From assembly GCA_964019135.1 (NCBI GenBank), contig OZ025265.1, positions 1,612,001-1,676,000 of the forward strand: 64,000 nt of DNA, in the 5' to 3' direction. How positions within the stretch are numbered: the stretch's first letter is position 1; each line of letters starts with the position of its first letter. The notes beneath the pieces were generated by a model. That model saw only the letters and a list, made by a program, of their open reading frames with translations. It was not told the DNA's origin and did not search any database. Both the position numbers and the translations under genes were made by a program. Positions 1 to 64,000 of this stretch are shown here, piece by piece. Source of the DNA: Arenicola marina (Eukaryota > Annelida > Polychaeta > Arenicolidae).

Positions 1-879
1 GTAATTATTTCGACATCCGATCTCACGGCTGACGATTTATGACGGTTCAAATTTACTGTAAATTATCCTAGTAAATGTAAATTAATGCCGGTATCTGTCA
101 ATACAAATTTTGCATGCCAGACAACTTGTATTTCTGTAACATATGGCCAACGCTGTCTGGAATTCTAATAAAGAACCCTTACTTGTTCTGCAACACGAGG
201 AACGTGTGCATGATAAAGCATATAATATACAACTACGATGTCTGACTACCCACACTTTTTTCCTCCTACGCAACCTTGCCTTACGTTTTTAAAGGAGACA
301 GGGCGGGGCCACTTAAAGAAGTAATTGCTTAACAATTATAGTGACCGCAAAGGCGTAGGAAAAGAAGTAAATCAAAGGTTTCTAGGAGGAGAAAGTGGCA
401 AGAGATAAACCCGGGGGAGGGGGGGGGGGGGTACCCCACATTGCATCGTTTAGGAAGGCACTTATATATATCTGAAACTAAAAAGTTACTGCCTCATATA
501 TTCATAACCTCCGTCAATAGAAATGGCGATCGAGGCAGAGTGTTAAGCTATGCATTTGCCCCCAGATGACGTCTTACCACAGGCCGCGTGGTATGAGCTT
601 TTCGTCGATATGACGTTTTGGGTCCTAAAGTATGTCTTAAATGTTGGCCCCAGTCTTCCATCTCCATCGCTGTCGACCTTTTCCGTCCCTCCCCTTGCAG
701 CGTCCTCTCTTCCAATCACACTGCTGTCACCCTCTTCGGTCCCTTCTCTTCTTATGTCCAATAACCAACTACACCGTTTTTACTATTCCGGTACCTCCCC
801 TTCTAGCACCCAGTCTTCTAATTACACTGCTGTCATCCTTCCTGGTACCTCCCCTTCCTACGCCGTGTCGTTAACTACA

Positions 880-1875
880 CCGCTGTCACCTTTCCGGCAC
901 CTCCCCTTCCTGCCCACAGTCTTTTAACTACACCGCTGTCACCTTTCCGGTGCCTCCCCTTCCTGCCCACAGTCTTTTAACTACACCGCTGTCACCTTTC
1001 CGGCACCTCCCCTTCCTGCCCACAGTCTTTTAACTACACCGCTGTCACCTTTCCGGTGCCTCCCCTTCCTGCCCACAGTCTTTTAACTACACCGCTGTCA
1101 CATTTCCGGTACCTCCCCTTCCTGCACACAGTCTTCAAACTACACCGCTGTCACTTTTTCCGGTACCTCCTCTTTCTGCGCCCTCCATTCTAACTTCACC
1201 GCTCTCACCTTTCCGGTACCTCCCATTCCTGCGCCTTGTCTCCAGCTACACCGCTCTCACCTTTCCGGTACCTCCCCTTCCTGCGCCCTCCATTCTAACT
1301 TCAATGTTGTCACCGTTCAGGTACCTTCCCTTCCTGCGCCCTCCATTCTAACTTCACCGCTGTTACCTCCTCGGTACCTCCCGTTCCTGCGCCCTCCATT
1401 CTAACTTCACCGCTGTCACCTCCTCGGTACCTCCCCTTCCTGCGCCCTCCATTCTAACTTCACCGCTGTTACCTCCTCGGTACCTCCCCTTCCTGCGCCC
1501 TCCATTCTAACTTCACCGCTGCCACCTCCTCGGTACCTCCCCTTCCTGCGCTCTCCATTCTAACTTCACCGCTGTCACCTCCTCGGTACCTCCCCTTCCT
1601 GCGCCCTCCATTCTAACTTCACCGCTGTCACCTCCTCGGTACCTCCCCTTCCTGCGCCCTCCATTCTAACTTCACCGCTGTTACCTCCTCGGTACCTCCC
1701 CTTCCTGCGCCCTCCATTCTAACTTCACCGCTGCCACCTCCTCGGTACCTCCCCTTCCTGCGCCCTCCATTCTAACTTCACCGCTGCCACCTCCTCGGTA
1801 CCTCCCCTTCCTGCGCCCTCCATTCTAACTTCACCGCTGCCACCTCCTCGGTACCTCCCCTTCCTGCGCCTTGCC
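880..1875. repeat. 53-bp minisatellite
   Basis: About 19 units built on CGGTACCTCCCCTTCCTGCG, with successive CGGTAC at 1372 and 1425. The first part (to ~1140) uses a variant containing cacagtctttt; degenerate units extend upstream to about 700. Confidence 0.9.
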
Positions 1876-2672
1876 TCCAACTTCCCTTCCTGATGCATAC
1901 ACCAAATATATCAATGTATACGAGAACATTACTCTTGTTATAGATTTGCGAAGAATACACATGGACATTAAAACGTATTTTCTCAAGCGTATTGAGACCT
2001 CATCAAAACACAAAATCGAAAATATTTACAAGATACGTATGTCAAATGTGACAAAAGAATGATAAAAATAAGAGTGTTGGTGCACTGTTATCATAATTTA
2101 TAGATATTTTTGGCGGATACTATTGCCAGAGGTCCTATAATCTTTCCGGCCTGTTTAGAGAAGGCTATCGTTGTAGGCGCAGATCCAATTTCCCGTAAGT
2201 GATGGAACATGACAGTTGTATCTGCAACGCCAGACGAGAAAATCTCCGCACGGTGGCGCTCAACAGCTGTGAGCTGTTTATAATGATGTCAGTACAAAAA
2301 ACGGTGCTTGCTCCAACCATGGCACTCCATCTTCCTAGTGCTCAGTGCCGACTTAACGCCTTGTAAGTCAGGAACACAGCGTAAATCAAAACACGATTCG
2401 TTACTTGATTAATGGCTATGTTTTTGCAGATTTTTGCCATGGGCGCAATGCAGAAGTTTTGAGCGTGAGATGGCGCCACTTGGCGGGCAATAAAAGAAAC
2501 TAACTGCACCGATGAGCCGACGAGTCGCGAAGTAACAGCCGATCACTTTACAAATGAGGACTTTTTCTCATCCAAGTCATACCAGAGCATAGAGGGAGGG
2601 AAATGAGTTTTTGAGACCACATAGAAGTTCTGAAATGCCGAACGGTTTGTAGCGTTGTGCGGACTAGGCGGC

Positions 2673-2810
2673 GGTGGGGGGGGGGGGGGGGTTAGGCGGA
2701 GGGGCTCCCTAGCTCAGTTGCTACCCGGTCTGAGCTGCAGATTAACAGGTCATGGGTTTGCACCCTGGCACCTGCATCCAGAATATGCTTTATCTAACCC
2801 CATTTCAATT
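2673..2810 (+). repeat. tRNA-derived SINE fragment behind a poly-G tract
   Basis: After a G tract (2671-2690), 2703-2775 resembles a tRNA head: an A-box-like CTAGCTCAGTTG and a B-box-like GGGTTTGCACCC. The stems are too poor for a functional tRNA. Confidence 0.5.
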
Positions 2811-3457
2811 TCCCTAGCTCGGTTTTATGGTTTCATATTAAGATATTTATATATAGCATTTACACAAAATGCTGTGACGTATATCGGAATACTTAAATCA
2901 CAACACAAACTGCAAATCCATCGTATCGTCGACGGATGCCAACCAACCAACCAACCATTTACATATCACATTTTTATTCCACTATATACTTCCATTATAT
3001 TCCCCATCAGTAGGCTTCACTCCACCGGTTTACATGCTCTCTCAGACACGCATAAATAGCATCGCATTCTCATAGTAACGCAGCCGAAAGAAGATACTTA
3101 TCGAGCAGACTATGGTACAGCGGTATGCCAATTCCCTCATCCACCCCCCCCCCGTCCCCCTTATTTAAAAAACCCACAGCCACAATAAATCCATGGCGTG
3201 CGGCCATGCCATCAGGATCCGCCTCCCGGTGCCCCTCTCGAGTCCGATCCAAGGTCTGCTCATCCCGATAACACTCCGGGAAACCACAGAACGCAATAAA
3301 CGCCTATCGGCGGGCGGCACGAACGCACGCACGGTCCAGGGTCGCGTTACCATAGCTACAGCCAGTCCGAGTGATGGGGTGTCTGGGATTTAGGGGATAG
3401 AATGGGGGGGGGGAGGCAGGGGGGGAGACAGATACAGAGAGACAGACAGAGATAGAG

Positions 3458-3462
<5 letters not shown>

Positions 3463-3519
<57 letters not shown>

Positions 3520-3523
3520 TAAA
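3463..3523. repeat. (TA)n/(GA)n microsatellite
   Basis: A run of TA dinucleotides to about 3496 followed by GA dinucleotides to about 3518. Confidence 0.95.
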
Positions 3524-3862
3524 TGATATATACCATATATATATCTAAATAATCATATATATTTATATAAAGACAGCTAAAACGCCGGGGGGGTGCGGCG
3601 AATACTCAAATTATTTCGCACGATTCGAAACTGTACCACTACTATAGTATAGTTTTATCGCCCCAGCTAACTAGGGGTAAAGAGATTACACAACAAGGAC
3701 TTATCCTGTCTGGAAGTAGGCAGTGACGGACAGATAGATACCAATCTGCCGACGTTGGATGAAAACACCCAGGACTCCAGGGAGTTCTTGGCTCCTTGTT
3801 TTACTACGGTAGCCGGAGTCACTGACCGCCTTCCTCGTGGTCAGCTGTTGTTCTAAGCACCG

Positions 3863-6800
3863 TGGTGTGGCTCCAGGCAAGCAAGGGGGATCGGAGGTCA
3901 GCAAGGAAGAGTTGGTGAGGCTCTAGGCAAGCAAGGGGGATCGGAGGTCAGCAAGGAAGAGTTGTTGTGGCTCACGGCAAGCAAGGGGGATCGGAGGTCA
4001 GCAAGGAAGAGTTGGTGTGGCTCCCGGCAAGCAAGGGGAATCGGAGGTCAGCAAGGAAGAGTTAGTGTGGCTCCCGGCAAGCAAGGGGGATCGGAGGTCA
4101 GCAAGGAAGAGTTGGTGTGGCTCCCGGCAAGCAAGGGGGATCGGAGGTCAGCAAGGAAGAGTTAGTGTGGCTCCCGGCAAGCAAGGGGGATCGGAGGTCA
4201 GCAAGGAAGAGTTGGTGTGCCTCCAGGCAAGCAAGGGGGATCGGAGGTCAGCAAGGAAGAGTTGGTGTGGCTACAGGCAAGCAAGGGGGATCGGAGGTCA
4301 GCAAGGATGAGTTGGTTTGGCTCCCGGCAAACAAGGGGGATCGGAGGTCAGCAAGGAAGTGTTGGTGTGGCTCCCGGCAAGTAAGGGTGATCGGAGGTCA
4401 GCAAGGAAGAGTTGGTGTGGCTCCCGGCAAGTAAGGGGGATCGGAGGTCAGCAAGGAAGAGTTGGTGTGGCTCCCGGCAAGTAAGGGGGATCGGAGGTCA
4501 GCAAGGAAGAGTTGGTGTGGCTACAGGCAAGCAAGGGGGATCGGAGGTCAGGAAAGAAGAGTTGGTGTGGCTCCCGGCAAGCAAGGGGGATCGGAGGTCA
4601 GCAAGGAAGAGTTGGTGTGGCTCCCGGCAAGCAAGGGGGATCGGAGGTCAGCAAGGAAGAGTTGGTGTGGCTCACGGCAAGCAAGGGGGATCGGAGGTCA
4701 GGAAAGAAGAGTTGGTGTGGCTCCCGGCAAGCAAGGGGGATCGGTGGCCAGCAAGGAAGAGTTGGTGTGGCTCCCAGCACGCAAGGGGGATCGGAGGTCA
4801 GCAAGGAAGATTTGGTGTGGCTCTAGGCAAGCAAGGGAGATCGGAGGTCAGCAAGGAAGTGTTGGTGTGGCTCCCGGCAAGCAAGGGGGATCGGAGGGCA
4901 GCAAGGAAGAGTTGGTGTGGCTCCCGGCGAGCAAGGGGGATCGGAGGTTAGCAAGGAAGAGTTGGTGTGGCTCACGGCAAGCAAGGGGGATCGGAGGTCA
5001 GCAAGGAAGAGTTGGTGTGCCTCCAGGCAAGCAAGGGGGATCGGAGGTCAGCAAGGAAGAGTTGGTGTGGCTACAGGCAAGCAAGGGGGATCGGAGGTCA
5101 GCAAGGAAGAGTTGGTTTGGCTCCCGGCAAACAAGGGGGATCGGAGGTCAGCAAGGAAGTGTTGGTGTGGCTCCCGGCAAGTAAGGGTGATCGGAGGTCA
5201 GCAAGGAAGAGTTGGTGTGGCTCCCGGCAAGTAAGGGGGATCGGAGGTCAGCAAGGAAGAGTTGGTGTGGCTCCCGGCAAGTAAGGGGGATCGGAGGTCA
5301 GCAAGGAAGAGTTGGTGTGGCTCTAGGCAAGCAAGGGGGATCGGAGGTCAGGAAAGAAGAGTTGGTGTGGCTCCCGGCAAGCAAGGGGGATCGGAGGTCA
5401 GCAAGGAAGAGTTGGTGTGGCTCCCGGCAAGCAAGGGGGATCGGAGGTCAGCAAGGAAGAGTTGGTGTGGCTCACGGCAAGCAAGGGGGATCGGAGGTCA
5501 GGAAAGAAGAGTTGGTGTGGCTCCCGGCAAGCAAGGGGGATCGGTGGCCAGCAAGGAAGAGTTGGTGTGGCTCCCAGCACGCAAGGGGGATCGGAGGTCA
5601 GCAAGGAAGATTTGGTGTGGCTCTAGGCAAGCAAGGGAGATCGGAGGTCAGCAAGGAAGTGTTGGTGTGGCTCCCGGCAAGCAAGGGGGATCGGAGGGCA
5701 GCAAGGAAGAGTTGGTGTGGCTCCCGGCGAGCAAGGGGGATCGGAGGTCAGCAAGGAAGAGTTGGTGTGGCTCACGGCAAGCAAGGGGGATCGGAGGTCA
5801 GGAAAGAAGAGTTGGTGTGGCTCCCGGCAAGCAAGGGGGATTGGTGGCCAGCAAGGAAGAGTTGGTGTGGCTCCCAGCACGCAAGGGGGATCGGAGGTCA
5901 GCAAGGAAGATTTGGTGTGGCTCTAGGCAAGCAAGGGGGATCGGAGGTCAGCAAGGAAGAGTTGGTGTGGCTCCCGGCAAGCAAGGGGGATCGGGGGTCA
6001 GCAAGGAGGAGTTGGTGTGGCTCCAGGCAAGCAAGGGGGATCGGAGGTCAGCAAGGAAGAGTTGGTGTGGCTCCCGGCAAGCAAGGGGGATCGGAGGTCA
6101 GCAAGGAAGAGTTGGTGTGGCTCCAGGCAAGCAAGGGAGATCGGAGATCAGCAAGGAAGAGTTGGTGTGGCTCCCGGAAAGCAGAGGGGATCGGAGATCA
6201 GCAAGGAAGAGTTAGTGTGGCTCCCGGCAAGTAAGGGGGATCGGAGGTCAGCAAGGAAGAGTTGGTGTGGCTCCAGGCAAGCAAGGGGGATCGGAGATCA
6301 GCAAGGAAGAGTTGGTGTGGCTCCAGGCAAGCAAGGGAGATAGGAGGTCAGCAAGGAACAGTTGGTGTGGCTCTAGGCAAGCAAGGGGGATCGGAGGTCA
6401 GCAAGGAAGAGTTGGTGTGGCTCCAGGCAAGTAAGGGGGATCGGAGGTCAGCAAGGAAGAGTTGGTGTGGCTCCAGGCAAGCAAGGGAGATAGGAGGTCA
6501 GCAAGGAAGTGTTGGTGTGGCTCTAGGCAAGCAAGGGGGATCGGAGGCCAGCAAGAAAGAGTTGGTGTGGCTCTAGGCAAGCAAGGGGGATCGGAGGTCA
6601 GCAAGGAAGAGTTGGTGTGGCTCTAGGCAAGCAAGGGGGATCGGAGGTCAGCAAGGAAGAGTTGGTGTGGCTCCAGGCAAGCAAGGGAGATAGGAGGTCA
6701 GCAAGGAAGTGTTGGTGTGGCTCTAGGCAAGCAAGGGGGATCGGAGGCCAGCAAGAAAGAGTTGGTGTGGCTCTAGGCAAGCAAGGGGGATCGGAGGTCA

Positions 6801-8070
6801 GCAAGGAAGAGTTGGTGTGGCTCTAGGCAAGCAAGGGGGATCGGAGATCAGCAAGGAAGAGTTGGTGTGGCTCCAGGCAAGCAAGGGAGATAGGAGGTCA
6901 GCAAGGAAGTGTTGGTGTGGCTCTAGGCAAGCAAGGGGGATCGGAGGCCAGCAAGAAAGAGTTGGTGTGGCTCTAGGCAAGCAAGGGGGATCGGAGGTCA
7001 GCAAGGAAGAGTTGGTGTGGCTCCAGGCAAGCAAGGGAGATAGGAGGTCAGCAAGGAAGTGTTGGTGTGGCTCTAGGCAAGCAAGGGGGATCGGAGGCCA
7101 GCAAGAAAGAGTTGGTGTGGCTCTAGGCAAGCAACGGGGATCGGAGGTCAGCAAGGAAGAGTTGGTGTGGCTCTAGGCAAGCAAGGGGGATCGGAGGTCA
7201 GCAAGGAAGAGTTGGTGTGGCTCCAGGCAAGCAAGGGAGATAGGAGGTCAGCAAGGAAGTGTTGGTGTGGCTCTAGGCAAGCAAGGGGGATCGGAGGCCA
7301 GCAAGAAAGAGTTGGTGTGGCTCTAGGCAAGCAAGGGGGATCGGAGGTCAGCAAGGAAGAGTTGGTGTGGCTCTAGGCAAGCAAGGGGGATCGGAGATCA
7401 GCAAGGAAGAGTTGGTGTGGCTCCAGGCAAGCAAGGGAGATAGGAGGTCAGCAAGGAAGAGTTGGTGTGGCTCCCAGCACGCAAGGGGGATCGGAGGTCA
7501 GCAAGGAAGATTTGGTGTGGCTCTAGGCAAGCAAGGGGGATCGGAGGTCAGCAAGGAAGAGTTGGTGTGGCTCCAGGCAAGCAAGGGGGATCGGAGGTCA
7601 GCAAGGAAGAGTTGGTGTGGCTCCCGGCAAGCAAGGGGGATCGAAGGTCAGCAAAGAAAAGTTGGTGTGGCTCCCGGCAAGCAAGGGGGATCGGAGGTCA
7701 GCAAGGAAGAGTTGGTGTGGCTCCAGGCAAGCAAGGGGGATAGGAGGTCAGCAAGGAGAAGTTGGTGTGGCTCCAGGCAAGTAAGGGGGATCGGAGGTCA
7801 GGAAAGAAGAGTTGGTGTGGCTACAGGCAAGCAAGGGGGATCGGAGGTCAGCAAGGAAGAGTTGGTGTGGCTCCCGGCGAGCAAGGGGGATCGGAGGTCA
7901 GCAAGGAAGAGTTGGTGTGGCTCACGGCAAGCAAGGGGGATCGGAGGTCAGGAAAGAAGAGTTGGTGTGGCTCCCGGCAAGCAAGGGGGATTGGTGGCCA
8001 GCAAGGAAGAGTTGGTGTGGCTCCCAGCACGCAAGGGGGATCGGAGGTCAGCAAGGAAGATTTGGTGTAA
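3863..8070. repeat. 50-bp minisatellite with higher-order structure
   Basis: About 84 units containing GCAAGCAAGGGGGATCGGAG. An 800-bp block (16 units) is duplicated: rare variants at 4210-4390 recur at 5010-5190. At 6481, 6681, 6881, 7031, 7231 and 7431 the variant gcaagggagatagg recurs every 200 or 150 bp. The unit is nearly stop-free in several frames, so it gives many overlapping open frames on both strands that are not genes. None of those on the plus strand starts with a repeat-internal ATG. Confidence 0.95.
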
Positions 8071-8313
8071 TCTATTCTGTGCTTTATGCTTATATTCTAT
8101 GAACAGGCGGCCGACATCTATGTATCTCGCAAAAAAAAATCGCCGCAAGTGTGTATGTATTATAAAAGCATTTATTTGGTTCTTTGCAAAAGGGAGAAGA
8201 TTTATCTAATGCTTACTGTGATGTCTGTTGTGCAGGTGGTAGTGGGAGAGCAGACAAACTTATATGTTATGCTACAGTGGATCATCAATCGTAAAGATAT
8301 ATTTATGCCCAGG

Positions 8314-8430
8314 AATAACACAGAGAAATGACAAAGGGTAGTGCAAGAATAATACAGAGAAATGACAACGGATAGCGCAAGAATAATACAGAAAAATGAC
8401 AACGGATAGTGCAAGAATAATACAGATGAA
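8314..8430. repeat. 34-bp tandem repeat, about 3 units
   Basis: Repeats of GAAATGACAA..GGATAGTGCAAGAATAATACAGA. Confidence 0.85.
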
Positions 8431-8894
8431 TTAATGGAATAGAACACGATGGTAGGAAGGAGGAAAGTGGAGAGATTAAAGGAAGATGAGAAACAATGAG
8501 AGGACAGAACAGAAAAAGGAAAAGACAGACAGAGGCGTCACGTCGGGCCTGGACGCTCAAGGTCATACCCCCAACCGCATTGGACGCCGAGAAATGCATC
8601 AAAGGCTGTTAAAGTTGATCCCGCTGGCCGCGGAGTCTGGTAAACAGGGATTGTCCGGTATTAATGCGTGAGATAGGCTGGTAACTCAATGGGATTTAGA
8701 ACACTACCCTCGGCTATACACACACCGTCGGTCTCAGACCCATGTCAACATTGGCCAGAGCGGGTGGCTGTGACGGTGTAAAAGTGGGTGGCGGGGTGGG
8801 AGACCGAAGATGCGGGGATGAGTGGCCAGGGCTGAAAGATAGGGAGGGAGGGGGTGACATTAATGTGGATGACGGGGTGAGTGACCGGGGCTGT

Positions 8895-9190
8895 CGTGGT
8901 AGGGTGGACAGGGCTGCGGTGGTAGGGTGGACAGGGCTGTGGTGGTAGGGTGGACAGGGCTTTGGTGGCAAGGTGGACAGGGCTGTGGTGGTAGGGTGGA
9001 CAGGGCTGTGGTGGTAGGGTGGACAGGGCTGTGGTGGTAAGGTGGACAGGGCTGTGGTGGTAGGGTGGACAGGGCTGTGGTGGTAGGGTGGACAGGGCTG
9101 TGGTGGTAGGGTGGACAGGGCTGTGGTGGTAAGGTGGACAGGGCTGTGGTGGTAGGGTGGACAGGGCTGTCGGGGTGGGTGGCCAGGGAT
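8895..9190. repeat. 23-bp minisatellite
   Basis: About 13 units of GGTAGGGTGGACAGGGCTGTGGT; the phrase GTGGACAGGG recurs every 23 bp (905, 928, ...). Confidence 0.9.
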
Positions 9191-9433
9191 GTGGCGCTAG
9201 GGTGGCCGGTGGTGTGGTGCTGGGTACCCATCGCAGCTGGTGACCGGGGTGCGCCCGGCCGTGGATGCCGTTCTGATGCCTCCATCAAGCTTGGTCCAAG
9301 GAGCAATTGGATGTCAGCCCCACGGTAAATAGTTTTCGCGTGGAGGACATTGCTGTATATGCGCTTCCGGGACCCATTATGCACAGTCACGGCGGAAGCG
9401 AGATCAAGGAGGAGGCGTCTGGCAGCGGGCTCA

Positions 9434-9640
9434 CATGTCCATCGCGTCCTTCTGCTGCCCCGTGTCCATCGCGTCTTTCTGCTGTCCCGTGTCCATCGCG
9501 TCCTTCTGCTGTCCCGTGTCCATCGCGTCCTTCTGCTGTCCCGTGTCCATCGCGTCCTTCTGCTGTCCCGTGTCCATCGCGTCCTTCTGCTGTCCCGTGT
9601 CCATCGCGTCTTTCTGCTGTCCCGTGTCTCGCTCGCGTCC
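9434..9640. repeat. 27-bp minisatellite
   Basis: About 7 units of TGTCCATCGCGTCCTTCTGC plus 7 bp. The 27-bp length preserves frame, so all frames stay open on both strands; no promoter, intron or homologous protein is apparent. Confidence 0.9.
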
Positions 9641-9752
9641 CGCCCGCGTCCCGCCCGCGTCCCGCCCGCCCCCCGCCATTCAGCTCCCCCCCCCGCCCTC
9701 CGTACCACGACCACCATCGTGGCTGGTCGCTGGTTTCACTTCTGACGCCACG

Positions 9753-10632
9753 GCCTGAAGCACTACCATTGGCTGGCTTGGCGGATCAACAGGCCTGAAG
9801 CACTACCATTGGCTGGCTTGGCGGATCAACAGGCCTGAAGCACTACCATTGGCTGGCTTGGCGGATCAACAAGCCTGAAGCACTACCATTGGCTGGATTG
9901 GCGGATCAACAGGCCTGAAGCACTACCATTGGCTGGCTTGGCGGATCAACAGGCCTGAAGCACTACCATTGGCTGGCTTGGCGGATCAACAGGCCTGAAG
10001 CACTACCATTGGCTGGCTTGGCGGATCAACAAGCCTGAAGCACTACCATTGGCTGGCTTGGCGGATCAACAAGCCTGAAGCACTACCATTGGCTGGCTTG
10101 GCGGATCAACAAGCCTGAAGCACTACCATTGGCTGGCTTGGCGGATCAACAGGCCTGAAGCACTACCATTGGCTGGCTTGGCGGATCAACAGGCCTGAAG
10201 CACTACCATTGGCTGGCTTGGCGGATCAACAAGCCTGAAGCACTACCATTGGCTGGCTTGGCGGATCAACAAGCCTGAAGCACTACCATTGGCTGGCTTG
10301 GCGGATCAACAGGCCTGAAGCACTACCATTGGCTGGCTTGGCGAATCCACAAGCCTGAAGCACTACCATTGGCAGGCTTGGCGGATCAACAAGCCTGAAG
10401 CACTACCATTGGCTGGCTTGGCGGATCAACAAGCCTGAAGCACTACCATTGGCTGGCTTGGCGGATCAACAGACCTGAAGCACTACCATTGGCTGGCTTG
10501 GCGGATCAACAAGCCTGAAGCACTACCATTGGCTGGCTTGGCGGATCAACAAGCCTGAAGCACTACCATTGGCTGGCTTGGCGGATCAACAGGTCTGAAG
10601 CACTACCATTGGCTGGCTTGGCGGATCAACAG
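9753..10632. repeat. 40-bp minisatellite, 22 units, each with a CCAAT box
   Basis: Exactly 22 x 40 bp, starting GCCTGAAGCACTACCATTGG. On the minus strand each unit reads AGCCAATGG (GCCAATGG in the one unit with an altered flank), which fits the NF-Y consensus RRCCAATSR. Confidence 0.95.
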
Positions 10633-11959
10633 GCCGTTACACATAGTCCCCTGCTCGTCATCACTGCATTTAACTAACTCGGCTAAGGCGCCTTTATTAT
10701 GACGTAAAATCTACGATTTTACGGCATCTATCACTACGTTGGTAAGGCTGTTTGTGTGTGTGTGTGTCTGTCTGTATGTGTGCGCGCGCTCTGTGGGTCG
10801 CAAAACGCAACATTTCGTTCTGTAACTTTACCCATCGATAGGTATTTGACATGGCTCGGTCAAGTTCGTTACAGTGTACAGTCATGTGTTAAGATCAAGG
10901 TCATTGTAGTGGACCGAAGACATAATCTGGATTTTACATTTTACGTCATCTCACCCTACGGGTGACGCAATCTCGTATCTCTGTTGTCGCCTCAATGCAT
11001 TTTCACACTCGCTCGCCAGGGCGGCGCTGCGTAAATTGATGGGAAAAAATACACCGCGCATTCCTACAAATTGGTGCCGGGGGCCCAGCCTAAGCCTAAT
11101 AACACACCGTATCAGGTGATGAAAAGAACATCTTTGAAAGGGTACAAGATGGGTTTTGCTGTAATAAATACACAGAGCTCTTTATTTTTATGTTTTATTC
11201 TTAAAAATTATAATGTAAGAAATTAGAGCTGATTTGACCATTTTTCAAGAATCTTGAAACTTGCCCCCGGCCGACAGCAGCGGTAAGAGCGGAGCTTACG
11301 TAGCGCCACCGTGCGGGGAGCTTGCCTCGTAATATGTAGATTGCTCATACTTGGTCAAATTAGACTGACTGAAGTGATCGCAGGTAGTGACTGGGCTAGC
11401 TGTGGAAGTTAAACTTGGCGGGCGATAATGAAAGGTCTAACCATGCAAATGCTCTGTATCGAAAATAAATAAAACACGATATTCGGAAATATCACCGTTG
11501 TGACTAACCCCAATGTTGTTGCATTGTATTATCAGTCAGAGACGCGAACAGTTGCCAACGTGTTACGGGGTTTAATTGCGCTCTATTAATATCGTCTCCT
11601 CATTTAAAGTGACGAGACGAGAGCTGCCGGCTACGAAACCTGCGCACTAAGCGCAGCTCAGACCAATCACAAAACAGAAAAAGCATTTACATCGCCTTTT
11701 GAAGTTTTTCTCATTGAACTCTAACTGGCACTGGCAGCGAGGGGAGTCCCCAATGACGTGTAGGTTTGCCTTCTTGAGGCTTGTGAATGTACGATGGAGC
11801 AATACATGCCGAGCGAAGCGATGTGAAGAGGCGGAAATTGGCGGATGAATACCCGTCGATGGAGTAACAAGTCCCGGACCGGGAGTCTTGGTGAGAGGGT
11901 TAGACGTGACAGTTTTTGAGGCCTCGAGGCACTGGTATCTGACGCCAGCTGCTCACAGT

Positions 11960-12180
11960 AAGTGTGCCCCCTCCCCGCCTCCTCCCCGCCTCCTCCCCGC
12001 CCCTCTCCGCCATTCCCGCCCCTCCCAGCCCCCTCCCCACCACCCCAGGCCCCTCACGGTAGGTGTGCCACCTCCCCGCCCCCTCTCCGTCCCTCCGCGC
12101 CCCCTCCTGCCCCCTCCCCGCCGGCCCACACCCCTCACGTTACGTGTTCCCTGTGCCACCTCCCCGCCCCCTCCCCAGCT
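11960..12180. other. C-rich low-complexity block
   Basis: Imperfect runs of CTCCCCGCC. Several open frames cross it but all are proline- or glycine-rich low complexity. No gene is recognised in 10640-12700. Confidence 0.7.
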
Positions 12181-12737
12181 CAACAGCTGCTTCGACTTGA
12201 ACGCTGCCCATTGTAATGTGATGTGTTTCATGTTTGATACTTACATAAAGAAGTTAAAAAAAGACAAGAGACGAATTGGAACGCTGCGCCTGCGTAATAG
12301 AGTCCAGTTGTTAATATTGATCATTGCGCTGTATATGTGCATAGCGATCAGTCATCAAGTATGCGACGGATGTGAATTTTTGAGGACATAGATGAAAGGT
12401 ATTGGTCGATATACTATATCTAGAATAGTGTTTTACCCCGTGACGTTCTGTAATTGGCGTTTTACCAAGAGAAATGATAGAATAGCCTGTCTCACGCACA
12501 CCTCGCACCGGCACAGGGCACCAGCTCTACAAACCGAAACCTGCATAGGTTCGAGTAGGCCGAGTGAAAGGGTCTCAAGTTGGTTTTGTGCGTGGCATGT
12601 ATTGTGTCGTATTTATTTAGCGCCTTATAACTTCAATATGGGTGGCATGAGGGGTCAGAGTGAAAACCGCACCGGTGTCATAATGATGGAGGATATGGAT
12701 GTGGTTATATAATGGTCATCACTATAACCACCATAGA

Positions 12738-13060
12738 GAGGACGGCGTGGTTAAAGTGATGTTTAGAATGGACGACGTGGTTATAATGATGTCTAAAATG
12801 GACGACGTGGTTATAGTGGTGTTTAGAATGGACGACGTGGTTATAATGATGTCTAAAATGGACGACGGGGTTATAGTGATGTCTAAAATGGACGACGTGT
12901 TTATAGTGACGTCTAAATGGACGACGTGGTTATAGTGATGTCTAAAATGGACGACGTGTTTATAGTGATGTCTAAAATGGACGACGTGGTTATAGTGATG
13001 TCTAAAATGGACGACGGGGTTATAGTGATGTCTAAAATGGACGACGGGGTTATAGTGATG
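12738..13060. repeat. 30-bp minisatellite
   Basis: About 11 units of AAAATGGACGACGTGGTTAT plus 10 bp. The length keeps frame and gives a repeated DDVVIVMSKM reading, without other gene evidence. Confidence 0.9.
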
Positions 13061-14182
13061 ATCGACATGAGTTCACAACGACGGTATAATGATAGTATAT
13101 AATGATAGTATATGTTGTATTCTGCTTGGGGGTAGAAGGGACGAGAAGGTCACAAAGTAGTACAAGGAGGGTGACAGTTATGTTGATAGTAGAGAGAGAG
13201 AGAGATCGGCCGCTGCCTTCGCCTCGCAGCCCCTTCCTCCCGTCCCCCCCCCTCCACCGCCGCCCTCTACCCGGACCAGAGGCGGTAATAACACACGGTC
13301 ATGGCGGAATTAACGACATGATGAGACCCGCTAGAGAACAGAACGTATCCGTGTCCAGTCTGCCCAAGCCAGACGAGCAACAATAGGACCAGCGACTGGT
13401 CTGGCCAGAGACATATATATACCCAAAAGGAGGATATCTGGGGTCTCCACATTAGGGTTTGAACTGCTCCGTGGGTGGCCACCACACCGGGTAACATGGA
13501 CCCTGGCTAGGGGTGAGTTATTACCGGGCACAGACCAGACAGCGGCCACCATGGTGACGTCCAGGCTCCTATGTAGGTCTATATAACGAAAGACGACGAT
13601 ATATATTGCTGTTTTAGGCAAACATTGTTGTGTAAATGGAGGCCAAACCGGGCAAAGAAACTTCCCGAGACAAGGAAGCGGGGTAGGGTGAAAGAGTGGT
13701 TCATTATTAGTCATGTGACAATACGGAACCAGACTGGCACAACAAATTCTTCCAGGTATTCTTCCTTTTTAATCTACTGATTTTAATTAACAGCATGAGA
13801 GAAACAACCATCAGGCGACATACCTCTGTGAACCGATAAGCTGATAAGTGTGTCCTGATTTGTCATCATTCAAATTCGAATTAACAATCTGCGTCGTACA
13901 TGTAACAAACAACGGCAGACCAAAACACTCCACCAGTTATGTACAAGATCCCTCTTCTATATATCCACGCTTCAGTTCAAAGCCGCGCCACAGCAGGTTT
14001 CAACAAGATGTAGATGAATTCAGAAATCGAGCCCTTAAAGTTTATCACCACTATAATACTTTAATTTACAAAGCGGGGGGTCCAAGCTTGCGATCCGGGG
14101 GGGGGGGATCCCAACAAAATTCCAACCGGGGAATCCACCAATTTTTGGACGACCGGGACGGGGGGGGGGGGGTCCACGCCGC

Positions 14183-14332
14183 CTCAGATAGCAATCTTCC
14201 TCAAAAAGGGGTATGGGGGTATCCGCGGAAGGACCCCCCTGGACCCGTTACAAGACAATGACATCCTTGTTCAAAAAGAGTGTGTGTTTGGGGGGGGGTG
14301 GGGGGGGGGCACCTTTTTGAGGAAGACTGCCG
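14183..14332. repeat. small inverted-repeat element, possible MITE
   Basis: TCTTCCTCAAAAAGG near 14190 and its reverse complement CCTTTTTGAGGAAGA near 14312 flank G/C-rich sequence. No clear target duplication is seen. No gene is recognised in 13070-15480. Confidence 0.4.
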
Positions 14333-15497
14333 TTTTTCCATGTAAAATGTAGGCCATGTGAAGCGTGATGCATTGATGTCATGGAGTCCCCAATACGTGC
14401 CGGCTGCACTGTTTTGTCTCTCCAATGGAGAGTTTCTGACGAGTCCGGGGAACGTGCCGCAAGAAGCGATTGCGGAGAGTTCGGAGAATACACCATTGCA
14501 ACATCATTCATTTCAAATTTATACAGCGCTGTAAAGGTGGACCTGATATAGAGATATATCAGCTCAGTCACACAAACGTAAAAGACATTCAGATAGCTTG
14601 ATGAATTAATACTTAGACTAAATTGTTAGGCTTGACTATAGCTTACAATCACCATTCTATAATCACCCAACAAACTTTTCGCCTTTCCTCTTTCAGCATG
14701 CTCTCCAAAACGTACAAAGGGAAATTTAGGGACATGAGGCTTGATTTTGTTGTGGTGGTGGGGCGGAAGAAAACACAAATACACGAATTATTTTATCATT
14801 CTTGGTGGAAATATAGACTACAAATTAATTTCAAAGTTTGAAAATATCTTTTAGCACATCCACGCTAATAGGCGACCTCGCCACTCAGCGCGACCTTGAC
14901 ACGTGACATCTCCAAACTAAACCACCTCCCGAGGTGGTAGAGATTGGAGAGTCCGGAGATGTCCGGAGAAACCGGAAGAGAAAAAGTGCAACAAGCGTGA
15001 GTTCACTTCCTGTGTGTGTACTTTAATCGTGTCGTATCGTCTAGTGTTTTGGCGCAGAAACATGGCGGCTTCTCGGGTGTCTTGCAATAACCTGTCCATA
15101 TCCATATCTATACATGGTATTGACTGCACAGAGCGATCACGTCCTTATGATCACGTTACGCTTCCATTTGTTTAAAGATATGACAGGAAATGAAAGAAGA
15201 CATCGTTAGCGCCGACTCACCAAAACTATACTACAAAAGCTTCAAAGAAAGGCATCGAAAGTAAATCCTAGAATTGTCAACTTCACATCAACGCACGCTT
15301 AGAATTTAAAAACGTATGCTCTAGCTCGTGCATGGTAACATCGCCGTCAGAAGATTGTCTTGAACTTTTAAAAAATAAATCCAGGGCAAAGTCTAAACGT
15401 TGAGACATTATTAAAACCGAAAGTGTTGATCTAATTGTTATCGACATTAATCAAACTGTGAAACACAGATAAACAACATGTCAGGTAGAAGTAATCA

Positions 15498-15503
15498 TTT
15501 ATT
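15498..15503 (-). promoter_or_regulatory. candidate poly(A) signal of copy 1
   Basis: AATAAA on the minus strand just beyond the 62-bp array that follows the stop codon. If used, the whole array would lie in the 3' UTR. Confidence 0.4.
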
Positions 15504-15564
15504 GATGACTGCGGGCAGCATATGATTACATATCAAACAGTTTTCATTGACTGAAATTAGTTGC

Positions 15565-16494
15565 ACACATGTTAATATCTGCCATGGGTATCTTGCGGTA
15601 ACCATGCCATGGCCTTGCTAGATGGCATACATGTTAATATCTGACATGGGTATCTTGCGGTAACCATGCCATGGCCTTGCTAGATGGCACACATGTTAAT
15701 ATCTGACATGGGTATCTTGCGGTAACCATGCCATGACCTTGCTAGATGGCATACATGTTAATATCTGATATGGGTATCTTGCGGTAACCATGCCATGGCC
15801 TTGCTAGATGGCATACATGTTAATATCTGACATGGGTATCTTGCGGTAACCATGCCATGGCCTTGCTAGATGGCACACATGTTAATATCTGACATGGGTA
15901 TCTTGCGGTAACCATGCCATGGCCTTGCTAGATGGCATACATGTTAATATCTGACATGGGTATCTTGCGATAACCATGCCATGGCCTTGCTAGATGGCAC
16001 ACATGTTAATATCTGACATGGGTATCTTGCGGTAACCATGCCATGGCCTTGCTAGATGGCATACATGTTAATATCTGACATGGGTATCTTGCGGTAACCA
16101 TGCCATGGCCCTGCTAGATGGCATACATGTTAATATCTGACATGGGTATCTTGCGGTAACCATGCCATGGCCTTGCTAGATGGCATACATGTTAATATCT
16201 GACATGGGTATCTTGCGGTAACCATGCAATGGCCTTGCTAGATGGCATACATGTTAATATCTGACATGGGTATCTTGCGGTAACCATGCCATGGCCTTGC
16301 TAGATGGCATACATGTTAATATCTGACATGGGTATCTTGCGGTAACCATGCCATGGCCTTGCTAGATGGCATACATGTTAATATCTGACATGGGTATCTT
16401 GCGGTAACCATGCCATGGCCTTGCTAGATGGCATACATGTTAATATCTGACATGGGTATCTTGCGGTAACCATGCCATGGCCTTGCTAGATGGC
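15565..16494. repeat. 62-bp minisatellite in the 3' UTR of copy 1
   Basis: Exactly 15 x 62 bp (CATGTTAATATCTGACATGG ... CCATGGCCTTGCTAGATGGC). It begins 8 bp after the copy 1 stop codon in transcription order. Confidence 0.95.
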
Positions 16495-16502
16495 AATGGC
16501 TT

Positions 16503-18821
16503 TCAGGGGATTACGATAATAATCCCGATGACAACGGGTGGGCGGGTCATCCTCTTCACGCGAGCAGGACCTTTAACACAGCGAAACAATGACCCATTAT
16601 AACTGATGCCACAATATGCCATTATATGATTTCGTTATTAGGCATTATTAGTATCTTACTGTACAACTGTTACGGTTCTTACTGCTATTAATTTACTACA
16701 CATATCATACAGTTCCTTCACACATCACCTTGTGATGTCAAACCAAATGCAAAGTATTCAATGTAATTCAGCGATAACGCGTGCTGGTAATGCAACTTGG
16801 GATCCGATACTAAAATGGAAACACCAACGAAAAATGCAATAAACTGTAGCTCGAGAATTGATGAAGGTGATACATACCACTACCTTTTTCGGGACTTCTC
16901 TCCAGCCAGAATACGGGTTTTCCCCAGCAGGGGGCGTGTAGCTCTCTGGGCAACAGTGTCAGGTCCTTGACTGGCCAATCAGAGGCCTTTGCGTAGGTCA
17001 CAGACTCCGGGTGTTCCGGGTTAATGAGGTCATCGCCCTGGTGAGAGAGACGGACATTGCCATAATACACACCTGAACAGTAGAACGCATCCTCATAATG
17101 CGGTCCTAACCGGCCAATAGATAATGCTTGGTCTTTAGAGATTATCAAGTTCGCAGCTATTAGATTATTACATTACAGTAATTACCTGTCCATTCTCGAA
17201 GGCTCTCAGGATTTCCGTGGCGTTGGGAATTCTCTTGTCCACCCCTCCGATCAGGTAACATTCATCCGATTCCGACATGTGCATCCCAATTATGCCCTGT
17301 TTTGTGAAAGGCATTTGTAATCATATGACAAAAAAGCAAAATTAAGTTGGTGAAGCGATCGAAAGATTCCATCTTTTTTGAAATATGGAACAACTTGAAG
17401 GGAATTACGACACTGTTGTAGCCAAAGGGACGTACCTTGTTGTGGTCGATGACGACGATGGATCCCTGGAGACCCTCTCCGGACGGGTAGATGACCTCCT
17501 TGTTGGCCACCGGATTCACAACCACACGCTCCCCGTTTGCCGTCACCACCTCGAGGAGAAAGGTCATATATAGCATACTCCACTGATTGAAGCCTAAAGC
17601 CCAGCGCACACCAAGGATGTATGATCATAATAACCCAACATATTACATTATAGAAACCACATTTGAATTGTTCAGAACAATAGCATAAATGCTTTAAATT
17701 AACATAATGTCATGTAGATCTGGAAAAAAAACTGTAGACCATCACTAATCATGTGTTTTTAGTTGCTTTCCCGGATACTTCTTAAGCTTATACCTCAGTG
17801 TCCCCAAAGGAGCTGTCGGGTTCCATGTGATGTGGCTGCAAGAAAGATGGAAACAGAACGAAAGAGTAAATGATGTTCCTTTTTTCAAATTTTGCTAATT
17901 TATGCGATAGCGCAGGACTCTTCGCAAAAGAGCAAGGTTTATTCCCGGAGACACAGCTTCTCTCGCTATCTTGACCCTTACTCGATCCAAATACACGTAC
18001 ACCCAGACAAAAGAAATAAGGAGAAACGAGTAAATCACAGATTAAAAGTTTTGATGACCTAACAGGGACCGTGTGAGGCCAAGTGATGATTTCATATTAT
18101 TTACCCCACACACATCTCTGTATATGTGGCAACATGTCATGATATGTACTGGCTACACTTTATTTATTTAACTTTACACAATTCCTAGATGAACCATTCG
18201 TAGATCTTTAATCATGAGATATTGCCATTTCACCGGTATTGCTACTAAACCATGCAGTCTTTGAGTGTTTGTCTGCAATAATCTGAAACAGCGAATTGAA
18301 AACTGGGACCCACCTGCTCACAGTTGTGTTCTACTCTCCCGAGGTAGAGAGAACCCATGGTTGCCATAACGACCAAGGCGGCGGTCACGGCGCCTGCGTA
18401 GAACAATAGTCCCAACAGCCACTTCCGGTTGCTGACTCCGTTGTCGGACTGAAAACACATAGAGCCGCTGCAGACTTCGCAAATGTTCAACTCAAGTTTA
18501 TCTTTGACTTTATAGTTAAAATCTTGTCAACATCATTTGAAAAGCGACCTAAACAGCAGCATTCACGGACCGGCATTATAGTTGTTCTGGCAGAGCTGAC
18601 TCGACAAAGTTGTCAGAACAATCGCTGAACAAGAACAACTTTCTTATAAAATTAGAAAAAAATATTGTAAATGATGTTGATATTGGTGCATAAAATTTAT
18701 TCTTTTTGCATTATATATCTAAACACATTGTGTTTTAGTTGAATAATTAAACGTGTGTTTGTATTTATCTTACCTGTTGGCTTCTCGGGTAGGCTGGAGG
18801 TAGTTCACCTTTCTCCGCCAT
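16503..18821 (-). CDS. BRICHOS precursor, copy 1 (seven coding exons, hydrophobic tail)
   Basis: Exons on the minus strand: 18774-18821, 18314-18448, 17794-17835, 17436-17549, 17186-17296, 16878-17037, 16503-16570. All borders are GT-AG; introns 1-5 are phase 0 and intron 6 is phase 1. The predicted protein is 225 residues. The cytosolic start carries LPPAYP (a PPxY motif). A transmembrane helix spans about 27-52 (FYAGAVTAALVVMA core), followed by a luminal Cys. The BRICHOS domain covers about 85-200: the VIDHNKG strand, Cys126 in DECYL, an NAT sequon, WPVKDL, and Cys187 in APCWGKPVFWL. The last exon adds R-V-K-R at 207-210, a furin-type site, then a 15-residue tail with the run PPVVIGIIIVIP. 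Order and motifs match chondromodulin/tenomodulin-like BRICHOS proteins, so it is probably processed in the secretory pathway. Cleavage and function of the tail are inferred. The stop is followed within 8 bp by a minisatellite. Divergent from copy 2. Confidence 0.85.
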
Positions 18822-19839
18822 GGTCTACTTGGTCACTGGTCATTAAGGAAACAATATGATAATTGACTCTATAACAACAAAGGTTTCCTAAATTCAGAAC
18901 TAACAAGATCTTATGCTAATCCGCGGGCCCCATATTACACTATAATTGAACTAAACCATGCTCGTCTGGCACATATTACCTCAATACCCTGTGTTTTGGC
19001 GGCCGTATTCCTTGTCAGGTCTACTAACTGTTAGACCCTCCACGGAAAAAGACTTCGATACGCAGTTTAGTTCTATGAATGATGACAATGCACCTTACAG
19101 ATAACGTATTAATATCAATAGCGAAAACATAGGTACCTCGGTAGCTAAAGAAACAAAGAGAAACGACAACAGACGACGATGAGGCAAGGCGGCACGGAGG
19201 GTTTGCGTCCGTCAAAATGTCAGTGGCACAACGTACATATCGCAAGCCGTAAACAATCACCAATTCAAGTTACGACGTTTTATTTTATTTGTATGCCAGC
19301 ATTTTATTTACATGCCAGCTAATCTGTGTTCTGAGCGATAATAGGCCTGGATTTCAGTTCGATCTCTACGGAGTCCTGTCAGCTGGGGATACATAAATTA
19401 TATAAATCGTACGCATTTAGTTATGCGGGTATAAGTATGTGTCCTGGCTACTGCATGGCTGCATCGTCCGCCTCTTGTGGACGAGCCACATCAGTCGGGA
19501 GCCGGACAAAGGGGGAGAAGCCCATCGATGGCTCCGGGCGCTACCGCATACACGGCGTCATCTACGTACATTATTTCGTACTGCCGACGACATATTATAA
19601 TTCCTTTGTCTGTCACCATGGATCGATCGTAAAATTCGTTACAGAAAGCGTAATACGCGCCGCCATTGTCACCACGTGACGTGCTAGAGTCTTACCATTG
19701 TGCGGAATCTTCATACACCTACCGCGGCGCCCTCTTTCAATATATTTTGAACTGAATTCTGGATACATTAAAATGAATTAAAAATACCTTAAATTCCATT
19801 CAAGATAAGTGAAAAGCATCAGTATTTTAAATATCTCTG

Positions 19840-20270
19840 ATTGGATTTTAGAATTTAGTTTCACATTTCTTGAAATCGTTTCAAAATATGTAGAAATTAT
19901 TTTAAGTTATCTTGAAATAATGTTTAGATATCTTAAAATCATTTTTAGATATCTTGGAATCATTGTTAGATATCTTGAAATCATTCTAAGATATCTTGAA
20001 ATCATTCTAAGATATTTTGAAATTATTTCATGGTATCTTGAAATCATTTAAATATATCTTGAACTCATTTTATAGTATCTTGAAATCATTTTATGGTATC
20101 TTGAAATCATTTTATGGTATCTTCAAATCATCTGAAGATATCTTTAAGTCGTAAGAAAATATCTTTAAATCATTTGAAGATATCTTTAAATCATGTGAAG
20201 ACATCTTTAAATCATTTGCAGATATCTTGAATCATTTCAAGATATCTGTCATTGAATTCAAGATAACACG
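19840..20270. repeat. degenerate ~20-bp AT-rich repeat
   Basis: Repeats of GATATCTTGAAATCATT and variants, inside the inferred 5' UTR intron of copy 1. Confidence 0.85.
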
Positions 20271-20621
20271 TTTTTTATAATTAAAACGGCTAGCGATTCG
20301 TGCACGCATATTTGGCCAACCACCGCCAAAGCTCTGACTGTTCCTACATTAAGTTGAGTCACCGTGACAGAATATTTGGTTCTCTTTCTAGAAAGCTACA
20401 CAATAGTACACAGCAAGGCTTCCAGCAGCGGGCCGACCAAATAAACTAACAGCACACGGTCATGTCTACGGTCACAATACAACCCACGCTGCAGATCAGT
20501 GAAGCAACATTCACCTTATGAGGGTTGATGAATCTCAGGGTTGATGAAATCTGGTTCGGTGTCTTGTCCCTGTGAAGTCTTCCGCTGGTGGGTCGGCAAT
20601 GCCGCTGGGAGTTATCTGTCG

Positions 20622-20630
20622 CCTTAAATA
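20622..20630 (-). promoter_or_regulatory. candidate TATA element of copy 1
   Basis: The minus strand reads TATTTAAGG. A possible noncoding first exon follows and ends at a donor at 20517 (CATAAG|GTGAAT). A matching acceptor lies at 18835, just before the copy 1 start codon. The layout mirrors copies 3 and 4. No transcript evidence is available. Confidence 0.45.
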
Positions 20631-20678
20631 CCCACCACGTATGATACGAGGAATACTACGCGATTTACGCAAGTGCTT

Positions 20679-20930
20679 TCAAGAAGGAGAATAAATTTTG
20701 CCAGCTCTATGTTGACATTACGAATCACTTCTTTCTTTCAAATATCCTTCGTCAAATAGTAGTTACATATCCCGCCGCGTGCAATGCATCCCGTTGTTAC
20801 ATCGTTGTTTGAACAGCAGTCACTTCACTCCTTGTTGAGTCAGCTTCTGCACACAGGTGATCAACGGGGGCTTTGTTACCACTAGGCTTGAATCGGGGTC
20901 ACGTATTTCCAAGTGTTTTTAAGGGATTAC
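20679..20930. repeat. segment duplicated at 45290-45540
   Basis: Shared blocks in the same order: TTTGCCAG.TCTATG, then TTGACATTA, CACTTC.T, TCCTTCGTC.AATAGTAG, and CAAGTGTTTTT. It lies upstream of copy 2, and its partner upstream of copy 4, so it probably belongs to the duplicated unit. Confidence 0.6.
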
Positions 20931-21067
20931 GCAGAGATTACGTTGTGACATGCGCGGTAACTCCCCATACAGACCCTCCGAACAAAACAAACAACAACGC
21001 ATACAGGACTACACGCCCCGGGGAGACCCTTTGAACTTATCATATACATCCCAAACCAATTGCCAAA

Positions 21068-22374
21068 CCCTGCCTCAAGCCATCCCTCAAGCGATCCCTC
21101 AAGCCATCCCTCAAACCATCCCTCAAGCTATCCCTCAAGCCATCTCTCACACCATCCCTCAAGCCATCCCTCAAACCACCCCTCAAGCCATCCCTCAAGC
21201 GATCCCTCAAGCCATCTCTCAATCCATCAATCAAACCATCCCTCAAGCAATCCCTCAAACCATCCCTCAAGTCATTCCTCAAGCGATGCCTCAAACCATC
21301 ACTCAAGCCATCCCTCGAACCATCTCTCAAGCCATCCCTCAAACCATCCCTCAAGCCATCTCTCAAGCCATCCCTCAAGCCATCCCTCAAACCATCTCTC
21401 AAGCCATTCCTCAAAATATCCCTTAAGCCATCTTTCAAAGCATCCCTCAAGCCATGTCTCAAGCCATCCTTCAAGCCATGTCTCAAGCCATGCCTCAAAC
21501 CATCCCTCAAGCCATTCCTCAAAATATCCCTTAAGCCATCCCTAAAGCCATCTTTCAAAGCAATCCTCAAGCTATCTTTCAAAGCATCCCTCAAACCATT
21601 TTTCAAGCCATCCCTCAAGCCATGTCTCAAGCCATCCCTCAAGCCATGGCTCAAGCCATGCCTCAAACCATCCCTCAAGCCATTCCTCAAAATATCCCTT
21701 AAGCCATCCCTAAAGCCATCTTTCAAAGCATCCCGCAAGCCATCTCTCAAGCCATCTCTCAAGCCATGTCTCAAGCCATCCCTAAAGCCATCTTTCAAAG
21801 CATCCCTCAAGACATCCCTCAAGCCATGTCTCAAGCCATGTCTCAAGCCATTTCTCAAGCCATCCCTCAAGCCATGTCTCAGACCATCCCTCAAGCCATC
21901 TTTCAATGCATCCCTCACGCTATCCCTCAAGCCATCTCTCAAGCCATGTCTCAAGCCATCCCTCAAGCCATGTCTCAAGCCATGTCTCAAGCCATCCCTC
22001 AAGCGATCTCTCAAGCCATCTCTCAAATCATCCCTTAAACCATCTCTCTAGACCCCTCTCAAGCCACCCCCCAAGTCATCCCACAAGTCATCATTCAAGC
22101 GACCCCCTAAGCCACCCCCCAAGCCATCCCTTAATCCGTCCCTCAAGCCATCCCTCAAGCTATTCCCCAATCCATCCCCCAAGCCATCCCTCAAGACATC
22201 CCTCAAACCATCCCCCAAGCCATCCCTCGCGACATCCCTCAAACCATTCCGCAATCCATTCCTCAAGCCTTCCCTCAAGCCATCCCTCTAATCGTCCCTC
22301 AAGTCATTCTTCAAGCTATCTCTCAAGCTATCCCCCAAGCCACCCCTCAAGCCATCCCTCAAGCCATTCCTAAA
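21068..22374. repeat. 12-bp satellite-like array between divergent promoters
   Basis: About 108 units of CCCTCAAGCCAT and variants. The 12-bp length keeps frame, giving IPQA, HPSS and LRDG repeat readings of up to 328 codons on both strands. There is no other sign of a gene. Confidence 0.95.
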
Positions 22375-22889
22375 GCCTCGATTACGCACAATCCAGGCCC
22401 ATTTAACTGGAATAAACTTATTAACAAATATTATAACTTTACACACTAATACTTTTCTTTGAAATCATGTTTTGCCTCAGGGAAATTCCCTTTCTTCGTT
22501 TAACTTCCTTCAGACAAACTGCGTTTCAATTTTTCCAATAAAGTACAGGTCCAACATAGATAGTCATAATAAGAGAGAGAGGACAAAGAAAAACTTCAAA
22601 TACAACGATATGGCAGTTTTACATCTTTGTACAAACATTTACCAGGACTGAAGTGTCAACACTTTGTGGAAATGGATGCCTGACTGCGTCATGTAACCGA
22701 CACCCACAAGCCCTGGACACTCGAGTCCGGGACCCGTATGTCCGGGACCCACACGTCGACGACGCCCCATCCAGGCCTCAGGACAAAACACTCTAAATCA
22801 AGTTTCACAGGCTTTGCTTTGATATTGTGTATCGGGGAAATTCTCTTATCACGGTTCCCTGCCTTCGAACAAAGAGCCTCGGAAGTTTT

Positions 22890-22999
22890 TAGACCATATA
22901 CCGCCTTATGAAGCTGGTCTCTGCTTCAGGGAGACAAAGACCGCTCGGGACATTGATGAGTCAACAGCCATCGTGATCAGCCCAGGAACACGTGGGTAG
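22890..22999 (+). promoter_or_regulatory. candidate promoter and noncoding first exon of copy 2
   Basis: Sequence 22760-22999 aligns to the copy 4 5' region (cccatccagg...; gaacaaagagcct; agaccatataccgcctta). The TATA position is degenerate (CTTATGAAG, about 22905-22913). A donor TAG|GTGAGG at 22999 pairs with an acceptor GCTACAG ending at 23457, giving a 5' UTR intron. Confidence 0.45.
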
Positions 23000-23524
23000 G
23001 TGAGGATGTCAGACTATTTTGATAGTTATGTTCGGTTGGGGTTTGTAATGTATTAATGCCCGAGAAATTGTTTAAACTCTTAGGGCAAGTGGTTAGGTGA
23101 GGATGTCAGGTTATTTAGATAGTTATATTGGCTTGAGGGTTGTAATGCTTATTAAAATTCGATATTTATAATATATATGTTTAACTTACTTATCACTACA
23201 GGATGGGGATATTGTAATGTTTGGGTTTTTCAACTGCAAAGTGGAGTCCATTTGGTAGGAATTTGCGTAATATTGGCGAAGCTTCAGCTTGATGTCCAGA
23301 CGTTTAGTTAACAGCAATCGTACATCCCTTTTGTCCAGGACTGTAAGTAATTGTTCCGATTCTACAATGCTCGCCTGTGATGAGTTAGTAGTGTCTTTAT
23401 GTCAGTATTCCATTGCAATAACTTAAGATTCATGCTATTGTTTACATTATGCTACAGGTGATAGTGGCTGGTCTTGAGTTTTCCCATTCACAGCTTCTGA
23501 GAGGTCTGGAACAACTGCCTAACA

Positions 23525-26500
23525 ATGACCGAGAATGGTGAAATCCCCCCTGTCTGCTCTGGATTGTCGTCCAGGAAGGTATATTAAGCATTGCCTTGCA
23601 TTTTATACCAAACAAAGTGATGAAAGTGGAACATATAAATACATCATGTTGATATTAAGGGAAATAGAAAAGATGTGCCTTCCTTCCCTGATTCAAATTT
23701 GAGATTCCGTTTATTTAAAATATACAGAATTGTTCACTTTAACGTTCTCTAATTACCAAATCCGTTCACAGTCGCTCTTTGTTTACAGCCCGACACAGAC
23801 CGGAAGTGGCTCTTGACGCTGTTGTTCTACGCAGGCGCCGTCACCGCCGCCCTGGTCGTCATGGCAACTCTGGGTTCCATCTACATGAGAAAATTGGAGC
23901 ATTCTTGTGGCCCTCATGTGAGATTCAAGTCGTGTTCCCTGATCACCCAGTATTGCCTTTCCACTGGTATAGAGGTTTTGGCCCCACAGTCACAGTCATT
24001 GCATGAGATAATGGTCTAAGGCGGTTCTATTGACCACGCTTGACGTCAGGATACGATTACCTCACGAAAAGGTATTCTGCAATTCTACCGATCCACTATT
24101 ATGCCATGGTATGGTATTTGTTCCGTCCCACCATTATCATGTCAATGCAGTAATAATAATAATAATAATAATAATAATATATACAATTACACAGATTGGA
24201 CGTTTGTTCTTTCAGTTACGTGACCCGGCAGAACATGGTCCTTTGCCAGAGCTAAAGGTGATTAATTGATTCAGCCGTTCTTTGATTCGATCGATCGCGG
24301 CTATCGTGCTGTGGTTAAACTTTCATGACAGTGTCTAGATTTGCACTGTTTCTTATATTTTACCTCTGGTCTGCCTTTAATATTGAACTCTAAGTCTCTA
24401 TTCGTAACTGTTATTCAGGTGTCTTGCCACCAGGTAGACTTGGGCAGGGCTTGTCATTTGTTACTGCAGAAGATAAAGTGATATTCATTGTTGTTAAAGT
24501 GTCTCACTCGTGTGTCTTCCAGGAGATCCTTCGGGATTACGAGCGAGTGGTTGTGGATCCGGCGGCCAACAAGGAGGTCATCTACCCGTCCGGAGAGGGT
24601 CTCCAGGGATCCATCATCGTCATCGATCACAACAAGGTACGTCTTACCCGACACCGCCGACATGGCACGTCCATCACCAGGACACACATTCGCAAATGAA
24701 TGTTAGTTCGATTTTGACAAGTTGCTTCATCCATTCCATCAATTTTATAACGAAATCTATTGGACGCTCTCTCTTTCCGCTCCAACGTGACCTTATAACC
24801 TTTAAGCTGCCACGACTAAAATTCAGACGCGGACTTAAGACGCCGGTTCCCTAAAAGCCATTCTGACATTCCAAAGTAGTTTTGATGTATTAATCCGCTA
24901 AACAAGTGAGCTACATCGATCCGCCAATTTACATTTGATAACATCAGGTAAAATATGTTAAACATAGCAATAATCAACTGCCGACTGTCCTCAATTTTAT
25001 AGGTTTTCATAGTTTTGACTCGCAGATCACTTTTTACATGGGTTAATATGTTAATGGCACACCGCAGGGTCTCATCAGCATGTACATGGCGGCGATGGAC
25101 GAGTGCTTCCTGATAGGAGGGGTCGACAGAAGGCTCCCCAACGCCACAGAACTCCTGGCAGCCCTCCAGGGTGGACAGGTAGGACTGTAAGGCTGAGACC
25201 ACTGATGTAGCCCTCCAGGGTGGACAGTTAGGGCCGTAAGGCTGACACCACTGATGTAGCCCTCCAGGGTGGACAGGTAGGGCCGTAAGGCTGACACCAC
25301 TGATGTAGCCCTCCAGGGTGTACAGGTAGGGCCGTAACGCTGACACCACTGATGTAGCCCTCCAGGGTGGACAGGTACGGCCATAAGCCTGACACCACTG
25401 ATATAGCCCTCCATGGTGGACAGGTAGGGCCGTAAGGCTGACACCACAGATGTAGCCCTGCAGGGTGGACAGGTAGGGCCGTAAGGCTGACACCACAGAT
25501 GTAGCCCTTGTGGGTGGACAGATAGGGCCGTAAGTCTGACACCACTGATGTAGCCCTCCAGGGTGGACAGGTAAGGCTGTAAGGCTGACACCACTGATGT
25601 AGCCCTCCAGGGTGGACAGGTAGGGCTGTAAGGCTGACACCACTGATGTAGCCCTCCAGGGTAGACAGGTAGGGCTGTAAGGCTGACACAACTGTTGTAG
25701 CCCTCCAGGGTGGACAGGTAAGGCTGTAAGGCTGACACCACTGATGTAGCCCTCCAGAGTGGACAGCTAGGGCTGTCAGGCTGACACCACTGATGTAGCC
25801 CTCCAGGGTGGACCGGTAGGGCCGTAAGGCTGACACCACTGATGTAGCCCTCCAGAGTGGACAGGTAGGGCTGTCAGGCTGACACCACTGATGTAGCCCT
25901 CCAGGGTGGACCGGTAGGGCCGTAAGGCTGACACCACTGATGTAGCTCTCCAGGGTGGACAGGTGGAGGCGTAAGGCTGAGATCACCGATTTAGCCCTCC
26001 AGGGTCGACAGGTAGGGCCGTAGGGCTGTCACCACTGATGTAGCCCTCCAGGGTAGACAGGTAGGGCCGTAAGGCTGACACCACTGATGTAGCCGTCCAG
26101 GGTGGACAGGTAGGGCCGTAAGGCTGACACCACTGATGTAGCCCTCCAGGGTGGGCAGGTAGGATCGTAAGGCTGACACCACTGATGTAGCCCTCCAGGG
26201 TGGACATGTAGGGCCGTAAGGCTGACACCACTGATGTAGCCCTCCAGGATGGACAGGTAGGGCCGCAAGGCTGACACCACTGATAAAGCTTTTCAGGGTG
26301 GACAGGTAGGGCCGTAAGGCTGACACCACCGATGTAGCCCTCCAGGGTAGACAGTTAGGGCTGTAAGGCTGACACCACTGATGTAGCCCTCCCGGGTGGA
26401 CAGGTAGGGCCGTAAGGCTGACACCACTGATGTAACTCTCCAGGGTGGACAGGTAGGGCCGTAAGGCTGACACCACTGATGTAGCCCTCCAGGGTGGACA

Positions 26501-27466
26501 GGTAGGGCCGTAAGGCTGACACCACTGATGTAACTCTCCAGGGTGGACAGGTAGGGCCGTAAGGCTGACACCACTGATGTAGGGACCCGGATGCTGGACC
26601 GCAACAATGTCAATTTTCAATTAATGCAATATTTAAGTGCAAGATATGAACTCCCGGAACCGTTTGAAACCGTATGATTCCTGCTGTCCACAGAGTTGTC
26701 CATATATGTTCCGCATTCTTATGTATTTAAACCTTGTTTGTAGAATAAGGACTCGTCTGCCCGATATCAGGGGGTCAAGCTGACCTACGACAAGACCTCT
26801 GATTGGCCAGTCCAGGACCTGACGCTGCTGCCCAGAGAGCTACACGCCCCCTGCTGGGGGAAACCCGTCCACTGGCTGGAGAGACATGGCGAGGAAGAAA
26901 CCGGTAAGGCTTATTGTGATTGGTTCCCTGACAACACCGGCAACGTTTCATTTATTGTAACTGGTTCCCCTGATTTCCACGTTATTCAGTTCGTGGAAAT
27001 CAGTGCTATCCGTCTTGCACGTTAATCGGTTCGTACGAATCGGTTATATTAGATTTTCACATTTAATCCGTTTGTGTGAATACGTGATATCCGACTTCCA
27101 CGTTTCAATTCGTGGCAATCAGTGATATCTGACTTCCACGTTTAATCAGTTCGTGGGAATCAGTGATATCCGACTTCCACGTTTAATCAGTTCGTGTGAA
27201 TCAGTGAAATCCGACTTCCACGTTTAATCAGTTCGTGAGAATCAGTGATATGCCACTTCCATGATAAGTAAAGGAAACTTCGTGAGGAATGTTTTCGATT
27301 GACATGGTTTATTGTTTACTAATAAGTTGCTTTCTTCTGCTCATTCTATTCAGGATTGTCGCGGAATAAGCGAGCTGCCCTGGGAAATATCTGCGTCTGT
27401 TGTTGCTCTCCATGTCCTTGTGGTGAATCTGCCTCACGCCGATCGTTTCTCACGATGTATATTTGA
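23525..27466 (+). CDS. BRICHOS precursor, copy 2 (seven coding exons, Cys-rich tail)
   Basis: Exons: 23525-23578, 23789-23917, 24216-24257, 24523-24636, 25068-25178, 26744-26903, 27354-27466. The protein is 240 residues with the same intron phases as its paralogs. Exon 1 encodes MTENGEIPPVCS, so the PPxY tyrosine of the other copies is replaced by Cys. The transmembrane helix is about 26-50. BRICHOS cysteines are 126 and 187; the NAT sequon is kept. The last exon encodes LSRNKR (convertase site R-N-K-R, 207-210) and a 30-residue tail whose centre is CVCCCSPCPC (six Cys). Intron 5 begins at a donor that has been tandemly amplified about 28 times. Intron 6 holds a ~41-bp repeat. The role as a membrane-anchored chaperone and releasable peptide is inferred from BRICHOS family biology. 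It could also act as a chondromodulin-like extracellular regulator. Confidence 0.85.
24148..24180. repeat. (TAA)n microsatellite
   Basis: A run of TAA trinucleotides in intron 2 of copy 2. Confidence 0.95.
25179..26583 (+). repeat. 49-bp 'mirage' minisatellite in intron 5 of copy 2
   Basis: About 28 units of 49 bp. Each unit is the last 18 bp of exon 5 (GCCCTCCAGGGTGGACAG) plus the first 31 bp of intron 5 (gtaggrccgtaaggctga...), so most units repeat a splice donor CAG|GTAGG. On the minus strand the unit lacks stops in every frame, which produces long spurious open frames (LPVHPGGLHQWCQ...). Confidence 0.95.
26980..27260. repeat. ~41-bp degenerate repeat in intron 6 of copy 2
   Basis: About six units containing CCACGTTTAATCAGTTCGTG and ATCAGTGATATCCGACTT. 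Confidence 0.85.
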
Positions 27467-27784
27467 AGGTGCCAGGTTTTGTTCGAGTATAAACATCTTA
27501 TTACAACTTGATTATGGCGATTATTGTCACGTATCTAAATCACGTATTTTTAATTCGGCCGCAAGACGGAAACATCGTCAACGACTCAACAGTGAACGCT
27601 GTTGTGTAAAAGGACCAGGTTTTCAACTGCATAAGAAATTGAATATTCATTGGAAGAACTGGCACCACAAAAGTTAAGGCTGTTTTATAGGTATAATATT
27701 TAAGTCTTTGCAATAGATGCAACTAACCCTCACCTTACAAACTGTGTGTCGTACAATAATGAGCTTGTTTATTACAGTAGCGTG

Positions 27785-27790
27785 AATAAA
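27785..27790 (+). promoter_or_regulatory. candidate poly(A) signal of copy 2
   Basis: AATAAA in the context cgtgaataaatat, about 320 bp after the stop. The same context recurs downstream of copy 4. Confidence 0.5.
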
Positions 27791-27799
27791 TATGGGGTG

Positions 27800-30350
27800 C
27801 TCATTTTTACCTCTCAGTGTTCTTTCTGTTCATTCTGATTGATGTCCTAGTGTAACGTATTGACTATCATAACAGCCAAAACTCAGCTCCGTATAATGAT
27901 AACATGTGTGACATTCAATTTAATTGAAAACATTCACCGTTGCCACAATAGCCGTCGCAAAAGGTATAAGGTTGTTATAAGATATTAAGTAGAAAAAAAC
28001 GATTAGTAAACGCTTGTGGTACGTGGCCAGATTTAGTTTGTGAAACGATTTGCGAAGAAAAAAAATTATGGTGGGAGGTTGACTTCCAGTCTATTAAAGT
28101 TTCCGTAATGTCGTTTCCGCAAATCGGAAGGTATTTCTGAAACTGAGGTATTAAGTTATCCAAATTGAAACACATATTTCTTGACAAATACTAACATTTT
28201 GTCGAGGAAGAAAGAGTTGTTAAGCAAGGGTTTAAGGTATATAAATGATGTAACGAACGACAACGGAAACTTACTAGTTTGGCTTGAGTTTAAAGAAAGA
28301 TATGAGATTGACATTCATTTTGCTGATTCTATTGCCTTATATATTCATTACCTCGTGACTAGCCAAGACAATCTGGCCTGTAATCAAAGGAACATGGGTC
28401 GTTATGGGCTCGCCACACTTTCATGGGAATATCGCCAGATGTTGTTGGCTCACCATTCTTCCTGAGAGAATACTTCAGCTGTTATTGGCTCGTCCACCTT
28501 CCTGTGAGTATGCGTCATTGGTTCGCCATGCTTTCTGGGATCATAATTATATCCGAAGCTAACCTGAGCGGTGGCACAAGTGTCAAAGCACTGAACACGT
28601 GATGAAACTCGGAGCGAAAAAAACGTGTTGCTCGTCGAGCGATTATCAGAAGAACGAAATATATCCGAGCGAAAACGCATGTTTAACCGCGGTACCTTGC
28701 TAGATGGCACCACATACAATACTTTATACCACTAGATGGCGCCCCTATATACAACATATTCTCCGTGAACCCCACGAGGTGGCATCTCTGTACATCTGAC
28801 GCTCATAAAAGCTGACTTTGGCCCACCTAGTAAAAATTACGTAATTTCTACTTTTTCCGCTGGGGAGCGAAATATTTCTCTATGGGGATTGCAGTGTTAA
28901 ACGTCCCTATCTATTACAATTGGGAACAAAAAATAACCTCATTATGCAAACACGACCCGGTCGATTTACCAGGAAAAAAACGACGATCGCACTTCCCAAG
29001 TTTGTTTCCATGGCAGCGAAACATTTGGGCTCATTATATGCGGAATTACTTGAAAATAATTCCATTTGTTGAGGGTAAACAAGAACCGATTGAATTAATG
29101 GGCGCTCCCCATGCTTTGAGTGCGGGAAAAGATACGGACTGATCCCGATGCCCTGTACCGGGCCGGGTGCGCTCTGCGTGGGCGGAGTTGCGCGCGCGGC
29201 CACAACACCGCGTCACCTCCTCCAATTGGCCTAGATCTCAGACCGCCATTTTCTTGATCTATGACAAAGACGCAGCGAAAGTTTTTCTGTCTCACTTGTC
29301 GCCGTTTTTTACACCTGTCATCGTCTTGCTGCCTCTCACGCTGCTGATTGTTCAACATAAAGGTGCGTCGCTTACTACGGTGATAATATGGAAGTTTCTC
29401 TCTGCGGACATTCGTTTGTTTCTGGACTCGAACATTACTTTCGAAGGCAGCACGCTCAGGAAACAACCTCCCTTTGTTTTGAAAGGGGCGTGCCCAGTTT
29501 CTCCGCCTGAGCCATCATGTGGCTGGCGTCTCCTTCCACGGCCGGTCTGGACTTAATGCCCCTTGATATCGTTCAGTACAGTCATATCAAACAAGTTACT
29601 CCAGGCGTGATTGTGTTCGACCTAGGTACAAATGACCTCACCAATGTTAGTCGAACAGGTCGGACGTGTCCTTACTGGGTTTTTTTTCTCTTTCCTACTG
29701 TTTCAAATTATTCGCAATTTCTTACAACGACTTAAATGTTGTTGAAAATGTTAAGGCTCATTCCGAGCCTAGTTATTATATCTATCAAAGATCAATTTTC
29801 ATTTGATAGCGCAGTTCTTTTTGCGAATTTCAGCTTTTGTTCAATCCCTATGATCCAGAATCCGGTCACAGTCACACCCTCCTACTTAACATATCTTGCC
29901 ACGCGCCGTGCGGCGTTAGCCGTGTCCCCGTTTTCTCGCCTCGGGGCGCCGGGCTGCCACGCCCCACAGGCGGGCTCGGCCGGGCCGCTGGGACTGTGTG
30001 ACTCACCAATATACGGCTGTTTACTGGGAATACTTGTTTCGCACTGTGTCGCTTGTCCCCCGCTCGGATTCTTCGTTTCTTGTTTCTGCCTGCGTTTTCC
30101 TGTTATTCCGTTTACGTTTTCTTATTTACCCCCCCCCCCTTTTTTGCGGGAGTTTATAATCAATGCGCACTGATACACTTATATTTGTATCGTATATTTA
30201 CAACTTTTGTTTTTATGTGACCCCAGCTGTTACGCTCACTTCTCTATTATTACATAGCTATACGGCTGTATGCTTTCTGCTGTGCGCTTGGGACAACCTG
30301 ACGGTTGCTCCAGCTATATCTGTCCCCTATCTGTCCGCACGGTAACAGCA
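27800..30350. other. intergenic stretch, no gene recognised
   Basis: Apart from the CTCF-like cluster at 28.7 kb I see only unsupported short open frames. 29880-30000 is GC-rich and may belong to the 5' end of the retroelement that follows. Confidence 0.5.
28697..28785 (+). promoter_or_regulatory. cluster of three CTCF-like motifs
   Basis: 28729-28742 reads CCACTAGATGGCGC, a full match to the CTCF core CCASYAGRKGGCRS. Flanking weaker matches are TTGCTAGATGGCAC (28697-28710) and CCACGAGGTGGCAT (28772-28785), all on the plus strand. Binding is inferred from the motif only. Confidence 0.5.
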
Positions 30351-30374
30351 TTATCATTCTGGGGCAGTCTTTAA

Positions 30375-30785
30375 CAGGAGACTTCAGCCTCGATGAGTGA
30401 CAGAGTCTCCTGTGGCTTCCGTCATAATACTCTCAGCAGAGTCAATATATCTATTTGGCTTCAGCACTACGTTTTGGGGCAGAGTCTTCAAGCATGGGAC
30501 TTCAGCCTCGATCGGTAACAGAGCTCCCTGTGGCTTCAGTCTTATACCCATAGCAGAGCCAATGTACCTAATTGGCTTCAGCACTACGTTTTGGGGCAGA
30601 GTCTTCTAACAGGAGACTTTAGCCTCGATGGGTGACAGAGTCCCCTGTGGCTTCAGTCTTATACCCATAGCAAAGTCAATGTATCTAATTGGCTTCAGCA
30701 CTACCTTTTTTGGGGCAGAGTCTTTAAACTTGAGACTTCTGCCTCGATTGGGTGACAGAGTCCCCTGTGGCTTCAGTCACAATGC
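30375..30785 (+). repeat. ~117-bp direct repeat at the 5' side of the retroelement
   Basis: GACTTCAGCCTCGAT recurs at about 30382, 30500, 30616 (one change) and 30733 (one change). It may be a promoter or terminal repeat of the element. Confidence 0.85.
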
Positions 30786-30985
30786 CTTAGCATTCGAGGT
30801 AGCTAATTGTCTAGTCCCCTCTGACTTTTACGCCTATCTTAGTCTCTCTTAACATTAGCTGCATTAGATTTGTGTTACCAGTGATCACATCACTGTCTTC
30901 TGCATATAGTTTAACTTTACTGTCGCATAATTGCCTAGCTTACATGCCATGCTCGTGTCAGTTCTTGTCTTCACAGCCAACCGCC

Positions 30986-32134
30986 ATGCCTAAGCAGAAG
31001 AAGCCTTCCTCTCCAAGGAAGCGTAAGGCCTCCACGACCAAGCAGGCCCCTGCCAAAACACCACGGACCATCCAGCAGCCAGCAGCCCCAAATGTCTCAA
31101 CAGAAGGTCTAGTCGGCCAAGGCACTGCCAACGCGGTCCCCCAGCATCCCACGCCCAGCGGACCAGCCACCAGTCAGCCGCAGCCCCGCTATGACGTCCT
31201 GGAACAGGCGGCAGGGCTTATGGCCCAGATGCAGACTTGCATGAAACACGTCGCGGAGCTGCTGGCCACAACCGTACCCACCGACCCGCCATCTGCAGCG
31301 ACATCAACAGGGGACTGCGGCCCGGCCGACCCAGAGCTACAGGAGCTAGCAGACAAAGTCGATGACGTCATGGGAGGGGGGGGTGGGCACTTACCCCTCC
31401 TCGCCTCCGTCGACCTCGAACCGGCACGGCCCAGGCCCACTGTCGCAGTGGGAGCCCCTATAGGGCAGAACGTTCCACTCAAGATCAAACAGAAGATTTG
31501 GACCCACAAGTACATCGAACTCTCTGAACTGTTGCGTCCAAACCAGGCTCGCTGTTACTCGCTGTCCGTCGAAATGGACGCTGACAACCCTTCCCTGCAA
31601 CTAAACCAGCCCAAGCAGCGACCACTGTCTATCGCAGAGTGTGGTCGCGCTTGGGACACTTTCACTGCGGTGTACGTGGCGAAGTATCCGGCCGAACTCA
31701 ACGACGTCTTTACATATGCCCGGGACATCAAAAACCTGGCAGAACAGGGGAACAATTGGCAGCTGTACGACACTAACTTCCGTCTAGACAGGGAGTATAC
31801 CAGATGTTCCTGGTCTACCGTCAGACAGGACCTGTTTCATCAGGCGTGCATGCAGCCCACCGCTACCAGACCCCTGCCCTACATGGGCCACATGCAGGCT
31901 CCTGCAACCAGGCATTTTCGTCCCTAAAAACCCACCTCCTCTCACAGCCAATCCCCCAAAGGTTTCTGTTTCTCCTTTCACACCCGCGGGGAACGTTGCT
32001 CTAACACTTCATGCACCTACAAACACAACTGCTACCGTTGTGGCAAACCCCACCCCATCTTCCACTGCCACTCCAACCCGACTCAAAACAACAGACCACT
32101 CAACAACCCTACCAACGCCAATCGAAATCGCTAA
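30986..32134 (+). pseudogene. DIRS-like gag protein, interrupted by one stop
   Basis: The ATG at 30986 has good context (CCGCCATGC). The N-terminus is basic and Pro/Ala-rich (KQKKPSSPRKRK). The core around residues 190-310 (KIKQKIWTHKYIEL ... NNWQLYDTNFR) resembles ORF1 of DIRS elements. A TAA at 31925-31927 stops the frame after 313 codons. The same frame continues to 32132-32134 and includes a zinc-knuckle-like CYRCGKPHPIFHC, so the stop has cut the nucleic-acid-binding tail from the body. It overlaps the next frame, as is usual in this group. Confidence 0.7.
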
Positions 32135-33673
32135 GCTCATGCCATATCTCCAAGGCTACCCGGAAAACAAAAAGCTCGAGCTCGAACAAGGGTTCACCCA
32201 TGGCTTCACTGTGGGTTTCAAGGGTGAGGAGTGCACATTAGAGTCACGAAACAAGAGTTGCAAGCTGGCCGCAACGCTGGCCCTTTTCGGCAACCCCCTT
32301 TTCCAAACTTTAAGTCTTCACCTCTAGCCATTCGCGAAAAGCAAACCCCCGGCAAATACCGTTTGTTACATAACCTGTCCTACCCTTACGACTCCCGGGC
32401 GGTTAATCACAACATACCAAAAGACGAAACCACAGTACACTATCAAACATTATCAGACGCCATACATAACATCCAAACCATCTACGATGAAGCACACTAG
32501 GTATACATGGCTAAGTCTGACATTAGCAACGCTTTCCGCCTCCTGCCGCTCCATCCTTCCCAGTACCATCTCATGGAATTCAGTTGGCCAAGCCAGTACT
32601 ATTATGACAAATGTCTGCCAATGGGATGTGCGGCGGCCTGTTCTCTCTTCGAGAAGTTTTCAGATGCCATGCAATGGGTCCCACAGAACCATTTCGCTAT
32701 CCATCACTCCACAAAGATACTAGACGATTTCCTCTTCCTCCACTCTACGTCACAAGGTTGTCCGGCACAGTTTGACACTTTCTGCCAGTTCTCAAGCCGC
32801 ATTGGAATACCACTATCCCCGGAAATAACTGTTGGTCCTTCACTAATACTCACTTCCCTAGGCATCGAGCTAGACACGGCTCAACTTATGGCTCGATTGC
32901 CTCGAGACAAGCTGGGCAAATATGAATCACTTCTTCTTAAACACTTGTCCAGCACAAAAATGACACTCTTAGACCTGCAATCACTCATAGGTTCGCTACA
33001 CTTTGCAACATTGGTAGTCCGCCCCGGGAGACCCTTCATCAGACGCCTCATTGACCTCACAAAAGGCATCACAAAACCGACACACTACGTTCGACTACCC
33101 AGGGAGTCAAAACAAGATCTTCACATGTGGCTACAGTTCCTTCGTGATTATAACGAGATTACGGTCATCTCAAAACCATCCCAAGCCCATTCCCATCGGC
33201 TTAACCTGTATTCCGACGCTTCCACTAAGGGCTATGGTGGCACATTTGGATGCTTCTGGATAGAAGGGACCTGGCCGCCGTCGTGGAGCCAGCTCAACAT
33301 CGCAATACACGAACTTTACCCCATCTTCTTGCTTGCCCGTATATTTGGGCACAAAATGGCAAACTCACACGTCACTTTTTTCTGTGACAACATGGCAGTA
33401 ACACAGATTATCAACAAACAAACCTCTAAGGACATTCACATCATGGCTATCCTACGCCCTTTCATACTCGCCTGCCTCACAAATAATACCAAGTTCAAGG
33501 CTGTTCATATACCTGGCCACACCAACATCCTCGCCGACGCAATCTCACGTGGGCGGGCCAGCCCTCAACTGTTACAGAGGCACGGAATGAGGTCCGCCAC
33601 TACCCGCCGAGCTATTGCCCCTAAACTTCCATCTAGGATGATCGGTGATCGGAGCCTCCTTTCCCGCATCTGA
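32040..33673 (+). pseudogene. DIRS-like reverse transcriptase / RNase H, broken
   Basis: The N-terminal part (IEIAKLMPYLQGYPENKK) is in one frame to about 32245. The sequence then shifts frame with an apparent loss of about 25 codons and continues as QELQAGRNAGPF. A TAG at 32498-32500 interrupts it before MAKSDISNAFRLLPLHP. From 32507 it is open for 388 codons: RT fingers and palm with ILDDF, then an RNase H-like region (LYSDASTKGYGG, FFCDNMAV, HIPGHTNILADAISR). These breaks show it is no longer functional. Confidence 0.75.
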
Positions 33674-34159
33674 CCTCCCACGCTTTGCTTTGCCTGTTCC
33701 TCCTTTGGGTGTCAGCCCAGAGTCCGTTGAATTCTGACCTTTTGGCGCGTCTTTGCAAGAGGACACCCTTCGGACCCCTCATCATATCATTCTCCACATT
33801 GTTTATACGTCTTCCCCTTTTCCCCCTGAAGTACGCACCGGAGCCGCGGAGGTCAGCGCTAGCTGGTCGACGCTGCTCCGGTCTGGCGTCTCGTGTACAT
33901 AGCTAGCTAGGTGCCCCTAGCTTTAGTAGCGCATATACCCAAGATAATGTCGCTTACCGACATGTGTTGTACGCGGGCCGGTGCCACCAGATGCCGACAT
34001 GGCCCCTGCCATTTACTGTAAATAGTGTATATATATTCCCGTTACTATGTCCATACACGTGGGTCTAGGGCCGGCGTGATGAGTGGTCAGCGCTAGCGGG
34101 CCCACGTAGCGCCGGTGCCTAGACCAAAGATTTAATAAACTGATTTACACCCAAGGCAT

Positions 34160-34825
34160 GTGTCCGACTTGTTTATCTGAAACAACAACATATGAATTGT
34201 GGCCATTTCGAAAATATAGTCAAAAATCAGAAAACAAATTGCTAAATGGTTGAAAATAAGCATACAAATAAGCATCATCGGAATCACGCGTGCGCTTATT
34301 GGGAATTAGGTCCTTATAGTAGCTTTCCCCCCTACCCCCCCAACCCCACAGGCAGTTCTACGCTCTGGTTACAGGACCAGCAAGCCTCCCGCGGTAGTCT
34401 CGCTCCTGTCTGAAGACGTCTACTTGATGTGTTTTACAAGCACTGGTTGACCCAAAACCGGTCGTTATTAAAAACGCGTGTCGACAAGGTGGCCAACAAA
34501 CGCTGTCAACATTCTGAGAAGAGGTCCTTGATTTCCCTTGCAACATCCGCCTGAAAGTTCTCCAACCCAAAGAGCAAATATTTACCTGTCTACGTGTACC
34601 AGTGAGCCGAAGCCACATCCCGGGGTGGGGGGGGGGGCTACATATATCTAGGTGTATACATATGCCGCCCAAATGACCTCGGTCCTCCTCAAACACAACA
34701 AACCTCTCATGGCCACTTACTCAGCCTGCATTGTTTGAAGCGGGAAATTTCCTCTATGGTCTAACTGCCTCTTGTGAACTTTTAGCCCAAATTTAGCACT
34801 TTGTTATCCCATCCTGCATGCTGGC
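34160..34825. other. intergenic stretch, no gene recognised
   Basis: Only short unsupported frames and a G tract near 34628. A hairpin-forming pair (GTCTAGGGCCGGCG and CGCCGGTGCCTAGAC, 34061-34125) lies just upstream in the retroelement tail. Confidence 0.4.
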
Positions 34826-34830
34826 GTTGG

Positions 34831-34956
34831 TTATTTAAGACGGTGTGAAAGCTCCTAGTGACACTGCAGACCCAACCAGCCGAGAGGACACCTCATAACC
34901 CGCTAGATAGGACAACATACTGAGGCAGTCGTCTTCCCACCCGGGACCACAAACAG
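34831..34956 (+). promoter_or_regulatory. candidate promoter and noncoding first exon of copy 3
   Basis: TATTTAAGA at about 34832-34840 is followed by a possible 5' UTR exon ending AAACAG|GTATCT at 34956. An acceptor TCCTGCAG ends at 35328, leaving a second UTR segment of 114 bp before the ATG at 35443. Confidence 0.4.
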
Positions 34957-35442
34957 GTATCTGGGGGCGTAACAAAGACATCATCATCAAAAGTGCGTCA
35001 TCATTAGTTAAATGTTAAATCTTCTTTCTTTTCATTTTCTTTACTAGCATCTTTTCTGTTGAAACATAACAGAAATAATATAAAAAAAATTAGGAAGCTG
35101 ACGACTGTCCTTGGTGAAACAAGGGTCTCTGGGAGACCAGTGCACCATAATAACGACGGTGTGCCATGCAATTATTGAGAGGAGTTACAGAACAATACGC
35201 GATGTCGGACCACAAGGGTCAACGGTCTCCAGCTGAACTATTTTCAAACAGTATTTTTTCATCGGTTTTATCAAGCGGTTTATTATTAGATGAGAGTCGC
35301 TTATATGTAGAATACGCTTTTCCTGCAGACTTGTAGCCACGTGGTTTGAGAAGCGCATCACGTTCTCACTTTAAAGCTCACCGCAACCTCCGGACCGCGT
35401 CGAACCGCAGAGGGAAACATCCCACAGCAACCAAGGGCAAGC

Positions 35443-38400
35443 ATGGCGGAGAAAGGTGAACTACCCCCTGCCTACCCAAGCACACCAGAGGTGAGCAAAG
35501 TGTCCGTTCTGATGTCTTATGGACAACCAGGTGTCATCTTTAAATGATAGATATCACGTAAATCCTCGTTATCCCAAATCCCCATTCTCTCTTCCTTCGT
35601 CCAGCTCGGGGCACCGGGAAGTCGCTATTTCCGTGCGTTCTATTCATTACATATAGACTGCTTCGCAATCATAGTCAAAATTATTCCACTGTGAGGCGCC
35701 ATTTCATGTGCAATGCATTCTGGGTATTATTTTGGTCTTTGCGAGATGTCAAGATGGCGTCATTCCATGACGTATTTTGTAGACACTTAAACATGCAATA
35801 TTGCCATCTATGTAACGGAAAAGTTACGTAATCTGGATGTAAGTTAGACATGCTCAATCATTTTATACATGCCTTGCCAACAACCTGGAAATATGGTATT
35901 TATCTCCATAGAACAAATCAAGGTAACACCAAAATAGTTTCGAGAACTCTTTGCGCCAGTCAGGCTTTTTCCAAGATGGCGTATAACTGCGACGTCGTGT
36001 ATTGCCACAAAGTATCGACGTCATGAGTATGGCAAGTTGATGTCTTGTGTTTCTGTTTGTAGCCGAAGAGACAAGTCGGCACCCGGAAATGCCTCCTGGG
36101 GCTGACTTTCTACGCAGGCGCCGTGACCGCTGCTCTGGTCGTTATGGCAACCCTAGGTTCCATTTATGTGAGTCAAGTAGAACAGTCGTGTCAACAGGTA
36201 AGTGAATATCTAACCTCAACAGGATAAGAAAAATCTAAATGGCAGGGAATTTAGTTTGGCACTCTATAGCCGGTCTCCAGCTTAATCGACATACCTCACA
36301 TTTGGCTCACATCTGCCATTTACTACAATAATCCATGGGCTCTAAGATTGGGAATAAGAAGGCTGAAGGGCCAATATACACCCTCTCGCCTATGGCGCTA
36401 AAATACTGCATTGACAAGCTCCCATTCGCCAGGTGGCGCTCCGCGGCTCAAACCATTTCAGTCGCTTGGGAGGCAAGAATTCAAGATTATCGAAAACGAA
36501 TAATTGAGTTACAATTGCGATATCAATGAAAACAACGGGTCTTGCCTAATCCGTTACAGGGGACATTCTGGCATGCACGTGTTTCGGGTAACCACAACTC
36601 GCTCTGCGCCGCATAGTCGTATACGGCGCACGCAAAAGGCGGGTGCAGACCCTGAGGTGCAACGTTTTCAACAGTTAACAGGGGGCTTTCTATAAACGAA
36701 ACTCGCTTTGTGCAGATAAATATCTTGACTATAAAAGGATAGCATCTTAAGAATGCCAACCGGCGAATGTAATGACTTTCACAACGCTGTGCGTAGCAGG
36801 AAGCCGCCAAGTTACTGATTTGCTGATGTTCCTCAGTGGGGAAATAATGATTAGTCTGGAATCTATTTTGAAACGGTCATTTTGATGCATCTAATTGATT
36901 TAATCTGATGCGGCTAGGACTGCATCATAACGTCCACGCAGATCACGAGGGGGCGTTATGATACAGCTCCGAGCGGGAGTCTCAAACTCGATAATAGGGG
37001 ATTACTTTTCTATAGTAACAGGAATGAAGTCGATGGTATAATGAGTTTGAATGATATCTAGCATATGTGCTATTTGAGAATGAAGACTGCCACATGAGGG
37101 TCAAATCGGGATCCTAAGGGTCAATCCAGATCCTAGGGATCAAGTCGGGATCTGAAGAGTCATATCCGGATCGTAAGGGTTCAATCTGGATTTGAAGGGT
37201 CAACTCGAGGTCTGAGTTTTTAAATCTGGATCCTAGGGGTTCAATCTGCTTTTGAAGGGTCAACTCGGGATCTAACGGGTCAACTCGGGATCTTAACTTG
37301 TCAATCTGGATACTAGAGATTGAATCCGCATTCTAGGGGTCCAATCTGGATCTGAGAGCTCAAATATGGATCAGATATGTCAAATCGGGTACTGAAGGGT
37401 CAAATCGGGATATGAAGGGTCAATCTGGATTCTAGGGTCACATCGGGATCTGAGGGGTCAATCCGGATTTTAGGGGTCAATCTGAATATGAGGAACTAAT
37501 CTAGATCTTAGAGGTCAAATCTGGATCTGATGAGTTTATCGGGATACTAGGCGTCGAATCTGAATTCGAGGGGCAAATTTGGATTTGAGGGCTCAAATAT
37601 TCATTAGTAGGGACAAATCGAGATCTGCGCGAGGTGACGATGCGGCCTATAGCTCGATATCGCAGTCACGCTTAATCAAGTTGGACCTATTCTCCGATTT
37701 TCGTCATCCCTTTTCAAGCAATGATTGACGGTCTCGTATATATATGTTTAACTTTGCTTAGTTTATTATAGTTTTATCGATTAAAATCTTTTCACCTCTT
37801 AGCGAATTTATTTTTTTTCGTCCCTCGTCGCAAACTCTTCGAAGAATGACATTGAAGCGAGATTTTCATAAGGTGTAGACTTTTCAATAAAGACGTCGTG
37901 AACTATGTCACCTTCTGACACGAATTTATCGTTTATTTTTTCAGACTCGTGACGTGACGACCGACATGACGTCGAGCCACAGTGAGGTCAGTAACTTAGC
38001 AGACAGTGTCACAGTCACAACCACCCCCTCAATTGTGTGAAGATGAAAGATTGGCGGAACAATCGATCCAATGAAAAATGTTTACAGAGATAATATAAAG
38101 TTTTTGTTCTATCAGCGAGGCCCATTTATGGCTTGATGTGAGTCCATCAGGATGCTGAGTGTACATTAATGTGTTCTACTGACGCAAACACCGATCTATA
38201 ATTGTACATTTTGCGTCAGGCGTGACAACCCTGGTCCTGGCTTATTTTGGGTTGACGTTTTCGGTTCAAACATTTTCAATTTTTCTCTCCCCAGGAAGTG
38301 ACGACGAACGGGGAGCGAGTGGTTGTGGATCCGGTGGCCAACAAGGAGGTCATCTACCCGTCCGGAGAGGGTCTCCAGGGATCCATCATCGTCATCGACC

Positions 38401-41006
38401 ACAACAAGGTAGGTCCCTCCATCACTTTCCGTTTGTATGTACGTAGACATTGGCATGTAGGTGTGTAGGTACGTAATGAAGATATTTCAAAAGACATGTA
38501 TCACTTTATTAAAGCGGGTGTCCAACCTAATTTAATCGCGATCTGCACCGGAAGTTTACATCTTTAAATTCGATTGGCGAGTGTTAGCGTTTCGTTTCGG
38601 CCGACTGGTAAGGAGAAAAAAAATAAGGCAACCCGCGACCAGCAATGTCAAGCAGAGCGCCATTTTGCCGGGAGCAGTGACGCGTATTGTGACTATTCAT
38701 GTGGCACCGCCTTACGTTATCACTCGCAGAGAGAGAGATCAGGGCCGCGATTTACCGATGAACAGCGGCAGTTCCAAGCCACGCAGTAGCGCAAGATCTT
38801 AGTGTTTCATAGAAAAGTAGCGTCCAAACAAATTGATATACGTCTTGCGACGATTGACTCCGCAACAATGCCATGATTGGAGTTAGAATCGCAGCTCTTT
38901 AGATTAGCGATGATCACGCGCTCTTGTTTTGCTCACACAATAGGCGCAATTTCCGGTTTGAATAAATTAGAGTATCGCCTCTTGATTGGTCAAGCGCGGA
39001 CACACCTCCAAAAAGGGCTGCCGCCTGGGTAGGCGGCGAAATCGCGCCCGACGGTCACTTCTAAATTTTATTGTGAGCTATAGATAGGAGGAAAAATTCT
39101 ATAATTTGAGGATAGACAATTGGGTATTATATGAATCGGTAAAGCAGCGTTAGAGGCCAGGCTGGCGGTTCCCTTTAATGTTTTTTTCTGACAAATGTCC
39201 TTCACCCCACAGGGCATCATTGCGATGTACATGCCAGAATCGGATGAGTGCTATCTTGTGGGAGGGGTGGATAATAGAATCCCCAATGCCACAGAAATCT
39301 TGAGAGCCTTCAAGAACGGACAGGTAATAACTGACATTGTTTTGATTAGCAAATGATTATTATTAATGAAGTAAAGACAACGTAATGTTACATAGCATTT
39401 CAATAATTATGATTGTGAGCGGGAAATGAGAATTAGCTTGTGAAGGTGAGGTAGATCAATGTTCTTGGGTTCGAATGCTGGCCCGGGCACCTAATCTGGG
39501 GCATGTTTCATCCATTCATCCTTCCGTCCATCCTCGGGAGGTTGCCTGACCCAGCTGGCCCCTTGTGTTCAGCGGCAGCAACAGCGGCCTTCAAAGCACT
39601 AATTCATTTCAGTTTAGTAACAGTTATATGTATGGTAGTATTGACATTAATATGTCTCTTGCACCCACCAGGGCGATGACCTCTTGAACCCCGAACACCC
39701 GGAGTCCGTGACCTACGCAAAGGCCTCTGATTGGCCGGTCAAGGATCTGACGCTGCTACCCAGAGAGCTACATGCCCCCTGCTGGGGAAAACCCGTCTTT
39801 TGGCTGGAGAGGAGTCGTGACGAAGGCAGTGGTATGTAGCTTCATTACCTCACTATTTATTTGCGTGTTGTTTTCTGCATATTGTGGGTAAGAAAGAAAA
39901 CAGTTTCAGTCTTCGTTGCCTATTTAATGCATATACTTGGAAATACAAGGTAAAAATTCCGAAATGCTAGCCACGGTCAAGCATTCCTGCCCTTATAAAA
40001 CAAAGACGTTTGCGCTGGCTTAGACACGTTTATCGCATGCAGGACGGACGCATTTCAAAGAAGATTGAGCTCTGGTTGGAGAATAACACTTGAAACGCCA
40101 ACCTAGGAAACCAAACGACACCCCTAACTAACATGATTTCCCCTTGGCGGATCCAGTGATGTGTCTAGCGTGTGTCTGAATTCCAAGTTGTGCCCCCTCT
40201 CCTTTAATTGTCATAAAGCCCTCTATGTTGCATACCAACCACCCGCATACGTTAGATGCAAGCCCCGCGGATGTCCTCAGTTTTTTTCTGAGACCCCCCC
40301 TCTCCTTATTTTCATTTTTTATTTACTCCGCCCAAAGTTGACACTACCCCCCCCCCCCCGCCACCATCCCTTGTCCGCTTCAGTTCATTCAAGCGATTTA
40401 TTACTGGATATTTGGTCATAACTGTAGACCCATGACGTTAATTAATTGTATATTGTGTGGACTTGCATGCAGGTATCAATTATAATGGTTATTAGTATTC
40501 TACTTAATATTGATAAAGATATTAAAACTGATTATAATTTCAAAATTGATAATAATCTTAATAAATAATATATATATATATTAATATATTAATAATAATA
40601 AAGATGTTACTAATAATGTAGCAATAGCAATTAACATATTAACAGTAATCAACATACTAATAATAATTAAGGTATTAACAGTAATCAACATAATAATATG
40701 AACTAAGGTATTATAAGTTATTAGAAGGTATTATAAGGTATTATAATTAAAATGATAATAATAATAATGAAGACATTAATAATCATGTCGTTAAAACTAA
40801 TTAAAGTTAATAATAATTAATATTTTATAATATTTAATAATTGCTAATATTTTGTAACATTTAATAATTGCTAACATTTCATACTAATAATAAACTGCTA
40901 TAAGTCGTTGATGTTGTTGTTTTGTTGTACTTAAGGACTTGCCCGTATGAAGAGGATGAAGGGTCCAAGAATCACCATCACCATTACCATAGTCATCCGA
41001 TTTTAA
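35443..41006 (+). CDS. BRICHOS precursor, copy 3 (seven coding exons, Thr/Ile-rich tail)
   Basis: Exons: 35443-35490, 36063-36197, 37945-37986, 38295-38408, 39213-39323, 39672-39831, 40936-41006. The protein is 226 residues. It starts MAEKGELPPAYP (PPxY kept). The helix within exon 2 shares FYAGAVTAALVVMATLGS with the other copies. BRICHOS: VIDHNKG, Cys126, NAT sequon, WPVKDLTLLP, Cys187, FWLER. Exon 7 reads GLARMKR (R-M-K-R, 207-210) and then a 16-residue tail containing ITITITIVI. Exon 6 begins GDD and is closest to copy 1, so copies 1 and 3 form one subgroup. Intron 5 here has no 49-bp array. A different reading of exon 7 gives a His-rich frame, but the phase-1 junction and the match to copy 1 support the call. 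Confidence 0.85.
37090..37625. repeat. degenerate ~20-bp repeat in intron 2 of copy 3
   Basis: Many variants of GGGTCAAATCGGGATCTGAA. Confidence 0.85.
39445..39560 (+). repeat. possible SINE fragment in intron 5 of copy 3
   Basis: A B-box-like GGGTTCGAATGCTGG is followed by sequence similar in style to the 2.7 kb SINE (cgggcaccta...ccatcc). No clear A box. Confidence 0.3.
40480..40910. repeat. AT-rich (TAA/TTA) degenerate tract in intron 6 of copy 3
   Basis: Dense variants of AATAATAATTAA and AAGGTATTAT. Confidence 0.8.
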
Positions 41007-41238
41007 CAACTTCACGACAACCAAAGAAAGCGACTGCACATATGGCGCCTCGCCTGCCAGGTTCAGTGATCTGTATTATTGGCTGCGGTAAGCTACTGGG
41101 TCACTAGGTCACTAGGTGACACTGTGACTCTGGTCTGCACATTGGGAATGACCGCGACATATTAATTACATGTATGTATTTGTCGGCTAATAGCGTGCTA
41201 TTGTTACCCTTTTAACATTTTGTACCGAGTGGACGTAA

Positions 41239-41244
41239 AATAAA
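41239..41244 (+). promoter_or_regulatory. candidate poly(A) signal of copy 3
   Basis: AATAAA in gtaaaataaaatt, 233 bp after the stop codon at 41004-41006. Confidence 0.45.
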
Positions 41245-41532
41245 ATTGCTTCTTATCTCACCTGATGTAATTACACGTATGGAAATAACCCTTAGTCATT
41301 AAAAACTTCTGGATTTGTATTCATATTATGTCCTCAATCGTTAATAAAGGATCGTATCAAGATGACATGGTGTTTTATCTGCGTTTCACATTTGACTACG
41401 ATAAAGATCGAAGACCATTATGTAAACTTAAATGACATTCTACTAACGTGTAAGTATCAGTCTTCTCTCTCGGCTTTATATATCAATACAGATAATATGG
41501 CTCAAACGAGTTGGTACTGCAAACTGACCAAG

Positions 41533-42075
41533 TGGTAATCAGTGCTGCCATCTAGTGAGTCGGCATGACGATGAGCTCCCTGTCAGATGTCAGCTGATTA
41601 TTACTGGAGTACAGTGTAGATATTAGGCGGTAGCGACATGGGTGGTAATCAGTGCTGCCATCTGGTGAGTCGGCATGACGATGAGCTCCCTGTCAGATGT
41701 CAGCTGATTATTACTGGAGTACAGTGTAGATAGGCGGTAGCGACATGGGTGGTAATCAGAGCTGCCATCTGGTGAGTCGGCATGACGATGAGCTCCCTGT
41801 CAGATGTCAGCTGATTATTACTGGAGTACAGTGTAGATATTAGGCGGTAGCGACATGGGTGGTAATCAGTGCTGCCATCTAGTGAGTCGGCATGACGATG
41901 AGCTTCCTGTCAGATGTCAGCCGATTATTACTGGAGTACAGTGTCGATATTAGGCGGTAGCGACATGGGTGGTAATCAGTGCTGCCATCTAGTGAGTCGG
42001 CATGACGATGAACTTCCTGTCAGATGTCAGCCGATTATTACTGGAGTACAGTGTAGATATTAGGCTGTAGCGACA
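41533..42075. repeat. 110-bp tandem repeat, 5 units, each with a CTCF-like motif
   Basis: CTGCCATCTAGTGA or CTGCCATCTGGTGA occurs at 41545, 41655, 41762, 41872 and 41982 (spacing 110, 107, 110, 110). On the minus strand these read TCACTAGATGGCAG or TCACCAGATGGCAG, 13 of 14 positions of CCASYAGRKGGCRS. The array starts 300 bp after the copy 3 poly(A) signal. Confidence 0.9.
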
Positions 42076-42371
42076 TGGACGCAGCAACCGAACATGAGGT
42101 CAGAAGAAGTCTTGTGACGTCATTGACGATGCCCATTGTACAGAATGTCGATGTCTTTAATCACATTATGAAGCTAGAAGACGATCACTTACGTAGAAGG
42201 GACACAATAATGACTCAATTTAAAGTTGTGTCCCCCAATGAGTGGGACATATTGATACCAGACTATCTCTGTGAGAATCTCTATGTGGCCATAATTAAGC
42301 CAACGGTAGAACTTTCAAGTTTTTTGGGTTTTTGGATGGCCTTGACTTTGACCTTTGATCTTATGAGCTGA
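42075..42371 (+). CDS. unrecognised open frame, possible first exon
   Basis: A 98-codon frame beginning MDAATEHEVRRSL. It has non-repetitive, amphipathic, leucine/isoleucine-spaced sequence to about residue 75 (EVRRSLVTSLTMPIVQNVDV ... MTQF), which weakly recalls a CARD/death-fold first helix set; I would not assign the domain on this. The last ~25 codons look like read-through into an intron. Its start codon sits in the sequence that ends each unit of the upstream 110-bp array (gcgacATGG). It may equally be noncoding. Confidence 0.25.
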   Translation: MDAATEHEVRRSLVTSLTMPIVQNVDVFNHIMKLEDDHLRRRDTIMTQFKVVSPNEWDILIPDYLCENLYVAIIKPTVELSSFLGFWMALTLTFDLMS

Positions 42372-42379
42372 ATAACTTG

Positions 42380-43925
42380 AAAACACTTGAGCTCTTGTTA
42401 ATCATGGTAAGTCTGAAGCTAGACAACGATAGCGGTAGACGTTTGGACAATAGGATTCTAGAACATGTAACAAGCAAACAAGCGCAAAACATACATTGCG
42501 ACTGACACAACGAGGACAATCGTAGATTTTCCTCATTAATGTATAAAAAAAACAGAACAGTAAAAGCGACTAGACGTCTCTCACACGGGCCATCGCATGC
42601 ACAGCGGTATAACTTATAACGCCCACGCAGGCTTCAGACACATTTTATTACGGTCAATGGATGTTTGAAGGTGCTCACGCAGCACAAATTCTCATATACA
42701 TATATATTAAAACCTGTATACTATTTCCTTTAAAAATGCAAAGTGTGAGTAATGGGGTTCGTTTTAGGAAGAGTGTTAAATGCAATCTTTTAAGTTTAAA
42801 AATAACGTAAATAAGCGTCTTGCAGCAATTGTAATGTTCAGCTATTCGGGCGATTCATGTTTTAGCCACGACTTGTTTTCTAAATGTTGATATTATATTT
42901 ATTGTAAATTCGTTATTTATCGTCAAAAATTTGACTAACCTTTCATTTTAGTATAGCCACATTTTAGGCAATAAAAATGTATTGCATCTTGCATCTTCGA
43001 GAAAAGACTGCAATTCTCCGATGCTAGTTTTATTGTCCGGGAGGTTTTTTGGTCCGATGTTAGCTTCATACCCACACAAGCGGTCTTGCCAAAAGTGATT
43101 TTCGTCACACATTATGCACATGCACGTTATGCATTTTTGAGAAATAAAATGTCCTTAGACTGCTTTCAACCATCTTCTGAACTTTTTGTCCCCGATGCCA
43201 TTGTTCCTATATCTGAAACCCCGTGCTAGATGTGCAAGTTGGCAGTTAGGTCTTTGTCACATCGGTGAATAGCGGTAACAACGCCTAGAACCCCGCTTTC
43301 TAGGCTCCACAGCGGGGTCACGTGAGAGTTATTCATGGCAAACTAGGGTATCTTTGTGCCCCCCCTCCCCCCATAATTCACATGCTGCTTTCCAAACTAA
43401 CACATGATAACGTTTCCTTAATAACGTGATGGAGTCTCACGATAAAGTTCAGAGATCTTTGTATGGGCGCGTCATCTATAGAACCACGAATCACTGATTA
43501 ATGCAGTATTGCACTGATCAATGCAGTATTGCCCTTGCTGAGCAACTCGCGTGCAACGTGGTGTTGCGTTATGCGCAAAAAACGCACCACATGAAGCCAA
43601 AATTGAAGCGTTAAATCCCACGCTGCTTAAGTTTGGGATTGTAAAACGGCTACGAAAAACAGCAGATGAAACCAGTAAGCCCTAATCTCGATTCGGCAAT
43701 TAAAATTTAGACGTTCCATTTTTGCTAATTCACTCCAGATTTGCTTCAGATAGCGTAGATTTCCTGACGGGGGGACGAGGTTACCTTACTCTGCAATCTG
43801 GATCTGAAAATCCTCCATACACATGAGCCAAGGACTACTTATCTCGCCAATACTTCTAAGTCCCAGATTCGATCAAAGAATAACTGGCGTGTTGATTTGA
43901 GCAACTATAGTATAGTGATTGTTGT
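42380..43925. other. intergenic stretch, no gene recognised
   Basis: I see nothing supportable on either strand. Confidence 0.4.
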
Positions 43926-44658
43926 AGCATTCAGTGGCGGATCGAGGGAGGGGGCACAGGGGGCACGTGGCCTATCGCTGGCAAATAGGTGCAAAAAACA
44001 CGTGCCCCCCCCTTTCTCTAAAAACGGGGGGGGGGCACAGTGATTATTCTTTCTTCACAACCTCACCCGCACCCAGTCGCTCCCGGTCACAAATAAATGG
44101 TGCTCCCCCCCTCCCCTATGCCCGCCTCCTTTCGTACATTCTTGGATGCTGCACAAGAATATACTTTATGTTACGTGCCGCCAACGGCGTTTCTGATGTC
44201 GTTATCGATAATTTAAAGGCAATTTATTGTGATGACTTAAACTTCTATTAGCTGTAAGTTCAATTTGCCATGGTTCTTGTAGCGGTATAAAAAGAAAAAG
44301 AAAAATGTAAAAACGTATGAGAAAATGTTGTTAGAGTTCAAACACACTTTTATTTGAATTATGCGAAAATGTGTAGGTAAGTTCTGCGTTAAGGGACCAG
44401 TTTAAGCTCAAGGAACTTGTTTTTGTATAAACATGGCACTTTAATCAGTGCACTTTGCTATCAATTAGGTCCTCTATAACAAGAAAGCAAATTCGATCAT
44501 TTACATTTCCAGCGTTTGAGTTTCGATTTATAATACTAATATGCATGCAACTTATCGTGTCTGGCTGTTATTTCAGGTTGCTAAGGTAGACACTCTATAT
44601 GCCATCTTGAACAAGAATCCGGTTAGTAAAGTTCTGACCTGAAGAAATAGATAAACTC

Positions 44659-44778
44659 ATGCCCATTAATTACACAATCCCCGTCCTCATAGCAACAGCA
44701 GAGAGAACGTTTTCTACTTTACGACAACTCAAAACATTTCTAAGTAGTACAAAGACAGAGCAGAGGTTAAACCATTGA
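44659..44778 (+). pseudogene. hAT transposase C-terminal dimerisation fragment
   Basis: Frame MPINYTIPVLIATAERTFST, continuing LRQLKTFLSSTKTEQRLNH and then TGA. The pattern P.(A/T)(S/T)AER.FS.L...KT.LRS....RLN is the hallmark of hAT transposase C-termini. The upstream catalytic region is not recognisable, so it is a dead fragment. Confidence 0.7.
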
Positions 44779-45087
44779 CTTCTGTGGCGCATATTTAAGC
44801 ACAAAACAGACACGACTTTCCAATAGACAATTTTATCTTCCTTAGTGGTTTTCGGCTCCTTTGATAACGAATCAGCGTAAAACTAAGTATTTTGGATGAA
44901 TAGATGACCATAAATAAACATAAATAAGACTTGTAGGAATATAAAGTATTGTCTGTTGAACATGTTAGTAGATTACTATAATAATTTATGTTTTTACAGA
45001 TGACACTGTCAGAACAATTGTGTGGCTCATATTATATTCCTAAAACTACAATGAAACAGTAGACTACATGCAAACCGGTGAATTTTG

Positions 45088-45140
45088 GCGCGATATATAT
45101 CTATATATATATATCTATATATATATATCTATATATATAG
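45088..45140. repeat. TATATC/TA microsatellite
   Basis: Repeats of ATATATATCTATATATAT. Confidence 0.9.
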
Positions 45141-45289
45141 CGTTAGTCATGAGGGCTCAGTTAAATGCGGTGATTTACTCACTTGCAGAGAATGACCGGA
45201 CGAAAAGGCTTCGACGCCTTACGTATTAGTTGTGCCCCCACCCCCCCCCCAATCGCAACAATCTTCCTACGCCTATGTTATAGCACAGG

Positions 45290-45540
45290 TTTCATCAAGG
45301 AGAACAATTTCTGCCAGCCCTATGCTGACATTTTAAAACACTTCTCTCTTCCAAATGCCCTTCGTCCAATAGTAGGCATATATCTCTCAGGTGCGTTCAA
45401 AGCATCCATTAACATTTTTGTTGAATACCTGTCACTACACTCGTCACTACACTCTGGGCCGTTTTTTGCAAAGAGGTGATTAAAAGGTGCCTTTGTTAAA
45501 AGTATGCCTGAAAATGGGCCAAGTGTTTTTCAAGGAAAAA
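45290..45540. repeat. partner of the duplicated segment at 20679-20930
   Basis: See the 20.7 kb entry. A further match, GGGAGACCCTTTGA, lies at 45858 and 21023, extending the collinear similarity. Confidence 0.6.
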
Positions 45541-46056
45541 CACAGCCTGTGCCGTGACAGGTGCGGTTAAGCCCCATCCTGGCCTCTTGGCAAATAAAGC
45601 AACAACGAATCAACTTACTTGTGTGATCCATCAAGGAAAATCTCTTGCCTTCAGACGCACTTCGGACACCTGTACAATTGTTTTTCAACTTTCAGCTCAC
45701 ATGTCACTCTATATTTTTCAAGATGTTCGAATTTTTTTGCAAACCCGCTTAGGATACGAGAGTCATCAACTTTTGGCTTCATCCACAGAACAGGTGAAGT
45801 GCGTCTGGTGGGGTCAGCTAGGCGGCTACTGAGCAACCTCTGCAGGACATCACATCTGAGGGAGACCCTTTGACGTTATGCTCGGGTGATCGTATCCGTG
45901 ACGTCACAGAGGCGCCATGTTGAAGCAGGTCATTAATCAGTTGATTCAGTGCCATTCATTTAGAATCTAGGAGATTGACACTTTGTGCCAAAAGGTGTGT
46001 CAATTGAAGCTAAAATTTCTTATTATATTGACCGCCGTCAAATGTATATTGTAACG

Positions 46057-46299
46057 TCCGGTGTAACATAATAACCTGTCCGGCCGTGATAACCTGTCCG
46101 GCCAGGCTTCTTTCATGTCACTAACCCTAACCAGAACCCTAATACTAACCTTAACCCTAACCCTGACCCTAACCTAACCATAACCTAACCCTAAACCTAA
46201 CAAAAATGTGCTATTTACATAGCAACTCCATTCGTTGCGCATGCGCGCACGTCAGCCGGACACTTTATCACGGCGGACAGGTTATCATGCTACACCGGA
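46057..46299. mobile_element. MITE with telomere-like repeats inside
   Basis: Terminal inverted repeats: TCCGGTGTAACATAATAACC at the left and its near complement ending ACACCGGA at the right, with CTGTCCG(G)CCGTGATAA inside both arms. The interior 46127-46201 is variants of CCCTAACCCTAA. No certain target duplication. No transposase. Confidence 0.65.
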
Positions 46300-46990
46300 T
46301 GCAACAAGACCCCAAAAATAAGTCAGGCATCAGTCAGAAGTAGTGACAGTTGACCCTTGACCCTTGGCTCAAAGTACAAGGTCGCAGTTTCATCGCCGAA
46401 AGACAATGTGGTCCTGAGATGACCTCGTCGTTTAAAGTTGCACCCTAGTTTTGTACCTAAACGGGTCAATGGCACAATGCCAATGCCAATCTGAACGCTG
46501 AATATATACCGAGTAAAATACGTATGGATGCGCTTAGCAGCATAAACAGCATACATAAAGTCTATCTAATGTCGGGCCTGTGGTCGGTCAGTGATATCTG
46601 AAGGCGCCTGGGCGTTCCGAAGAGCACTAGGACAGGCGTCTTTCAACGACCTTTATTGTTCAATCATTTCCATGTCATCCAGGACTACATCAATATTTTA
46701 ACATTGTAATGGATGCAAATAGGTGTGTGCATCAGACCATCCAATACTTGTTGATCAAATGACAGTTTTATGTTGACACAAATGACGATATGTTGCTCTT
46801 TACAAAGTTAAAAGAAAGTCATATAGAAAGAGGAAAAATAACAACTTTCTTGACATTCAAAGAAAGAACGCATTTACTGAACTTATTTGTGCTAAATCGT
46901 CTGGAAATGGATGCATTACAGTTTTGCCAAATTTGTCTCACGTAGTAGGCTGCAAGCTATGAATTATATGCATGCGTTCTTTTACAAGGA
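46300..46990. other. intergenic stretch, no gene recognised
   Basis: No supportable feature seen between the MITE and the Mutator-like element. Confidence 0.4.
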
Positions 46991-47000
46991 TGGATGGGTC

Positions 47001-48586
47001 TAGCCCCAGTTCTGTGGCTGTAGGACGGGCAAAAATCTGACAGGGCCCGTCTACAGCCACAGAGCCAAGCAAGCCTGTGACCGCGGAACGCCTTGGGTTG
47101 CCGTCTAACCGCATCTCTGTGAAACAAACTAAGCAACACTCACCGCCAAATCCAGTATTTTTTAACTCCATAGATGTTATGTTACTGGGTAGCACCGTTG
47201 ATATCGTTCAACAGACTCGATGTTCCATGACATGTCCATCTTTTCCCACACAACAAATTTCGAATCGCCCGCCCACTCGCCGCTTGTCTTGGCGGAAGTT
47301 TTAACTGCTCGCGTCGCGCGCAGAGCCAGAGCGAATATTTATCAACAATCACACGTGGACCGGCAACTCAGCCACCTTCCGCATGTGGAGTGCATTTGAC
47401 ATTTCAACAGTGCGCAATTATTACTCCCTTTAGTGGCGGATCCAAGGGGGTTGGGGTGGGGGACGAGCCAAGTACTGTTAAATTAGTTGTTTTAAGTAAA
47501 ATATTCGCACACGGGGTCTGGCGCCCCCCCCCCCCCCTCACCACACTTTCACAAATTTCTGGAGCCGCCACTGTTGCACTTTCATGTTTATATTGTGGCA
47601 GTTTACATGCACGGACCCCCCCCCCCCCCACCTCTCTCTCAAAATGAAAATTGGAGGCAGATCGACGCAGCTCAACAACTGACAGGGGGCTCTCAAAATG
47701 TGTAACGGAGAGGGAGGGGGACAATGTGCGTTCATTTTTTCATTGAGTGGGGGGGGGGCGAGGGGTTGTGATTTCGTGCTGGCTTGTCACTTATTTTTAC
47801 GTACATTGTATTTACGTTTACGAGGCAGTCTAAACTTAGACCGTTTGTCGATCTTCCTTTACACACATTTCTTTAATGGAACCCCCGGTCCACGTGTCAT
47901 TGTTGATACACTGGCCACAGACAAATCTAGATACGCGCCGAAGATGGGGTGGTGATTTTTAGATTGGGGAAGGGCGGGGTGGGGGGGCGGGGCAAGGCGG
48001 CGTCGTGTTCCCAGATCACGAAAAATTAATATCTTTACTCCCAGGCCACGATAAAAAAAACCTCCCCGCGTACAATCAAAGGGCGTAAAAAGGAAGCATG
48101 ATACAAAATTTACGATTTCCCGATTCACGGTTATTTTATATGAAAAGTCTCAATTCACGATTCATGAAAATCCTTGATCACGCCGTCAGCCAATGCTTCC
48201 CCCCCCCCCCCCCACCATGACTGCAGGCCCACGTGTGATTGTTGACTATATTCGCTGTGGCTCTGTGCGCGACTCGAGCAGTTCATAACTTCCGCCAAGA
48301 TGAGCGGCGAGTGAGCGGGCGATTCGAAATTTGTTGTGTGGGAAGAGATGGACATGTCATGGAACATCGGGTCTGTTGAAAGATACCAACGATGCTATCC
48401 AGTAACATAACATATATGGAGGTAAAAAATACTGGATTTGGCGGTGAGTGTTGCTTAGTTTGTTTCACAGAGATGAGGTGAGACGGCAACCCAAGGCGTT
48501 CCGCGGTCACAGACTTGCTTGGCACTGTGGCTGTAGACGGGCCCTGTCAGATTTTTGCCCGTCCTACAGCCACAGAACTGGGGCTA
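47001..48586. mobile_element. Mutator-like (TIR-MULE type) nonautonomous element
   Basis: Long terminal inverted repeats of about 365 bp (47001-47365 and 48221-48586) begin TAGCCCCAGTTCTGTGGC. A perfect 9-bp direct repeat GGATGGGTC flanks both ends (46992-47000, 48587-48595). Long TIRs and a 9-bp duplication are typical of Mutator-like elements. Each TIR has a subterminal hairpin (CTGTGGCTGTAGGACGGGC and GCCCGTCTACAGCCACAG). No transposase frame is seen. Open frames in the TIRs occur in mirrored pairs and are not genes. Confidence 0.75.
47431..47573. mobile_element. nested hAT-type MITE
   Basis: Ends TAGTGGCGGATCCA and the complement of CAGTGGCGGCTCCAG, 143 bp apart, inside the Mutator-like element. 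The ends resemble those of the 43.9 kb element. Confidence 0.5.
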
Positions 48587-48768
48587 GGATGGGTCTACAT
48601 ATAACATGTAGGCACAAGTCGACTACGCCCCATCCAGGGCTCAAGAGAAAACACTGCAATTAAACTTTTTGACCCACTTTGCGTTGTTGTTGTGTATATG
48701 TATTCCATATCCACGGTTTAATGCTTGCGAACAAAGAGCCTCTGAACTGTTCAGACCATATTCCGCCT

Positions 48769-48840
48769 TATAAAGCTGGAGTCAGTTGCTCTGTCTCTAG
48801 GGCCACAGCTACCGTGTCCAGCCCAGAGATACTTTATTAG
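48769..48840 (+). promoter_or_regulatory. TATA box and noncoding first exon of copy 4
   Basis: A clear TATAAA is at 48769-48774. A presumed 5' UTR exon ends TTATTAG|GTAAGG at 48840. The acceptor GCTGTAG ends at 49377, and the ATG lies 64 bp further on. The same arrangement is present upstream of copy 2. Confidence 0.55.
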
Positions 48841-49441
48841 GTAAGGATGCGAGATGATTCCGATATTTATGTTCGTTTGGAGGTTGCAGAAGTTTATTAA
48901 AGGGGAAATGCGATATTTATAGCATAGATGTTACAGAAAATCGACAGGAAGGGATATTGAAATGCCGTGAAGTTTTTCAATTGCACTAGTATATTATTTA
49001 ACAATTTTCTTGTGCAATATATAATAATGTTGGCTTTATGGATCATGCATGACACGATCTGACTTTGCTGCGCGTCATAAACAGAGCTGGTCTCTTGCTC
49101 AATGAATTAATCTTACGTGCCTTACATTCTCACTTGCTCAGAACATTCTATGCATATATCCTTTATTTCAGTCCTTAATAGAAATTTAATTAGTAGTGGC
49201 GAAGTTGCAGGCTTTTGTTGAGAAAGTCAGTTCATAGCAAGCGTGCTATTATCTCGGACTGTAATTATTATTTGCCATACTTGTGCTCGTCTATGACCTT
49301 AATTGTGATCTTGCTATGTCAGTATTCCATTGTAATTATCACTTAAACGCCATTCTATTGTTTACATTCTGCTGTAGGAGGAAGTGCCTAGTTTAACTTT
49401 CCTAACATTCGCAGCTTGAGGTCTGGAACAACCGATAAACA

Positions 49442-50285
49442 ATGGCCGAGAAAGGTGAAATTCCCCCGGTCTATCCAGGATGGTCGCAGGTACGTAAGCT
49501 GTAAGCTCTGTGTATCATTTTTTTTTTCAATGTCACAACCAAAGAAATGGACATATATGTATACATATACGTCACATATTAAGACGTGAAACTCGTAAAT
49601 GCCTCATGCCGATTATATGCCTTCATTGCCTGATTCATCTTGGGATTTAATTTATCTATTACAGAATCATACGTGTTAACTTTAAATTTAAGTGCCAAAT
49701 CCTTTGACAAATTGCTGTTTCTTTATTTTTATTGTTTTTCTTGTACCGCTTGCTGACAGTCGCTCTGTGTTTACAGCCTGAGAGAGACCGGAAGTGGCTC
49801 TTGGCGCTGCTGTTTTACGCAGGCGCCGTAACCGCCGCACTGGTCGTCACGGCAACTCTGGGTTCCATCCATATGGAAAAAATTGAGCGCACATGCGGCC
49901 CTCAGGTGACAGTTAAGTTGTATTCCCTGATCCCTGGTGTTGCTCTTTCGCTTGCGTCAAGATTTTGGATCCACAGTCAGAATCATTGTATGCAAAGAGG
50001 ATCTAAAAAAGGTTGTTTCATTGACCATGCGTGACGTCAGAATACGATTACCCAGCGGAGTGATATTCAGTATTTCTACCATTCCACTATTATCATGTCA
50101 ACGTAGTTAAATGAATAAGATACAATACAATCATACACTGATTGAATGTTGCATATTTTCAGTCACGTGACGCGGTAAATGGCCCTTTGTCGGAGCCAAA
50201 GGTGAGTGACGTTCGCTTTGACCTAACACAAGGGAATCTGTGGCAAATGCTTGATCTGAACCGGGCTCATCTGTTGTTCTACCTA

Positions 50286-50321
<36 letters not shown>

Positions 50322-53300
50322 TAATCTCACCTGTGTTTTCAAGCCTCTATGCGTAACTATTATACACATGTTCATGTCAATAAAGAGACTTGAGAAAAAA
50401 TTGTGATCGGCTTTTGACATGTTTATTACACAAGACATAAATATACATTATTTTTAAAGTGTCTGGCTTGTGAGTGTTCCAGGAGATCATTCGGGATGGG
50501 GAACGTATGGTTGTGGATCCGGTGACTAACAAGGAGGTCATCTACCCGTCCGGAGAGGGTCTTCAGGGATCCATCATCGTCATCGACCACAACAAGGTGC
50601 TTCCTTGTCTCCATCAGTCTTATCCGACCCAGCCTCGTTCATCACAAGCAAGGATCTCAAATAGATTTTGATAAATTCTCCTTTCAAAACACTATTTGAC
50701 GCTCCCGTTGCCCGGTCTAAGGTTTAGTGGCCTTAATCCTTGAGCTTCCACTACCTAAACTTAGACGTGCATTCATCATATCTTCGCGCCAAAGCCTTAA
50801 CGGTGATTCTGACTTTCCAATGCAATGTTGACGTATTCATCCGCAAGCCAAGTGAGCCGCGTTCTTTCTGCACTTTGTCTTACGCAATGAAGGATATAGT
50901 GGTATGTGTGATCGCGTTCCACTCTTGCGGCCAATGTATGGTATCGGTTTAAATTTCAGAACATTCACTGGAATTAAATGTAAAACGAAACAACTGCCAA
51001 CGAAACATCAATTTTGTGCTAATTTTGGAAATTTTCTAGATCTGGCGCGAGCTTAACACGGGTTTCACTGTTAATATGTTAATGGTACACCGCAGGGTCT
51101 CATCGGCATGTACATGGCGGCGATGGACGAGTGCTTCCTGATAGGAGGGGTCGACAGAAGGCTCCCCAACGCTACAGAACTCTTGGCAGCCCTCCAGGGT
51201 GGACATGTAGGACTGTAAGGCTGAGACCACTGATGTAGCCCTCCAGGGTGGACAGTTAGGGCCGTAAGGCTGACACCACTGATGTAGCCCTCCAGGGTGG
51301 ACAGGTAGGGCCGTAAGGCTGACACCACTGATGTAGCCCTCCAGGGTGAACAGGTAGGGCCGTAAGGCTGATACCACTGATGCAGCCCTTCAGAGTGGAC
51401 AGGTAGGGCGGTAAGGCTGACACCACTGATGTAGATGTTCAGGGTGGACAGGTAGGGCCGTAAGGCTGACACCACTGATGTAGCCCTCTAGGGTGGACAA
51501 GTAGGGCCTTAAGGCTGACACCACTGATGTAGCCCTCCAGGGTGGACAGGTAGGGCGGTAAGGCTGACACCACTGATGTAGATGTTCAGGGTGGACAGGT
51601 AGGGCCGTAAGGCTGACACCACTGATGTAGCCCTCCAGGGTGGACAGGTAGGGCCGTAAGGCTGACACCACTGATGTAGCCCTCCAGGGTGGACAGGTAG
51701 GGCTGTAAGGCTGACACCACTGATGTAGCTTTCAGGGTGGACAGGTAGGGCCGTAAGGCTGACACCACTGATGTAGCCCTCCAGTGTGGACAGTTAGGGC
51801 CGTAAGGCTGACACCACTGATGTAGCCCTCCAGGGTGGACAGGTAGGGCCGTAAGGCTGACACCACTGATGTAGCCTTTCAGGGTGGACAGGTAGGGCCG
51901 TAAGGCTGACACCACTGATGTAGCCCATCAGGGTGGACAGGTAGGGCTGTAAGGCTGACACCACTGATGAAGCCCTCCAGGGTGGTCAGGTAGGGCCGTA
52001 AGGCCGATACCTCTGACATAGCCCTCCAGGGTGGACAGGCAGGGCTGTAAGGTGATGTAGCCCCCAGGGTGGACAGGTGGGGCAGTAAGGCTGACGCCAC
52101 TGATGTAGCCCTCCAGGGTGGACAGGTAGGGCCGTAAGGCTGACACCACTGATGTAGCCCTCCAGGGTGGACAGGTAGGGCCGTAAGGCTGACACCACTG
52201 ATGCAGCCCTCCAGGGTGGACAGGTAGGGCCGTATGGCTGACACCACTGGTGCAGCCCTCCAGGGTGGACAGGTAGGGCCGTAAGGCTGACACAACTGAT
52301 GTAGCATTTCAGGGTGGACAGGTAGGGCCGTAAGGCTGATGCCACTGATGCAGCCCTTCAGAGTGGACAGGTAGGGCCGTAAGGCTGACACCACTGATGC
52401 AGCCCTCCAGGGTGGACAGGTAGGGCCGTAAGGCTGACACCACTGATGTAGCCCTCCAGGGTGGACAGGTAGGGCCGTAAGGCTGACACCACTGATGTAG
52501 CCCTCCAGGGTGGACAAGTAGGGCCGTAAGGCTGACACCACTGGTGCAGCCCTCCAGGGTGGACAGGTAGGGCCGTAAGGCTGACACAACTGATGTAGCA
52601 TTTCAGGGTGGACAGGTAGGGCCGTAAGGCTGATGCCACTGATGCAGCCCTTCAGAGTGGACAGGTAGGGCCGTAAGGCTGACACCACTGATGCAGCCCT
52701 CCAGGGTGGACAGGTAGGGCCGTAAGGCTGACACCACTGATGTAGCCCTCCAGGGTGGACAGGTAGGGCCGTAAGGCTGACACCACTGATGTTGCCCTCC
52801 AGGGTGGACAGGTAAGGCCGTAAGGCTGACACAACTGATGTAGCATTTCAGGGTGGACAGGTAGGGCCGTAAGGCTGATGCCACTGATGCAGCCCTTCAG
52901 AGTGGACAGGTAGGGCCGTAAGGCTGACACCACTGATGCAGCCCTCCAGGGTGGACAGGTAGGGCCGTAAGGCTGACACCACTGATGTAGCCCTCCAGGG
53001 TGGACAGGTAGGGCCGTAAGGCTGACACCACTGATGTAGCCCTCCAGGGTGGACAGGTAGGGCCGTAAGGCCGACACCGCTGATGTAGCCCTTCAGGGTG
53101 GACAGGTAGGGCCGTAAGGCTGACACCACTGATGTAGCCCTCCAGGGTGGACAGGTAGGGCCGTAAGGCCGACACCGCTGATGTAGCCCTTCAGGGTGGA
53201 CAGGTAGGGCCGTAAGGCTAACACCACTGATGTAGCCCTCCAGGGTGGTTAGGTAGAGCCGTAAGGTCGATACCTCTGACATAGCCCTCCAGGGTGGACA

Positions 53301-56300
53301 GGTAGGGCCGTAAGGCTGACACCACTGATGTAGCCCCCAGGGTGGACAGGTGGAGCAGTAAGGCTGACACCACTGATGTAGCCCTCCAGGGTGGACAGGT
53401 AGGGCCGTAAGGCTAACACCACTGATGTAGCCCTCCAGGGTGGTTAGGTAGAGCCGTAAGGTCGATACCTCTGACATAGCCCTCCAGGGTGGACAGGTAG
53501 GGCCGTAAGGCTGACACCACTGATGTAGCCCCCAGGGTGGACAGGTGGAGCAGTAAGGCTGACACCACTGATGTAGCCCTCCAGGGTGGACAGGTAGGGC
53601 CGTAAGGCTGACACCACTGATGTAGCCCTCCAGGGTGGACAGGTAGGGCCGTAAGGCTGACACCACTGATGTAGCCCTCCAGGGTGGACAGGTAGGGCCG
53701 TAAGGCTGACACCACTGATGCAGCCCTTCAGAGTGGACAGGTAGGGCCGTAAGGCTGACACCACTGATGCAGCCCTCCAGGGTGGACAGGTAGGGCCGTA
53801 AGGCTGACACCACTGATGTAGCCCTCCAGGGTGGACAGGTAGGGCCGTAAGGCTGACACAACTGATGTAGCCCTCCAGGGTGGACAGGTAGGGCCGTAAG
53901 GCCGACACCGCTGATGTAGCCCCTCAGGGTGGACAAGTATGGCCGTAAGGCTGACACCACTGATGTAGCCCTCCAGGGTGGACAGGTAGGGCCGTAAGGC
54001 CGACACCGCTGATGTAGCCCTTCAGGGTGGACAGGTAGGGCCGTAAGGCTAACACCACTGATGTAGCCTTCCAGGGTGGTTAGGTAGAGCCGTAAGGTCG
54101 ATACCTCTTACATAGCCCTCCAGGGTGGACAGGTAGGGCCGTAAGGCTGACACCACTGATGTAGCCCCCAGGGTGGACAGGTGGAGCAGTAAGGCTGACA
54201 CCACTGATGTAGCCCTCCAGGGTGGACAGGTAGGGCCGTAAGGCTGACACCACTGTTGTAGCCCTCCAGGGTGGACAGGTAGAGCCGTAAGGTCGATACA
54301 TCTGACATAGCCCTCCAAGGTGGACAGGTAGGGCCGTAAGGCTGACACCACTGATGTAGCCCCCAGGGTGGACAGGTGGAGCAGTAAGGCTGACACCACT
54401 GATGTAGCCCTCCAGGGTGGACAGGTAGGGCCGTAAGGCTGACACCACTGATGTAGCCCTCCAGGGTGGACAGGTAGGGCCGTAAGGCTGACACCACTGA
54501 TGTAGCCCTCCAGGGTGGACAGGTAGGGCCGTAAGGCTGACACCACTGATGTAGCCCTCCAGGGTGGACAGGTAGGGCCGTAAGGCTGACACCACTGATG
54601 TAGCCCTCCAGGGTGGACAGGTATGGCTGTAAGGCTGACACCACTGATGTAGCCCTCCAGGGTGGACAGGTAGGGCCGTAAGGCCGACACCGCTGATGTA
54701 GCCCTTCAGGGTGGACAGGTAGGGCTGTAAGGCTGACACCACTGATGAAGCCCTCCAGGGTGGACAGGTAGGACCGTAAGGCTGACACCACTGATGTAGC
54801 CCTCCAGGGTGGACAGGTAGGGCCGTAAGGCTGACACCACTGATGTTGCCCTCCAGCGTGGACAGGTAGGGCTGTAAGGCTGACACCACTGATGTAGCCC
54901 TCCAGGGTGGACAGGTAGGACCGTAAGGCTGACACCACTGATGTAGCCCTCCAGGGTGGACAGGTAGGGCCGTAAGGCTGACACCACTGATGTAGCCCTC
55001 CAGGGTGGACAGGTAGGGTGGTAAGGCCGACACCGCTGATGTAGCCCTTCAGGGTGGACAGGTAGGGCTGTAAGGCTGACACCACTGATGAAGCCCTCCA
55101 GGGTGGACAGGTAGGACCGTAAGGCTGACACCACTGATGTAGCCCTCCAGGGTGGACAGGTAGGGCCGTAAGGCTGACACCACTGATGTTGCCCTCCAGG
55201 GTGGACAGGTAGGGCTGTAAGGCTGACACCACTGATGTAGCCCTCCAGGGTGGACAGGTAGGACCGTAAGGCTGACACCACTGATGTAGCCCTCCAGGGT
55301 GGACAGGTAGGGCCGTAAGGCTGACACCACTGATGTTGCCCTCCAGGGTGGACAGGTAGGGCTGTAAGGCTGACACCACTGATGTAGCCCTCCAGGGTGG
55401 ACAGGTAGGGCCGTAAGGCTGACACCACTGATGTAGCTCTCCAGGGTGGACAGGTAGGGCCGTAAGGCTGAAACCACTGATGTAGCCCTCTAGGGTGGAC
55501 AGGTAGGGCCGTAAGGCTGACACCACTGATGTAGCCCTTCAGGGTGGACAGATATGGCTGTAAGGCTGACACCACTGATGTAGCCCTCAAGGGTGGACAG
55601 GTAGGGCAGTAAGGCTGACACCACTAATGTAGCCCTCCAGGGTGGACAGGTAGGGCCGTAAGGCTGACACCACTGGGGTAGCCCTCAAGGGTGGACAGGT
55701 AGGGCTGTAAGGCTGACGCCACTGATGTAGCCCTCCAGAGTGGACAGGTAGGGCCGTAAGGCTGACTCGACTGATGTAGCCCTTCAGGGTGGACAGGTAG
55801 GGCTGTAAGGTTGACACCACTGATGTTGCCCTCCAGGGTGGACAGGTAGGGCTGTAAGGCTGACACCACCGATGTTGCCATCCAGGGTAGACAGGTAGGG
55901 CCGTAGGGCTGACACCACTGATGTAACCCTCTAGGGTGGACAGTTAGAGCCATAAGGCTGACAGCACTGATGTAACTCTCTAGGGTGGACAGGGAGGGCC
56001 GTAAGGCTGACACCACTGATGTAGCCCTCCGGGTTGTACAGGTAGGGCCGTAAGGCTGACACCACTGATGTAGCCCTCCAGAGTGGACAGGTAGGGCCGT
56101 AAGGCTGACACCACTTATGTAGCCCTCCAGAATTGACAGGTAGGGCTGTAAGGCTGACACCACGGATGTTGGTACCCATTTGCAGCCAACGATCACAATA
56201 TAAATCTGCCTGACTGAGGTTTACTTGCAGCTACCGTTATTTTAGGCTTCATTTTACATTTGCACGGGATAACAGGGGATCAGAGTTCGCCTTTGACCTC

Positions 56301-57500
56301 GATCTCGAAACTAACATGGCCTTTTATTCAAAATAGTCTGTATTCGTATGATACCAGCGGCATAGTAAATAGTGATGTATGAATGAAATGTCGATTCATG
56401 ATCTGTTGATGAAAAGACTTGGGCGGTCTACGGTGTTACATATCTCATTTTTTTTACATCTGACTTCACATTTGCTTTCAAAGCTATATCTTTTTTATTT
56501 TTGACATTTGATTTCACAGCTCATTCCATTGCCTTACTCAACTGTCAAAGGGATATGACAGAGTGGCTAACTCATGTGGGATGTCAGCAATACAACCATG
56601 AATATTGTCCGTGGCTGACGAAAGACAACGTCAAGTTGTCTTCGTTTGCGTTGGACAGAACCCAACGAACATTAATGATAATTTCAAGGAACTGCAACCT
56701 GTTCTGATTCAAACCCTGTTTGTAGACTGAGGAGTCGACGGACCGAGGTCAGGGGGTCACGCTGAACTACGTCAAGGCCTCTGATTGGCCAGTCCAGGAC
56801 CTGACGCTATTGCCCAGAAAGCTACGCGCCCCCTGCTGGGAAAAACCAGTCTTCTGGCTGGAGAGACAGAACGAGGAAGAAACCCGTAAGATTTAGTGCG
56901 ACTTGCTTCTTGTCAACACTGAGTCTCGGTCAACAAACCGGTAAGGGGTTTCGGGCTTGGGTCCGTGTCAAGAAACAGATAGGGTTTATCGTGACTGGCT
57001 CTCTGTCAAAAAACCTGCACCTGCTGTATTATGGCTGGTTCTCTGTCAACAAAACACTAAGGTGTATTGCACGAGGTTCGCTATCGTTACTGAAATCTGC
57101 TGTATTATGGCTGGTTCCCTGTCAACAAAACAATAAGGTGTATGGCACGATGTTCGCTATCGTTACTGAGATCTGGGGTATTATGGCTGGTTCCCTGTCA
57201 ACAAAACACTAAGGTGTATTGCAGGAGGTTCGCTATCGTTACTGAGATCTGCTGTATTATGGCTGGTTCCCTGTCAAAAAAACAATAAGGTGTATTGCAG
57301 GAGGTTCACTATCGTTACTGAGATCTGGTGTATCATGGCTGGTTCCCTGTCAACAAAACACTAAGGCGTATTGCACGAGGTTCGCTATCTTCTTTTCTTC
57401 AGCGTTGTCTCGGGACAAGCGAGCTCCTAAAGCTGCTAATACTGCTAAAAGTGGAAAATGCTGTTCGTGCCAACGTTTGTGTTGCGATCACGGTGAGTAA
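49442..57500 (+). CDS. BRICHOS precursor, copy 4 (seven coding exons, Cys-rich tail)
   Basis: Exons: 49442-49489, 49777-49905, 50163-50201, 50483-50596, 51096-51206, 56726-56885, 57403-57500. The protein is 232 residues. It starts MAEKGEIPPVYP (PPxY kept). BRICHOS cysteines are 123 and 184, with NAT retained. The convertase site is R-D-K-R (204-207), followed by a 25-residue tail containing CCSCQRLCC and ending HGE. It is the closest relative of copy 2. Oddities: exon 6 has LPRKLRAPCWEK where the others have LPRELHAPCWGK, and the exon 5 donor reads CAT|GTAGGA instead of CAG|GTAGGA. Intron 5 is 5.5 kb, almost all of it a 49-bp array copying that donor. Whether it is still spliced correctly is uncertain, but every coding exon is open. 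Confidence 0.8.
50289..50318. repeat. (TA)n microsatellite in intron 3 of copy 4
   Basis: A pure run of TA dinucleotides. Confidence 0.95.
51207..56172 (+). repeat. 49-bp 'mirage' minisatellite in intron 5 of copy 4
   Basis: About 100 units of the same 49-bp exon-intron border repeat as in copy 2. Block duplications are visible: a variant with ctgatgcc recurs at 52336, 52630 and 52875 (294 and 245 bp apart, 6 and 5 units). Long minus-strand open frames here (up to 472 codons) are products of the repeat and not genes. Confidence 0.95.
56990..57400. repeat. ~76-bp repeat in intron 6 of copy 4
   Basis: About five units with ATGGCTGGTTCCCTGTCAAC, AAAACA.TAAGGTGTATTGCA and GAGGTTCGCTATCGTTACTG. 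It ends immediately before the exon 7 acceptor. Confidence 0.9.
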
Positions 57501-57579
57501 ATATTCAGTGGGTTGCGCAGGTAACCCGTCACCACACAGGGCTTCGTATGCTGTTTATTACATTTCCCGTAAATAAGTA

Positions 57580-58560
57580 CGGCGTAAATTTACCATCTCA
57601 ATCTTCTTTCTATTCCTCCCTACCGTCTAATTTAGTGTCCTGTATTGACTATCATTGCAACCGAAAACTTAATCGATTCCATATAATAATTGTCAATTTA
57701 TCGTCACAAATACGTATAAGATTCAACATTCAATTCAAGAAAAATTGCCACAAGAGTCAATGAGAATCGCATCAGGGATAAGATAATATATATGCCCGCT
57801 GAAGCAGCGATGTGTACATATATTGTAGTTGGTTCCCTGCTAACCTCATTTATTGTTTATTTACCATCCTATTGTGGAGTCAGTTACAAATTGCTCTTCA
57901 TTCCTTTCAGGGTGCGTCTGGATCTGTGTCTGTCGAGCTTGTTAGGACTGTTTGTTGCAACAGACGCAACCTGTCTACGTACAATACAATAGTTATAATC
58001 TTTATTGCCATGAAGAGTACACAAATCAAATTAATGTAAAACAGGAGAGAAAGCCGAGGCTTATTCGCTCAGAAAACAACAAAAGCACACACACACAAAA
58101 AGAGAAAAAAACACAGGCCAAATGGAAACTGGAACAGTAATACGACAATCCAGATAGTATACGGATTTGGCCCAATCGTTGCGCTACAATAGTTCGTTCT
58201 ATTACCAGATAAGATGATGTTGAGATGACTAATTACGCATCAAAGTAACGTCGTCATTGCTTAAATCACTCGTAATGATTATCTTTAACAAATTTATTCA
58301 AGGTGTGCCACAATTCCTTGTTTATTACATTAACGTGAATAAATATCGGTCTACTGCCCGCTCGAAGTTTTTTCTGTTTTTCCCGACAGTACGTTTGAGT
58401 GCAATGTACTCACTATGATAGTAATCGAAACTGTAATGGGTTCAATATAATAATGATCACTGTATTGTCACAGACACGTGCGACATTCAATGTATTCCAT
58501 TGAATTGACGGAAACTAGACGCAAAAGTCGACGCAACTCACATAAGCTTTTTATAAGATT
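57580..58560. repeat. duplicated 3' flank of copy 4
   Basis: 57640-57760 and 58400-58510 share, in order, ACTATCAT/ACTATGATAG, CGAAAACT..., ATATAATAAT, TTGTCACA and CATTCAAT, and both resemble 27855-27925 downstream of copy 2. Intervening sequence is unassigned. Confidence 0.5.
58338..58343 (+). promoter_or_regulatory. candidate poly(A) signal of copy 4
   Basis: AATAAA in cgtgaataaatat, the same context as copy 2. It lies 840 bp after the stop because part of the 3' flank appears duplicated (57580-57790 and 58320-58560). Confidence 0.4.
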
Positions 58561-60440
58561 TTATTCCCGCATAGTGTGCTGAAAGTTTGACACTCACAAA
58601 GAACATGGCTATAAAATATTTTTTACTTAACAGTTGAAGATTTGAGTACGGCATCACAAACCTATTTATTTCACACTTTCGGAATGCTAAGCAGGCCGCA
58701 TGCAAGAGTATTTTTTCAGAAGCATATTATTTGATCATTTTCATTAGTAACTAGGCCGTAATTGTGTTTACCCAATATCGATCTTGGTATATCCATCTTA
58801 GCAGATTTTGCAATAATAGACATGTGACCTAACCCTGGCGTAAATGATGCGGGTTTAATAACGTCATTTAATGGCGTTGAACATGTTGGGGTGTTCACTG
58901 TGCTAAATATAATTTATAATTTATGTTTCCATGATTTACACCCAGTGTACAAAACCAGTAGTCCACTCTCCCCTTGGGGACTACATTCCAAAATGGCCGA
59001 CGCCCCCAATGGTCATTTGCATATACATGCGACTTCCGCATCCGCTTGTACATAAGCAAGGTCGCAAAGGACGATTTGAAGTTTTGGTGGCAAAATTGCT
59101 TCAGTGAGCGCTGTAACAAACATTGTCACGATGTAAGGTTAGTTTATTTCAAAAGTTTAATCCTTTTAGACAAAAAAAGTGCTGACATTTGTGTGGATTC
59201 GCGCTTGATTGGTGCGTGAGTCGGGTCGAAGTGGGAGGTTGGTGGTCGGTGGGTAGCGGGGAGTTGGGTACTCTTGGGTATATGACACATAGGGCCGCCG
59301 TGTGCTGACTGACACAGTACTGATTGTGGCTAACGGAGGTGAGTGCTCGTGCTGGCGATCTTCTGGCATGCTCAGCTCCAAACTGATCGAACGTATTCGA
59401 ATAACTCATACGTCACACACGCGGCATAGCTTTCTGTTACCTGGTTCCGCGGCCTCAACTTCGCTTGTATACTTGTACCAGATTGGAGTTTCTGAGATTG
59501 GGGCTTGTAGAATTGGAGACGAGCAACAGACCGATGGAGTAGTAAGCGACCGGCCATATTAGCAAGCGACCGGCTATATTAGCAAGCGACCGGCTATATT
59601 ACCAAGCGACTCGATTGTCTAAGCCAGATTTATACGCGTTTGAATAATAAAATCTGACCTTCATTTCATGGAATGGGTTCCTAAACAGAATAATTTAGTC
59701 CTGCTAGTGAGAACTAATTTTCAGCAGATATGTCTTACCCGGTGATTATGACGTCGTTTAACAACAGTGAAGTAGCTCCGGAGAGCGCGGGGGAAGTGGC
59801 GGCAATTTGATTTGAATTTTATATGTATCTTCACCGTAACGTATATTTTTCCTGTTTGTAAAATAAAACATAATTATATAGTACCGTATAGACATTTGTA
59901 ACATTTAAGCGTGGAACCATTCAATCCAATTCTAGGAGACCCCATCTGGGGTTCTCGATGAGTGATGTGCTGCCACCTAGTGGGGTCTATTGGAGACAGC
60001 TACTGAATCATAGCAGAAAGGAGATACCGTAAAGTCGTGGTGTGGTGGGTTTTTCATTGCAAATGGCGCCTACGTAATGAATCGTACTTGTTTTTCATGT
60101 AAATATTGTTTTATGCAACATATCAATGTTGGTGTGACACATCATGCTTGATTTATGGTACGTGGCCGTAGCGGGGAACATAGTGATATGAAAACATCCG
60201 TGTGGCATATAGGTCTTGGTTTATTGCAAAAGGGTAAACCGGCGTAATGTTACGCGAATTTAAGTAACCACATATTCCAAGACTGATTTTATGTAGGTCA
60301 AATTGGCCTAATGTTACGCGAGTCTGCGTAACAACCTGACTAAACATTATATCCATTGACTAAATGAGCATAACTTTCGTTCCCAGACTGAGTAAAAATT
60401 GGTAGACTAGCGTAATGTTATGTGAGTATACGTTACAACG
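58560..60440. other. intergenic stretch, no gene recognised
   Basis: It contains a three-unit 21-bp repeat (AGCAAGCGACCGGCTATATT) at 59545-59610 and repeated GTAATGTTACGCGA motifs at 60243-60420; otherwise unassigned. Confidence 0.4.
59970..59983 (-). promoter_or_regulatory. CTCF-like motif
   Basis: The minus strand reads CCACTAGGTGGCAG, a full match to CCASYAGRKGGCRS. It lies downstream of copy 4. Binding is not shown. Confidence 0.45.
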
Positions 60441-60449
60441 CCCGTGAAA

Positions 60450-62098
60450 GATTTTTTTATTTTTTTATTTAGACATCATTTCTTTTCTGAAGTTCCCCTG
60501 AAAGGGATGCCATCGGGCAGGGTCACCTCGAACAAGAACGATAACATATATACACACAGACCTGATGTTACACACAAAGAAACGGAAGAAAATATAATAC
60601 AATTATTACAGATATACGTACGTGACTCCTGACTAGTACACAGCTAATTAGAACCTATTAGATGCTACGATGTAGTCTTGTATAAAACCAAATAATTTTT
60701 CATTGTCGGTGAAAGGCAGATCAGAGAGGCCATAGAGCAGTGCATGTTCAAAATTAGATTTAGAGTCAGTATGTATGGAAAACCGCGATACGTTTTGAAG
60801 CAAGGTAACCCTCTTAACGTTGTAGCTTGGACAGTGGAATACAAATTGTGTAACATTTTTATTTTTAAATAAACAGCGGGGGCATGACGAGTCTTGGATA
60901 AACTTATACTGTTTGCGATGGAAATTTAAAGCGCTTAGCCCCATGCGCAGGCGTGCATGGTTGACTGCACCGTTGTCGATACCAATATTGTTATTCCGTG
61001 GTTTAGCGAGAAACATAGAGGTCTTCAAGCTGGCTTTAAATAAACCGAGAGACAGCGACTCAGAACCACGAGGGAGCCGATTCCATTCGTCTATAACTGA
61101 CGGGAAGAATGATCTTTTAAATGACACAGTTCTGCATTTGAAATTTCTAATGTCACCCATATTGCGCAGATTATAATCAACAGCTTCCCCGTCTAATTGC
61201 GGACAGAGTTGTATCAAATAAGGGGGCGCTTTACCCGTTATAATCCTATGGAAGTAAGTGAGTTTAAAGTATTTTCTTCGTACCTGTAGTGACACTTCGC
61301 CAACCTCGCCGAGCAATGCCGAATGCTTCATTTTATTATAGGCGCCTGTAATACTGAGCCAGCATTGTCTCTGGACTCGCTCCAGTGACTGGATCTGACT
61401 ATGAGTCAGCAGTGAGTCATAGACAACAGATGTATATTCCAAGCGGGGTCGAATAAACATATAATAAATATTTAATTTAGATTTGCGATCGATTTTCCTA
61501 CTCATTCTTCACAACAGGTTCACAGAATGCATAGCCTTGGAAGTGATATTCGTTACATGGTTTTCCCAGGTCAGGTTCTGGGTTGATGTCAAACCCAGGT
61601 GGCAATGGTTTGCGACACGTTTTAGAGGTACACCATCTAAATATAACGGCGGGTAGTCGACCGGTCGTGACTATTTACTAAATATTAAATACTCAGTCTT
61701 ATGAGGGTTAAACGTGATCCTCCATTGTTTGGACCAAGAAGCCAGTTTTTCGAGATCTCTGTTAATCTTAGCGATATCGCGAATAGCGTTGCGCAGTATT
61801 TTCAGTATTGCCGTGTCGTCAGCAAACATATACGGATTCGTCTCTAAATCATCGACAATGTCATTAATAAATATAATAATATAATACAAAAATAAATAAG
61901 AGTGGGCCAAGTATTGAGCCTTGTGGCACACCCACAGTTACAGGCAACCAGGAAGAACTCTGACCTTTAACAACTCTCTGCTTGCGATCACCTAAACAAC
62001 TATTGAACCACTGGAGTAGGTGGCCAGTGACACCAACCGACTCTAACTTGTGAAGAAGGTGCGATACCCTGATTGCGTCCATGTGGGTCAAAGTCATA
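60450..62098 (-). mobile_element. 5'-truncated LINE (CR1/Jockey-type non-LTR retrotransposon)
   Basis: The minus strand encodes the palm of a non-LTR reverse transcriptase (VPQGSILGPLLF, then FADDT) and its thumb and C-terminal region. The 3' end is a (AATAAAA)-like tail near 60455-60470. The 5' half, with the endonuclease, is absent. The clade is not certain. Confidence 0.75.
60648..62097 (-). pseudogene. LINE reverse transcriptase, multiply broken
   Basis: Reading from 62097: RVSHLLHKLESVGVTGHLLQ and GVPQGSILGPLLF are in one frame. A microsatellite-like insertion near 61870-61890 shifts the frame before FINDIVDDLE and FADDTAILK. Two further in-frame stops (about 61671-61673 and 61506-61508) separate HKTEYLIFSK, YLDGVPLKRVANH and MSRKIDRKSKLNIYYMFIRP. 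The last part is open for 285 codons and ends with a Cys/His stretch (CPRC...FHC) often seen at LINE C-termini. Not functional. Confidence 0.75.
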
Positions 62099-62419
62099 AC
62101 AGTTGGTTGTTGGTTGTATATTCAGGACGCTTTAACCACTTTTGGTCATATCGCGTCAATGGGAGAAGGAAGGAAGAGTGAAGCCATGTCCCCGGGGATA
62201 ATCCCATACTAAGTCATAACGAAGGCCCGTTAGAGATTCCTTCAGATTCCAACTATTTTATATATCTTTATGTATTTTAGTGCTTGGTATGAATCTAATA
62301 GTACCGGCGACACTTCTGTGTTTTGTCCAGAAGCTTAGTTAATATCACGCATACATCGGTGTGCCTGCTTGTGATTAATTAGTAGTTTATTTATTTTATA
62401 TTCACGGTTTGTCTGAGGT

Positions 62420-63010
62420 CTGGAACAGCCGCTTAACATTGCCTGAGAAAGGTGAAATGCTCCGTATACCCAGGATTGTCGCAGACATAGGCTCTTTGGT
62501 GTTCTTTTTGGTCAGTGTCAGCAACCAAATGTGTATATATATGTATATTCACATAATAAGACGTCATATACACAGTCACCATTGAGTTCTCGATAATCTG
62601 TTGTCGCAGAAATGTTAGTTCATTACCCTGATCGGCTTGTGCCCGTGCTAAACAGACCTAGGGCGATACCACGGAGTAAGGTAAGCTATATTTGTATGTG
62701 TGTAAGATGTTTTGCTGATGCTTATTTTCGTGTTTAATGTGTGCCGTGTTCTTTCGGCATTTTTTACCAAACAAAGTGATGAGAGTGGAACATATAAATG
62801 GGTCCGTGTATATACCGTCCAACCGTATTCCGTTTTTACAATGATCATAGGAAAGACGAAAAACAACTCAACAACCGTTTTTCGTTTTTCGTTTGGCGAC
62901 ATAGAAAACGAAAAACGGTTGTTCGGTTCACATGTATATACACGGAACTAAATGCCTCATTTTGATATTAAAGTGCCTTCATTCCCTGATTTAAATTTGG
63001 GATTTAGTTT
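62420..63010 (+). pseudogene. relic of a fifth BRICHOS-precursor copy (exon 1 and intron 1)
   Basis: The stretch at 62433-62482 matches exon 1 of copy 4 and its 5' flank (gaggtctggaaca..., then GAGAAAGGTGAAAT, then CCAGGAT.GTCGCAG), but the ATG has become TTG, a frame change breaks the PPVYP segment, and the donor is lost (CAGACA in place of CAGGTACG). Following sequence matches intron 1 of copy 4 (cataataagacgt; aaatgcctcat; ccttcattccctgattt) with an insertion between the blocks. No exon 2 is recognisable before 64000. It is probably a decayed partial duplicate; the rest of the copy could lie beyond the window. Confidence 0.6.
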
Positions 63011-63031
63011 ATATATCAAAGCCTTTCGCCT

Positions 63032-63238
63032 GTGCAGAGGTTTAAGGCCGACCGTCAAAGCTATTTTATTTTAAAATGGTCGAAGGCGACAGGTCTTTTT
63101 GCCACCAAAGAGACTGCGCTATGGGGATCAATGATGGTGGCGTGCTACAATTTAAGGAAAAAAAGAAAACCAGTGCAAAACCAAACATACCCTCATGCTA
63201 TGTTCAGGAAATTGCATAACGTTCCGGTTGATGTCTAA
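63032..63238 (+). CDS. unrecognised short open frame, doubtful
   Basis: A basic 68-codon frame (RFKADRQSYFILKWSKATGL...) preceded by TGTGCAG, which could be a splice acceptor. It falls where exon 2 of relic copy 5 would be expected but has no similarity to it. I cannot assign it; it may be noncoding. Confidence 0.15.
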   Translation: MQRFKADRQSYFILKWSKATGLFATKETALWGSMMVACYNLRKKRKPVQNQTYPHAMFRKLHNVPVDV

Positions 63239-63261
63239 CGTCCTGGCCTGTGTGTAACCTG

Positions 63262-63475
63262 CCTACCTCAGGGTCCCCCCACCCCCTACCAGCCATAGGA
63301 GAACTTGGGAGTAGTGGGGTCTGGATCTCGCCACCCCCTCCCTACGCTGAGGGGACCATCCTGGCGACGTCAGGGCTCCCCCACCCCCTACCAGCCATAG
63401 GAGAACTTGGGAGTAGTGGGGTCTGGATCTCGCCACCCCCTCCCTACACAGGCACTCTCAGCGCACCGTTCACCG
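63262..63475. repeat. 111-bp direct duplication
   Basis: CACCCCCTACCAGCCATAGG and GGGTCTGGATCTCGCCACCC each occur twice, 111 bp apart. Confidence 0.9.
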
Positions 63476-64000
63476 CGGTCATATGTTTTGTTCCTACCTT
63501 GCTAAAGTTCGCTACCTACTTTCCGAACATTATGTTGTAAAGGAAAACTTATTTATTACTGCAAGACGTTGAACGCAGCACAAGATACGTATTTCAGCAA
63601 AAATGTAGCTCGAGTAGAAAATTGTGTGAGATCTGTCTGGATATTAGAATACCAAGTCATTCTCAATGAAATCAGGTTTTGTTTTGTCGATTTGCCTGAC
63701 TTTTGTCTGTCCCGATGGCCTGTCTTCTACTTGATGGGACTGCAGAACCAATAGAAATGCATCAGCTGCTGTGAATGAGTTCATCGATAATTGTCTTTCT
63801 GAATGAGAATATTGCACTCATGTTGAAATGCATGTCAATGGTAGCTAGGGCGATCTCTCTCGGTGGGACCGGTGAACAACATGTGTACACACGTTTATGA
63901 CGTTTCACATCAGGCACTTTTGTGGTGGGAAAATTCAAGAAGTAATGGTCATTGGCAGATCATTGGTGCTGGATGTGGTAGGTGTTTACAGTTTGTTATG

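Follow-up and report, generated by a model that had tools for sequence, protein, structure and literature searches.

The locus raises the question of whether the genes between positions 16503 and 57500 of the window (the whole stretch of Arenicola marina DNA analysed, 64,000 nucleotides) encode peptide precursors in which the BRICHOS body is constant and the C-terminal peptide varies, and of what role such peptides may play.

Architecture of the four genes

Four complete seven-exon genes, named A to D, were assembled from this region, all with GT donors and AG acceptors. Gene A is read from the minus strand (18821-16503), and genes B, C and D from the plus strand. Their exons are as follows.

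18774-18821, minus: gene A exon 1, MAEKGELPPAYPRSQQ, PPxY motif
18314-18448, minus: gene A exon 2, hydrophobic (transmembrane) helix
17794-17835, minus: gene A exon 3, linker
17436-17549, minus: gene A exon 4, carries the invariant BRICHOS Asp
17186-17296, minus: gene A exon 5, carries BRICHOS Cys 1 plus an N-A-T sequon
16878-17037, minus: gene A exon 6, BRICHOS Cys 2
16503-16570, minus: gene A exon 7, GPARVKR followed by tail MTRPPVVIGIIIVIP
23525-23578, plus: gene B exon 1, MTENGEIPPVCSGLSSRK, without PPxY
23789-23917, plus: gene B exon 2, hydrophobic (transmembrane) helix
24216-24257, plus: gene B exon 3, linker
24523-24636, plus: gene B exon 4
25068-25178, plus: gene B exon 5
26744-26903, plus: gene B exon 6
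27354-27466, plus: gene B exon 7, GLSRNKR followed by a 30-residue, Cys-rich tail
35443-35490, plus: gene C exon 1, MAEKGELPPAYPSTPE
36063-36197, plus: gene C exon 2, hydrophobic (transmembrane) helix
37945-37986, plus: gene C exon 3, linker
38295-38408, plus: gene C exon 4
39213-39323, plus: gene C exon 5
39672-39831, plus: gene C exon 6
40936-41006, plus: gene C exon 7, GLARMKR followed by tail MKGPRITITITIVIRF
49442-49489, plus: gene D exon 1, MAEKGEIPPVYPGWSQ, PPxY motif
49777-49905, plus: gene D exon 2, hydrophobic (transmembrane) helix
50163-50201, plus: gene D exon 3, linker
50483-50596, plus: gene D exon 4
51096-51206, plus: gene D exon 5
56726-56885, plus: gene D exon 6
57403-57500, plus: gene D exon 7, PLSRDKR followed by a 25-residue, Cys-rich tail

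Intron phases were alike in the four genes (0 for exons 1-6, 1 into the last exon), and exons 4, 5 and 6 had identical lengths of 114, 111 and 160 nt, respectively. When the split codon is counted as codon 1, the last exon of each gene carried R-x-K-R at codons 4-7, as RVKR (A), RNKR (B), RMKR (C) and RDKR (D).

Searched against the BRICHOS profile PF04089, a check proposed with the original prediction, the four predicted proteins all matched, over profile positions 5-91 of 91. Proteins A, C and D (33.1, 32.1 and 27.7 bits) passed the curated cut-off of 25 bits, and B lay below it (22.2 bits, E 1.7e-4). The BRICHOS triad was present in each, an Asp being followed by a Cys 16 residues on and by a second Cys another 61 residues on; in ITM2A, this triad, described as invariant in the superfamily, is D144, C160 and C219 (PMC2751770). 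A PDB sequence search with protein D gave no BRICHOS match. The profile found no match in the species' own genome, where the controls were silent too, probably because exons were searched singly.

A single hydrophobic segment was located within residues 24-47 of each protein (mean Kyte-Doolittle value about 2 over 21 residues), and this helix was well conserved. Genes A to D present the order of transmembrane BRICHOS-related antimicrobial precursors, namely hydrophobic anchor, BRICHOS, dibasic site and C-terminal peptide. The predicted exon structure, helix, BRICHOS cysteines and R-x-K-R at one place, common to four paralogs, were confirmed in all four gene models. For the predicted proteins, the layout is established: a short N-terminal piece, the conserved helix, the BRICHOS domain, and a last exon of its own for R-x-K-R and the variable peptide.

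Extent of the family and placement of the basic site

The loose R-x-K-R DNA pattern was not enriched in the window (46 occurrences versus a mean of 47 in shuffles), so that the fixed place of the site, and not the motif itself, constitutes evidence. A scan of both window strands for phase-1 last exons with a basic site returned 38 candidates, among which only those of A to D share the start.[LP][SA]RxKR. Further last exons within the window were rejected, as the number of candidates was close to chance (five shuffles gave 19-40 on one strand).

In the 867-Mb genome, 41 exon-6 matches were detected, 35 of them on the contig of the window; the cluster extends rightward past the window, and other clusters of the family are present. 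The cluster announced as a local family of four is thus real, and it is part of a much wider family. When 30 of the 41 loci were scanned for last exons, one with the site was found at 25 and none within reach at the other five. An orthologous family lacking R-x-K-R, which the original prediction had named as the contrary outcome, is not what these loci displayed; since the scan required a basic site, its fixed place is the only independent evidence here.

The 25 loci yielded 26 tails, which sorted by eye into about nine kinds; one gene, L024, has two tandem last exons. The possibility that body lineages had exchanged entire tail kinds was considered and rejected: the tail labels need 10 changes on the body tree, close to the minimum of 9, which indicates that tails mostly follow their bodies. 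This tree is short (24 fragments, 69 columns), with 8 of 19 inner branches open, and omits six loci (gene D included) out of 30, because the pattern missed one of their fragments.

Diversity of the C-terminal peptides

Tail A (MTRPPVVIGIIIVIP) contains 15 residues, no Cys and a net charge of +1, and tail C (MKGPRITITITIVIRF) 16 residues, no Cys and +3. Tail B (AALGNICVCCCSPCPCGESASRRSFLTMYI) contains 30 residues with 6 Cys (+1) and tail D (APKAANTAKSGKCCSCQRLCCDHGE) 25 residues with 5 Cys (+2). Counted from K and R versus D and E only, net charge was 0 or below in 9 of the 26 tails of the family-wide set and +1 in five more. This low charge of many tails is unlike that of typical cationic antimicrobials.

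The C-terminal Cys pair conserved in the ITM2/Bri family is absent after R-x-K-R in A and C. This bears on the reading in which the genes encode ITM2/Bri2-like membrane proteins with a housekeeping role, the C-terminal peptide being a by-product. ITM2B/Bri2 does have the same layout, with a type II helix, the BRICHOS triad and a short C-terminal peptide that follows a basic cleavage site, and good conservation of the helix would suit such a role. However, the present family is expanded and its tails are diverse, and ITM2 is not known to form a large family of that kind. As most BRICHOS families are described as conserving the Cys pair strictly (PMC2751770), its absence from A and C also speaks against this reading, which we hold to be extremely unlikely.

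As predicted for the 15-30 residues after the site, the tails of A and C are completely different from those of B and D; within each pair they differ strongly. Between tail and BRICHOS domain, pN was 0.35 versus 0.05 for A-C and 0.49 versus 0.09 for B-D (gapped alignment). The body (exons 2, 4, 5 and 6) is under constraint, with pN 0.018 versus pS 0.124 for A-E and 0.044 versus 0.170 for B-F. Divergence of the A-E tails was extreme (pN 0.46, pS 0.56), whereas the B-F tails, much alike, were not significantly faster-evolving than their bodies; the claimed diversification of the last exon was marked in the first pair and not in the second. Positive selection on the tails is not claimed: in A-E, tail pS was raised as much as pN, so that an older or exchanged last exon would fit too.

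These data also weigh on the proposal that the tails are convertase-released signalling peptides, hormone- or neuropeptide-like. The convertase-type site on a secretory-type precursor, the Cys-rich tails B and D and the likeness of the B and F tails would all accommodate it. The distance between the duplicate tails of A and E is nevertheless unlike that of constrained receptor ligands, the four window tails neither carry a C-terminal Gly, which amidation requires, nor contain a repeated peptide, and arenicin-like tails occur on body kin (see below). Signalling is therefore considered a very improbable role.

In eight tails tested for runs of alternating hydrophobic and polar residues, a pattern picked after the sequences had been inspected, the runs of C, E, H, L024b and L026 comprised 8, 10, 14, 7 and 8 residues and were reached by 312, 10, 0, 202 and 333 of 20000 composition-keeping shuffles, respectively. 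No alternation beyond chance was seen in A, L035 and L030 (12652, 19996 and 19960 of 20000). Cys-free strand tails might be self-assembling (functional amyloid) and not membrane-lytic peptides: BRICHOS would hold them in solution until a convertase cleaves, and they would afterwards form fibres, nets or a component of mucus. The alternation of several class I tails, the tails at charge 0 or below, and the description of BRICHOS as a chaperone for strand-prone, amyloid-prone regions (PMC10182729) are in its favour. On the other hand, three of the eight tails follow chance and the pattern was chosen post hoc; moreover, Cys-free predicted beta-hairpins are described among BRICHOS antimicrobial candidates (PMC10745061), so that the alternating pattern fits the antimicrobial-type reading too. 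We consider functional amyloid rather unlikely.

Kinship with arenicin and proposed mechanism

In two distant family members, the last exon encodes a 21-residue peptide, GYCWYVCVNRNGVRACYK(Q/R)CG, close to arenicin-3; the Q form, the one of the two that was queried, matched arenicin-3 (5V0Y) with E 6e-8. Such tails on body kin place the window genes in the annelid BRICHOS-antimicrobial-peptide kind, and through this kinship within one genome the originally suggested role of the tails in host defence is supported. Body identity between the window genes and these members was about 48-57% by exon, and the 28 transmembrane-exon matches in the genome all lay away from them, which suggests that the window tails may differ in function.

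Transmembrane-type precursors of beta-hairpin antimicrobials are described from Urechis and Bonellia (UuBRI-21, UcBRI-21 and BvBRI-21; PMC9410094), and in Heteromastus 5 of 13 BRICHOS precursors are of this type (HfBRI-20, -23, -25, -28 and -54; PMC10745061). As described there, they share with A to D a short N-terminal piece, a helix, BRICHOS, a dibasic site and a variable C-terminal peptide; many tail kinds occur per species, as in the present genome, the tails being compared by description only. HfBRI-20 and -23 lack Cys, as do tails A and C, and are predicted to be beta-hairpins; a cationic, Cys-bridged beta-hairpin is thus typical of BRICHOS antimicrobials and not strict (PMC10745061). 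These precursors are reported from transcriptomes, whereas A to D reveal gene order, exon structure and paralog divergence.

Preproarenicin and preproalvinellacin likewise combine a BRICHOS propiece with a C-terminal peptide, with a signal peptide in place of the membrane helix (PMC9410094, PMC5431198). In Alvinella, too, the last exon encodes the alvinellacin peptide and the genes stand in tandem; according to the same account, its paralogs conserve the peptide and vary in BRICHOS, the reverse of the constant body of A to D (PMC5431198).

Taken together, genes A to D are probably transmembrane-type BRICHOS peptide precursors of the annelid antimicrobial kind, with predicted convertase release and a putative defence function. 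The precursor would enter the secretory pathway as a type II protein, where BRICHOS would bind the strand-prone tail and prevent its aggregation. A furin-like convertase would then cut after K-R and free the tail as an extracellular defence peptide, most likely directed against microbial membranes. The repertoire may have arisen through duplicated genes, exchange between copies by recombination or conversion, and last-exon divergence (in one gene, duplication), with many peptides per genome behind one chaperone as the outcome.

Cathelicidins also join a conserved propiece to a highly variable C-terminal defence peptide; their prodomain is unrelated to BRICHOS, and the common plan is an analogy only. 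A bolder version, which we put forward as a speculation with the odds against it, is a cathelicidin-like, chaperone-guarded system: behind a constant BRICHOS body, duplicating and diverging last exons would supply weakly charged, alternating beta-strand peptides that form extracellular fibres or nets upon convertase release, BRICHOS being the anti-amyloid safety catch of a deliberate amyloid.

What appears to be new, as read from the gene models, is the gene architecture, the very rapid divergence of the tails of one duplicate pair, which another pair does not show, the tandem last exons, and the Cys-free, weakly charged, alternating tails, putative beta-strands. The family provides a genomic picture of how a BRICHOS peptide repertoire originates, with a constant body, a variable last exon and clusters of many tail kinds, and it supplies new candidate peptides. 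The roughly nine tail kinds behind related BRICHOS domains form a natural series, in which the action of one chaperone fold on different clients becomes testable.

The four genes of the window

Gene models were assembled from paralog matches and splice sites, and four complete BRICHOS genes (A to D) were obtained in the window. Each consists of seven exons with GT-AG introns, exons 1 to 6 being in phase 0 and exon 7 being entered in phase 1. Here, the residues that follow the R-x-K-R site in exon 7, the last exon, are called the tail, and exons 2 (transmembrane helix), 4, 5 and 6 (exons 4-6, BRICHOS domain) form the body.

BRICHOS genes of the window
A, 18821-16503, minus strand: protein of 225 residues, tail of 15 residues
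B, 23525-27466, plus strand: protein of 240 residues, tail of 30 residues
C, 35443-41006, plus strand: protein of 226 residues, tail of 16 residues
D, 49442-57500, plus strand: protein of 232 residues, tail of 25 residues

Each of the four predicted proteins has one hydrophobic segment, the Asp and both Cys residues of BRICHOS, and an N-A-T sequon, and carries R-x-K-R before the tail. When they were searched with the PF04089 profile, BRICHOS was matched in all four, above the curated cut-off in three. The exon structure, the helix, the BRICHOS cysteines and the place of R-x-K-R in the last exon are common to the four models, as the original prediction had stated.

A loose convertase-like motif pattern occurred 46 times in the window against a shuffle mean of 47, which is the chance level, and the 38 last-exon-like candidates were likewise at the level of chance. 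Only the four real exons among these 38 begin with.[LP][SA]RxKR. The fixed place of the motif, at codons 4-7 of the homologous last exon of four genes, is not due to chance.

The first exons encode 16-18 residues, with PPxY in A, C and D and absent from B. A pattern search of first exons over the whole cluster (C20:1.63-1.72 Mb, C20 being contig OZ025265.1, on which the window occupies 1612001-1676000) gave PPxY in seven of the eight found, B being without it. PPxY motifs bind WW domains, and their presence in these exons is a hint of regulated trafficking.

Several repeats lie in or near the genes. Intron 5 contains 49-bp minisatellites in B (29 copies, 25160-26582) and D (102 copies, 51188-56169), which multiply the exon-intron border because they start inside exon 5, within 19 bases of its end. 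On both strands of the window, CAGGTAGG is confined to these two arrays, with 18 occurrences in B and 81 in D, and every occurrence could serve as a decoy splice donor. Near gene A, a 62-bp minisatellite (8 copies, 16001-16495) comes to within 7 bases of the stop codon and may have reshaped the 3' end of the gene. B and D share a block (22750-22917 and 48613-48779, 77% alike) some 0.7 kb before their first exons, perhaps a promoter or an untranslated exon. An inverted repeat (46960-47301 / 48286-48660) has translated pieces about 82-96% alike. Two overlapping minus-strand frames at 61674-62121, probably an old retroelement, match reverse transcriptase: against the RVT_1 cut-off of 29.6 bits, one scores slightly more (29.9) and the other less (23.7).

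Extent of the family and kinds of tail

The four paralogs had been regarded as a local family; the family was recovered, its restriction to four members was not. Searching the genome (867 Mb, 762 contigs; counts are lower bounds for large families) gave at least 41 matches to exon 6 (E of 10 or less; 35 on C20), at least 28 to the transmembrane exon and at least 33 to exon 4, in several clusters and contigs. The weakest exon-6 match (E 5.5) contains stops.

To the right, the window's cluster runs on as far as about 1.74 Mb and includes six further members, E(-), F(+), G(+), H(-), I(-) and J(+); no member was found in the 100 kb searched on the left. Because E, F and G follow one another in the same order and orientation as A, B and C, this segment was probably duplicated. 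In gene G, the frame of exon 5 is broken and exon 1 is followed by GC in place of GT; of gene J, only exon 6 was seen.

Exon-6 matches elsewhere
C20, 2.76-2.99 Mb: second cluster, 15 matches
C20, 14.5 Mb (5), 15.0 Mb (1), 22.6 Mb (3) and 31.0 Mb (1)
C2, C9, C10, C11, C18 and C685: single matches

Last exons were scanned at 30 loci (L numbers) of the 41 exon-6 matches, and where a locus offered several candidates the family-like start was picked by eye. At 25 of the 30, the scan recovered a phase-1 last exon containing a basic site, the exceptions being L023 (G), L040 (J), L042, L046 and L048; because the scan required a basic site, its presence in these exons is no independent evidence. Since the L024 gene has two last exons, 26 tails were obtained, grouped by eye into about nine kinds.

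Kinds of tail
Strands with alternating Ile: A, C, E, H, L024b, L026
RPPD-IIV-DYIILIW: I, L030, L031
Hydrophobic with CC: L034, L035, with L032 joined by its body
Three-Cys: L028, L029
Five-Cys: D
Six-Cys: B, F
Eight-Cys: L043, L044, L045, L047
Long, Cys/Pro/Thr-rich: L038, L039
Arenicin-like: L049, L050
Standing alone: L024a

The L049 tail matches arenicin-3 (PDB 5V0Y) with E 6e-8; the query was the L049 tail, from which the L050 tail differs by one residue. When 24 fragments spanning exons 5-6 were placed on a tree, which is weakly supported, 10 changes of tail label were required against a minimum of 9.

Runs of alternation reach 8 residues in C, 10 in E, 14 in H, 7 in L024b and 8 in L026, and equally long runs were seen in 312, 10, 0, 202 and 333 of 20000 shuffles, respectively; in the same test, alternation in the A, L030 and L035 tails was not beyond chance. 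Tail charge is 0 or less in 9 of the 26 and +1 in 5. These five alternating tails and the many weakly charged ones would be compatible with a self-assembling role.

The two last exons of L024 (C20:2768786-2771944) stand in tandem 199 bases apart; through the basic site they agree at 51 of 60 bases, and beyond it their tails differ. A 26-base pattern of their start (up to 3 mismatches) gave four matches in the genome, two being the pair itself, and its reversed control gave none. From this arrangement, they are possible alternative terminal exons.

Divergence of tail and body

Within the window, nonsynonymous differences per site (pN) were much higher in the tail than in BRICHOS for A-C (0.35 vs 0.05) and B-D (0.49 vs 0.09), synonymous ones (pS) in the tail being far higher too. 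In the duplicate pair A-E, the tail (pN 0.46, pS 0.56) departs from the body (pN 0.018, pS 0.124), with p 7e-14 by Fisher test on nonsynonymous sites taken as independent. In B-F, however, the tail (pN 0.074, pS 0.226) showed no significant excess of change over the body (pN 0.044, pS 0.170; p 0.35), and rapid tail change is therefore no rule.

Intron differences were 0.19, 0.15 and 0.30 for introns 4, 5 and 6 of A-E, and 0.24, 0.21 and only 0.13 for E-H. This mosaic suggests that the upstream and last-exon parts had partly separate histories, through conversion or crossing-over near exon 6. Such histories together with true divergence could be the source of the tail differences, which are no proof of positive selection.

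Exon 4 (A 17436-17549, B 24523-24636, C 38295-38408, D 50483-50596) has a pS of 0.20-0.28 between A/C and B/D, compared with 0.48-0.64 for exons 2 and 5 and 0.30-0.48 for exon 6. Either gene conversion or constraint may account for this low value; no intron match of at least 40 bases linking A/C with B/D was found. In B-D and B-F, exon 4 was not the least diverged, so that its likeness is not general.

Relation to known precursors and proposed role

The family belongs to a known kind, since published reports describe transmembrane-type BRICHOS antimicrobial precursors in echiurans (PMC9410094) and Heteromastus (13 peptides in nine structural families, a membrane helix in 5 of 13; PMC10745061), and in Alvinella a peptide in the last exon of tandem genes (PMC5431198). 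In Alvinella, however, BRICHOS is the variable part and the peptide the conserved one. In the literature covered, outside which most subscription journals lie, nothing was found that joins BRICHOS, antimicrobial peptide, exon and alternative splicing, and among 15 papers listed on last exons and gene clusters the Alvinella paper alone mentioned BRICHOS.

At the level of sequence, the gene architecture, the constraint on the body, the variability of the tail and the kinship with arenicin-tailed genes were established. From known BRICHOS biology, as described in PMC10182729 and PMC9627735, BRICHOS would hold a strand-prone C-terminal segment during secretion. A furin-like convertase would then free the tail, as the motif and statements in PMC9410094 and PMC10745061 indicate, and by kinship the freed tail may act in defence.
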